Assembly (NCBI GenBank): GCA_018296165.2
Contig: JACKQL020000044.1
Span: 405,129 to 469,128 of the forward strand
From: Termitomyces sp. T153
Taxonomy: Eukaryota; Basidiomycota; Agaricomycetes; Agaricales; Lyophyllaceae
Direction of reading: 5' to 3'
DNA length: 64,000 bases
Of the stretch, positions 1 to 64,000 are shown piece after piece; within the stretch, counting starts at the first letter, position 1, and every line of letters begins with the position of its first letter. The translations under genes were made by a program, and so were the position numbers. The notes beneath the pieces were generated by a model. That model was not told the origin of the DNA. It saw nothing but the letters and a program-made list of their open reading frames with translations, and searched no databases.

Positions 1-15
1 TTGGGCTTGGGCAGG

Positions 16-880
16 TGTCAGGTACAAGTCTGTAAGCAAGTGTATGGGCTGCAGGGTAAGCAGAGGCTTTGTGAGTGATGGGAGTGGAGCCAGAGTTCAA
101 TGAGGGATCAATCAAGAGTGATGGGATCTGGAGCTGAGCATAGAGCAAGGTCCAGAGTTGTTGTAGGAATGTTTGAAGGGTTGTAGCATGTGTGTGGAGT
201 TCATAAGGATGTCAGAGATGAAAGGAACTTGGGAATGATAGCAAAATAGAGATGGACAAGACAAGACAAAGTCGAGATGAGATGGAACTGAGAAAGAAAA
301 TAGATTTGAGACTAGAAATAGAAATTGAGACAAGACTGAGAAATGTAACAGAACAGAAACATAAAACACAGGAAACCAAGTAAAGTAGGTAATATCAAGA
401 CTAGAGTAACAGATGTTTCTCTATATCTTTATATATAACTACTGGACCTTCTCTGGGGGTCGAGGGCATGGCAGCAGGGCTCATCAGAGCCATGCAGGGT
501 TGATAGGTGTCAGATCTGATTGGATGGTGGGGCATGGTAATACTCTGATAGGAACACAGTCAGTCCTATAGTCATTGGAGAACTCCAAAGGAGTCATGTG
601 GGTCATGAGGGCAGTTGAGTGACATATGCCTGTGCCAAAAGAAGTGTTGGAGAGGCTTGGAAGTCTCATAGGCAAGAAGGGGAGCTGAGGAGGCCTACAG
701 GAGATGTGCCAGGATTTGCCAGAAGGTCATCAGGGTTTGCTGAGGAAGCATTAGAGTTAGCCAAGACAGGTGCTGCAGATCAACAAAGGTTGGAGTGAGT
801 TGGAAAAAGTATTGGGGGAGGCTCCAAGGAGATGGGGTGTCTTGGGGGAAGGTCTGGTGGTGTGGGAGTGGGTTATGACA
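16..880 (-). repeat. Degenerate 3' LTR of element A
   Basis: On the plus strand the segment starts TGTCAGG and ends TTATGACA. It aligns in patches with the fresh LTR at 5317-6470, for example the shared block AATATCAAGACTAG at 391 and 5981. It is immediately followed at 881-894 by the complement of a purine tract, as expected for a 3' LTR of a minus-strand element. It is about 290 bp shorter than the fresh copy and CpG-depleted. Confidence 0.8.
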
Positions 881-894
881 TCACCCCCCCCTTC
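881..894 (-). other. Polypurine tract of element A
   Basis: Read on the minus strand this is a G-rich run (GAAGGGGGGGGTGA) directly abutting the 3' LTR start TGTCATAA. It matches the tract of the family-B element at 22941-22954 in both position and the final GTGA. It would prime plus-strand DNA synthesis in an active element. Confidence 0.75.
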
Positions 895-1257
895 AGTGTC
901 AAGACCCTCAAGGCACAGGGTGAGAGTTGGGGATTGGTGGGGCATGGGAATTGAAGCCAAGTAATATTGATCAAACTACAGCAAGCAGCAGTGTTATGGG
1001 TAACAAAGTTGAAGCATGGCTGCCATTTGTCAGGGGGTTCTTCCTAGTCAATTAAAAAGGGTCAGATGTACCCTGGAGTTCCCAAATTCTTTCCCATGTC
1101 TTCTTCAGCCTCATCCTCAGCATCACCAGTGTCTCCATCAGAATCTCCTGCTCTCTCCCATCTGAGGAGTCCAATTTCTATCATAACCACAGGCAGGTAG
1201 AGGTATAACACTAGTTATGAGTGCAATGTTGTTTTCTCTGTATTCTGGGATTGCTAA

Positions 1258-2214
1258 TTGGGCTTGACAGAATCATCTGCAGCAGTGGTGGGCCTGTTGG
1301 GGACTTTGTCTAATGGTGGGGCTTCCATGCAGTTGGCACTGGTGTTGGTGAGGCACTCTTCAAGGCCCAACTTTGGTCTAGGGGAAGTACAGGTTATCCT
1401 GGAGGCACTGTGGGTTGCTCAGGTGGAGGTGACCCTGGAGAAGTTTGCAGAGGTCTGGGCAGGTTTCCAAGCTGTCCTCTTTGATTTTTGAGACTCTCCT
1501 GCACCAACAAGTGGAAGTGTTGATGGGCATGTTGGAGACCTGCAAGGAGGAGCTCCAGATGATAGGGGAGGATCATGACAGGATCCAGCAGGAATATGAT
1601 AAGGCACAGAGGGACAGGGATATGCCATGGTGGGAGTTGGAGGTAGCCACATGGACAGTTGTGGAGCAGTTGTTGGAAAGTCCAGGGGTTGCAAGAATGG
1701 CTGGGCTAGTTGGAGATGCAGATGGAGCAGAGGGCAGGGAAGCAGCATGGGACCACTGGGGTGGAGGGGGTTAGGGCAGTGGCAGAGGTGGAGAGGTGGT
1801 GCAAAGAGTGGCTGGCCAATGAAGCAGCCTTGGGGCAGAGAGGGGTGATGCATGAGTGCCTTTGTGCCTTACCCTTCTAATCTTACTAATGCAAGCTGTC
1901 CAGATTAGGTCTAGCAGCACCAAGTTCTTCCAAATGGAGTGTTAGCTGCTCATGCTTCAATACAGGATAGGCTAGTGTGGATGCCCAGAGAACTTCCTCC
2001 AGAGTTGGAGCAGGGGTTCCAGCAGATGGGGTAGTTACTGGTGGAGCATAAGTGGAGGAATGTGGTGGACCCTAGAGCATGGTGGGAGGTAGCAACAGAT
2101 GTGGGAGAGCCTTTACCTAGTCAGGCAGAGGTCCTTACTATGGTAGTTGCTCAGATGGAGGTAGACTTAGTGGGCAGGATAGTGGGGTTGGTTCTGGAGG
2201 AGGAGGAGGAGTAG
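1258..2214 (+). pseudogene. Antisense coiled-coil ORF inside element A
   Basis: This decayed ORF of about 320 codons runs on the plus strand, opposite to pol, between the chromodomain and the 3' LTR. It must be read across several frames: 1258-1491, then 1445-1774, then about 1770-1880, then about 1951-2214, where it ends at a TAG after a Glu run. The middle part is rich in Glu, Gln, Arg and Leu with heptad-like spacing (LETCKEELQMIGEDHDRIQQ) and is a probable coiled coil. The last part is also hydrophilic (DPRAWWEVATDVGEPLPSQA). Codon-like continuity across the frameshifts suggests it once coded. It resembles the extra ORFs described beside the 3' LTR in some Gypsy elements. I do not know its function. 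Confidence 0.5.
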
Positions 2215-2790
2215 AGAGAGGCTCAGACTTTGTTGTCTTTCTTGTTCTTCCTGCATCAGCACCCCACAACTTTTGTAAGATCTTGTATCAGTAGATTTGT
2301 GTATACAACTTTCTTGGACTTCTAGCCTGAGCAATTTAGTTTTTAGATTATGTGAGGAGATAAAGAAGTAAGGACATGCAGGGGGTTACTTGTGAGAGTT
2401 GAATTCCTGATGAATGCAGAGGTGGGGGTTATGCCCACTAGTGTCATCTGTGTGTGTGCTAGTCCTGGAGGTTCCAGGGCTTGGTAGGGTGTCATTGATG
2501 GAAGTCTTAGAGTTTAACAGGGGCTCTGGAGAGGTTTTTGCAGGGTTCCCACATGTTATCCTCAGGTCTGTAATCCTTCCAGCAGACCAGGTAGTGGAGG
2601 CAAACTGCAGAAAAGGCAGGAGTCAAGGGACTTTGTAGTGATATTTGTCTTTGACCTTGATGGGGGGTGGTCAGCTGGGGCACTGTCCTAGAAAGGGATC
2701 TGGAGTATACTTCTCAAGGAGGCAGACATGGAAGATGGGATGGAGCCCCTTCAGTCCTGGAAGTAGTTCAAGTTTGTAGGCATGTATTAA

Positions 2791-3193
2791 TGTAAGGGCA
2801 ACTTCTGGAGCAGCAGATCTGAGTAACACAGCTAGCAGAGAGGAATCCAAAGTATATTAGCAAGTAGACAACAATACAAGCAGTAACTAATTACCTAGCA
2901 GAGGGAAATCTAAAGAGAACAAGTCTAAGGATCCCTGCTGCCTGGTGCAGTGCATTGGCAGGTGGCAGAGGCATAGGAGCAGCTATACAGAAGATTGGAG
3001 CTACTCCTAACCCTACAGAAGTGATTAATGAGGTAATACAGAAAGTTCTACAAATCTCCAGAGATTTATAGGGGTCTGGATCAAGCCCTAGAAACATCAA
3101 GTGAGCTGCAGAGGCATTGGAACAAGCCATGGAGATCAGAAATGTGGAGGTGTTAGAACAACTGCAGAGGTTGGAAATGGAAGTCCCCTGATA
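2791..3193 (-). repeat. Solo LTR of family B inside element A
   Basis: On the minus strand it begins TATCAGGGGACTTCC (family start TGTCAGGGGACTTCC) and ends GTTGCCCTTACA, 403 bp. It aligns along its length with the LTRs at 17512-17832, 22955-23274, 29983-30298 and 33985-34209. Flanking 5-mers on the minus strand are TCAAC and TTAAT. They differ only by two C-to-T changes, so they fit a decayed target-site duplication. No internal region is present. Confidence 0.82.
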
Positions 3194-5316
3194 GTTGAGA
3201 ACTTCCAGAGGATCTTGAAAGGGCCAAGTTGCTTATGGTCAAGCTTAATAGAGGGCCTGTGAGTTCTTGAGGTTACATTGATTGGCAGTGTTGACTTTGT
3301 CCCAGAGAAACTGGCAGAGGGAGCAGAGGTCCTCTGTGACTTTGTGGGTATCTTTAAGGGATAAAGTGAGTTGAGAGTTGTAGCCTTTGTTGGTGTAGAA
3401 AGGAGAAACTCTGGTGGTGGAGTGAGGCATGTTGTTATAAGTAAACTCAGCAAGGGGAAGTTCTGCATGCCAGTCATTCTGTAAATAACTAATGTAGAGG
3501 CAGAGATAGTGTTGTAAGGTCCAGTTTACTTGTTCTGAGATGAGTCTCAATTTTGAGGGCTTTGCATAGTGACTGCCAAAAGTGGGAGATGAAGAGAGGG
3601 CCACAGTCAGAGACAATGTTGCCCAGAAGCCTGTATTTGGAGAATACTTGCTTGAGAAACAGCTTAGCAAACTGCAGAGTGCTGTTGGTGGTGTGGCAGG
3701 GAATGAAAAGGGCTTGCTTGTTGAGTCAGTAGATGACCACAAGGCTTGTGTTGCTCTAGAGTCAAGGAGCTCAACAATATGGTCCATTGATACTGAGGAC
3801 CAGGGGCAGTGACTAGCAGGGAGAGGCTTTAGCAGGCCATAGGGGCAGTGGCAGGGTACTCTGGCCTGGAGTCATGGTTTGCAGGCCCTTACATATAACA
3901 TGACATCCTTCTTCCTTTCTGGCCAAAAGTAAGTCCTGCAAATGAGCTGGAGAGTCTTACAAATTCCTGGGTGTCCTCAGAGTTTGTGATTATGACGCTG
4001 CCAGAGTATGTTGAGGCAAATGGATTTATGGTCCAGAGCATAGATGCATCCACTCTGGAGTAGGAGGCAGTGGTCCAGCAATAGCATGAATGGGCTGTTG
4101 GCAGTTGACTTGTCAGCAGAGTTGTTGCAGGGGTTATGCTGGGTGAAAAGGGAGTCCAGAGGTGCATTTTTGATTTGGTAGAGGATCCCTTCTTTGTTCA
4201 TTATTGGCATGGCATGCAAATGCTCAGAGGGGATTACCACTCAATGGTCAAACACATTCTGCTCAGCCTCAAGTGACTTCTTTGGGTACACATTGGGCCT
4301 TTGGGTGAGGGCATTGGGCTTTGTGCCAAGTCATCCAGGGCAATAGTGGATGGTGAAGTCATACTCCAAGAGACCGACAAGCTTGGCAGCAGCTGAGTAG
4401 TTTCATGGTTGTGAAGTATTGTAGGTTGTTATGGTCAGAGTAGACTTGGATGCAGTGCAGAGATCCCTCAAGGTAGGCTTTCCACTGGCAGAAGGCTTCA
4501 ACAATGGCAAGGAGCTCTTTGTTGTAGATGTCATAGTTGAGCTCCACAGGGATCATCAAGCAGGTATAGAAGGCAATGGGGCAGAGATTCTTGCCTCCAG
4601 AGTCTGACTCAGAGAAGATTCTAGCAATGGTGTAGTTGGAAGCATTGCATTCAAGCATGGTGGGTAGAAGGTAGGGAAGGGTTGAAATGGCAGAGGATCA
4701 GAGTGGAGGTGAAGGCTTTTTTGAGGAGGGTGAATACACTTTGGCACTTGCTGTCCCAGTCCCAAGGGTGTCCTTCTGCATAAGTTGATTGAGAGGTTTG
4801 GTGATTCTGGAGTAGTTGTCAATGAATCAGCAATAAAAGTTAGCCAAACCCAGGAATGACTGTACCTTCTTGATGTTCTGGAGCAGGGGCCAGTTGAGGA
4901 TGGCTTTGACCTTGGTGAGGTCCATGCATATGCTGTCAGGAGTGACAATAACTCTGAGATATTTGACCTTTGTAGTGTGGAAAGAGAATTTCTTGGGTTT
5001 GGCATGAAGGTGGTATTACCAGAGTCATTCTAGGATGTGGCAGACATGCCCCGGATGTTGCTCCAATGAGTTTGAGTAGATCAGAATGTTCAGGTACACA
5101 ATGACAAAGACATCATTCATGTTGTGGAAGATATCATTCATGAAATACTGGAAAGTGGCAGGAGAGTTAGTCATTCCAAAAGGCATCACTAGATACTCAA
5201 AGAGGCTATAGCAGGTGTGGAAGGCAGCATTCCATTCATGCCCCAGGGCAATCTGGACATTGTTGTAGCCAGAGTGGAGGTCTATTTTTGTGTAGATCTT
5301 GGCATTGTGGAGGTAG

Positions 5317-6470
5317 TGTCAGGTTCCGCTGACCTCGGGGGCTCAGCTGCACTGGGCGAGTCCTTACTAGGTGGGCGTGATCCCCTTGCACTGGTAACCG
5401 AACACTTGAAGACGTTCCGGGCCCTGGTGGCTCGTGCGGGTAGTTGGGGGAATGTGATCCAGACAGATCCGGGAAGGTCCGGAGAAGTCGGATTGTGAGG
5501 AGACGAGACGGTCTTGGCAGGGTTCAGGCAGAAGGCCGTACGGGAGATTCGCGGAAGCAAGGGAGTAGGTGGCTGTGTGATCAATGGGAACGGAGCTGGG
5601 GTTTGATGGGAGATCATTTGGAACTGATGGAGTCCGGGACCGAGCGAAGAGCGAGGTTTGGACCTGGTAAAGGAGTGTCGGGGTCCGTAATCGTAATCGC
5701 GGAGTTCGTGAGGTCGTTAAGGTTGATGAAGACTTGGGCACAATGGTCGGACAGAGTCACCGAGACAGCGTCAGACAAAATGGGATGGGGTTGATATAGG
5801 ACAAGAGTAGATTTGAATAGAGATACGAAACAATAACGAGAACAATAACGAAATGGAGATGAGACAAGACTGGGAGACTGAGATAAGACTGGGAGACTGA
5901 GATGAGACCGGGAGACTGAGATAAGGAAACGAGACACGAGACACGAGAAGGAAACAATCAGACCATAGGTAACGTTAAGCAATATCAAGACTAGGGTACA
6001 AAGAGCTACTCGATGACTTATATACTGACTACCGGAGGGCTTCGGGGTACGTCGGCTGTGGTGGCGGGGCTTGGCGGAGCTCGACGGAGGGGGCGGGTGT
6101 CAGTTGTGATTGAGGATTGTGCCGCGCTGATACATTGATGGGATCATTGGAGAACGCAGGTTGCCCCAAGGTTGTCGTGATACTCCGAAATAGGTCGGAG
6201 GAACCAGGGTGTTGAGTTGATGATGGGTGGCGAAGATTGGGAACAGCGGGGGTGGTTCTCGGGGTTTGGGAGGCCCAGGGTAAGTGTCAGTGGCTGCGGG
6301 GCAGGCACCAAAGTTGGCCAGGGGGCCGTCGGAGTTAGCCGGGGAGGCGTCGGAGTTAGCTGAAGTAGGCGCGGGGCATGGGCGGAAGTTCAGCAGAGCG
6401 TTGGGGGTTTCTTTGGGGGTTTGGGGGGTTGATGGACGATGTGCGGGGTTTCGGGGAACGGGTTGTGACA
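5317..6470 (-). repeat. Young solo LTR of family A with GGTAG duplication
   Basis: This 1154-bp segment begins TGTCAGGTTCC and ends GTTGTGACA. It is flanked by perfect direct repeats GGTAG at 5312-5316 and 6471-6475. It interrupts the reverse transcriptase frame of the older element. On the minus strand the host reading frame runs into it at LIDYL and resumes after it in TKIDLHSGYNN. Unlike its host it is rich in CpG. It contains about three 19-bp tandem units (GACTGGGAGACTGAGATAA type) at 5869-5924. The short inverted ends and 5-bp duplication are the hallmarks of integrase-mediated insertion followed by LTR-LTR recombination. Confidence 0.92.
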
Positions 6471-7673
6471 GGTAGTCAATGAGGTCTCTGATCAGGGGAA
6501 GAGGATCCCAGTCCTTTTTGGTGACTTTGTTGAGTCCCTGGTAGTCAACAAAGAGTTGGAGGGACCCATCCTTGTTCTTGGTGAACAGGACTGAAGTGCT
6601 GGCAGTGGAGATTGACAGGCAGCTGAAACCTTTGCCAAACATGTCATCAAGGTAATCCTTCAGGGCCCAGAGTTTGATCTTGGACATGTTGTAGATTTTG
6701 CCAAATGAGGGTGAGGTGCCTTCTTTGAGATCAATTTTGTGATTGTAGGAGCAGTGCAGAGAAAGTTCTTTTGCACTCTCTTCAGAGAATACATCAGCAA
6801 ATCAATGTTATTCCAGGGAAACTACTTTGTGTAGGATTTGTTCCTCTGTCTTTTGTTCCAGTGGGGTGGTTTCTGCATGGGGGTATTCTTCTGGTAAGGC
6901 TGGTGTGATTTGGAGTTGGAAGGCAGGGGTGCTGTCTTGTAGGATGCATGCAAAGGGAGCAGTGCCAATGATTTTGATGTTGAGGGCTTTGGGATTGATA
7001 GGGGTGGGTGATGGAGTGGCAGCAGTTGGGTCTGGAGTTGTCGTGGGGTTGTCTGGAGGGGTTTGGTTGGGGTACTGCAGGCCTTTGTATCAATTCTGGG
7101 GTATGTTGGGGGAGAGCCATTGAGTTTTGTTTGAGGAGGACCAGGGTGGGAGTGCACTTTCTTCCCTTCCTTGGTCATCCTTGAGAGTTGAGGGGCTTTG
7201 GGTTGCTCCAGAGGTGCTGGAATTGAGGTCAGGGACATCAGAGTCTGAGGTGGACTTGGTGTGGAGAGGGATGGTGGCCACTAAGCTTGCTTCAGGGCTG
7301 GGGAATCACATGGTGAAGTTGTTTCAGTTGATGTTGGGGTTGACATCCTGCAACCATGGAAGTCCAAGCATGATTGGAGTTGATGTCAGGAGTTGGGTGA
7401 CAAGAAGCCAGACCTGGAATCTTAAATTGTTGTTGAGAGTGAGGGCATTAGTGTGGTACTGAGTGATTCCACTAGAGGTGGGGGTTCCATTGAAGAGCTG
7501 GAGCTTGAGGGGTTTGTCAAGGTTGTTGTGGTGGAGACCAAGCTGGTTACTGACAAAGGTGCTGGAGGCACCAGTGTCAATGAGGGTGGGGAGGACTGTT
7601 GGAGAAGCAGTGAATGGTGGACTGAGAGGTCATAGGAGCATGTGATCATGTATGCAAAGGCTTTTATATTCAT

Positions 7674-8394
7674 TTGGACCCGTACAAAGACTAATTTTCA
7701 TAGAGATGGTATAACTTGAGTCATGTTATGTGAACCAGAAGAAGATGCAGCAAGGCAACAAATTTAGGGGTCATAAAGGAGGTGACTAGTGAACAGGTTT
7801 TGAGTGGGAAGAAAGAAGCAGCCAGCCAACAGTTTTCAAAGTACAGGAAAGAGGTGGCCAGCAAACATAGTAAGAAGAGGCAGCCAGCCAATAGATTAGT
7901 TAAAAGTGGGTATCACAATCATACCCGAGCCCGTCAGGGTGCTGAGAGCACTTCATGCAGTGGCATTTGTATGTGGGAGCAGGACCTGGCAGATGTAGAC
8001 CGGGGAAACAACGTATAAATGCACGCACACGTGTGTTTTGGGCCGGGCTTACTAGTAGCAAATCTCACATGTCTGTACAATTGAAAATTGAAATATATGG
8101 AGCTTTTGTACTGTAAGAGAGTTTGGAGATATGTCGAGTTTTGAAGGAGGGAAAATGCGACCAAGGAAAACGTGGGAATATCTTCAAGAAATTTTCTGAT
8201 CTTGATAATTTCTGGTCTTAAGCTGTGAACATGACAACAAGATAGTGCTTATTTACAAATTTGAGGTTTTCCTGATATACTGTAAAGTGATCAAGTTCAT
8301 AATGCAAATTCAGCATACAATAAGTACATGATGGCTCTGGGAGGTATAGAATTTGTGGGTCGGGTCATACATGATAGTGCCCCTCTTTTCCTAC
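7674..8394. other. Spacer with imperfect tandem repeats; no gene seen
   Basis: Between the truncated end of element A and the membrane-protein pseudogene I see no supportable gene. At about 7770-7905 there are three to four imperfect 30-40 bp units built around AGGCAGCCAGCCAA. Base composition changes from CpG-poor to CpG-normal near 7925. Confidence 0.5.
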
Positions 8395-9655
8395 TGTCAA
8401 TTCTGTGCTATCACTTTGATTTTTTCTAGCCAGGACGATCGGAAGATGATGTTCTTGTCCTCGAGAGGACCTACCCTGTACATATCCACTACTCGTGTAT
8501 GTCTCCGAATCTGCCGAGACGAAGCCCCTGTTGACCGCTAAAATAATGAAGGTGGAGCAGATACCCTAATTGGACTTGAGTGAGAAAGAATCTTTGAAAG
8601 TAGTTATACTGACCATGATCTGTGGCATGCAGTCCATGACAATGTACAGTGCATCGTTGCCGGCCAGTCTGTCTAGAGGAGACAGCTCGAAGAGCAAAAG
8701 CTCAATGATTTTGCTGACAGTCACGATGACTCCTCATTCAATGATGAGGAGGATTATATAGTTATATCGAGCGCGAGAAGGATCGAAGGACATGCCCCTG
8801 AATGCGCGCGAAAGCATCCTGGATTGGCGAAGTATTCATCAACTCTAGCACCACTTGAAATTGGAAAAACACTCACCAGACTCTTCTGTTAAAGTCGTCA
8901 AGATGATGCTGGTCACCATAGATATCACCAGCATTCCTTGTGCCCATGCAACCCCCACGCTCTCGTTAGGATTTGTCAAAAAGTATTGTCCAATAGCGCC
9001 ATATCCAGAGACTGCCGTCGTCAATGACACCTCATTACTTGTACAAGTCAACTGATACTTACTAGCAGTCCCTATAACCATAATGGTAGGAAGAGTGACA
9101 ACGAGGTAATTCTTGTTCCAAACCATGAAGCAACGCCACAAAGGGACTGTATCTCCCAGCCAGATCTGGCGTCAGCACCTCATTACATTAACTACCAGAT
9201 TTTAAACTACAATGAAAAAACACACCAATGTGATATAGATCATGTCTTTTGATCGTTGAGATGTTGACCAATATCAGCCAAGTACATGATGGGCCCAACG
9301 TCATCGATGTGCACAATGAAAGCGTTCATATTACGAGCCAGTGTCATGGAAACATGAACTGATGCCAGCAGGTACCTGTTCCACCCGGTGAGTCGTGAGT
9401 TTCCTTACGAACTACGAGTGAGCAGCAACTTACATAGCAATGACCATTCCAAGTAACAAAAAATTTCATGAACGGCCCGGGCGAGTGAACGTAGACATTA
9501 CGCAAAGCACAAAAATGACAGTGAATGCGCCTGTGGGACGGCAGTTAGCGTGTTTCAACTTGCTGATTAAAATTGCAGTACCCCAGAGTGAAGCCGCACA
9601 CCCAGAGGCAACGAGATATGAGTTGTCGATTGGGAAGTTTGTGCCCATCTGGTAA
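8395..9655 (-). pseudogene. Multi-span membrane protein gene, decayed
   Basis: This belongs to the large Agaricomycete family of roughly seven-helix membrane proteins of unknown function. Pieces read in order on the minus strand: the N-terminal helix region (MGTNFPIDNSYLVASGC, 9648 down), a helix near 9380-9240 ending KDMIYITL, the family motif LWRCFMVWNKNYLVV (about 9150-9100), then VSGYGAIGQYFL near 9010. Further on come the late helices (VTVSKIIELLLFELSPL, about 8710), an intron near 8625-8540 and a polar tail to about 8395. Small introns separate the pieces. Defects are a frame change before KDMIYITL and a TGA near 8733 where the family usually has Ser. It is divergent with P450-1. Fragments of the same gene recur at 36300-36710 and about 42954-43060. 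Confidence 0.65.
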
Positions 9656-10077
9656 GATAGAGACTGCTACGAAGGTTACTAGTAGCAATCACTGACACAA
9701 GTCTCTTTATACTTCCACATCGACACAGGCACAAACAATTCGATCATTCCAAATTAACGTCGCATCACATTTTTCGCAACAGCTAACCTAACACGGGGCG
9801 ATGAGAAAATGATTCTGACAGATTTAGGGGTTCACCCCGGAGTGTAACGGATGAAATACATCAAAGGGGAAAATAATGATCTTAGCCGCCTTGGAAACAA
9901 AAATAGATTTCCACTTCTGATATTGGAAGAACCGATCATTGCCGCAGGAACTTGTATCATGGCCTTATCGTCTGAATCATGGTTCATTTCCGACCATGTC
10001 TTCGGACATTTCCTTGCTCACGTGGTGGTGAAACCTGCTTGGGCTAAATAACAAGTTCCTGTAGTTCGCCATCACCT
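9656..10077 (+). promoter_or_regulatory. Divergent promoter region upstream of P450-1
   Basis: This intergenic block lies between the membrane-protein pseudogene and P450-1. Long stretches are duplicated at 36710-36960. A compact part at 9915-9954 (TTCTGATA, then AACCGATCAT, then CCGCAGGAACTTG) is shared with 43071-43109 upstream of the terpene synthase. Distances to the respective start codons are about 124 and 135 bp. Shared sequence at a similar distance suggests a common control region, but no factor can be named. Confidence 0.5.
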
Positions 10078-12220
10078 ATGGCGCCGCCCTCAACTCTGTT
10101 CTCGATTGGCCTCGGCACAGTTATTATCTTTTGGGCCAGGTGTTACTTTTCAAAGAAACATCCACCGTTGCCGCCAGGACCTCTGGGGGACCCCATCATA
10201 GGCAACGTTCGCTCGATACCCTCGGATGATCAGGATCTCTTCTTTTATGAACTTGGGAAAAAATATGGTGCGTTAAGTCTACTACTATCTCATCCAAAGA
10301 TTCATCAGAAAGCAGGAAGCGTCTCATACCTAAGCGTTCTTTGCCAACCATTTATTGTGTTAAATAGCGTAGAAAGCGCTGTCGAACTTCTGGACAAGAG
10401 GGGCACAAATTACAGTGGAAGACCTAGATTTCCGCTGACAGAAGTGTCCGTCGTTTTCTTCCCTGCATTCTTGTTGGTCTATATGGCCGATTATATTCTG
10501 TTCATTAGGATAGGTTTTAGGCAGGCTCTCGTTTTTCTGAACTACGGAGCCGACTTTAGGTTACATCGAAAGATGCTACAGAAGTACTATGCTAAAGATA
10601 AGATTCTGCCGCATCGTCGAATCCTTATTCAAGAGGCCCGTATCCTAGTTCAAAACCTTGCTTCAAAACCTCAAAATCGGGAAATCATACTCCTGCGGTA
10701 TTATTTGCTCTCATTCTCCTATATCGTAACCATAAGGCCTAATTACTTTTGTGCCCTAGTTTCTCTACCGCGATCATCATCGCAGTTTCCTATGGACATC
10801 GAATTAAAGATGATGATGATCCTTACCTCAAAGTCGCTGATGACATGTGTCGCCTCGCAGTTCCCACTATCACCCCTCCCGAAGGCACAGTTGTTGACAT
10901 CTTACCGTGGCGTGAGTAAAATGTAATAAATTATATTTATAGATCCCTTGACAGACGCTTTACTAGTTCAACATTTTCCGTCATGGTTCCCTGGTACTTA
11001 TCATGTGAACCGTGCCAAAGAAGCAAGGAAATATGTTCGCCGCCTCTACGAGTACCCGTACAACGATGTTAAAAGAAAACTTGTTCGTTTATAAGTTCTT
11101 TCAATAACAGTGGCATGTCTTCACAACTATCTCAGGCGGACGGGACCGCAAAGCCCTCATTTCTCGCAACCCAGCTCGAGGAACTCCAGAATGGCGAAAT
11201 AGATGCTGGTGTCACCATCGAACATATTCAGGGTGCTTCGGCGATCACGTATGTTGCAGGCTCAGAGACAGTGTGTGAATTTATCCGATTGGGCAGCATC
11301 TAGTATTGACAACAGTTCCGAAGACGTCTTCTACGTTGTCCATCTTCATTTTTGCGATGCTCCTCTATCCGGAATGTCAAATCAAAGCCCAGGAAGAAAT
11401 CGACAGAGTGATAGGATCTGGTCGTCTTCCTGAGTTCAGTGATCGCGAGTCACTACCGTACGTCGAAAGTGTTTTACAAGAAACACAAAGGTAACTCTTC
11501 CACAACTGTGCGAGTTGTATAACTGAAGTGGATCAGATGGCATCCCACTGTCCCAATGGGTCTGTCCTGCTGATCGCTCTCCTACTAGTCAGTATCACTA
11601 ATACACTTAATCAGGCGTACCTCACTATTCCATAGAAGATGATGTATACAACGGTATGTTTATACCAAAAGGTTCTATTATAATCGCAAACGCGCGGTAT
11701 GTACCGCTTGCACACTGTCGATATGTTTTGGCTCTACTCATATTACGTTGACAGGGGGATGACATTGGATGAAAATGTCTACTACGAACCCTTCATGTTT
11801 AATCCCGATCGATTTTTCCCAAAGCCCATCGGCCGTGGAGAGCCACACCCTCCCACCAGCTTTGGCTTTGGGCGTAGGTTAGTCGCCAGCCAACGCCGAG
11901 ATTAACGGTTTAAACGTATATGACTCCCAACAGAATTTGTCCCGGCCGCTACCTTGCAGACGACAGTCTCTGGATTGCTATGGCTACAATTTTAGCCACT
12001 CTTTCGATATCCAAAGCGATCGGGGCGGATGGGAAGGAGATAACGCCTGAACTGAAGTTCGATTTGGGAGTAACAAGGTCGGTGTTTTCTGCGAAGTGCT
12101 GCTAAACCCGTTGAATCATCTTCTGATTACAGCCAACCACATCCGTTCGACGCTGATATCCACCCGAGGAACGCGATCGCTGGATCTCTCATTGCACAGG
12201 TCATGAATGAGATTAATTAG
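10078..12220 (+). CDS. Cytochrome P450 monooxygenase (P450-1)
   Basis: This is a haem-thiolate monooxygenase of the fungal microsomal type. It has an N-terminal membrane anchor (residues about 5-22), then the proline hinge PPLPPGP. The I-helix motif AGSET is near 11255-11270, the K-helix ETQR near 11480, MFNPDRFF follows, and the haem loop FGFGRRICPGRY spans the intron at 11878-11933. My exons are 10078-10267, 10316-10445, 10509-10697, 10760-10911, 10967-11082, 11136-11270, about 11316-11490, 11537-11559, 11615-11696, 11755-11877, 11934-12077 and 12133-12220, giving about 515 residues. No internal stop was found. The one unresolved point is the junction after AGSET, where the obvious 45-nt intron leaves the frame one base off, by a lost base or an unusual donor. 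The substrate is unknown; the neighbourhood suggests a terpenoid. Confidence 0.8.
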
Positions 12221-12759
12221 TGCCGTCGTTGTTTTCTGCATTGGTTGCTGACACTCGGATCCACCCGTTCTTCGTTAGAGTATATATTATCGTCACACAT
12301 TGTGTACTTAGATTGCTTGATTAATTGTTGCTATAGGTAAATCCATACAAGAACATTGGCATGAAAGTTTCCAGTTATGACCCTGCCCGTGTCAAAACTA
12401 GTATACTTGCTTCGGCTTTGCAAGCGAAGCGTTCATCAGTTACAGTGAATCGAGTCTGGAGAATAAACTTCGTTGTTAAATGGTACAGGCATTACGCCTT
12501 TGTTGAGAATTTATTCATCCTTCAATCTACACTGATATCTCCAGTGTCTAGATGAATGATTAATCTTATGTTACTGGTACTCTTAAGCATCCCTGATCAA
12601 TGTAGCAGGGTCCTTCCGACGAGGCTTTATGACACAGATACATTGTCTCTTCCATGAGAGTTGGGGTAAAGCATTGACAAGTCACAGTTCCTGATTTGTT
12701 TGGGAAGTCAGAACAAGCCTCACAAATCAGTACTAAAACTCAAATCATTTTCTCTTTCA
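12221..12759. other. Intergenic; no gene seen
   Basis: This stretch follows the stop of P450-1. Short ORFs occur (for example at 12361), but none has recognisable composition or homology. I see no support for a gene. Confidence 0.45.
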
Positions 12760-13110
12760 CAAAGTTGAACGGCACATCGCGCATCGCAAGGAGATCTTAT
12801 CGAGCTCCAGGAGCAAGACGTTCAAATCCAGCTCCAGGAAATCAGTCTGGGATAAAACAAACTGTGAGAAAAATGAGAAACGTAATGAGAAGTACAATGC
12901 AAAAGTCATTGTTACAAGTATACTCACGACTAGGAATCAAGTCGACTATATGGGCGCCAACCACACCCGCGGCTGCAATCGTGCATACCCCCTTTGACGC
13001 ACGCAATCTGAAGAACTGTGCAAGATATTCAAGATGTCGTTTGATCTTTCCCCGTATGGAACCTTGAAGTGGAAGTGCCCAGTTGCAGCCAATTCTACAA
13101 TGATCATAGT
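12760..13110 (-). pseudogene. Inverted, internally deleted P450 fragment
   Basis: The reverse complement matches two separated parts of P450-2. Its upstream part matches 38023-38110 (GATCATTG..., through to LAQ) and its downstream part matches about 38340-38585 (GAHIVDLIPS, an intron, then a WFPGA exon and LLAMRDVPFNFVKE). The roughly 230 bp between them is missing. Neither end of a P450 is present, so this is a dead fragment lying in opposite orientation to P450-1. The plus-strand ORF over it is an antisense shadow. Confidence 0.8.
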
Positions 13111-13700
13111 CCCTTAGATTATACCTTACTTATCTAATTATTATATTTTACATATTGCACATTTTACATAATATGCTAGTGCTTACATAAGGATAGTTTT
13201 TTGTGTTCTATACTACGTACAGGAATCCTAGTGATTGGGATACTTCTGTATCTGCGTGAATGCAAGCAGATAACCTGTAACAACGTTACAGTCTAGGCAA
13301 TGGGTAACTTCTATTTATTGTATATTTAGATCCACCCTTCAAGCCAGATAGACTTTTTTCCAGGGTTGACTTCTGCTTGGAGTTTTTCCGCCCCATAACA
13401 ACATTACATTTTTTTGCAGTACCCAATGTGATACTTGTATGGAAACCCAAAGAGACCAAGTGTATCCATTCAATGTTGGAAAAATCTTCTGGGCCGGATC
13501 AAGTGGGATGAGGCCAAATCAGGTGCCTTTAGACCAGTCCAATTGTCAAGCCTGATCAGATCAGTGGTGACTGATCAGACTTCAGCCTGATTAGACACAT
13601 GGTCTGACCAGGCACTGGTTCTGATTAGGCACAAGTCTGACATGGCCTGATTAGATCAAATGATTGTGGAAAATTATTAGATGCCAGTGCTTGTATTTGA
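13111..13700. repeat. AT-rich spacer with clustered CTGATTAGAC-like motifs
   Basis: No gene is seen. At 13545-13670 the motif CCTGATTAGA/CTGATCAGA occurs at least seven times in direct and inverted orientation. This is a pattern of the kind found in subterminal regions of DNA transposons. I cannot identify a transposase or terminal inverted repeats here. Confidence 0.35.
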
Positions 13701-13870
13701 TTCACCTTGCCTTACTTACTTACTTGTACTGACTTACTTTACTTACCTGACTTACTTACTGACTTTACCTTACATTTACTTATCTTACTTACTGACTTTA
13801 CTTTATATTGACACTTACTGACCTTAGTTTCTGACTCACTGTACTTTTACTTATGTTACTTTTACTTATG
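13701..13870. repeat. ACTTACTG-type tandem repeat, left flank of element C
   Basis: This is an imperfect array of TTACTTACTGACTTTACTT-like units. The same repeat continues on the far side of element C at 27735-27800, and the last five bases here (TTATG) are duplicated there. It is the target site of element C. Confidence 0.75.
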
Positions 13871-14087
13871 TGTAATGTTTCCATAATGGTTTGCACAGCT
13901 TATGGTTCACACCTTGTAAGTCAAAACCAGTTGATAGTTCTGTCTATGAAGTATGAAGTAAGGTGCTGCCTTACATAATTAAATGTATAGTACTTTTAGG
14001 GATAGCATCATGTGATGCTATCCATATAATTAAGTAATAAGAAAACTAAGTAAGAAAGGTGAAGCAAGTAATGGTAACTCCATTACA
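13871..14087 (-). repeat. 3' LTR of element C
   Basis: This 217-bp LTR pairs with 27534-27734. It contains a perfect palindrome at 13999-14022 with 11-bp arms (GGATAGCATCA) around TG. In the partner LTR one arm carries substitutions. The purine tract lies immediately beside it at 14088-14099. Confidence 0.88.
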
Positions 14088-14099
14088 TACCTCCCTTTT
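14088..14099 (-). other. Polypurine tract of element C
   Basis: On the minus strand the sequence AAAAGGGAGGTA abuts the LTR start TGTAATGG. The position and composition are those of the plus-strand primer site of an LTR retrotransposon. Confidence 0.7.
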
Positions 14100-16200
14100 G
14101 AGTCTGTTAATGAACTCACTTCCAAGAACAAATGAAGTAAATGAGAGACAAAGAGTGGGATACGGCATCCTACCCAAGAGGGTGCACTGGAATCCAAGTA
14201 TGAATTCCTACATATCGCTGTGGTAGAACTAAGCAGTTCTACATGCACAACATATATCTCAGCATGCTGTCCAACTGTGCTGAGTGGAGAATGTGGGCTA
14301 CTCAGGCCTGTGTGTGTTGATAGTGTTTATGTGAGCACCACTAGTCACTCACTCAGCTCATTTGTCCATCTTTGAGGCCTCTGCTTCCTTGCTGCTCATG
14401 ATGTCCACTCAGCACTCTAATACAGTGTTAGCTGTATCACTGGAGCCACTGGTTCTAGCATCAGGGGCAGTAGGAGTAGCAACATTAGTTATTACCACTG
14501 CTTCAGTGGTGCTGGGGACAATTTGTGGAGTCATCACTGGTTGGGCAGTTGTGGTCAATGCAGAATCATCAATGTAGTCCAATTTCATGGACTCCTATGA
14601 AGGTGCATTGTCTGAGGATGCACCAGAGCTTAATGCTGGATTAGTAGTGGCCAAAGCCACTGATGACAATGGCCCCTCCTCAGTTGGGGCTGCACTTGTG
14701 GAGGGAGCCACTAGCAAGAGTGTCTTTGCTGGCACCATCATGGCTCTCACTTCTGCAGGTCAGTGCAAGAGGTGAGTAAAGATACCCACCTCACCATAGC
14801 ACAGCCATTCAGCTATACTGAGGGGTGAGTGGCCTCTACTCTCATGGATTTGGAAGAGAGCATGTAGAGGTACTCCCTGTCACCAGCAGTGGGAGCATAC
14901 CACCCATTGTACCCCTGTACAGTGGGGGGTATTCCAATGGTTAAGAGTCAACAAAGGTGTTCATTGTCAACTCACATGAACACTAACACTAAGTGGTGCC
15001 TTATGAGTTGAGGATTCCTCAACAAACACAGATAGCTCAGTGCAAGCCTTCTTTGCCTCTGGAGGATTTGGAGGGAGGCAACATGCTTCCCCTTCCCCAA
15101 TGCTGAACAAAAGAGTCCATCTGGGCCTCATCCTTGATTTTGAACAATGGCAAGTTCATTCAGAACTTGAGCCAGTGCAAGTTGCACTACAGAGTTCTCA
15201 AGGACATCAGCACCAATGTTCTCTAGCACTCCAGCGTTGTGCAGTGGCTAGAGCAGTAGAGCAATTTGCTCATCTGAGGTGGTGGAAGGCTCATGCTCTT
15301 CAGCTTTGCCCTTGCCCTTCTGCTTTACAGAGAAGTGTCACCTAACCATCTTCTAGGTGGTTGACAAGAGAGTGCTACTTGTGCCAGTGCAGAAGATGAC
15401 ATTGCAGTTGCCTTACCTTTGCCTTTGCTAGTCAAGGTGGCCTATGGTTACTCTGATATGCTGGAAGATGCAGAAGGCACATCAAAAGTATGTGCCAATG
15501 TAAGTAGCAGCAGATATGACTGCCTAGGAGATGCCAACAACTCCATCAGAGCCATAATCAACTCTGAGCCCTCATTGTCACCTTCTCTTGCCTCTGCTGA
15601 TGATGCTGCAGGGACAGAGATCCTTACTTGTGAAGATATTGTGGCAGGTTGTTGTTGTTGACCTGCCATGCCCATTGTACAGCTGAGGCTGACCATTGGA
15701 GGTGGGGCCACAGTAAATTGTGGCACTACATATTGTTGGAACTCCTGGGACCACACTAGTAGTGTGGCCACAGTATATTTCCAAAGTTGGATTGAGGGGG
15801 GGCCAGTGGTCTCCCACATCCTCTTCCTGCTCCTTGAGGAGGAACTTGTGTTCCCCCATGCCCTCTGCCTGCTCTGCCTCATTGCAGGAGCACACTGCAT
15901 CCCCATGCTGGCAACTGTTGCATTGCCACTGTGTAGCTAAGTGGGGCCACATCTCCTGGCAACACTGACAGTCCTCTGCTTATAGGACTTGTGTGTCTAT
16001 GAGCTGGGGCTGCTCTTCTCATTGTTGGGAGTGCTATGTTCCCTGGCACTAAGCCTCCTGCCAGTGCAGCAAAGCCACCAAAGCCAGGGAGTGCACTGCT
16101 CCCTGATCCTCCTCCTTTTGAGCTCTGTCCAGAGCTCATCAGACAACTTGGCAGATCTAGATCTGCCTCACTAGCTTGTTTCTTTTTCTTGCCCATGGGA
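14100..16200 (-). pseudogene. Third reading region of element C (Lys-start, Cys cluster)
   Basis: Downstream of the integrase on the same strand as pol, a reading frame starts at 16196 with MGKKKKQASEADLDLPS. It runs through a Gly/Ser/Ala-rich segment. In a shifted frame (about 15985-15890) it continues into a cysteine cluster with the pattern CxCC, then CxxC, then CxC, followed by an acidic Glu-rich stretch. Below 15.4 kb the frames are badly broken. Plus-strand ORFs at 14362-14775 are low-complexity and probably shadows. The cluster could bind metal or nucleic acid, as zinc-knuckle-like modules do. I do not recognise the family. Confidence 0.4.
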
Positions 16201-16347
16201 CAAGGAGTCTCCTTGTAAAGTTAGTGTGTAGCATCAACGATGTGAGAGAAGACAAAGTTCAGTTGGACTTTGTGCTCAGCTAAAAAATTGGCTGACATAA
16301 TTATTGATGGCCACCAGCACAGTGGCCTATTAACCTTCTGGAATAAG

Positions 16348-17511
16348 TCAAGTTGACTTAGACCTTCTAGCCAACTGTGCAGGGCACTGCATGCCCTGCA
16401 ACTTGAGATATCTGTCAAGGGCTGCCAGGTCCTTGCAGGTCTTGAGAGACTCCCAAGTGGTGTCCCCAAGACTCCAACAAACCTCAAATTTGAGGTTCTT
16501 ACTATCCCAACAATGACCTACTAGATCATTGACAAACCATTCTTGGTTGTCTGAGGTGCCAAAGTTGTAAGGCTCTGGCATCACCCTATTGGAAAACAGT
16601 GTGTTGTTGCTGACCTTATGCAGTTGCAGCAACAATATATGGAACTTAGGGTGTAATCTTGGTTCCTGGAGTGCCATGGGCAACTCTAATATATAGTTGG
16701 ATGTCTCATTGTAGGCCTTCAGAATTCTATACAGCCAAACCCACTTTGAGCAGAGCTTTCTTGCTCTGCCTTTATGCAGGTTGAGATTTTTTGTTGAAAG
16801 GTACACCAATGCACATTTCTTGAGGTCAGGATCAGGCCTGCAATGTGAGTTGGCCATGCACATCTCTCAGATGCATGCCTCAATCATTGTGTCATGTGCC
16901 ACTGCCAAGTTCTTTAGAGTTTGGCAGGCAAATTGCTAGATTCCTCTTGAAATTTCAGTGTCTGACCTAATTACCCATATCATAGATGGCATGTACCCAC
17001 CATTCAACTCAAACAGTGCAAATTGTGTCATCTCAGACATACTTGTGTTTATCATGAGTTCTGTTAAGTCTATACAACTAAACCAATCTTTTTGGTCTGG
17101 TTGTACCACCATACAAAGGATCTGGCCAATGTTTCTATTGGCACATTTAGTCTGACCATCTATCTGTGGATGAAACAATGTAGACATTAGGAGCTTTGCT
17201 CCTAACAGCTTGTGTAGTTCGTGCCACCATTTGGATGTGAACTTTGAGTCTCAATCACTGATAATTGAGCTTGAGAGGCTGTGTAGCCTCACAATCTTAC
17301 ACATGTAAATCTAGGACAGCTGCAATGCTGTCATGATAGTGTGCACCAGAATAAGGTGCAGCATGCTTGTCATCTGACATATAACTACTTTTAGGTAGTT
17401 ATACTCTTTAGACTCAGGGAATCCCTTGCTGTCATTACTGGCAGCAAGTACTTGTGCCTCCTCATAACAAATGCTGTGACAATTGTGCATTTGCCTACTT
17501 CTATGGCATTT
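16348..17511 (-). pseudogene. Integrase and chromodomain-like tail of element C
   Basis: The minus strand reads the integrase core near 17430-16940 (EYNYLKVVICQMTSM, then LGAKLLMSTLFHPQIDGQT, then IGQILCMVV). It continues with the C-terminal barrel near 16690 (LPMALQEPRLHPKFHILLL) and a chromodomain-like end near 16510-16400 (FEVCWSLGDTTWESLKTC, DRYLKL). Several stops occur. The region is cut at 17511, where the nested family-B element begins. The N-terminal zinc-binding part is only partly present. Confidence 0.8.
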
Positions 17512-17832
17512 CCACAGCTTGTTTAACATCTCTGGAGCTTGTTTCAGAGCCATGGAGATCTCTAGAGAACTGTAGAACTCTCCATATTACCTCACCAATC
17601 ATTGTTCTAGGGTTAGGACTAGCTCCAGCTTCCTGTACAGCAGTTCTCATGCTTCTGTCACTCACTGATGCACTGTGCTAAGAAGCAGGAATCCTTAGAC
17701 TTGTTCTCTTTGGATTCCCCTCTAGTAGGTGACTAGGTACTGATTATATTGTAGTCTACTTGCTAATATACTTTAGATTCTCCTCTGCTAGCTGTGTGTT
17801 TCAGATCTGCTGCCCTGGAGGTTGCCCTTATA
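17512..17832 (+). repeat. 5' LTR of B1, start missing
   Basis: Homology to the other family-B LTRs begins at ACAGCTTGTT and ends GTTGCCCTTATA, where other copies end TTACA. It is followed by GCAGAACAA, also seen directly after the LTR at 30298, which marks the LTR/internal boundary. Confidence 0.82.
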
Positions 17833-17899
17833 GCAGAACAAATCTCCTAAAACTGGTCTGGAAGCCCCTCATAGCTGCAAGAAATCTCTGAGCCACTAT

Positions 17900-19140
17900 C
17901 TGTTGCTTCTCCACTAGGATTAAGTACCACAGAGTTCTATGTCTCAGCTTGCCAGCCTAGACACCCCCTCAGAGGCCCTGGCCTTCCAGAACAAAGCCTG
18001 GACCCATCTGCTACACTTAGAAATCAGGTGCAATTAACACAATCATCTTTCATCCACTACACAATTGAACTCTCCACCCTCTGTCAAATCACAGATCTTA
18101 TCTCCCAATTGCTCCAGGCACTGCTTGAACACCTGCCTCCTATGTCCACACCTCCCTCATCTATAGGACTAGGCCTGACTGCTTCTGCACCCATCCCCAC
18201 AGCTCTAGTGATCCTATAGCCACAGATTTTATGCCTTGTACTACCAGATGCATACAATGGTGCTTGTTCTGGCAGATAACATTTCCTCCAATTCTGCCTC
18301 ACACTCCAATGTGTTCAAAATAGCCTGGGTACTGTCATACAGAAAGATTGGACATGCCTCCACCTACACATTATGAGTTTTCTGTTACTCTGGAAGCATT
18401 GGAAGTTTCCTGTACTGGGCTGCCTTCAAGAAGGACTTCCATGCAGAGTTTTTCCCACTATATCTTGCCAAAAGTGCTGGCTTGATGCTATGTGACAGGG
18501 AGCAATATGGGCAAGGAAAGTGTATGCTGAATGAGTACATTGACTCCTTCCAGGCACTGGTTGAGCAAGCTGCCTACCTCTATAGCCTTCAGTTATGCTT
18601 CACAATTCAGGATGGCCTGCACTCTGCACTGGTAGAATGCATTGACAATCTTGCAGAGGGCTACCCAGACAATAAAAGGATTGTGTCATAGTATGAGGTG
18701 GCCCAGGATCAGTAGCAACTCATAGAGATCCAGAGAGAGCTCCACCGCCCACATCCCATGCTGCACCCAACTCTGGTTGTTAGCCTTCACCACCCTATAC
18801 CTGCTTGCCCAATGCCTGCCCCTACTCTGGCCATCCCTGCAACATGCCCCCTGCCACTGGGTATTTCCAGGGACATGGATGCAGCTAGACAGCTCTATGC
18901 TGTGCCACTACTGTGCCAGAGATGCCAGAAGCCTAGGCACTTTGCACAACACCACTGCCTCTTGAGTCTGGAGGTATATTACCTCTCTACAGCAGAGCAG
19001 GAGGAACTTCTCCTGCAACTGCTGGCTGCAAAGGATGCTGCCAAAGCTCTATTACCAGATAAGCTAACACCAGAGTTGACCCTAAAGGAGACTAGCATGT
19101 GCATGTCACTCCCAGAGCTGGAGGAAGATTTTTAGTTGAG
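17900..19140 (+). pseudogene. Gag of element B1
   Basis: The region contains a gag core (for example 18482-18691, YGQGKCMLNEYIDSFQALVE and SALVECIDNLAEG). A Pro-rich linker follows, then a zinc-knuckle-like stretch CQRCQKPRHFAQHHC near 18910-18955. Frames are broken at several points, for example the TAG near 18689 and another near 18714. The same protein is recognisable in B2 at about 30.4-31.5 kb. Confidence 0.75.
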
Positions 19141-19369
19141 CAATGGATGAGATGTATGCCTCTTGCTGAATGCTAATAGATTCTCATGCCTGTTGTTAGA
19201 AAATGAAATTGCCTTTTCAGATGCCTCTTATTCTAAGACAGAAGAACCTCAATGTTCCCCTCCAGACATACAAATACCAACTCCAGAGCCCTGCCAAACT
19301 CCCCAGCACCTGCTAGGCTTTGCTAGCACTGCCCTTTCTGGGTGCATCAAATGCCCTGATAGTACATAA

Positions 19370-22300
19370 TGACTTCAAGCCCATCTGCCAACTCCCTGCA
19401 TCTTGACATGGAAATAGAGACTACAGATGCCCAGCAAACCTGCAGAGTCACTGCTCTTTGAGATAGCAGAGCAATGGAACTATTCTTAGACTCAGAGTTT
19501 GTCAAGTGCCATGGCCTGACTATGCAGCCCCTCTCCAAGCCCATTCTAGTCTATAACATTGATGGAACACCCAACAAAGCAGGTACCATCAGCTCTGTAG
19601 TCAACCTTGTCCTCCGTTATTGGAACCACATGGAGCATGCTGTTTTTGCCATTACCAGTTTGGGTAGGCAGAACATGATTCTTAGTCTCACATGGCTCCA
19701 CAAGCACAACTTCAAAGTAGATTGAACTCAGGGAAAGGTAACTATGAGAAGGTGCCCTCAAAAGTGCCCTGCATGTGCCGCTAAGGACAGGAAAGAACAC
19801 TAGGCTCAAGTTTGAGAGCATACAGCCATCCACACATGTTGCATTGGGCCTCTCCCCTTTGCCAATCTGGACCTGTTGGATCTCCTGCCTCTGGCATTCC
19901 ATTGTGGAGAGGCCCTCTACAAGAACAACTGCAGTAGTGGCAGATTCCTAGAGGAGGAACGTGGAGAGGAGTTTGCTGGCATACATGAGCTAGAGTTCCC
20001 AGACAAAGTGGTAGAGGTGGGAGACTGGATCTACACTACTGCCATACACTTGCTCCCCTCTGTTGCAAATATCCAGGCTATCCAGACCACATCTTAGCAG
20101 TTGGCCCAGGTATTTGCTGCTGATGCCATGCCCTGAGAGTTCTGGGATGTAGTACCCCCCTACCTCCATGTGTTCAAGAATGTTTTCTCCTTATTTGACT
20201 TGCTTCCAGAGTGCAAACAGTGGGACCATGCCATTGAACTACTGCCTGATTCCATGCCCTTCAGCTGTAAGGTCTACCTGCCAGTGCCTAGGGAGCAGGA
20301 CAAGCTTAATGCCTTCCTACAAGAGAACCTGGACTCTAGTTGCACATGCTCTTCCAAGTCTCCAATGGCTTCTTCTATCTTCTTTATCAAGAAGAAAGAT
20401 GGCTTGCTGTGACTGGTCCAGGATTATTGGGTTCTCAATGCTATGACAGTGAAGAACCACTACCCCCTCTCCCTCATTTCCAAGCTCATCAACAACTTCT
20501 GGGGTGCACACTACTTCATTGAACTGGATGTCTGGTGGGGCTACAACAACATGCATATTCAGGAGGGAGATGAATGGAAGGCCACCTTCCAGACCAACCA
20601 GGGATTGGTTGAACCTCTTATTATGTTCTTTGGACTCACCAACAGCCCAGCCACCTTCCAGACAATGATGAATGACATCTTCCAAGACCTCATTGCAGAG
20701 GGTGTAGTGTGTATATATCTTGACAATATTCTCATCTACACCAAAATGCTGGAAGAACACCACTGAATCACTCACTTTGTCTTGGAACATCTCTGCTAGC
20801 ACCAGCTCTACCTCAAACCAGAGAAGTGCAAGTTTGAGCAGACCTGGATTGAGTATCTTAGCCTGATCATCTCATAGGTCTGTTCTCCTCTTACCAAACA
20901 ATAACTTCCCTTTCCAAGTAGAAGCTGACAGCTCCAACTTTGCCACTGGAGCCATTCTTTTATAGCAATCACTAGAGGATGGAAAATGGCATCTGGTGGC
21001 CTTCTACTCCAAGAGCCTAAATGTGGTAGAGCAGAACTATGAGATCTACAACAAGGAGATGCTAGCCATCATCTGGTCATTCAAGGAGTAGCAGCACTTT
21101 CTGGAAGGCATGCAGCATAAGTTTGAGGTCTGGACAGAGCATAAGAACCTCAAATACTTCCAGACAGCCAAGAAGCTCAACCATCAACAAGCCCAATAGT
21201 CTCTTTACCTAGCCAGTTTTGACTTCTTGTTGCACCACAAGCTTGGCTGGAGTATGGGGAAACTAGATGCCCTGTCCTGGAGAGCAGACTATGGCACAGG
21301 GAGGAGGACAACAGGAGGAGGACAACAGCAACATTGTGCTCTGCCCCAAACTATTTGCAATCTAAGCTATGGAAGGTCTAGCCATCCAGGAAGCAGAAGT
21401 AGACATCCTCCAGGACATCTAGCATGGAAATTAAGATGGTTAGCAGGAGGAACTCTTTGCTCAGGAAGCTTAGGCATTGAAATTGGAGTGCACCACTGGC
21501 ACCCAGTCTGTCTGCACAGACAAATGGGCCTTCAGGATGGGATCTTGGCCTTCAGGAATTGTATCTATGTGCCTAATATTCTAGAGCTTTCCTAGATGAT
21601 TGAAGAGCAATACCACAACTTCTGCACTGCTGGGCACCCCAGACAATGGAAAATGTTGGAGCTAGTCTCATGGAACTACTGGTGGCCCCAGATGTCCCAG
21701 TATATTGGGTCTTACACTAGTACATGCAATCTCTGTCTCTGGACCAAGCCTCAACACTGCCCCCCTTCTGGACAGCTACACCTGCTGCCCATGCCTACAA
21801 AGCAATGGAGTGTTGCCTCCATGGACTTTATTGTAGAGCTCCCTGACACCCACAGTTATGATGTGATCATGGTAGTGGTGAACCTGTATGGCAAGTGAGC
21901 ACACTTCATTCTGACTCATACTACTTGCTCCACTATGGGTGCTGCAAAACCTGTACCAAAGGAACATCTAGAAGCTCCATGGCCTCTCTGATGCCTACAT
22001 CTCTAACTGGGGGCCACAATCCATGGAAGACTTCATCAGGGAACTCTATTGACTACTCAGTGTGAAGCTTCACACCTCTACCACCTATCATCCACAGTCT
22101 GATAGCCAGACCAAACATGTAAACCAGGAGTTGGAGCAGTACCTCTGCCTCTTGCAATGAGTGCCAGGATGACTGGGATGGGCTCCTCTCTGATGCTGAG
22201 TTCCAATACAACAACCATGTTCATGCTTCTACCCAATTCTCCCTATTCTTCCTTGACACTAGATGACACCTGTGCATGGGCTTCAAACCCTGCACCTAAC

Positions 22301-22950
22301 CCTCAGAGAATGAAGCAGTAAACAAATTTGTGAACTAGATGAAGAGGTCATAGAAGGAGGCCCAGGCAGCACTGGCAAAGGCAAAGGATGATATAGTGCA
22401 ATACTACAACTACGGGAGGACCTCAGAACTCAAATACTAGCCCAGAGATTGAGTCTACCTAGATGCCTCCAACATTACAACTACTCAGCCATCAAAAAAG
22501 CTGTTGCACTACTAATTGGGACCTTTCACAGTGGAACAGCAGGTAGGGCCCCTAGCCTGCTGACTCCAGCTCTCTGTGGGGATGCGCCAGCTTTATCTGG
22601 TGTTCAACATAGTCAAACTGACTGCAGCCTCAAAGGATCCTATTCCAGGGTGATGTCCACTACCCCCACTACTTCTGGTAGTGGTTGAGTATGAGGTGGA
22701 GGAAATCCTGGATAGTCATTTATTCTGGCAATGACTATAATACAAAGTGAAGTGGAAGGGCTACAGGATTGAGGATATCTCCTAGGAACTGTGGGAGAAC
22801 ATACACACTCTGGGGCTCATCAAAGAGTTCCACTGGAAACATCCAGATGCTCTGCATGCCATACAAGGAATTTACCCTATTTTGCCAGTGGACTGGGAAA
22901 TCAGGGACTTTTTCTACCTGCATGTCAAGATGCCACATGCTAGAGGGGGA
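19370..22950 (+). pseudogene. Pol of element B1 with C-terminal chromodomain
   Basis: The protease motif is degraded (DSRAMELFLDSEFV near 19468). Reverse transcriptase covers 20160-20870, with DVWWGYNNMHIQEGDEWKAT, FGLTNSPATFQTMMN and YLDNILIYT at the catalytic box. RNase H lies at 20930-21230 ([13 protein letters not shown]). Integrase follows with a zinc-binding part (HNFCTAGHPRQWK... CNLC), the core (VASMDFIVELP) and the C-terminal barrel, then a chromodomain near 22.69-22.85 kb (EVEEILDSHLF, VKWKGYRIEDIS). Stops interrupt every domain. Confidence 0.85.
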
Positions 22951-22954
22951 GTGA

Positions 22955-23274
22955 TGTCAGGGGACTTCCATTTCTGACCTCTGCAACTTGTTCCAGCATC
23001 TTCACAGCTTGTTCAACATCTCTGGGGCTTGTTTTAGAGCCATGAAGATCTTCAGGGAACTGCAGAACTCTCTGCATTACCTCACCAATCATTGTCCCAG
23101 GATTAGGACTAGCTCTGGCTTCCTGTACAGCAGTTCCCACACCTCTGCCACCCACTGATGCACCATTCTAAGCAGCAGGGATTCTTAGACTCATTCTCTT
23201 CAGATTCCCCTCTGCTAGGTGATTAGTTACTGATTGTATTGTCATCTACTTGCTAATATACTTTGGATTCTCCT
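22955..23274 (+). repeat. 3' LTR of B1, end missing
   Basis: It starts TGTCAGGGGACTTCC directly after the purine tract TAGAGGGGGAGTGA. It aligns with the other family-B LTRs but stops at GGATTCTCCT, 48 bases before the LTR end. There the sequence switches to element C (RNase H start, minus strand). Confidence 0.82.
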
Positions 23275-24330
23275 TGTGTTGAGGATCAATTGGGTGTATT
23301 ACTGGAGTTTTGTCACAGACCCTCTTGATCATGTTTAAGCACTGCTGGTGAATGGGTCACCAATGAAATGGTGACCTGTTCTGTGTCATGGCCATTTCTG
23401 ACAAACCATTGGATGTCATTGTAGGTTCTAGGAGTGCACCACTCCTGGATCCTATTCAACTTCTCCATATCAGAGTGTATACCCTGCAAGTCAATTACAT
23501 GGCCAAGGCACTCTACTTGCTTGGCATATAGCTTGCACTTCTTCCATTTGAGGTAGAGCTTGTTCTTGCATAGTCTTTCAAAGACTACTCTAAGGTGCTG
23601 CTTGTGTTGCTCAATGAAAGCTGAGAAGACAAATATATCATCTAAGTAAACATGCATTCACTTGCCAATGATGTCACTAAAGATGAACATCATCAGGCAT
23701 TGGAATGTGACTAGCATGTTACTGTTGCCAATCTGCATGATATTACTGCAATAAATCCTAGTAATGGTCATAAACACAGTCTTAGGTACATCTAATGTAC
23801 ATATCCTCACTTGCTCATACACATTAGTGAGGTCAATTTTTGACCTCACTGGTGTGTGAGCAACATCCTCCCCAATGACTTCTCAGTCTAGTAAGGGCAT
23901 TACATCCTTAACAATATTGTCATCACACTGACATGCATCTAATGCTATCTGCAGAGATCCATTCTTCTTAGGGATGCATGATAGTAGTGCAGCCTGATTG
24001 GCTACACATAGTTCCCACCACTTTGCATGTACATAATGTTGATTTTTTTCCCACAATTGCTGCTGAAGTGACTTGGAACACCTCAGCATGAAGTATGAGT
24101 ACTTTTTAGTCTCATCAATGAGATTTATCTCATGATTCACTTCTCACTATGGAGGAAGTTCCTTCTTTATTCCATTGACAACATCTTGATACTCATTGTA
24201 CCACTGCTGTTGAAGGCATGGAATGTTGTCTTCTGTTAGCTTGGAAGGTCATGCCTTCTCTCCAACTACTCTCAGCAAAGCAATAGGCTCTTTCTCAGTT
24301 TATTTTGCTGGTGGTACAGGCTTTGTATAC
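23275..24330 (-). pseudogene. Reverse transcriptase of element C
   Basis: The minus strand reads LLSCIPKKNGSLQIALDACQ (about 24000-23930). It continues with KIDLTNVYEQVRI (about 23840), VTFQCLMMFIFSD and VYLDDIFVFSAFIEQHKQHL (about 23650), KCKLYAKQVECLGHVID and finally the connection to RNase H (HQQCLNMIKR, PVIHPIDPQ). It is cut at 23275. The YLDD catalytic box is intact but the frame is broken elsewhere. Confidence 0.85.
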
Positions 24331-24380
24331 TTGTCATGCAAGGCCATTAGACAAATCTCTGATTTGTCTGATATGTTTAG

Positions 24381-27300
24381 CTAAGCAGGGCCATAGGTTG
24401 TCCTTCCTCTTGCTTCTACCCACAAGTATTTGAACTTGCTAGGCTTGGATATTTCATCCTCCATAGCCATTTGATATACTTCAACATCAGAGGACTCATT
24501 GTTGTACATTTCCAATTCAACATACTCTTTGCCATGCTTCTGAGTCCCATTGGACTGAAACACATCCTTGACATCAGCTTTGGCAGGCTCTTCCTTCTGC
24601 TCATTGCCAGCTTCACCCACATCTGATGGAGCAGCTGTATGAGCTGTGCACATAAATACCTGGAGAGCTGGCTTAGCTGGCTCCCCACATTCATGTGCAA
24701 AGTGCCCAGTCTTTCCACACTTATAACAGTTTGTGGACTGCCTTGCATCCTTGCTGGATTGGCCTGGTGTTATGGCCACTACATTTTTCCCTGTAGCAAG
24801 ATGTTTTCTTGCTGCCTGCACTGCAGCCACAGGTTGGGAGGGCCCCAAGCCCACACCAGCTCTAAGTTGCAACAGTCTCAAGGCCCCACATATAGCTGGC
24901 CTTGTCACTAACCTTAACAACTGTGACTAAATATGTTGTCTGGTCACCTCTGTTTGCTTAGCTAGTGCAGTCCCACCCACTGTAGATTGCACTGCTGCTA
25001 GAAAAACTGCCATCCTGACTGACTCTTCCTGCTGCACTCTAAGTAGTGCACAGCAGTTTTAATGCTGTTCTCATAGGCCTTGGCCTCTAAGACAAACTCC
25101 TTGATAGTATTCACTTTTGGAGCCAGTCTGCCATTGCATATTAATGCAACAAGCATGTTGGAGGGTACTCCCCTCAAGAACTGCTCATATATAGTAAATT
25201 TGTCAGGGAACACAGCCATGTTTTGAGCATGGTCAAGCAAGGTATCATAGAAGCCTTGCACTCCTTCTTTGACTGCATACACTGCATCACAGAGCACATC
25301 ATGTGCATCTTGCATTGTTGAAGGATGTACAAACTGGTTGTACAGTCTGAGGATCACATCCTTGAATCTCCAATGGGACTGGGCTCATTTGCTATATATT
25401 ACATGTTGTAGGTACTATTTCAGCACACTTGGAGCTAGAAAGTCCATTAGAATTAGGACTTTCTTGTGATTACACTCATCCCCACCATACTGAGCTATGG
25501 CATAGAATATGCAGATGCTCATCAGCCAGTCTTCAAGTTCACTGAACCATCCCCACCATACTGAGCTATGGCATAGGATACACATATGCTCATCAGCCAG
25601 TCTTCAAGTTTACTGAACTTGGCAGACTCTGCATAGGGAGTGATCATTTTTGATGGATCACTCCATCTTGGCTGAAGTCCTTCTGGTATTGCTAGTTGTA
25701 CTGCAAGCAACTGTTCCATCACTGCCCTCAGACAATCATGCATCATCTGGTGGTGATATTCATGGGCTTGTTCTACTCCTGGAGTTGACTGTTGCAGCTG
25801 TCTCTCTGGGAGAACTGTAGTTCTCCTCCTTACAGCTCTGCATCACACCATCTTCCTCACTAGAAGGGCTATCACCTGGTCCTCCTGGATCAGGCAGGCC
25901 TTTCCTAGGGGGTGGCAGTGGGCCACAACCAGGAAAAGATGGTCCTCTTCCTGAACCTCCACCTCTTCCTCCCAGACCTTGGAGTCTATAGTGTGGCATT
26001 AATGGAGAAGAGTATACAGAATCACTCTCTAGTGATTCCCATCCAGGATCTCCTCTGCTAACAAGTCTTTCCTCAGACCAGTTCCAAGAAGCATTTGCTC
26101 CTTAATCTGTGTGTCTCTGAGAATGTGCAGGGCTCTAACCAGTCACAGCATATCCTTTTCTGAGAGGAGAATGAGAATCATGCTCCTCCTTCTTAATTGG
26201 CTTGGTTTGTTCTGGTGGAACGTACCCTTCTGGCCATGCATCATAGGCAGTATTCCCTTGGAACACTACCTCTTAATTGTCCATGTAGGACTGTCCAAAG
26301 TCCTCCATGTTCCCATTGTAAAATTGCTGTAGAGCAATTTGATCTTTCCACATCAGTGCTCTTCATGTAGCCCCACCAGGTCTACACTGCACCAATAGTT
26401 GCTCTACTGTAATCACCAACACCATGTCAGTAAACACTAAGTCTGGTGCTATAATTGTGCCTAATGTGGCCTGTTGTTGGTAGTCCACAGCAGCCTGTCT
26501 AGCCGCATAATCATGTGGCATCTCACCAGGCTGTTGTGGTGCTTGCAACAGAGTCAATGCTCCATTAACTGGAGATAGTGGGGGCACATAGGCCCCACTA
26601 AGATAAGGAGATGGCATTGCAGATGATGCCTGCAATTCCTACAGCTTCTTGTGCTAGAGGTAATCTGTTACCTCCTGTGCTAAGAATAGCATGGAAATAT
26701 CCATATATTTCACTGCATCTGTTGGGATAATGTCATCTCCCAATGACCTCTGAATTGCAATGTGTTTAGCTATTCTAGCAGCTAAACATTGCTGAGTTGA
26801 GGTCTTAGGAACCTCAACATGGTTTTGCCAGAATGCCATCACCCTTCTACAAAGAATGTTATCTGGGTGAGCCTCACCATCCATATCAGAGGTGTCTCTG
26901 ACATCCTCTGATATTGTCTCGATGAATGCTGCTGGGGCTGCTGCTTGCATACTCAGCATAGGCCCAGCTCACAATTATACAGAATTGCAAGCCCTGTATA
27001 AGAAGTCTTCTTCACTCCTCAGTGGTGTTTCTACTATTGAGGAGTCAATCTGACCTCCCTTGGCAACTGAGAAGGATTGAAGTCTTTCCAGCCTCAGTGC
27101 TGTGAGCACATACAAGGGGGTTTTCCCTTTGTCTGCCAACACCATGGCGCCTCCTTGCTCTACTGTCAGATATAGTTGAGTAGAGGGCCCTTGAGAGCCC
27201 TCCACTGTGACACCCTCCCAACCACCTGCAGGTAGTCATACTAGAGTAACTGCTGGCAGTCCTCTTGGCATTACAGCACTCTCCCTGCTTCCATCATAGT

Positions 27301-27420
27301 GTGATGTGGCAAATTCTGATGTTCTATGTGGAGCACTCTTTAATGCTCTATTGAATTCTGTCTCAGACATAAGCTCAAGCACCTGACCTTCCATGGTTAC
27401 CATGGTGCCCATTGTAGAAG
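24381..27420 (-). pseudogene. Gag of element C with zinc knuckle
   Basis: A classic CCHC zinc knuckle, CYKCGKTGHFAHEC, is read at about 24730-24690. Upstream are the gag capsid-like pieces (25357-24998, DVLCDAVYAVKEGVQGFYDT and KFTIYEQFLRGVPSNM; 25746-25522). Further upstream are long Pro/Gly- and Ala/Gln-rich N-terminal segments at 25999-25760, 26635-26363, 26959-26654 and 27205-26975. Stops and frame changes separate the pieces. The large N-terminal part makes this gag longer than that of family B. Confidence 0.78.
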
Positions 27421-27533
27421 GTGCATGTCAAAAATTTTAATGTGCTGATTATAACTAGTGGCAGTGAACCTCTTTCACCAAAGTTTGGGTTCCCACTTTG
27501 CAAATGAGTTAATGCTTGTTTGACTTAGAAAAA

Positions 27534-27734
27534 TGTAACGTTTCCATTACAGTTCACACCTTGTAAGTCAAAACTAGTCAATAGTTCTGTCTATGAAGCA
27601 TGAAGTAAGGTGCTGTCTTATATAATTGAATGTATAGTACTTTTAGGGATAGTGTCATGTGATGCTATCCATATAATTAAGTAATAATGAAACTAAGTCA
27701 GAAAGGTGAAGCAAGTAATGGGTGCTCCATTAAA
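27534..27734 (-). repeat. 5' LTR of element C
   Basis: This is the 201-bp partner of 13871-14087. It is followed at 27735-27739 by TTATG, the duplicated target site. The palindrome of the other copy is at 27647-27670 here, with one arm mutated. Confidence 0.88.
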
Positions 27735-28180
27735 TTATGTCACTTACTGACTTTACTTTATAATGACCTACCTTGATATTGATTTATTTTACTTACCATA
27801 GTAGATATTTGTTAGTTGATATGAGCTGTTATATTCAGATGGTAGAACTTACCTTGGTGGGGGTATAAACCTGGGACCTTGCATGAGGCTCACTCTACAA
27901 ATGTTTATAATACTTATCACTAGGTTAAGCAACTAGCTATATATAGAGAAATGGGCTTAACATATGCAATACTTGTAAGAGGCCCCTCTGGAATTGCTTA
28001 AATGTCTTTCTGACATCACTTTATTAACACTACCTATTGTAAGCAACAAATGATGATTACTATTGACAACTTGTATAATACAATATAATACACTATTTAG
28101 ACATACTGTGCTCTTGGTCCAAGAAGAGGATGAGACTGTAAATTTGGAAAGATCAGTACAAGATATAGATTCCATCTGAG
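27735..28180. other. Right flank of element C; target repeat, then spacer
   Basis: The TTACTGACTTTACTT repeat of the left flank resumes at 27735-27800. From there to 28180 no gene is seen, apart from the tRNA-like segment at 27856-27935. Confidence 0.5.
27856..27935 (-). repeat. Possible tRNA-derived SINE head
   Basis: On the minus strand TAACCTAGTGA fits the pol III A-box consensus except for one G-to-A change. About 50 nt later GGTTTATACCC fits a B-box in which the central CG has become TA. Both changes are the kind expected from CpG decay in this block. The sequence does not fold into a good tRNA, so an intact tRNA gene is ruled out. A SINE or tRNA relic is an inference from the two boxes only. 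Confidence 0.35.
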
Positions 28181-29982
28181 CTAAATATATCTGAATTGTT
28201 TAAACCTACTGCTGGGACTGTTCAGAATGCCTTGTGAGAGGCTGCTCAATGAGTTCAGGCTGATCTGAGATAGTTTGGGCTCTCTCCCTGCCTCTCCCTT
28301 TCCCAGCAGTTGTGCCATGGCTGTGTTGAGTTGGAGCACATTCTTAACTCTGAGTGGGCTTTTCTCTTTGGGATGACTCCAGATTTGGCATGTCATCATG
28401 GATGGAGAGTCCCTCAATGCCAAGGTCAGGACTATAGGAATCTTGGGACCACCAAGAAGGAGCAGGCAAGTAGTTTGTGTCCTTGAGTCTGAATCAGAAA
28501 GGTAGTTAATTTTTCTGCAGCTGACTCTGAAACTGATTGAGAAGCTGATCACATGCTATTAGCTAGAAGAATTGGGATATTGGATGTTGATAGTGCAGGC
28601 TGTTCTGTTATAATTGCTGGATTAGAAAGGGCATGGAGCATAGCAAAAGGTAGTGCCTGCTCTTCTGTTAAAATAGAAGGAGGCTGAGATGTAAATTGTG
28701 CCACTGACACTGACATAGAACAAGGCCCAAGGTCCAAGGCAATATCATCAGACCAGTCGAAGTCCTCACTAGAAACAGAATCAGAACTTATCATGTTCAA
28801 CAATGCCTGTCATGCAGCTTCCTGCTTGTTGTATATCAGCAAGAATTCTGACCTGGTTCCACTTTCCAGAGAGGTTAGAAACTCATGATTTTTAATTGCT
28901 GGCCATCTGATTGATGAACATCTTTTGTTTACAAAACATGATACTATAGTGGATGTGTGTGGTTTTACCTGTGGCTGTGAATTCTTTGTTTCATGACAGA
29001 AAATATACAGCCTCATAGTAAATGTGTACCTCATCACTCAATGATACTATTGATATAAGTGATATAGATGAAAGACTTACAATATCAGCTGACACTGAGA
29101 TTAATCCTGATGTGGTCATGATGCTAACCTACTTCATGCCAATTGCATTTGGTGAAACCTTGCCAGTGACCAGCCTGCCTGGCCCAAACAATAAGAAGCA
29201 AGCAATCTTGGGATGAGATACTACAATAGTACAATTGATATGTTATTAAGGAAGGTGGCACATTACCTGCATTAGCACTGGGCTCAGAAACATTGTAGCC
29301 ACATGAGGTTTCTTGAGATCAGGGTAGATAATTGGACAGAACATATTAAATTTCACTTTGGCATCTGTTGGCTTGCATGAGATCAGGCTAAAACAAATCT
29401 CATCTTCAAGGTAGTTATAGGTCTGATTCTAGCAGGCACTGGAAATGTCAAGACTCATGAAGATTTTCTCTGCATACTTTTGAATGTTGGAAATGGAAGT
29501 TGAGCAAAATGATTGGGGTTGGTGGAGTACCTGTCAACAGGATGTAAAGCAGATTGACATCAGAATAGCATGATTTAATACTCACTGCATCTCTAGAAGC
29601 AAGTAGTTGCTCAATAAAATTATGGAACTCAGAAGGCATGACATCATAAAGCTCAGACATGGCAACAAGAGTATATAGACTGGCTTCATCTTCAGCAAAC
29701 AAGCCAACAGCTTTGTTGAATGCTAGATGCTCCATAGAGCAGTATTGTAAAAAGGCAGTCCCATTAGGCCAGAGTTGATACAAAAGAGCATAATTCTTTG
29801 AGAGACAGGTGATTTTAGCTTTGTGAGGGACTAGGCAAGGATGAAAGAGTCATGGGACTTGATTACCCAACACAACATTGCTTGTAGCACTCTCTTTCTG
29901 CACTTTAAGTGCATTGACCTTGTCTTTCAATTGCAAGATCTTGTCACATTAGTTAAGTAGCACAGTTTGGCATGCAGCAAGC
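28181..29982 (-). pseudogene. Decayed gene of unknown function (minus)
   Basis: Pieces of a long protein can be followed down the minus strand. There is a short coiled-coil-like stretch (KILQLKDKVNALKVQKESAT, about 29940-29880), then after a TGA that may come from CGA a segment with good coding character (YQLWPNGTAFLQYCSMEHLA, 29783 down to 29448). Weaker pieces continue to 28181. The 5' part is separated by the family-B element that starts at 29983. Candidate continuation lies just above 34209 (EFLAQCFKTWSCKG). I do not recognise the family. Confidence 0.4.
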
Positions 29983-30298
29983 TGTCAGAGGACTTCCATT
30001 TCTGACCTCTGCAGTAATTTCTGTGGCTTGTTCCAGACCCCTGGAAATCTCCAGAGACTCTTGAAACTTTCTGTAGTTTCTTGTCAAGCATGTCCCTAGG
30101 GTTAGGGCTAGCTCTAGCCTTCTGTACAGTTGTTCTCATGCCTCTGCCACCTGCTGATGTGCTGCACTGAGCAGCAGGGATTCCTCTCTGCTAGGTGATT
30201 AGTTACTATTTGTATTGTCAGTTACCTTGCTAATATTCTTTGCATTCCCCTCTGCTAGCTGCATAATTGAGCTGCTGCTCCCAGAGGTTGCTCTTACA
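29983..30298 (+). repeat. 5' LTR of B2
   Basis: This is a family-B LTR of 316 bp, shorter than the 403-bp solo copy because of internal losses. Its end TTACA is followed by GCAGAACAA, as in B1. Confidence 0.82.
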
Positions 30299-30389
30299 GC
30301 AGAACAAGTCTCTAACTCTAGTCTGGAAGCTCCTCATAGCTGCAGGGAACTCCTAAGCCCCTATTTGTTGCTTCCTCACAAGACTGAAG

Positions 30390-33300
30390 CATTTGCAGGA
30401 TTCTATGTCTCAGCTTGCCAATCCAGACACTTCCCCTGGAGACTCCAGCCTCTCAGGACAAAGCCTGGACTTGCTTGCTATACCTACAGAACCAAGTGCA
30501 ACTGACTCAATTATCCCTCACTTATTACACAATCAAATTCTCTACCCTCCATCAGACCACCAATCATATTTCCCAATCCCTCCAGGTGCTACTAGAATGC
30601 CTGCCTCCTATCTCTGCACCACTCCTGGCAGCTCTAGTGGTTGCTCCTATAGCTCTGTTGTCCCTCTGAATGTGTACAATGGTGCTCATTCTTGTAGGGA
30701 GCACTTCCTCCAGTCCTGTCTCACCTACATTCACCTCAGCAGAAACACCTTTGACTCTGATGCATTGAGAATAACTTGGGTACTGTCATATATGAAGAGC
30801 AGATAGGCCTCCACCTACATGTTATAGGTGTTCCACTACTCTGGAGGTGTCAGAAGTTTTGCAGATTGGGCTGCCTTCAAAATAGACTTCTGAGTAGAGT
30901 TTTCTCAATCTATCCTGCCAAAACTGCCACTTTAGTGCTATGTGACAGGGAGCAGTATGGGCAAAGGAAGAGGACACTGAATAAGTGCATCAACTCCTTC
31001 TGGGCACTAGTCAAGCAAGCTGCCTACTCCAATGATCTCCAACTATGCCTCACATTCCAGGATGGCCTGCACCCCACACTGATAGAGTGCATCAACAATC
31101 TTGTTGAGGGCTGCACAGACAATAAAAGGATTGCCTTCTGGTACAAGGTGGCCCAGAATCATTGGCAGCTCATGGAGATCCAATGGAAGCTCTGCCACTT
31201 GCACCCAACACAGCACCCCTCTCTGGTTGCCAGTCTCCATTGCCCTGCTCCTGTACTCCCAGCACCCATCCCTACTCCAGCTGTCTCCACACCATGCCCC
31301 TTGCCACTGAGCATTTCCATGGACATAAATGCAGCCTAACAGCAGTGCCCCATGCCACTACTGTATGAGAGATGCAAAAAACCAAGGCACTTTGCACAAC
31401 ATTGCCTGTTGGGTCTGGAGGTGTTCTACCTCTCTACAGTGTAGCAGGAAGAGCTTCTCCCACAGCTGTTGGCTGCAAAGAATGCTGCCGGAGCTTCATC
31501 ACCAGATGAGCTGGCACCAGAGTTGACCCTAGAGAAGATGGGTGCTTGTGCACTACTACTTAGGCTTAGAGGAGGATTTTTAGTCAAGTGACAGATGAGG
31601 TGTATGCCTCCATCACCAGGTACTAACAAGTTCTCATGTCTGTTGTTAGAAAATAAAACTGCCCTTCCCAATGTTAATCATTCTAAGATAGAAGAACCTC
31701 AGCTTTTCCCTCCAGACATACAAACACCAACTCTGGAGTCCAAGCCAAGCCCTCCAATGCCAACTAGGCTCTACCAGCACTGCCCTGCCTGGGAGTGCCA
31801 ACTACTCTGGTGGTATGTAGTGGCCTCAAGCCTATCTGCAAACTTGTTGCACCTCAATGTAGAAATCAAGATCATAGATACCTAGCAAACTCACAGAGTC
31901 ACTGCCTTCCTGGACAGCAGAGGAACAGGACTATTCCTAGACTCAGAGTTTGTAAAGTGCCATGGCCTAACTATGCAGCCACTTCCCCAACCCATTCTGG
32001 TGTTCAACATTGATGGAATGCCCAACAATGCTGGTGCTATCAGCTCTGTAGTAGACCTTGTCCTCCACTACTAGAACCATGCCAAACACACAGTTTTCAC
32101 TATTACTACTTTAGGCAAGCAGGACCCAATCCTTAGTTTCACATGGCTCTAGGAGCCCAACTCTGAGGTAGACTGGGCTCAGAGCAAGATAACTATAATC
32201 CAGTACTCCTGGAGGTGCTCTGCCTATGCCACTAAGGTTAGAGAAGAGCACCAGGCTGAAGTTCAAAGATGCATGGCTATCTGAGCATGCTGCACTGGCC
32301 ATTTCCTCTTTGTGCATCTTAGACCTCCTGGATCCCCACCCCTGACATTCCCCCATAGAGAGGCCCCTTACAAGGACAACCAGAGCAGCAGCGGAGCCCT
32401 AGAGCAGGAACTAAAAGGGGAGTTTGGAGGCATATATGACCCAGAGCTCCTGAATAAGGCAGTGGAAGTTAGAGGCCAGATCTATGCCACCACCTTATGC
32501 TCACCACCCTCCACCACATAGATCTGGGCTAGCCAGACTACATCCAAGTGGCTGGCTGAGGCATTTACTACTAAGTCTGCATTGCAAGTGTTCCAGGACA
32601 TTGTGCCTTTGTACCTCCAGCATTCTCTAAGGCCTCATTTGACTTGCTCCTAGAGTACAAACAGTGGGACCATGCCATTGACTTAATGCTGAATTCTAAG
32701 CCTTTAAGCTGTAAGGTCTACTAACTGGTGCCCAAGGGGCAGGAAAAGCTTGATGCCTTCCTGCAAGAGAACCTGGACTCTGGTTGCATCCACTCCTCCA
32801 AATCTCCAATTGCTTCTTTAGTCTTCTTCATCAAAAAGAAGGACAGCTCACTCTGACTGGTCCAGAACTACTAAGTTCTTAATGCTATGACTATGAAGAA
32901 CCACTACTCCCTCCCCCTCATCTCCAAGCTCATCAATAATCTCTGAGGTGTGCAGTACTTCTCTAAATTGGACATTTAGTAGGGCTACAACAACATGCAC
33001 ATTCATGAGGAAGACAAATGGAAGGCCAACTTCTGGACCAACTGAGGATTTTTCAAACATCTTGTCATGTGCTTTAGACTCACCAATAGCCTGGCCACCT
33101 TCCAACCCATGATGAACAATATCTTCCAGGACCTCATTGCCAACATCCTTATTTACACCAAAATGTTGGAGGAGCACCACTGGATTGTGCACCTCATCTT
33201 GGAATGCCTCCACCATCACCAGCTCTATCTCAAACTGGAGAAGTGTGAGTTTGAGCAGACCTGGATCAAGTATCTTGGGCTGATTATCTCACACAGGGCT

Positions 33301-33980
33301 GCAGAGATGGATCCAGTAAAGGTGGCAGGTGTTGTGGAGTGGAGTGGCTGGAGTCCAAGAACAAGAAGGAGGTGCAGGCCTTACGAGGCTTTGCTAACTT
33401 CTACTGGAGATTCATTCAGGACTTCTTGTATCATGCCTGCCCTCTATTTGACCTCACTGCAAAGGACACTACCTAGAGCTAGGGGCCTCTGTAGCAGACA
33501 GCCTTTGATGCTCTCAAGGGTGCTATCACCTCCAGACCAGTCCTCCTCCTCCCAGACAACTCTCCCTTCTGGGTAGAAGCTGACAGCTCCAACTTTGCCA
33601 CCAGAGCTATTCTATCACAATGGTCTCTGGAGGATGGGGAGTGGCACTCAGTGGCCTTCTACTCCAAGAGCCTGAATACAGTAGAGCACAGCTACAAGAT
33701 CCATGACAAGGAGATGCTGGCCATCATCCAGTCCTTTGAAGAGTAGCAGCATTTCTTGGAGAGTGTGCAGCATAAGTTCAAGGTTTGAATAAATCACAAG
33801 AACCTCAAATACTTCCAGATGGCTAAGAAGTTCAACTGCTGACAAGCCCAGTAATCCCTTTACCTAGCCAACTTTGACTTCTTGCTGCACCACAAGCTGG
33901 GCCAGAGTATGAGGAAGCTGGACACCCTGTCCCAGAGAGTAGACTACACTAACAATCCAAGCCATGGAAGGTCTAGCACA
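30390..33980 (+). pseudogene. Gag-pol remnants of B2
   Basis: The gag part resembles B1 (YGQRKRTLNKCINSFWALVK near 30960; a degenerate zinc-knuckle stretch near 31370). Reverse transcriptase pieces include FRLTNSLATFQPMMNNIF (33067 on). RNase H is read at 33570-33950 (EADSSNFATRAIL, YKIHDKEMLAII). Numerous stops are present, several of them TAG or TGA where B1 has a Gln, Trp or Arg codon. Confidence 0.8.
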
Positions 33981-33984
33981 TCTC

Positions 33985-34209
33985 CAGGGTTAGGGCTAGC
34001 TCTGGCCTTCTGTATAGTTGTTCTCATGCCTCTGCTGCCTGCTGATGTGCTGCACCAAGCAGCAGGGATTGTTAGACTTGTTTTCTTTGGATTCCCCTCT
34101 GCTAAGTGATTAGTTATTATTTGTATTATTGGTTACCTTGCTAATATACTTTGGATTCCCTTCTGCTAGCTGCATGATTGAGCTGCTGTTCTCAGAGGTT
34201 GCCCTTACA
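33985..34209 (+). repeat. 3' LTR of B2, start missing
   Basis: Homology to the other family-B LTRs begins at CCAGGGTTAGGGCTAGC and continues to the terminal TTACA at 34209. The upstream half was lost with the integrase region. Confidence 0.8.
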
Positions 34210-34246
34210 AATGCTCCCTTACAGCTCCAAGTCTTGAAACACTGGG

Positions 34247-35760
34247 CAAGAAACTCCCACAAACTAAAAGCCAAGACAACCATTGGAATGTTTCTTTCTG
34301 GGAGTAGTTGCAATGACAGGATTGGGTTAAGAAAGAAAAGATTCAAGGAGGGAAATTGGATCAATTTGCCTTTATTACAGATAGCAACAGTGAAGCCCTT
34401 TCAAAAAACAATTGAAAGAGATTGTTGATACTGCACAATCATCTTGGAATAAATTGAATTAGTACTTGGAGGCCCCATCATCCTGGAAGAAGAAGTCACA
34501 GATAGCAAAGGATTTTTTTTATCACACTATGCTTACTAGACACCCTGAGTTTCACTTAGCTGACAGTTATTGGAAGGTAGAGTGCTATGCAACAACAAAG
34601 TATCCAGACTGGATCCAGAACCATCCAGATCAAGAAGGAAAAAAGTTCACATGTATGTTTTCTGTCTCTTTTGCACTATGACTGACACTATCTTTTGAGG
34701 TAAACAACTATATGACTACAACAGGACCAATGAACTAAGGCCAAACAAGTGGAAGCATTTGTCCTCCCCCCTGCATGATGTACCAATACTCGAAATCAAT
34801 GATGATGGATTCAAAGGTTCATCATTGCTTACTCTTATCATTTTATCAATTCAAGTCTTGTATTTTAGATTCAAAATTGCCAAAGGTTACTTCACAATTG
34901 AACAAATCAGCACCACCATCAGCAGTGACAAGCATTGTGTTGGGTCTTCCCACCACCATGACCAGCATCACTCTGCCATTACCAAGATCAACTTTCCCAG
35001 TCACTCCATGAGAACCATCCACAAAGGCTCCTACACTTGTGTCCCCACCTGCCTCAGTTGTCTTGTCAGTTCTGGCACCTGTTTTGTCATTTTCAGAGGC
35101 TCTGCCATTGGCTAAATCAACTCTGTCCCTGTTTACAGCTCCAGACACCTTCCAAACTCAGTCATCAACCCCATCCATAAGTCATGCCCAACTATCTAAG
35201 CAACCATCAATGCCATCAAATGCATTCATTGAATCCAATTAAATTGCACTGAATCTATTGAAAAATTTGCCTCCTAGTCAACATTCAAAGCATTGCAATA
35301 TTCTCAACCCACTGTAGGTAATTGATTTCTTGTCTCAAGCACCTGCTCAATATATCTTATAGGAAAATGTCATGATCCCACTGCCACCTGTTACAATTCC
35401 TAAAACTGCCTTGATTGAACCTCAAATCATGAAGAAATCCACTGTGACATCAAAACAACTCCAGCCCAAAGACGAAGTGGTGACTGCTTGGTGGGTTTGA
35501 TCAATTCAAAATTTTTATTGACATACTGACATTGTTCATGTCCAGGAACCTTTACCTCATTGACTACCTGGCATCATATCCCAACACCACCAAAGGTGAG
35601 TTTGCAGCAGCATGGAAATCTTGCAATGGACTAACCAAAGAGGTGTGCAATGTTCATTGTCTTGTGTACCCAATGATTGATATATTGATACTCCATTCAC
35701 ATAGAATTATCAACAACTATTGAAAGAACAAACCAAGATACAAAAGAAGGGTGACCAGCC
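34247..35760 (+). pseudogene. Decayed gene of unknown function (plus)
   Basis: A plus-strand reading path starts near 34247. It includes a well-formed segment, KEIVDTAQSSWNKLN, then a TAG (probably from CAG), then YLEAPSSWKKKSQIAKDFFY and HPDQEGKKFT (34404-34650). A Ser/Pro/Thr-rich low-complexity stretch follows at 34775-35240, and further broken pieces reach about 35760. It lies head to head with the decayed minus-strand gene ending at 29982, with element B2 between them. No family recognised. It is CpG-poor like its neighbours. Confidence 0.4.
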
Positions 35761-36299
35761 AACCAAGAATTCCTTGCATGCCATGCCAATGTTGACACAT
35801 ACCAACAAGAACTATTGCATTTCTTAAGGTATGCTCTGTTGTTGTTGCTCTTGAATTTGCATTTTGAAGCACTCCAAATGATACAGAATGGATGGAATGT
35901 ATAGCAACAGATTTGTTCATATAGGATCAGATAGAATACTGTAATACAATCAAAAATTAAATTCATTAGCTTTCAGAATTGACTGTGTGAGACCATATTT
36001 ATATGGAAATACACTCAGATAGTAACAAATGGTACCGTAGACTACCATACTAGGATCTGAAAACCCAGCAAATTTCAGGGCTCTACTGGATCTGGAATCC
36101 TTTCATATATTTCCAGATATACCCTGACCAGGCCCAATCCAGTTCTCACTAGGGATAAGGTTTTAGTAAAGACTGGTAAACAGCAAGTGGGTGAAAACAC
36201 GAGGCTCTTAGTGGCGAGCCCTTAATTAGGAAGTAAAGCAGAAAAGGAAATAAATAGACTTTTAGACTTCTTCGTGATTGGCGCATTTCCTCAAATAGA
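35761..36299. other. Spacer; end of the CpG-poor block
   Basis: No gene is seen. CpG dinucleotides, almost absent from about 13.5 kb, reappear from about 36.03 kb onward, so this marks the edge of the transposon-rich block. Confidence 0.5.
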
Positions 36300-36710
36300 C
36301 ATAGATCATGTCCTTGACAACCTCTCACCCCAGCCGATTCATGATGGGCCGAATGTCATTGATATTCACAATGAAAGTGTCGATATTACGAGCCAGTGTC
36401 ATGGAAACATGAACTGATGCCAGCAGGTACCTGTTCAACCCGGTCAGTCATGCGTTTCCTTATGAACTACAAGTGGGCAGTAACCTACATAGTAATGACT
36501 ATTCCAAGGAACAAAAAATTTCTGGAAGGCCCGAGCGAGTGAACGTAGACATTGCGCAGATTACAAAAATGACTGTGAATGCACCTACGGAACAGAAATC
36601 AGTGTGTCAACTGGATAATGATAATTGCAATACACCAGAGTGAAGCCGCACACCAAGAAGCAACGAGATATGACTTGTCGATTGGGAAGTTTACGGCCAT
36701 CTGGTGAGAC
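36300..36710 (-). pseudogene. Fragment of the duplicated membrane-protein gene
   Basis: Nucleotide sequence closely matches 9240-9650 (the 5' exons of the membrane-protein pseudogene), including the block ATTACGAGCCAGTGTCATGG at 9331 and 36386. The downstream exons present at 8.4-9.2 kb are missing here. Frames are more degraded than in the first copy. It is a segmental-duplication relic. Confidence 0.75.
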
Positions 36711-37635
36711 GCGGAGAAGAAACTGCTACGAAGGTTAGCCACCACAAAGTCTCTTTCTACTTGCACATCGACACAGGCATGAACAATTCGATCATTGCAA
36801 GTAAACGTCGCATCTTCTTTGCAGCAGTTAACTTAACGCGGGGTGATGAGAAAATGATTCTGAAAGATTTAAGTATCTATAGGTAACCCAGAGTGGCAAT
36901 GGACGGAATGAAATACATTGAAAAAATCGTCATCTCCGCCGCCTTGCAAACGGAGATAGATTTCCACTAGATTTCCACATTCCATTTCTGTCTATCATCA
37001 ACGCCAAAACTTTCTGATATTCAAGAGCCGCAGGGACGTATAACATATATCTATCAGCGCTGAAACTTTCTGATATTCGAGAACCGAGTAAATCGGGATA
37101 CGCTTTGATTGGCCGATCGTGACATCATTATGCTCCCGCGCTTCCGTTGGAAATGGAGACATCGCCGCCACGTGCGCTGGAAGAAGATTCGGAAACGGAG
37201 ATCAAAGGGAAATCAACTGGGGACCCCAACTGGGTTCACATGTTGGAAGGCAGTTGTGATGGATCGGGCTACATGTACCACCATAAGCCGACTATAAGAC
37301 CTCGGGCTCAGAGCATGGGCGAGACTCTGGACAGCTCTCCGGTAGTCCGACTTAGCAAAAGGCAATCCAGCCCAAGTACTTGTGCTGGAAACTTCGAAAG
37401 GGGGTTCAATCCGGGTATAAGAGGAAGCCGAAGCAGGTGCTTCCTGAAGGGGAATACAGTTACGAGAGGGCTGTATAGTTGTTAAACAACAGACCGATTG
37501 ACAAACGAAATCGACAAGCATCAAAATTTCACCATGGAAGACAAATTCTCTGTTTCGGAAAATATGAAGGGTGACCAAGTTCAGTTAGATAAAAGCTCGT
37601 GATGACCTTATCTCAATCGAATATTCCCTAATGAG
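36711..37635 (+). promoter_or_regulatory. Duplicated upstream region of P450-2
   Basis: 36711-36960 is a copy of the region upstream of P450-1 (9660-9905). At 37012-37036 and again at 37071-37090 there are degraded versions of the TTCTGATA...GAACCG block shared with P450-1 and the terpene synthase. No convincing gene is present in the remaining sequence. Confidence 0.45.
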
Positions 37636-39784
37636 ATGTGGACCGTGCATGCCTTTGTTGTGGTTCTCGTTATCATCCTCTATCGGCTTATCATGAGATT
37701 CCACGCCCGTTTACCCCCTGGCCCCAAACCACTGTTTCTGCTGGGGAATTTATTTGACGTCCCCACAGATGCTGCTCAGTAGAAGGTCTACGCAGAATGG
37801 GGAAAGAAATATGGTGAGTATACAAGTAACACTATTTCGTAGTTGATGAATTAGCATCAAGGCGATATGACTTACTTCGGCGTCATGCAAAAATCGGTCA
37901 TAGTTATCAATTCTGTCACAATTGCGCACGACCTTTTAGAGAGGCGAAGTGCTATCCCATGTCCCAATGGCAGGCGATGTGTACGTGTCGGTCTTGCCTT
38001 CATTGACTTTAGGAGTAAATGATCATTGCAGAATCGGCTGGAATTGGGCACTTCCACTCGTTCCATATGGGGAAAAGTTCAGACGACATCGCAAATATCT
38101 TGCACAGTACTTTGCCAAACAATGCCTTCCAGATCACTATCACATCCAGCTGAAGGAAGCACGTCACTTGGTCAATGATCTTTTGGACGATCCAAACGGG
38201 TTCAAACACCATATCGAGCGGTATTCACATTCTATCACTTACTATACGCGGAATTGACAAAACTCTATAGCATGGCTGGAGCCGTGATAATGGAGATCGT
38301 CTATGGCCATGAAGTAAAGTCCATTGACGATAACTTTCTTCAAATTGCGTCCAAGGGGGGACGCACGATAGCAGCCGCGGGCGCGGTCGGCGCCCATATA
38401 GTCGACTTGATTCCTAGTCGTGAGTATACTTGTATCAATGACTTTCGCGTGGTACTTGTCATCTCTCACAGTTCGTTTCATCCCAGACTGGTTTCCTGGA
38501 GCTAGATTCAAACGGCTTCCTCCTGGTACTCGAGAAGATCTCCTTGCGATGCGCGATGTGCCGTTCAACTTCGTGAAAGAGAAAATGGTTCGAGTTTCGG
38601 TACTGATTTGTCACGCTTGTTCTGACTTCCCGAAGAAATTAGGAACTGCTTCTCCATGCTATACCTCAACTCTGATGGAAGAGACAATGTACCAAGGATG
38701 AGGAGGGTGTAAGAGATACTGCAGGGAACATATATTCGGGTAAGCTTCAACAAGCATTATCATCAAGGACTTGGACTAACGGTCAACTCATGGTGATCGA
38801 TCAGCGGGCTTCGATACAGTATGTGCTGAGCTTTCTACGATTCAAAGTCTAAAAATGATGGATTAAGACTCTCGCTGCACTTATGACCGCCATACTGGCG
38901 CTAGTACTCGATCCCGTCGTCCAGGCTAGGGCTCATGCGGAACTCGATTCTGTCATTGGAAGGAATCGTCTTCCGGACTTCTCTGATCGCGAAAGGTTGC
39001 CATACATTCACTGTATCATCAATGAAACGTTTAGGTGTGGTGGTATATTGGATTCAATGTGACCTTTCATTAACGCAGGTGATACTCTTTCTTTCCATGA
39101 TTCAGGTGGGGAGTAGTAACGCCAGTTGGTAGGTGGTGATAGATATATGGTTTTGTACGTTATTGAAACATGTTTTCCTAGGCGTACCACACCGTCTGAC
39201 ACAGGACGACACGTACAATGGATACTTCCTCCCAGCGGGTACCACAATAATAGCAAACACCTGGTGCATAGCTTCAACTCTGTCATGCGGCTTTATGTTC
39301 ATTGTATTCTAACAAAAAGGGCAATGTTGCACGATGCGAACGTTTTCGCTGATCCGGAACACTTTGACCCAGACAGGTTCCTTGTAGGAGAAGGTCGGAC
39401 GCCTCCCCTAGATCCCAGAGGACCTGCATTTGGGTTTGGTCGACGGTAAGCCATGAGACTGCCTTGACAATCAATCCCTGATTAAATCTGTTTTATGTAG
39501 CGCCTGTCCTTGGAATGATATCGCCGAGAATACTCTCTGGATTACTATTGTTTCCATGTTACATTGTTTCCAGCTCATGCCAGGCCTTGATGAGAATGGA
39601 AAAGAGATACCCATCAACAACAAGCACACGGAGCGTAGCGTTCGGTATGAATCGTCTTCTTCTGTATTGAAGAGTGGAATCCTGATGTGGCTATTTTTGC
39701 AGTCATCCTGAACCATTCAAGTGTGTCATAAAGCCTCGTTGGAAGGACTCTGCTACACTGATCAGGGATGCTCAAGGGAACTAG
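37636..39784 (+). pseudogene. Cytochrome P450, broken (P450-2)
   Basis: A P450 gene laid out like P450-1. It has an anchor and hinge (MWTVHAFVVVLVII, LPPGPKPLFLLGN) and the C-helix region (WALPLVPYGEKFRRHRKYL, about 38040-38100). VDLIPS and WFPGA exons follow, then an I-helix AGFDT and LALVLDPVVQ. The K-helix is ETFR, followed by FDPDRFLVGEG and the haem loop FGFGRRACPW. Lesions: an in-frame TAG at 37780-37782 (codon 49, where Trp is expected), frame changes around 37.9 and 38.7 kb, and Trp in place of the conserved Gly after CP in the haem loop. The final codons run to TAG at 39784. Dead, but recently enough that all domains are recognisable. Confidence 0.85.
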
Positions 39785-40379
39785 TCACATAAGATATATT
39801 CGCTCATCAAACTGGAGATACCAGTATTACATTCACATAGATTCAAGAATGAATAATGTCTCGACACTGGCTCAATGCCTGTACCATTTAACAGTGAAAT
39901 TTATTCTTCAGTGGCTATGTTTGGTCACTAGGATGACTTTGTTTGTTAAATTTCATGTATTCTGGCTTTGTTTTTGTTATCAGTGGTGATGGCTGCGCCA
40001 CGACGGAGCTATGGCCTGAGAAGTGTGAGGGTCCAATGCCACACGCAAGGGACGCCGCTTAAGCATTGATTATGAGAACCTCGCGAGAAAAAGGGGGATC
40101 TATCAGGACATGTGCGTTAAGGGGCTTGGGAACAGCTTTGCAAAGTGTTAATGAACCACCAAGTGCTCTTGCCAGCAAGATGGACTCCTTTCCGGAAAAG
40201 GTCAGTTATCTATATAGGGAGGTCGAGTCTAACACAGGAAGAGGCAGAGGTCAATATAAGATTTTTAGCCTGTTGAGTAAGTTTTCATAGTACTGGCTGC
40301 CAGCCCATGCCACAAGTGGAAGGCAACTTGAGGCAAGGGACTAGAGTGCGTTCCATACCAGTGACGTGAGACTTCTGAG
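39785..40379. other. Intergenic; no gene seen
   Basis: This stretch lies between P450-2 and the retroelement fragment. Short ORFs only, none with recognisable content. Confidence 0.45.
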
Positions 40380-42060
40380 ATGAATGGAAAACTTGCTGTA
40401 GAAGCAGAATCAGGAAGGACTTCTTCTCAGGAAAAACTCAAACAGAAGAGAAAGAAGAATTGATACATGTTGCAAGGAAGCTGTGGACTGAATTTGCTGT
40501 TCTAGAGTTGAGCCAGGCCACCATATGACTATGCCACACATGTCCCCACTTCACATAGAGAACAGAAAATATCTCCTTGAACTGGGTACCACAGCTGCAG
40601 AAATGCTGAGGCAAACATTTTGTAATACCACTAATTCAGGATGACTCCCTCAATACCCTTCCTTCTACTTGCATCAGTGTAACCTGACACAGAAGGTAAT
40701 CATGGTGCTATGAGCATAATGTCATCCAGTGCAAACTGAATGTACTCCACCACAAAATGTCTTAGCCTGCAGACTTAGGAATTGAAGATGTTGAAAAGGG
40801 ATAGTTGAACAAGGTGGAAGAATCAAAGAAACAGTGAAGGAAAGTCCATGATTGAGGTATAACTCATGAGTCAAAGTCCAAGAAACCAGTGAGTCCTGCA
40901 GCTCAGGAACGAGCATGCCCACTTTAATGACCATGTATGCAGGAGCTCTGTTATAAAAACCATTTGATTATGTTGGAGGCAAGTCTTCATTGCCTCAGAA
41001 TCAATCTCAAGCCCCAGAAATTCAAGTTTAGCTGCTGGCCATAGTGCTTTAGAGTCCTGGAAGAAGAGCCCTAGCTCCATACCAATGCTCAAAATCCATT
41101 TGAATGACAGTGTACAACATTAAGGGCAGTGTAAGGAGGAGAGAATATGAGAAGGAAATAATCCAAACAGTAGCAGAGCAAATCAGAGATGTGATGCTCA
41201 ATCTTTCATGGTAAAGCCTCCAGTGAAACACTAACCCTAATACTAAAAGCAAATACAATAAGGTAATATAGCCTTGTAGTTTTGCCATTGATGACACTTC
41301 CAAGGTGGTGGCAATCATCCAAGGCTCCTTGCAAACATGCCATAGACAATATGGCCCTTGCTATCTGGGATCCCATCATTAACCAAAGTGGTTAATCAAG
41401 TGTAACTTCTCAGTTCTCTTCTTGTGCCCAACCACACCCAGTCATGAGCAACAAATGATTGGGAAAGGTAGGGAACTGAGGGATGAGATTGCTCAAGAAG
41501 GGAAAGAATGGATATCTCTGATAATGCTCCTCACCAACAAATCTGATATTAGCTCCAAATATGATTATATTGAAGTTTGGTATTCCATCCAGAGCCCTCT
41601 TCCATTCAGGGAGGCTGCAGGAAACTTTCACAAGTTTGCCCACCTCACAGGATGACTTTATGCAGTTGGCAAGGGAGTTGACTTTCTCATTGCCTGTCAA
41701 GCTTGCAAAATAGACTGAATCTATGAGATCAGTCCATGTAAGAGGACTACTGCAATATATAGAGAGCCAGTCACCACATCCAGCAGCTTGGACATTGTGC
41801 TCTTTTGGGCCAATTGGTTGAGTGCTTGGACTGGCAAGTCTTCCACTCACAGTCCAGACTCCTCAACACATGTCAGATAAATCACTCTTCTTTCCCTACA
41901 TATCCTCTTCTCCTCCATCTGTCCCGACTACTATTGTCCGACCAGAATCTCAAATGATGTGTGTATTTTTTATAGACAATATTCCTTCATTCTCAAGTTT
42001 TCTTAACAGCGGTCTCCAGGTATGAGATTCTGGGACAAAGGAGGGTAGACACCAGCTGGA
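40380..42060 (-). mobile_element. Decayed tyrosine-recombinase-type (DIRS-like) retroelement fragment
   Basis: This is a CpG-poor block with minus-strand coding remnants. The best are LEFLGLEIDSEAMKTCLQHN (about 41020-40960) and, upstream in the same strand, a degraded catalytic region LDYFLLIFSPPYTALNVV (about 41180-41110). FLGxExDxxAMxxxLP followed by Lys is characteristic of the reverse transcriptase of DIRS-like elements, in which the palm motif is followed by this block. Further pieces lie at 41850-41410. No tyrosine recombinase, split repeats or ends could be found, so the assignment rests on the short reverse-transcriptase motifs. Confidence 0.5.
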
Positions 42061-42953
42061 TGGGTCAAGCTTACTTTAGGTCGGGATAAATGGCTTAGTA
42101 GAATGTCTCCCATCACCTTCAATACATATTAGCAGTAATCAGCCTTGCAATTTCTTGGGTCACTATGAACAAAATGGCAATATAGATCCAAATATGCCAG
42201 TTGAAGTGGACAGTTCAGTGTCATAGCCATAGTTTCGATATTCTGTCAAAGCAATGTTATTTTTTTTTCTTGATATTCCACTAACACTAAGTACACAATA
42301 AACACTCTAAAGAGGAACGAGTGGATTAGAGTGTCAGCAACCAATGCAGAAGCCAACGATGGCACCATTCATCCGGTCGCTGAACCGCCACCCAGCCCTC
42401 CCGCTGTCGTCTTTAATCATCAGGAACGAACAGGCTAACCGTATGCAAGATGGAGATCAAACACAGATACGAAACGCTCACAAAACATTATAGGAGCCTC
42501 GGTGACGTGTCTAACTAGAGATCCCCACGCCTTACTCAGAGCGTAGAATGAATCAATATTATTATACTGATGGCAGCTCTAGGATCAGAAATCCCATCAA
42601 ATACATCCGTTTTCGATACTCTGGCTGACCTTTGCTAGCGCTTCCAGAGTCCTGAAGACTAAGCGAGTGGAACTTGAAGCCGAAACGAGCCTTGACCTTT
42701 GACAAGTGAACGAGAGATATTGGAGATAGACACCTGCTTGGTACGTCTCCTTTCCATGACGTCTTCGTTTTGTATCAATTGATGTGAAACTTATCCCATA
42801 GTAAGACGCCGTTGATCCTTCAAAGACCGCCTATCGCATCCGTCCAGAAGGCTTGCAGCAAGCGACATCAATAATATTGTGCTATGTCCAAGATATTTCC
42901 AAGGGACGAATACGTTGACCAAAATGGATTCCCCTACATTATAATCATGGTCG
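42061..42953. other. Intergenic; no gene seen
   Basis: CpG-normal sequence without recognisable coding capacity. Confidence 0.45.
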
Positions 42954-43243
42954 TACTATCATTTTGATTTCGTCTAGTCAGGGATGATCGGAAGACGACC
43001 TTTTCCTCCTTGAAAGTTCCTATCCTGGTTTCCGAATCTACCGAGACGAAGCTTCATCATTGCTGAAACATTCTGATAGTCGAAAACCGATCATGCCCGC
43101 AGGAACTTGAAAGCCCATATTGAAATTGGGACCGCGAGCGTATGAGTAAGCTTTGATTTGAGGAATCTCGAGTTGCATTTGTACTGGCACAATCATATTT
43201 AGAAGCCTTCGATGAACCAATTTCCACATCTCCCCAACCCAAC
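42954..43243 (+). promoter_or_regulatory. Third copy of the shared upstream block, before the terpene synthase
   Basis: 42954-43060 matches 8395-8530, the 3' end of the membrane-protein gene. 43071-43109 carries TTCTGATA, AACCGATCAT and CCGCAGGAACTTG, as upstream of P450-1. The intervening body of the membrane-protein gene is missing. The block ends about 135 bp before the terpene synthase start codon. Confidence 0.55.
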
Positions 43244-44522
43244 ATGAACTGCTCTAAGGACCAAGGTGGTATGCTTTACCTCCCTGAATACATGGCAAAT
43301 TGGCCTTGGCCTCGAGCTATCAATCCGCACTATGAAGAGGTCTCCGCTGCCTCCGATGCTTGGTTTCATGGCTTCGAGGCGTTTTCACCATGGTCCCGAG
43401 TCGCCTTCGATAAGTGCGATTTTGGTAAGTGCGCTGTTTGTCATTCAACATATCGTTACATACGTTATTGACGGAACTGGCTCTTAGGTCGGCTTGCTTC
43501 TCTTGCTTATCCGTGGGTCTCAAAAGGTAGGCGATAATGGCAACAGCCGACTGGTTGATTGAGGAATTGAATAGCCAGAACACCTCCGCACCGGCTGCGA
43601 CTTGATGAATCTATTCTTCGTCATCGACGAGTATACCGATGTAGAACCTGCGCCAGTCGTCCGTGACATTGTTATTGATGCTCTGAACATTCCCAACAAA
43701 CCCCGTCCTAAAGAAGAAATAATCCTCGGCAGAATTGCTTAAGAGTAAGTTCCGTTACCTTTTCTAGGAGTCACTAGTTCAACATCAATCAGGTTCTGGC
43801 AGTTGGGAATCGAAACGGCTACCCTAAGCTCACAGCGCCACATGGTTGAGAGCTTAACTGCGTATCTAGAATCCGTGGTTCAGCAACCAGCCGACCGTGA
43901 TCATGATACGTTTCGTACGATCGACACCTACCTTCAGAATCGTCGTCAGAACATCGGAGCGAGACCTTCGTTTGTGCCTATGGAATTGGATCTTTTCCCC
44001 GACGATGTATTTTACCATCCAGTCATCTTGGAGTTGTCTGTCTATATCACGGACCTGATAATCCTCGAAAACGTGGGTTGTGATTTGCCATATGAAGATA
44101 TTTTTTATTCACGTTGGTCCAGGACGTAGCATCGTACAACAAGGAACAGGCGCTTGGAGACGACAGACACAACATTTTGACAATCGCCATGCATCAGTTT
44201 GGTATCGACTTCCAGGGTGCCATGGATTGGGTCATCAACTATCACGCAGAAGTCGAGATGAACTTTCTCGATGGCTTGAAGCGTGTCCCATCCTGGGGGC
44301 CCAAGATCGATCGACAAATCAAACAATATCTGTATGTGTTGGCGAACTGGCCTCGTTGTAACGACAGCTGGAATTTTGAGAGTGGGCGTTACTTCGGAAG
44401 CAAAAGACGCGAAATCCAAAAAAACGCGTCAAGTTCCTCTCCTTCCGAAAGTGGCGCTTCGCCCGGATGTTGTGCCGCTCATAGATGAATTAGTACGTAA
44501 CACGGCGATTGAAGTCCAGTAG
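43244..44522 (+). pseudogene. Sesquiterpene synthase (class I terpene cyclase), two lesions
   Basis: This is a relative of Agaricomycete sesquiterpene synthases, which ionise farnesyl diphosphate with magnesium. Exons: 43244-43424, 43487-43526, 43579-43744, 43793-44072 and 44123 to the end. Seen in order: LANWPWPR-like start (MANWPWPRAINPHYEEV), the aspartate-rich motif DEYTD (about 43633), the NSE motif ND-xx-SYNKE spanning the last intron (about 44072-44140), and the C-terminal RY pair (SGRYFGS, about 44385). Two defects: an in-frame TAA at 43740-43742 just before FWQLGI, where Gln is usual, and a run of seven A at about 44417-44423 that shifts the frame. Family-like C-terminal sequence (LLPKVALRPDVVP) continues in the next frame to 44522. 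Each could be a sequencing error. Together they suggest a recent pseudogene. Product unknown. Confidence 0.85.
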
Positions 44523-44689
44523 ACCTGTTCCACAATAGATAGAAAAAGTACCATATGACCGATCAAAAGGCATTGCCTTGCCCATTCCAGTGTTATCTTC
44601 TTCCGCAACTGGTAGCTTTCCTTCGTTTTTAAATCCACGACTTGAAAATGTAGTATCAATCTGAATTGATGAAAGCCATGACGTGAATA

Positions 44690-45844
44690 TGATACTTTCA
44701 TTCCGAGATCCAAAGATGTCTAGCCTTCGACGAGTGATACTCCTTACTATCTTCTGTCTTTCCCTTTTCGTGGATGCCTTCACGAACAAGTGGAGCGATC
44801 ATTTCCTTGATAGTGTGCGTTCGAATGCATGTATAGACGAGTGTAGATCATTCCTAATCTTTCCGTATCCCTACTGTAGATCGGCACGGACTTTCATCAG
44901 CCAGCCTCCATTGTTCCATGGGTGTTGACGGCTTATAGCTTGAATTTCGGCTCATTTCTGCTCCTTGTGCGCAAGGACTTCGCTTACAACGCTGTTTCTC
45001 TGACATTTGTCTATGTCCCACAGGCCGGCCGCGTCTCCGACATCTACGAACCAAAACCTGTATTCGTATCTGGTCTCTTTTTGATTGGTGTCCTCGGAAT
45101 CGGAGCAGGATTCATTGGCACTATTATTGGACTGATTGTTCTCCGCGCTTTGCAAGGCATCGGTGCTGCAATGACCATTCCATCAGCCACTACAATGCTC
45201 ACTGCCGCGTTCACGACTCCTTTAGCACGGGGGATCGCTTTGACATTGTAATTCTGATTCCTTACGTTTTAGTACTAAAACAATCTGTTAACAGAGTACC
45301 AGTTTTGCTGGTGCAGGAACTGGAGGCCTTTGCTTGGGTTTCGTTCTTGGAGGACTTATCGTACAATTGGCGACATGGCATTGGGTATTTTGGGGTCGTT
45401 TCAATCATTACCCTGCCGCTCCCGGGTGTAGCCCGTTTTATCATTCCACGGCGCACAGAGACAAAATATAGTAAGAAGAAGATGGATTTTTCAGGAGTGT
45501 TTGCACTTACCAGTATGAAACGACGTTCTACCATATCATTCCATCTTTCATACGAATTTCTGAGGCTCTATCATCCTCCTGATGTGTGTATTCCTGCCTC
45601 GTATAATACTTCAGCTTCCCCCACGCATCTCCTTGGTCTGCGCGAATGTCATGTGTTGATGTTTCTCTATTCTTCTCGTATTTACGGACACGAGGGAACG
45701 GTACTGGAGCTTCACATTTCCATCATTTATTCTGATCACCATTGGCTCCTCTGCCGCATACATGATCTCAAAGTAGGTACCCTCCAGGTTTCTTTTTCAT
45801 ACGTGACTGACCTCTCACGGCAGCGTCGGTATCGTCTTATATAA
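44690..45844 (+). pseudogene. MFS drug/proton antiporter, decayed
   Basis: This is a major facilitator transporter of the multi-helix fungal efflux type. The first helix (MSSLRRVILLTIFCLSLFVDAF) starts near 44716. After gaps follow VLTAYSLNFGSFLLL, an intron at 44967-45023, and the loop and helices GRVSDIYEPKPVFVSG to LRALQGIGAAMTIPSATTML, which form the typical signature region. FAGAGTGGLCLGFVLGG and IPRRTE...KKKMDFSGVFAL follow. After about 45500 the frame is lost and the second half is not recognisable. It lies between the terpene synthase and P450-3 and could once have exported the cluster product, which is an inference from context. Confidence 0.72.
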
Positions 45845-45876
45845 TTTCCTGCGTAAAATGCCTACTTTGCGCTTCA

Positions 45877-47985
45877 ATGATGACTCTACCAACATACTAT
45901 ATTCCTGCAGCTCTTTTACTTGCTTGGATCCTAGCTTCTGTGATACGACATTACTTTGAACGGCTGAAAATGCCTCCTGGACCTACAGGTCTTCCATTGC
46001 TGGGTAATGTATTCCAAATGCCCACGGTAATGCCCTGGCTTCGCTTTGCAGAATTTTCTCAGAAGTATGGTACGCGCTTTTCGATCGGCTCATCCTTGCG
46101 TTTATACCCCGTTTAACATTGCTCAGGACCTGTGGTTTCCTTCAATGCCGCTGGCCATCCTGTTATTGTCTTGAATGACCATAAATCAGCATATGAACTC
46201 CTAGGTACAACTTCGAACTCAATCTTTCCCAATGCCCAAGATTTATCTGTGTCGACTTGCAGACCGACGAGGTACAAACTACAGTCATAGGCCTAGCTTT
46301 ATCATGGCTGGCGAGCTCCTATGCAGCGGCATCATGCTTTCCTTCATACCCTACGGGGATCTGTATGGAAAACTATTTTTCCTTTATGCATTATGCAACA
46401 ATGTCCAAATTGTATTTCAAAAGGTTCCGCCGGATGCGAAGAGTAACTCATGAAACGTTTGGAGCTCATGCGGCTGAGCAATCTCAACCACTTCAAGAAC
46501 GTGAAGCTACCCGTCTTGTTTCTGAGATTATTGATGACCCAGAGAATTGGGAAGTAATTCTCAAGAGGTATGCACTTGGCTTCAGTACTTTTTGGTACTG
46601 ACTATGATGCCTGTAGGTCAACTTCATCCAATATTTTATCGGCGACATACGGATGGTCACGTCTTACTGATGAGTAAATTCCATTGGTTCAGCGTATCCA
46701 TGCACACACTGCCCGTCTCTCCAACGCATGCATTCCTGGTACTAGCATGGTAGACCTCTTCCCGACCCTGAACTATCTTCCGCCTTAGATGGCGAAGTGG
46801 AAGCGGGATGCACTTGTTTGGCATCAGCACGAGTCGGAGATGTTCGAAGGCTTCCACGCAGGTGTTGCCGAAGAGATGGTGAGCGTGCGTATCAGCTGAT
46901 GCTCCCGTGACATGAAGTCGCCTATCATATTTGCTCAAGGCGGAGGGGAGGGCCCAACCTTCATTTGTGACGTCTCTGATTGAGACAAGGGGTAGAAATG
47001 GATTGACCGACAAGGAAGCGGCCTGGTTGGCTGGTATCATGTTGTGAGCCTCTTAATACACTTACATTCTACGAGAAGTTCATCGCGTACTTCAGCTCAG
47101 CAGGCGCGGAGACGACTACCGCATCCGTCTCATTTTTTCTTATTGCAATGATACATTATCCAGATGTAATGCGCAAGGCGCAGGCTCAGATTGATGCAGT
47201 GGTTGGTCGAGAGCGTGTTCCTACCTTCGCTGATCGGCCACACTTGCCGTAAATACGAGCCCTTGTCAAGGAGTTACTACGCTGGAGGCCTGCCGGTCCA
47301 ATGGGTAAGTTCCAATCCTTATCTTTTATTATGTTATTCGAATCCTCATTTCAGTCCCAAGGCATTCCGAGGCGAGTAGAGCGCGTAAGCCTCCAATTTT
47401 CCGCTTATGATTCTACTTGTTAATTTTCCTGTAGGATGATTGGTATGACGGTTATTTCATTCCCAAAGGTGATTGAAACCGGTGTGCGTTTTTAAATTTG
47501 ATCCTTACTACCAGTAATCTCCAGGCACAACTGTTACTTCAAATATCTGGTACTATGATTATGATTCCATCTTTTCCTCAAAGTTTGCCCCGCCACTAAT
47601 GCGTTCATTCAACTTATAGGGCAATTAACAGGTCAGTTTGCATAGGAAATATATGTTATACAAGCCAAACTCACTTTTTCCATAGGTCCCTTCAGCGAGA
47701 TTCACATATTTCGGATTTGGCTTCGAAGGGAGCAAGAGATAAATCTTCGTGCGCGCCTGGCTGACATTTGTCGTCATCAGGGGGACGATCCAGCATTACC
47801 TTATGGGGGCATCAATTTTTCTTTTTCCTTCTTAACTACGAAGGATACATCGGAAGCACTTATTTCCTGCCATACGTATCGTTGATATCAGTGGTGCCTC
47901 CGAACCAGTCTTGAACACGGTCATCAGGCGCATCGTCCGGATCGTCTGGACAGACGGACTGTTTCAACAAGACAAGATTGGCATT
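45877..47985 (+). pseudogene. Cytochrome P450, broken (P450-3)
   Basis: It starts with an anchor and hinge (MMTLPTYYIPAALLLAW, MPPGPTGLPLLGN) and continues with RRGTNYSHRPSF. MRRVTHETFGAHAAE and MVDLFPTLNYLPP follow, then the I-helix AGAETTTASVSFFL (about 47103) and the K-helix KELLRWRP (about 47260). Lesions: TAA near 46674, TAG near 46788 in place of a probable Trp, TAA near 47250 in LPY, and a degraded haem loop (FGFGFEG near 47712) with no Cys. Sequence beyond 47.8 kb is only faintly P450-like. It begins 33 bp after the last recognisable MFS base. It is more diverged from P450-1 than P450-2 is. Confidence 0.82.
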
Positions 47986-48262
47986 TGCGTTGTACATGAT
48001 GCAAGGATTGTGAGAAACTTCCTTGGCGCCAGTACTACCTGAATGGGAGCATTTTCCCCCAATTCATCAATACGCAGAGGCTTTGACGTTGTCTTCAGAA
48101 TTTCTGTCTCAACCATCATGGCCAGGAACTTGGAAAACCCGCTGGTATAGCACCACCCTGTCTCCTGCGCCGACCGTGTATGTCAAATATTTAGTCCATC
48201 CCCTCTAGTTCTGATTGAACGAATGTGACTTACACTTGTGGTATCGCGATCTAGAGAAAGAA

Positions 48263-48735
48263 TCAATATCTTCTTTTTGTTCCTCGACTGCTTTCTGAAG
48301 GACGCTGTAAACATCCTTGTGAAAATTGATCCTTTTTTGAAGTCAATAACATGGGGCCATACAATATGCCCGAGTCAAACTGAGTATTGTTTTCTGAAAC
48401 TTTCCTGAGTTCTGCCTTGGCGGCATAGTTGAACGTTCTAGAGTTGTACGATCCCAATTCAGTGACCCTAACGCTGTCGCTATGTTTACTAGGGGCTATG
48501 AAAGTGAGTATCAACTTCAGTGGAGGTTTAAGATAAACAGAATTACCCTTGTTATCGCTGTTATCATAGTCAAAAAGAAGTTTCCAAATGTACTTCCCTT
48601 TCATAGTCACGGTAACCCTTGGGTCAGGCGGCTCAGCAGAAGTATCCGTGGGTGTTCTGTACCAACCACAATCTGGGGAACTAACGCGGCCAAGGTGAAC
48701 AACAAGGACTCAAGTTTCATATTGGCGCGGTTTAG
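48263..48735 (-). pseudogene. Possible small secreted protein, frame broken
   Basis: The minus strand has a signal-peptide-like start, MKLESLLFTLAALVPQIVVG, just below 48735. A one-base shift leads into PPDPRVTVTMKGKYIWKLLF. After a canonical 52-nt intron (about 48532-48481) the reading frame continues in phase (SKHSDSVRVTELGSYNSRTF) to a stop near 48263. Intron phase supports real coding history. The frame shift near 48660 either marks decay or a wrong start. No family recognised. Confidence 0.4.
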
Positions 48736-48849
48736 AGCTATAGAGCTTGGTGTACCTTTTGCAGTCTCTCGTTGGTTGCGCAAGATTCTCAGACTAAATC
48801 GTTTGGGATAGTTGGACAACACCATTGCCAAAATGAAATGGCTAGAGAT

Positions 48850-50550
48850 GAAAATGAACTTGTCGCCAACTACACGTCGCATTTCATCGATCCGACGGAT
48901 CTGAGATATTTTCGTAGTTCGGACTGGATACTGGGCTTGATAGGATTATTTTCTATGCTGAGTGTCTGGATAACCGTACCTGGCCTGACCAGTCAATTGG
49001 ACACACAATCGCTCTATGAACAATCATTATGCTGTCAGGAGTAACGGAAGCTGTGGTTAGTCGGTTTAGCGAGTGCAAACACTGCAGCAGGGGGGGTACA
49101 GACATCATATACGTGCTCAGCATTGGTTCCCTCAAGCGAGAGTAGTTAAGACTACCGAAATCCGGAACAAAAGGCGATGATCTACAAATGATCTGTTATG
49201 ACAGACGCAATGTAAATGTTCCCATCTCACAATGAATCCTTATTCGAAGAGTCTTTAATTGAGCCTCTTACAGATCTCATCCAGAACCAATGAGAATCAG
49301 TATATCTGAGAGTTTCGTCGAGCTTCCCTAAAAAGATTTAGTCGGGACCCTTGGTACGCATGAACAATTGGACGTTGTGCTGGGGGATATTGGAGCCTGC
49401 AGGATCACATGGAGTAAGATGGCTTAGTGCTACATAGTGATATTGTAAGAAGGAGATACCTTCTATTTCCTCGATTTCTAGAATGGAATTGTGGCGAAAA
49501 GTCTAGAGGGCACAAGATGGTAGCAGAGATAAGGATAAATCTGATTGCATTTCATCTTATCGCCATCAGAGAACTTGTCAGCAGATCTCCGACGCAGAAA
49601 AGGCTTTGGATCAGATTGCGGATATCAGCACCAGCACAGGAAAGTATAGATACCGAGATCCCTTCAGTGATTTCACTATCAGGTATCGATAAGGTACTGA
49701 TAACGCTACTTGTGGACAACGAGACGAAGGAGCCGGACCCTTTCGTATTAACTTTAAATACATGAACAAATCAACGTCTGAGTCTGATGCAGCAGCTAGG
49801 CCCAGACTAATCAACCAACGATCAGATACTTGCCTGACGTGCCAAATTTGTTGGACTTCATCTCAAAAATATGTAATATAGCGGCCGCAAGTCTTGATAG
49901 CACTATTAGCAGCACGAACTTGAAGGCTCGTGATTGGGTAATACTATGGAGGACCTTTGTATGTGATCAGTGGGACCAGTCAAACTTCAGCCACCCTTGG
50001 ACTCACAAACCTGTCCAAGCTGGCAAGGATGGATATCACCCACCACCACCCATCATAATTTGACTGGAAAAACATGGAGCTTCAATCCATTATCAATGCT
50101 GGCTCTAAAGAATTTGCAAGTGTCACTACTAATAATTATCCTTCGGAGGGTCATTACTTTAGCTTGCTCGGATTGGTCAACCTGTCTTCGCTTTTTCTCA
50201 GTACGGGTCTGAGGTCGTCATGATGAGCTTTTTAGCTGACAATAAACAGTACTCTCGTTGATTGTCAGAGGTTATGATCCTGCAACGGGTGTACGAAACG
50301 ACTCTGGCTTCGGCTTCGGCTGATGCAATGGCAAACTGGTAAGTGCTCTTTTTGACCACCGGACAAAGCGAAAACATTTATTCCAAGCTCAAAGCTTCCT
50401 ATCACCTCCGACTAAGTGTTTGCATTCAAGCCACACATGCAACTTAATCTATTCTTACTTGAACTGCTCAGCCATTCAACCCTCCAGTGCAGCGGAACTT
50501 CGAGTTCCTCATTTCTTCCACTCTCTGACCCGTTCACGTTCATGTTCATA
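48850..50550. other. Sparse stretch; no supportable gene
   Basis: Short ORFs on both strands, for example 49427-49765 plus and 49611-49814 minus, lack recognisable motifs, signal peptides or clean intron structure. I see nothing that can be called. Confidence 0.4.
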
Positions 50551-50552
50551 TC

Positions 50553-50870
50553 ATGTTTCACATCGTCGCTCGCCCCTTGCCCCTTCTATTGACGATACTA
50601 GTCAGTTTGCCCCCTGGACTCCTTGCGCGCAATGCAGTACGTCTTCAACAAAAGTCCCTCATTCCCATCAGTGGCGTGCACCATGCTGACTTCCTGGACA
50701 AAAAAAACTTTCGTCAGATGGTTTTCGTGTGTCACACCTTGGTTAGGTAGAAAAGCCTATCTCCACAAGTACCATGTTCAACATTCTTAACTGGTCTTTC
50801 TAGTTTTGTAAAGCTCCTGGACAAGAAGAAACAGAGGCAGAAGTCGTATAATACCCCAAAAGGATTTCTA
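50553..50870 (+). CDS. Possible short secreted peptide
   Basis: An ATG at 50553 opens a frame with a strong hydrophobic leader (MFHIVARPLPLLLTILVSLP, then PGLLARN). If an intron from about 50718 (GTTTTC) to 50802 (CTTTCTAG) is removed, the frame ends soon after in FCKAPGQEETEAEVV. The product would be about 70 residues. No family recognised and the splice donor is weak, so this is a tentative call. Confidence 0.25.
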
Positions 50871-52027
50871 CGACACCCTTATCCCACAACCGTGACCATT
50901 CAAAGTGTTACTCTGAACCCAACCCGGTACAAGCGCCTCAAACCCCAGAACTAAGTCTTTGCTTTTCGTCCTTAAGAAAAAATTGGCGCAGTACAAGATA
51001 TTGATCGAGGTATCGGCCGAAAGTTGGGAGGTCTCTGAGAGAAAAACTTTGAACCTGTGACGGGAGCTGGCTGATTGATGATCGTCATACAAGATCTCAA
51101 TCACTATGTACACCAAACACTTGTTTTTCCTCTGCTGTCAAATTACTATCTATGCTGTATGTAAATAATGTATGTGTACGTATTGATTCTACTAATACTA
51201 TGTTATGTACTACTTCCGTGTATATCAAGGTATCTGTATACATCCACTACCAGAATGGCAACTGTAGGGATATCCAACACAAAGATGTCCTCCGTTTCGT
51301 GTTCCACATCAACCGAACTCAGCCTACAAAGAACATAACCAATCCAGCTAGCCATCAATCGACCCGCCACTTCTTAACCCTCTGCAAAGGACTCGGCAGC
51401 GCAAACGACATATCCACCATTGTAAAATGATTTTTCGAAAACGGCGTAGGATCTGTCGTACCCCTGCCATCTCGTCCTCGTCATGACCAACCGTGAAAAG
51501 CTATCAACACGCGATAACGTCCTCAGATAAAGGCGTACCGATGTAATTGTTCAAAACGGCTATGGGAAGCCCCTAGCCAGACATGGTTACAATGTGCCGA
51601 GCTGTTTGATATCGTGCAGCTGCTGCAAGATCACTTGCTCTAGGCCAGAACGACCTCAAGGAAGGCTAGCATATGTCACGTATCCATGAAAATACAGAGG
51701 CAGGATGATAATGAACTGTAAGAGTACTCATGAACAAAAAAAAATTCCCCGTAGTCTCAATTGAAAAAGACTCATCATACTCATGTTGTGTATAGGATTT
51801 TTCACGGATCGTGCAGCACAACTCCATGCTTCCTGGTGGTGACTTGTCATGAGGTAAAATATAGACAATCAGAAGGGAAAAATGTGCGTGCAGTGAGTGG
51901 TTTGCTTGAGCTTGCAAGTTCGCTGTCATGAGGGAGACTTTTGGCTGAATCACGCACAGAACTATTTCAGTATTTAGCAACAATGATGCCGAAATAAGTA
52001 CAAACACTTTACACTGACAATAGCCAC
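50871..52027. other. Intergenic; no gene seen
   Basis: This stretch lies downstream of the tannase gene, which ends at 52028. It is AT-rich in parts with only short, unremarkable ORFs. Confidence 0.4.
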
Positions 52028-53763
52028 CTAAACCACGCATTCAAATTCCCTCTTGCCCTCATCCCACATGCTCCTCATTGGATACCTACAATGGCTCCTC
52101 ATAATCACCTCCCCTGCACTTCCAAACCCAATTCCTCTAACCGCATCCGGCCCCACATCCCCTTCGACCCACTTGACCATCGCGAGCAACACATTGCTGT
52201 CAGAGTTGTTGAGCGCATTCGATACAGCACCCATCTGGCCAAAAAGCATGGATCCGGGACCGCCAATGCAGTGGTTCATGCCCGGAACAAGAAAGAGGCG
52301 GTAGAATGTGTCCATGGAGGATCTGGAGAGAGCAAGGGTACAGGATATAAGGTCATATGTGCATTTGGAGCTACCGGATGGGATTAGCTGAGAAAGATTT
52401 AGTGAAATTGAGTGAATTAGGGGCAAGTGAGCGAACCTGGTCTCGACGTCCGTGATATGTTAAGAACTTACCACCCCGAGCTTTGAATGCTGAGAGATTG
52501 CCGCTGAATGTTTCAATGTCTCCTGGGTTGATGCTAGCACCAAGCATTACTGTGTCCATGCTAAAGTTCTCGAAGTCGTACGTTGAATCGTTCAATATCG
52601 CAAATCGATACCAATCCTGCAGACGAACATCTGTCAGCCTGCTTACCATAGTGTCCAAAATACATCACGTACAACAATGAGCGGATCAAAGGATCCACTT
52701 AACCACCTCTGCGCACCTCCATCAGCCTCAGCACCGGGATCAAAGCGCGGGGACAACAACTCCCCCATTCCACTCCCTCCATACATTGGTTGGTACACAC
52801 TCCTTACAACCTCCACCTGCTCCTTCGTTAAACACCCTCCCTCATCCCCGTCCTCACAAATGAGCGCCTCAGGCCTGAACACACACTCATCCGGCTCCGT
52901 AATAATCCCATCCTCTACCCCATCCAACGCATCACACTGCCTCAACACCTCCTCTGCGACACTATCCCACAGCTCTGGTGGTATGAAACCCGGGGTACCC
53001 GTCGGATCAGGTGCACCAACAAGCTTGCCGAGCATCGTTGCCCACCCTTCAAGAAAATTCGTGTTCACTGCCGGCGCGCCTGCTACGATCCCGTCAAAGT
53101 CCTCTGGGAACTTGAGTGCTGCTTGCATGCCCTGCCGCCCGCCAGTAGAGCACCCAAGATAGTACGCCGTGTCGTGTGGCCGGCCGTAGAATTCCTCAAC
53201 GAGCTGTTTACCGATGAGAGTCGAAGCATGGAGAGCGCGGAAGGAAAAGTCACTGATTACTTCCGGGTTGTTGAGGAATGGTAGACCAGTGTTGCCATCG
53301 TGCCCGCCATCGGATGCAATAGTTGCAAAGTGGAGGCTGGTTCCGTAGTCTAGATTGGTATAATCAATGCCTGTACAACGTGTCAATTCTGGATTCGAGA
53401 AATCGATGCGAGATGAGACTACCTACATCCATTCAAACCGCCATTCCCAAGCCCCAGATACCTTCCGTACCACGTATCAGGCAGCCACGCCTCCGCATGT
53501 ACAGTGCTCGTCGACGTCGTGTTAATGATAAACTGAACACGGCACAATGAGTTAGAGACGAGGGCTTGGGATTGGCATGAGCCAGGTGTTGTGACGTTGG
53601 CGGTGCCGGAGATGTATGTTGAGGAGAGGATCGTGGTGTTTTCGAGGTGGAGGTTGGCAAGGTCGGTGCAGGATGATGGATCGTTTTGAGCTGAAGTGAT
53701 CCTGGGCAAGGCTAGGAGTGCGAAAAGAGTGTGCCAGTAGAACCGGATACTTGGAGAAAGCAT
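52028..53763 (-). CDS. Tannase/feruloyl esterase family, secreted
   Basis: This enzyme family hydrolyses ester bonds of gallate or ferulate groups in plant material. Four exons (53763-53427, 53370-52673, 52616-52437, 52387-52028) join in phase to 1575 nt, 524 residues plus stop. A signal peptide occupies about residues 1-25 (FALLALPRITSA). The nucleophile Ser187 is in GCSTGGRQG, Asp404 is in HGRRDQ at the end of exon 3, and His444 is in PGMNHC. Cys186 and Cys445 beside the catalytic residues match the family's CS-D-HC motif, in which they form a disulfide. No lesion was found. The mature enzyme would act outside the cell. Ester specificity cannot be told from sequence alone. A TATA-like box lies at 53799-53805. 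Confidence 0.93.
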
Positions 53764-53798
53764 CTGGTATCGTGAGTTTGAAAGACTGGCCTCGGGTT

Positions 53799-53805
53799 CT
53801 TATAT
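53799..53805 (-). promoter_or_regulatory. TATA-like box of the tannase gene
   Basis: TATAAGA on the minus strand, 36 bp before the ATG. The position would give a very short 5' leader. No other core element was recognised. Confidence 0.4.
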
Positions 53806-53874
53806 CGTCATTTTTGCTCTCCGTGGGTACTCGAGCATACGTACTCAATCATAAAAGCCAATTGAGAAGCGTTC

Positions 53875-54373
53875 TTCCGATACGGAGCGTTGTTCTCATT
53901 CCAGCTCATGACCGTGCTTTCGTACGTTTATAGTTTCCTTCTTGACCTCTTTGGTATCAGCTACAATATATCATCAGTGTGTTTCTATCAAGAAGTGTAT
54001 GGAAATCTTACGGTTGAGAGCATCCATGCAATCAAGCACTCTTGTGATGCACCCTTTGACTCTCCGGCAGGAAGTGTCTATGAATTGGTATAATGACCCC
54101 ACGGTTGTGTAGAAACACCATTCGATCACGTGATTCCGATACGGAGCGTTGTTCTCATTCCAGCTCATGACCGTGCTTTCGTACCGTTTATAGTTTCCGT
54201 CTTGACCTCTTTGGTATCAGCTACAATATATCATCAGTGTGTTTCTATCAAGAAGTGTATGGAAATCTTACGGTTGAGAGCATCCATGCAATCAAGCACT
54301 CTTGTGATGCACCCTTTGACTCTCCGGCAGGAAGTGTCTATGAGTTGTGAAGAAACACCATTCGATCACGTGA
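53875..54373. repeat. Tandem direct duplication, 259 and 240 bp
   Basis: 53875-54133 and 54134-54373 are nearly identical direct repeats that start TTCCGATACGGAGCG. Both end in the E-box palindrome TCACGTGA. The second copy lacks about 20 bp near its end and has a few single-base differences. It lies in the upstream region of the tannase gene. I see no gene in it. Confidence 0.88.
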
Positions 54374-56060
54374 ACCGATATTTCAATAATTTGGATCATT
54401 TTGGACCTTGATTCGGTAGCCAGTCGAAGGCACAAATTTCCTATAATGACCTATCCATCTCTATATTTCGCACTCTTCTCAGGCTTCAATCCTACCGAAA
54501 CTATGACATTGCACCCACGAGATGACGCATGAAACTTTGGAGTTGGAAGAGCGTTGTTGCGGTGTATGGCAGCGTCTTTCGGTAGCGTCATTGTCAACTA
54601 AGTACACTGATTCATCAATCAGATCTTGAATTGGGTGTTCATATAAGCCGTACCTCTTCCTGCTGACTGTCTGTTCGATGTGCCTCTCGGACAGAGACAC
54701 ATTGAGTACAGTGGTCCTAATGGGTACCTATAAATAAAGGAACCGGTGCAATACCATTCAACGACACGCATTCATCCTGGGCAATGTCTTGTTCTCATTC
54801 ACAGGCCAGTCACCGACTGTATCGCCACTCTGGTGAAAGATCTTGACTTCATCCTTAGTTCCTCGAGTGCTCATAAACAAATAAGTTCTGCAATAGCTTG
54901 GGTCACTGAATGTTCGCTCGTTTACAAGCCTGATGCTGAGATATTATGCTTGGTATCGTCCTGTGTCTTATATATTTCCTGTATGTAACGACTGTCAGAG
55001 TTTACTAATATCTTGATTGTATAGATGACAGGATTACCTTTGTTCTCGGGCACGGAACGCTTGAGGTGCCCGCCGCCCATGCTCCTCAACGTAGACCTCT
55101 AATCCAGCGACCCAGGACTGATTGTACACTGGGAAACAACAAGCAGTGACTAACCCCGCTTTAGTGAATACAGCAACACCTAACGTGGCGGCTCCCGATG
55201 TTGGAGTTCGACTGGCTATGGAAAGCACGAACGAGTTGGAGATCGGCCGTTCTCTATATGTAATTCATAATTATCATTTGCGTGAACTTCTTTTGACGGC
55301 TCTTCCATCATTTGAAGACAGGTTTGTGCGGGTCAGAATGACTTTCAGATGAGAAAATGGTTGCTTTCACGTCTAACCGACGTCTGACTTGAAGTTTTCT
55401 GCGGGGAGTGAACCGAAAATACTTGCCTTTGCTCAATTCGGATCGAATCTCAGACATGGATGGATGGTTTCGTGCTTTGCTTGGTCGATCGTTTCTAATG
55501 TTCATGCGGGTCGCTGATGCGCGATACTTTTCATGAAAATCTTGTTCGGGTGCTGCCACCCTGTCTCGATCGGCCCAGCTATGCAGCGAATTATTGTTTA
55601 AGTATAAACCCCGACTCGGTCATTCAACGAATGGCAGTCTTATTTGACATGTTGCGGACATCCGTCACTGTCTGATCGATAATCCAAAGCTGTTTTGTAA
55701 CCGCTTGAGCTCCGATGCTTTGCCAATTTTGTGAAGAATCAATTCAATTTATATTTTATTGGTTGCCTGTCCTAGTGTACTTGGTGCAATTTAGGTTGGG
55801 AGGTTGATTCGGGTACGTACCATAGTAGCGCCACAGATGTCTCGAATGTGGGTGAAACTTTTCCGTGGCCCGACGTTGATCAATTTATATGCCGATATTT
55901 GGATCGCTGCCGGACACTTGACTCTCCCCGGAAGCACGGGCGGCGCCACAAACTCAGCCGTCCGAAGAGCCCAATCCAAATTCGGGTCACATCATTCATT
56001 CTTACGGTGAAAAAGGTCCAACCCACTTTGTTTGCATGTTACTTGACACACATTACTCTA
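54374..56060. other. Long intergenic stretch; no supportable gene
   Basis: Only short ORFs without recognisable motifs (for example 55034-55228 minus). Sequence is CpG-normal. The last part is the promoter region of the secreted protein at 56142. Confidence 0.4.
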
Positions 56061-56062
56061 GG

Positions 56063-56069
56063 TATAAAA
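56063..56069 (+). promoter_or_regulatory. TATA box of the secreted-protein gene
   Basis: TATAAAA followed by GCCCGAGG, 79 bp before the ATG at 56142. It is a canonical core-promoter position and sequence. Confidence 0.65.
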
Positions 56070-56141
56070 GCCCGAGGTGGTGAAACCTTTTTCTCCAGTC
56101 ATCAGCGCCGCTCAGCCCTCAGAGACTACTTACTTTCAACA

Positions 56142-56679
56142 ATGCCTTCTTTCCGCACTCTCCTCATGTTTGCCGCTGCCGCCGCGACTCTTGTCGCTGC
56201 CACACCTCTGCCGTTGGCCTCTACGCCGTCGTCTGATGTTGCACAGCCAGCATCCGACGCGCTCAACAATGCCACATCCAATGCGCCCGCAGTAGCCGAC
56301 GCAGCCAATGCGCTCACACCAGCTGACGCAGCCAATGCGCTCACACCAGCTGACGCAACCGATGGATCCCTGGATGACGCAACCGATGGATCCCTGGATG
56401 ACCTGGGCGACGGATGCTATTGTGAGTGCTCCGCGGGTCGTCAACACAGTTCTCGACTAACGATTAAAAGATGACAAAATTTGGGGTGATTTCTACTGGT
56501 AAGGATGGACATTTGTCAGAGGTCGAACCTGAGTGCTGACCTGCTCGTGTCAATTTTGTTCTAGCTGGAACCCATATACCGAAACATTCGAACCGTTGGT
56601 AGCCGACGATCCGGCACCGGTGGCAGACGACCCGTCGTTGGTGAACATTAAAGTCGGCCCCCTTAACGTCAAAGTGTAG
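56142..56679 (+). CDS. Small secreted protein with Ala-rich and DGSLDDAT repeats
   Basis: Three exons (56142-56421, 56471-56498, 56565-56679) join in phase to 423 nt, 140 residues plus stop. The start sits in a good context (CAACAATGCC) behind a TATA box. A signal peptide covers about residues 1-20 (MPSFRTLLMFAAAAATLVAA). Then comes an Ala-rich low-complexity zone with ADAANALTP units, then two DGSLDDAT units. The C-terminal part is Tyr/Trp-rich with two Cys (DGCYYDKIWGDFYCWNPYTE). An acidic tail ends VNIKVGPLNVKV. I recognise no family. The size, signal peptide and repeats are those of fungal small secreted proteins, a group that includes effectors, but nothing here shows a host target. Confidence 0.8.
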
Positions 56680-56949
56680 ATATCAAGACAAATAATTGGT
56701 ACGCCACGAGCATTGTGGTACGCCCTGGATGCTAATGCGCGTTGTAGACTTTTCCGCGAACCTGAGTGCCATGATCGGTTTACTGCACTCGTTGTACTTG
56801 ACTGTAGTTTATCCTTTCGCACCGACTTGTATTGTATGTAGAAATAATCGCATGGAGAGGTCTTTGAAAAGTATTGAGTTGTTTGCAATCTGTCAAAGCG
56901 TGTTGATCACCGAAAATGACAAACAGCCGTCACAAAAACTTGAACAACC

Positions 56950-59900
56950 ATGCACCGTCCCGCCGACTCGCGGCTGCTCACAAACCTCCTCGCCCACGAC
57001 AAAGACTACGCACGGGCCCTCAAGTCTCTGCTGTCCCCGTCCAACGCGCTCTCCGCCTACGCCGCCGCCTCCACCCCGCCCCTTTCAAATGCCCTCTTGC
57101 AGGTCTCCGTCGCCCTTGGAGGAGCAGACGAGGCTCTCGCGCGGTACGCAGATGCCGTGGAGGAATGTCGAGAACAGCTCAGGAGAATCAACGAGCTCGA
57201 GGACGACGTGGGCATCGTGGTTCGCGATCGCGACATTCTGTGCGACTTGACTATGTCTCTAGTGATAATACTTATGTTTATTACAGAGTAACACGTCTCA
57301 TTAAGGCGTCAAAATCACATAAAAACACGAAATCATCACACCGCGATTCCCTCCAGCTAGACTCGGCGTCGACACTTTCCCTCTCGTCCGGATTTTCTGC
57401 GTCTTCTCCATCGAAACTCACCGCAGCTCAAGCAGAACTCCAAGCCTGCGAAGCTACGCTCGCCCAGAAGGAACGGGCACTGCAGCTCGGACGCGTGGAG
57501 GCAATCAGGGAAGGCCTTGGGTTGAGGTGCAGAGTATTGATGGAATGTGGATGGGTCTGGGCAGAAGTGGGCAAGCAGGCGCTAACGGCGCTCCAAGTCT
57601 TGCAGGACGGTAAGCACCTTTGCCATTTGTATTCCATCTCGACTGAACTCGTTTGCATAGCACGCAATGCTCAGGAATATCGTAAGTTTCGCCGTCGTGC
57701 CTCGTGTCGTCCGTGCGGCCTCTGTCTTGAACACCCACTGACCACGGCTTCTTATAGAATATCCTCAGTCTCAAGCAAACGGTACGCCGTCCTTTTCTCT
57801 CTAATCAACCAATGTCAATTTTTGACGCTCAGGTTATACTCCATTTCGACACGAACTGAATGGTACGTAGTGCAGTACATTCAATTTCTGTACTTATTCG
57901 ACTACCGCCCCCAGATCACATCGAGAAACCCCTGCCCCCCACGCACGACAACCCAACATCAACATACTCCATCCCCCCCGCACACGCCATCTCCGATTCA
58001 GATCCCTTCCCTGCCTCTTCGTCGTCATACCGCCCTCAGCAACCCGAACAGCGTCGTGCCCTCCCCCGCCGCATCACAGAAGAAACTCTCCAGCGCCCGT
58101 TGACAGACGAGGACGATGGTGGGTCTAGCGTCGACGAGCCAGAGGCGGAGCATGAACTTCGGGCGATTGATAACCCGCGGTATTTTGCAACGGAGGCACA
58201 CGCCGATCATAGGAGCGTGCCGTCGAGTGTGGAGCAGCACCAGACGCGGACGCCGGAACGAGGTACGAAGAAGGGCTTGTTGTTGAGTCGGAAAGGATCT
58301 AGCTCTGTATCGCCCAAGAAGAGGAGTCCTAGCAGCTCAGCAATTGTAGGCGTGAGCGGTTTTTTCGGGAGCTTGAAGGGATTCTTTGGGGGCTCGAGAG
58401 CGGCGAGTCCGAGCTTGGCGTTCTATGAGGCGCCTGAGAGTCCGGGACGGGGAGGGTTGTTTGGAAGGAAGAAGGGCGTGGGGAGGGATTGGGAGACAAG
58501 GACGAGCAGGAATTTGAGGGAGATTGAGAGGGAGATGAGAGGTTCGATGGTCGGTGTGGGTGCATCTGGTCCCGCGGTGGGAGGTGGAGCGCATGTGTAT
58601 ATGAGGGAGAGCGGGAGGGGGAGAGTTGTTAGTGATGCTGGACATGGACAGGCAGTGACGGGGGGTGGCGAGGCGAAGAAGAAGTTGAGGAAGGGAAGAT
58701 CGAATTCTGGAAGGAGTTCGAGTGTTCCGCCTGTAGCGTCGGCGTCAGCAGCGGTAGCTCGTGCAGGAGGTGGTGGTTTGTTTGCTGAGACGGAGATTGA
58801 GAGAAGGCATCTGGCTGCGCTGGAGCCACATGGATCGTCGCCTCGACCAATGTCCCCAGCACAGCAGCAGCAGCACCCGGTCACCCCAACGCCTTCGCCA
58901 TCGACGATCAAACGACAAAAATCGGCGCGGAAGCCTCCGCCTAGGCGTACGGAGACAGAGCCGCAGAGGCAGCTGGAGGAGGGTGTCAAAGAGGGGTATA
59001 CGCTTACTGTGCTTGGGAGCTCGGACCCGCATTCTAAGGCTGGTGTCGCGAGACGAGCGAGTGTAGGTGCGCCTCTGGAGGCGCCGTCGCAGGTACATGG
59101 GCGGGGGCTGTCGAGAGATGGTTCGATGCGGAGCGCGGCGAGTGCACCTGTGGGCGGGGCAAAGAGGCTGGGGAAGGTGGTTGGGGCTGGGGCAGGTGGG
59201 AAGCCGATGCCTTCGTTTGCGGGTGTTGTACGAGACGGGAGTCTTGTTCTGCGTCAGTCTGCGGGCCCGGGAGATGGGAGTCTTGTCAAGGCGGGGCAAG
59301 TTGGTATGGAGGTGCCGAGCACGCCGCCGAGGGTTGGAGAGGTTCTGCAAGGGGCGGAGGCGGTGGTGGTGGATGGGCTGAAGGAAGCGAGAGCGCCTCG
59401 CTCGGTGTTTGATACGATTGATGGGCTGCCAGTTGTTTTGGATCCAGGTGCAGATGGCAATAATAAGGCCGGTGGTGCAGGGGAACCAAGTCGAGCGCGC
59501 GGTGGAAGTCCGGCGTCTTCTGCGACAGAGGGGTCTGGGTCGGGGAGGAGGATGACGAGGCCTGCTGTGAGTCCGTTGAGGAGTGCGTTGAGGAATTCCA
59601 GTCGGACGCCGTCGCCTATGCCAGGAGCACAGGTACAACCACAACGGGACAGCAAAGTGAGTGAGCGAGGGCGGGGGGTGAGAGCTGGTGTGCAATCTCT
59701 TTCGTCTTCGCCGACACCGCCAGCGCCGGTGGTACGTTCAGCACACATGGACGACGCTGCGGCTAGTGAATCGGACGACGAAGTATTTTTCGAGGCAGAC
59801 GATGGAACGCAGGAGAATCATGAATCACTGCAACCATCGACGGATGCGCAGAACGGAGCTGCGGTGGGTGCCGAAGAATCACAACCACCGAAAAGGAGAA

Positions 59901-60154
59901 AAAGCGTGAGGGTGTCGTTGAATCCTACGTTTAGCGCTACGCCGCCTGCGATTGAGTACGACGACAAGGAACCTTGGGTCTCTGGGGCTGATACTCGTTT
60001 TGGAATGAATGGAAGTGTGGAGGGTGGTACGAAGGAGAAGGACGTGGGTGATATGTGGGAGGATTCGAGCGAGGAGGATGTGGAGTATGCGAGGGCGAGG
60101 AGTTTGTTGAGTCGGCTTGGAGGGAGGAAGGATAAAGGCAAGGCAAAGGCGTGA
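56950..60154 (+). CDS. BAR-like coiled-coil protein with long disordered tail
   Basis: Six exons (56950-57239, 57287-57609, 57661-57681, 57758-57781, 57833-57862, 57915-60154) sum to 2928 nt, 975 residues plus stop, all in phase. Three consecutive exons are only 21, 24 and 30 nt. Residues about 1-205 are helical (LLAHDKDYARALKSLL, RDRDILVTRLIKASK, AAQAELQACEATLAQKERAL) with the look of a BAR-type membrane-curving domain, as in eisosome or Ivy1-like proteins. The remaining 740 residues are Ser/Pro/Gly-rich and probably disordered, with basic patches, a late KSVRVSLNPTFS motif and an acidic end (WEDSSEEDVEYARARSLL). The BAR assignment is my inference from helical pattern, not a recognised signature. 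Confidence 0.75.
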
Positions 60155-60504
60155 GGTGGTGTAATGTTTTTTTTTATAATGACCACACCTTCGGGTCTAG
60201 ATTTTATTACAACTTCTTCTAGCAGTGTAATCTTTCTAGGCGCCTAGTACCAAACAAGGAAATTAATTACATAATTCAATGACCATGATTTTTGGTCGTT
60301 GGCCTGTCCTGTAACTGACCACATTTCGTGCGCCTCGCAGGATTGAACAGCCTCGTCCCTTCGACGCATTCCAGTTCTCTCTATTGTCCATCCGTCTTCT
60401 AACTAGGGGGCTTTTGATTTCTCTCTAAAAGTTTGTGAGGAGACTTGCGACGCACGGACCACCCCCAAGCCTACGTTGAACCACCCGCAGAAGCAGAAGC
60501 AGGA
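60155..60504. other. Intergenic between the BAR-like gene and SUMO
   Basis: Contains the 3' region of the BAR-like gene and the promoter/5' leader of SUMO. No further gene seen. Confidence 0.5.
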
Positions 60505-61155
60505 ATGTCGGACAATGAGACTTCACAGCAGTCGAGGCAGGAGGACGTCAAGTCTGAGGATGCGAATAGCACGATTAACATCAAGGTCTGTTTGTCTGGC
60601 TCGGTTCTTGGTTTGGATGTGTTGTTGGAGCCACCGCACTTCTGACTGCGGCCCATGGCCGGCTCTGTCTCAGCTCTCGCATACTATCTGGCTTTTGCAG
60701 CGATATAGCTGACTAGTTTTGTTTCAATAGGTCGTGAGCTCGACGGGCGAAGAGGTGTTCTTCAAGATTAAGCGTAGCACCAAGCTAAGCAAGCTTCAGG
60801 GCGCGTATGCGAACAAAGTTGGCAAAGATGTTAGCAGCATTCGGTAAGTCGTTGTTTCTTCCTCTCACTTGGAACTTCGTTCTCTGCAAACTCTCCGCGA
60901 GTTTCACCTGCGGAGCTGAACTGATTTGTTGTCTTTTAGGTTCTTGTATGACGGCAGCCGGATAAGCGAGGACGATACTCCTACAAGCCTTGATATGGAA
61001 GATAACGGTTCGGTCCTCCTTTCTGTCTTACTTTCGCCTTTCTGATCCTCATTCCATAGACACAATCGATGTCATGGTGGAACGTACGTCCTTTCTCCCA
61101 TACATTTTTCTCTCTCAACTAATTGAATCAAATAGAGGTCGGCGGCTGTGCATGA
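60505..61155 (+). CDS. SMT3: SUMO (small ubiquitin-like modifier)
   Basis: SUMO is covalently attached to lysines of target proteins, mostly in the nucleus. Five exons (60505-60585, 60731-60843, 60940-61007, 61060-61083, 61136-61155) join to 306 nt, 101 residues plus stop. A 22-residue flexible N-terminus contains VKSE around Lys16, a consensus site for SUMO chain formation. The ubiquitin fold follows (INIKVVSSTGEEVFFKIKRS, SSIRFLYDGSRISEDDTP, MEDNDTIDVMVEQVGG). The C-terminal Gly98-Gly99 is followed by Cys-Ala, so a SUMO protease must trim two residues. The last two exons are 24 and 20 nt. No lesion was found. Confidence 0.95.
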
Positions 61156-61409
61156 CGACTAGAGGCGTATTTGTGCTTTCAGTTTTACCTTGTTCTTTCA
61201 ATGTCTTTATCATAATCAAATTCTCAAAGTTGTATCCTTTATTCTACATCATTATTATCACCACCGACAAAATATGGGTTTCTTCATCTTTACTTGCGAT
61301 TTTCTTTTTAGCTTAGAAAATGAATCGACCCCTTTTCGTCGTTCAAGAGATGTGCGAAGTGCTGCTCAATATACTCAAGGACTACAATTACACAAAATTT
61401 AAAATTCAT

Positions 61410-61797
61410 TTCTGATTCGTCTCTTCATCAGTATAATAATAAATTCTGGGTGAAGCTTCTCTATTATCACGACACCGGTTCCGAACCTTCTCAACTTCTT
61501 GTTGCCAGTCTGCCTTTAAGCAAAGCACGGTCCCGATAACCGAACAATACAATATTGCCAAGATTAAGCCGGCCCATAGGCCATGAAGGCGCCAATGCCA
61601 GCCGAATGCTAGATAGATGCTGGATGGAATGCCTTTTCGACAAGTCAGCGTAGGAGAAAGCTGAGGCTGCCAATCCAGAAAACTTACCAAGGAAATAGAA
61701 ACCGCTGGAGAATGTGTGAGTCTGATCAGCTAGTTCCCTTTGAAAACGGATGGGTGAACTGACCTGATATTCAACAGTGCGCCTGTGTACTGTGTAA
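61410..61797 (-). pseudogene. 3' end of a MATE-family efflux transporter
   Basis: Minus-strand exons read YTGALLNI, then SGFYFLG, then IPSSIYLAFGWHWRLHGLWAGL followed by a last hydrophobic helix (ILAILYCSVIGTVLCL) and a charged tail (ADWQQEVEKVRNRC). These are separated by two GT-AG introns at about 61770-61707 and 61688-61634. This is the final part of a MATE (multidrug and toxic compound extrusion) transporter. The preceding ten or so helices are missing, because the tandem-repeat arrays begin about 140 bp upstream. It is either truncated by repeat expansion or rearrangement, or continues outside the window after a very long interruption. Confidence 0.75.
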
Positions 61798-61935
61798 TCC
61801 ACGGTTATATTCTTCCGCTGAAGGATCTAGGGCGGCGACTCACTAGTTATATAGTTTCCAAAAGTCAGACCTGACTTAGGACTTGCGGACTCGTTCTTGA
61901 TTTGGAAGTTGTTGCCTTTTATGGTATAGGGTCCA

Positions 61936-62150
61936 CCTCAGCGAGTCCAACTTGGACTCGCAGGACTCGCAGCTGGACTCGCAGGACTCGCAGCTGGACT
62001 CGCAGCTGGACTCGCAGGACTCGCAGCTGGACTCGCAGGACTCGCAGCTGGACTCGTTGGACTCGCAGCTGGACTCGCAGGACTCGCAGCTGGACTCGTT
62101 GGACTCGCAGCTGGACTCGCAGAACTCACAGCTGGACTTGTTGGACTCGC
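61936..62150. repeat. Tandem array of 21-bp (and 12-bp) units
   Basis: About ten units of CTGGACTCGCAGGACTCGCAG, with variants in which GTT replaces a GCA and with shortened 12-bp units. All frames are open over it because of the repeat, which explains the long Ser/Asp or Cys/Glu-rich ORFs. Not coding in my view. Confidence 0.9.
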
Positions 62151-62239
62151 ACAACTACTCCATGCAGCAAATCTTTCAATAATCATCTGGGAATGGATCA
62201 CTACGATTATTTTCTGTTGTATTAATGAGTCCTGCCTGG

Positions 62240-62620
62240 ACTTGTTGGACTGACAGCTTAGTGTTAGTGTTAGTGTTATCTAGAGGATACTAGGGTCCAA
62301 GTAGGGTTTTAAAGTTGACTAGGAGAGTAGGGAGCAGGGCAGGGTAGGGAGCAAACTAGGGAGCAGAGTAGGTAGGGCTAGAAAGATGACTAGGAGAGTA
62401 GGGAGTAGAGTAGGGAGGGAGGGAGTACAGTAGGATGCTAGGGAGTACAGTAGGGAGCAGGGCAAACTAGGGAGGAGACTAGGGAGCAGAGCAGACAGAG
62501 CTTGGAAGATGACTAGGAAGGTAGGGAGTGGAGTAGGGAGCTAGAAAGTAAAGTAGGCTAGAGTAGGGAGCTAGGGAGTAGAGTACAAAGCTAAAGTGTA
62601 GAGTAGGTAGCAGGCCAGGG
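62240..62620. repeat. G-rich degenerate array of TAGGGAG-type units
   Basis: A short (GTGTTA)n run at 62262-62279 is followed by about 330 bp of degenerate 8-14 bp units built on AGTAGGGAGCAG. Four G-triplets within 20 bases occur at 62330-62349 and again within 23 bases at 62401-62423. Confidence 0.8.
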
Positions 62621-64000
62621 TTCTTCCAGGAGGAATAATTGCTGACAAGTATGCAGCCAGTCAACCTGTTCTTCCAAGAGGAACAATTGCTGGAGAGTAC
62701 CCAGCCAGCCAGTCAACCTGTTCTTCCAGGAGGAACAATTGCTAGCAAGTATCCAGCCATTCAACCTGTTCTTCCTGGAAGAACAATTGCTAGCAAGTAT
62801 CCAACCAGTCAACCTGTTCTTCCAGGAGGAACAATTACTGGCAGCTATCCAGTCAGTCAATCTGTTCTTCCAGGAGGAACAATTACTGGCAGCTATCCAG
62901 TCAGTCAATCTGTTCTTCCAGGAGGAACAATTGCTAGCAAGTATCCAGCCAGTCAACCTGTTCTTAAACACCAACACTCAAGCGCTCCAGGAACAATTGC
63001 TAGCAAGTATCCAGCCAGTCAATCTTCCTAGGAAGAACAATTGCTAGCAAGTATCCATCCAGCCAACCTGTTCTTCCAGGAGGAACAATTACTGGCAGCT
63101 ATCCAGTCAGTCAATCTGTTCTTCCAGGAGGAACAATTGCTAGCAAGTATCCAGCCAGTCAACCTGTTCTTCCAGGAGGAACAATTGCTGAAGAGTATCC
63201 AGCCAGCCAGTCAACCTGTTCTTCCAGGAAGAACAATTGCTAGCAAGTATCCAACCAGTCAACCTGTTCTTCCAGGAGGAACAATTACTGGCAGCTATCC
63301 AGTCAGTCAATCTGTTCTTCCAGGAGGAACAAATGCTAGCAAGTATCCAGCCAGTCAACCTGTTCTTCCAGGAGGAACAATTGCTGAAGAGTATCCAGCC
63401 AGCCAGTCAACCTGTTCTTCCTGGAAGAACAATTGCGAGCAAGCATCCAGCCAGCCAACCTGTTCTTCCTGGAAGAACAATTGCTAGCAAGTATCCAGCC
63501 AGTCAACCTGTTCTTCCAGGAGGAACAATTGCTGAAGAGTATCCAGCCAGCCAGTCAACCTGTTCTTCCTGGAAGAACAATTGCTATCATATCAAGAGTC
63601 AACCTGTTATCACAGGAGGAACAATTCTTGCACTATCCAATCAGTCAAAATTTCTTAGGAGGAACATTACTGGCGCTATCAGAATCATCCAATCATTATT
63701 CCAGGAGGAACAATTGCTAGCAATATCAAGCGTCAACCCATTCTTAGGAGGAACATTACCGGCAGTATCCACCATCAATCCATTCTTAGGAGGAACAATT
63801 GCTAGAAATGCTCAACCAGTCAACCTGTTAACCCGGGAGAACGATTGTGAAATATCGCCAACGGTCAACCTGTTCCCCCTAGAAGAACAATTGCTGCTAG
63901 GCATTTAGCCGGCCAAGCTGTTCTTCCTGGAAGAACAATTGCTAGCAAGTATCCAGCCAGTCAACCTGTTCTTCCAGGAGGAACAATTGCTGAAGAGTAT
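62621..64000. repeat. Minisatellite of 48/52-bp units, running off the window
   Basis: More than 25 units of about 48 bp. Each contains AACAATTGCTAGCAAG, then TATCCAGCCAGTCAACCTG, then TTCTTCCAGGAGG. Some units have a 4-bp insertion (52 bp) and a few are diverged (63.59-63.9 kb). Each unit carries a hairpin-forming core GTTCTTCC/GGAAGAAC (perfect in the TGG-centred version) and a CAATTG palindrome. The 48-bp unit is a multiple of three, so long ORFs with 16-residue repeats appear in several frames. The 4-bp insertions shift the frame, which argues against coding. Confidence 0.92.

Follow-up and report, generated by a model that had tools for sequence, protein, structure and literature searches.

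Shared blocks upstream of two P450 genes and a terpene synthase in Termitomyces sp. T153 are most probably decayed duplicates of a membrane-protein gene

Throughout this work, the window is the whole stretch of 64,000 nucleotides of Termitomyces sp. T153 that we analyzed (contig JACKQL020000044.1, positions 405,129 to 469,128), whose right edge is the contig end. It contains three P450 genes on the forward strand, P450-1 (10078–12220, PF00067), P450-2 (37636–39720) and P450-3 (45840–47480), together with a terpene synthase gene on the same strand (TS, 43244–44519), assigned to the Delta6-protoilludene-type synthase clade by the Terpene_syn_C_2 domain, its PDB match and a tree. P450-3 lies downstream of TS, and pieces of a major facilitator transporter (44880–45800, forward strand, PF07690) are found between them. 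Three copies of an intron-bearing membrane-protein gene, here called M, are on the reverse strand: M1 (8405–9648, start codon at 9648, delimited by spliced alignment to Leucocoprinus protein P0241), M2 (36331–36968, from BLASTN and spliced alignment) and M3 (42953–43052, the last ~100 bp of the gene, from BLASTN). Behind P450-1 lies part of the P450-2 region copied in inverted orientation (12220–13107, reverse strand) and broken; its counterparts fall within 38019–42365, the copy at that place having ~2.4 kb of additional sequence at 39911–42297.

The earlier note had reported one and the same block preceding P450-1, P450-2 and TS, and BLASTN and a shuffle test bear this out. Three homologous blocks in the same orientation stand head to head with P450-1, P450-2 and TS, respectively: copy 1 covers 8405–9954, copy 2 covers 36331–36968 and 37053–37087, and copy 3 covers 42953–43052 and 43071–43109. 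With BLASTN inside the window, 9275–9915 matched 36331–36968 (79.8% identity, E 3e-166), 8405–8478 matched 42953–43027 (76%, E 3e-8), 8501–8525 matched 43028–43052 (92%, E 7e-4), 9915–9954 matched 43071–43109 (87.5%, E 1e-6) and 37053–37087 matched 43056–43090 (85.7%, E about 2e-5 to 4e-5). The best local scores among the upstream regions of P450-1, P450-2 and TS were 214, 53 and 45, above the maxima of 31, 28 and 29 obtained in 300 shuffles each. Chance similarity of the blocks is ruled out by these E values and by local scores exceeding all shuffles.

The composition of the blocks had been described as the end of a membrane-protein gene plus a short promoter block. This is correct for copy 3, where ~100 bp of the 3' end of M adjoin the final ~54 bp of its flank (43056–43109, forward strand, from BLASTN and local alignment) and the middle is deleted, but not for the other two. 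Copy 1 is the whole M gene with ~300 bp of 5' flank (9649–9954, no strand assigned), and copy 2 is the 5' part of M plus flank, with the flank end doubled and degraded (37014–37087, forward strand; BLASTN for 37053–37087, the first half by eye). Copies 1 and 3 remain similar up to 9954 and 43109, 123 bp before the ATG of P450-1 and 134 bp before that of TS, in agreement with the spacing noted earlier; for P450-2 the distance is about 550 bp. Past the block edges, toward the genes, we detected no sharing: the observed scores were reached in 488 of 500 shuffles for P450-1 versus TS, 241 of 500 for P450-1 versus P450-2 and 150 of 500 for P450-2 versus TS. The downstream genes differ in sequence, as had been stated: P450-1 and P450-2 share just two short DNA matches of 27–28 bp, and TS is unrelated. 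Hence, given collinear homology upstream of these genes, the proposal that a single segment was placed by duplication in front of several distinct biosynthetic genes holds. A recent duplication of whole M-P450 units is rejected, as the P450 genes are barely alike while M1 and M2 are well matched (531 of 617 aligned bases identical). Between M1 and M2, 236 of 265 exon bases, 210 of 243 flank bases and 84 of 107 intron bases are identical (exons versus flank, P = 0.42; introns versus flank, P = 0.08). By these identities, the flank and the exons of a dead duplicate have been preserved to about the same degree, and the comparison with introns is a hint at most. Counts of 53 transitions and 33 transversions between M1 and M2 gave no strong transition excess of the kind left by repeat-induced mutation.

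DNA searches of the 72.4-Mb assembly (307 contigs), which pass over very common words and are thereby limited in their sensitivity for dispersed copies, found no further copy of the block; one 45-bp piece at 36250–36294, outside the block, matched contig C19. A scan of the region before P450-3 and of the rest of the window gave no match to the block, and the 30 kb of contig before the window gave no match to the three blocks or to six homologous proteins (M, TS and P450). The window itself is crowded with retroelement-like repeats and frames. Among its repeats, a 184-bp direct repeat (13905–14088 and 27552–27735, 91% identical, 13.6 kb apart) possibly represents the terminal repeats of a long retroelement, and 53875–54380 is a near-perfect tandem duplication of ~250 bp (99% of aligned bases), beside which lies a gene that by eye resembles a tannase or feruloyl esterase. 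Dense tandem repeats occupy the contig end (61918–64000), with short units containing GGACTCGCAG and an array of a 48-bp unit.

Our integrity audit took in the three M copies, the three P450 genes and TS. P450-1, with 512 residues and 11 introns, is the sole intact gene among those audited, and all 512 residues equal those of protein P0121 of Termitomyces sp. T112, given as a T. cryptogamus strain in PMC10021994. Its intact reading frame suggests that P450-1 probably still works as a gene. M1, 195 of whose 311 aligned residues are identical to Leucocoprinus P0241, is a pseudogene carrying in-frame stops at 9468 and 8736 and frameshifts near 9254 and 8886 in the spliced alignment. The truncated M2 has a frameshift near 36522 and a stop at 36327, just beyond the BLAST match. 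P450-2 is a pseudogene with an in-frame TAG at 37780, near its start, to which the comparison with a distant homologue adds a frameshift near 38864 and a doubtful stop. The reading frame of TS is broken as well, a circumstance absent from the earlier note: it shows an in-frame TAA at 43740, after roughly one third of its length, and a frameshift near 44420, close to the end, and by eye we saw no splice site able to skip the stop. Finally, P450-3 is a pseudogene with TAA at 46675 and 47250 and a frameshift near 46786. All lesions come from one assembly, and single ones could be assembly or base-calling errors; in P450-2 and P450-3, all but TAG 37780 and TAA 47250 depend on alignments of ~38% identity. 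Taken together, the lesions in M1, M2, TS, P450-2 and P450-3 make such errors hard to uphold as an explanation.

The duplicated segment ends in a 40-bp core (9915–9954, forward strand) that contains AACCGATCAT and CCGCAGGAACTTG and in which 35 of 39 aligned bases are identical between copies 1 and 3. Both motifs are identical in these two copies, as reported, and both are absent from copy 2. The identical stretches are a 10-mer and a 13-mer. On its own AACCGATCAT is not rare, as there is a third exact occurrence at 56771 and its one-mismatch count is within chance. The genome-wide search that had been suggested found the exact motif pair only twice in 72.4 Mb, both times at this locus, and four times when up to three mismatches were allowed, the extra two being one sequence on two contigs. 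At an identity of 80–86%, the 35/39 match has a probability of 0.09 to 0.35, and an identical run of 13 bp is expected in 32–59% of cases. Core conservation between copies 1 and 3 is thus not above the neutral level of the remaining duplicate and, lacking extra conservation, we read the motif likeness as the edge of a duplicate and not as a regulator site. We infer that the 10-mer and the 13-mer are alike from the overall similarity of the copies and not from the binding of a known regulator. The leader of P450-1 also contains a perfect 11-bp inverted repeat, CAGGAACTTGT, at 9945–9955 and 10051–10061, with the first arm inside the block, and the pair at the same spacing occurs at no other place in the assembly. 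CACGTG is found at 10019, upstream of P450-1, and at 37169, upstream of P450-2, with none upstream of TS.

Regarding the protein encoded by M, it is predicted to have seven helices in a Ste2-like bundle, and it belongs to an uncharacterised, unnamed seven-helix family. At E up to 10, the M1 translation matched no Pfam family. DUF6534 (PF20152), a Pfam family of unknown function, was considered for M and rejected: 1 of 19 members of the M family matched it, at E 0.11. M is 7% identical to the class D GPCR Ste2 (7ad3), with a Foldseek best E of 0.008, and rhodopsins and other receptors score 15–16, so the match speaks for the bundle and not for a function. We found 24 homologues of M, one of them in Armillaria nabsnona. 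Elsewhere in the genome (contig C15, L061:2800-9000), a weakly M-like seven-helix gene, a weakly TS-like gene and a P450 gene lie within ~6 kb.

The best PDB match of TS is the Delta6-protoilludene synthase 8h72 (E 7e-91, residues 11–312). Unlike that synthase of solved structure, the TS of the window carries a stop and a frameshift. A synthase of the protoilludene clade is therefore present though not intact, and all three P450 genes lie within 37 kb of it, physically clustered as in a protoilludene-type cluster. The likeness extends to what is described in PMC7778616 for the melleolide (armillyl orsellinate) cluster of Armillaria gallica, which joins a protoilludene-type synthase with several P450 genes and includes two genes of unknown function; relative to that description, the window differs in its broken TS, two broken P450 genes out of three and three decayed M copies. 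In the trees, M1 groups with Leucocoprinus (98/99), and TS falls into a clade (100/99) shared by Leucocoprinus, Tricholoma and Tephrocybe. Within this clade, Leucocoprinus (Agaricaceae) has the closest relative of TS, and the cluster may have been transferred horizontally.

M and TS homologues share a contig, as judged by equal contig size and with TS matches limited to the best 120 of 320, in four of the five species having both an M and a TS match among those listed: Leucocoprinus birnbaumii, G. marginata, C. sonorae and F. alnicola, but not G. morchelliformis. In L. birnbaumii, M (NP233_g8992) and TS (g8994) are on a 20-kb contig and a second M (g451) is elsewhere. The linkage is looser in G. 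marginata, C. sonorae and F. alnicola, whose contigs measure 0.56–0.79 Mb. By locus-tag order, homologues of P450-1 are near TS homologues at two loci of Tephrocybe rancida (DXG01_010511 with 010513 and 010517; 003613 with 003614). M is probably an old member of the protoilludene-type cluster, and the region probably a cluster remnant, as this comparison of genes suggests. No row named Termitomyces appears among the best 120 of 320 TS homologues or among the 24 M homologues, which fits a genus-wide loss of M and TS; annotation gaps would look alike. Word searches of open papers found none joining a protoilludene gene cluster with an integral membrane protein, none on seven-transmembrane proteins in terpene biosynthetic clusters of Agaricomycetes, and none on promoter duplication in fungal secondary metabolite gene clusters; on promoter motifs they gave one review, which treats another subject.

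According to these results, the blocks are most probably what is left of a single gene that was duplicated repeatedly in a terpene cluster since decayed. M would have been the seven-helix membrane protein of a Delta6-protoilludene-type cluster. The anatomy of the copies shows that it was duplicated with its own 5' flank inside the cluster, the copies coming to face P450-1, P450-2 and TS. The cluster later decayed, and all M copies, P450-2, TS and P450-3 now carry stops, frameshifts or large deletions. The identical 10- and 13-mers would be the edge of the duplicated segment, and the surviving P450-1 has the M flank within its upstream region. Some observations speak against decay alone: P450-1 is intact with the block within its upstream region, spacings as alike as 123 and 134 bp are not predicted by a purely accidental breakpoint, and the flank is slightly better kept than the introns. 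As the flank lies upstream of the only gene to survive, it may have a regulatory role at P450-1. Concerning the original of these copies, a sub-case of this explanation whose probability overlaps with it, TS may have held the source in an old head-to-head M-TS pair, from which M and the shared promoter were copied to the P450 genes. The two gene numbers separating M and TS on the L. birnbaumii contig favor this arrangement, which is nevertheless doubtful: one gene number intervenes there, orientation is not visible, and copy 3 has been reduced further than the other two.

One could argue, in line with the earlier note, that the block is a control region, with the M flank acting as a two-way promoter and duplication having put P450-1, P450-2 and TS under one regulator, at least before decay. 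All three copies are head to head, the spacing before P450-1 and TS is similar, the motif pair is confined to the locus, and M, TS and P450-1 homologues are cluster-linked in other fungi. We nevertheless consider this unlikely, because the core shows no extra conservation, copy 2 lacks both motifs, nothing is shared past the edge, P450-3 has no block upstream, and only P450-1 is intact among the three downstream genes. For a live cluster the idea fails, as all M copies, P450-2, TS and P450-3 are broken; a whole-cluster regulator does not describe the present state. A more elaborate version, in which M would be a GPCR-like, cluster-borne terpenoid receptor or carrier and the flank its divergent switch, would have M travel with protoilludene-type clusters across Agaricomycetes and the module die in Termitomyces, leaving three promoter relics, one of them driving P450-1; we regard it as rather improbable. 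The objection that the block could be part of a transposable or dispersed repeat, inserted by accident before three genes, might draw on the retroelements crowding the window and on the perfect 11-bp inverted repeat spanning the P450-1 leader. It is very improbable: neither by DNA, motif pair nor inverted-repeat pair did the genome yield other copies at the sensitivity of the search, and the copied unit is an intron-bearing protein gene.

Reading the blocks as decayed duplicates removes a tempting case of promoter recruitment, since motifs that are identical in front of unrelated genes can mark no more than the border of a duplicate in decay. Two leads come out of this work: a seven-helix family without a name that is linked to synthases of the protoilludene type, and the natural disappearance of a terpene cluster from a fungus farmed by termites, datable across Termitomyces strains.
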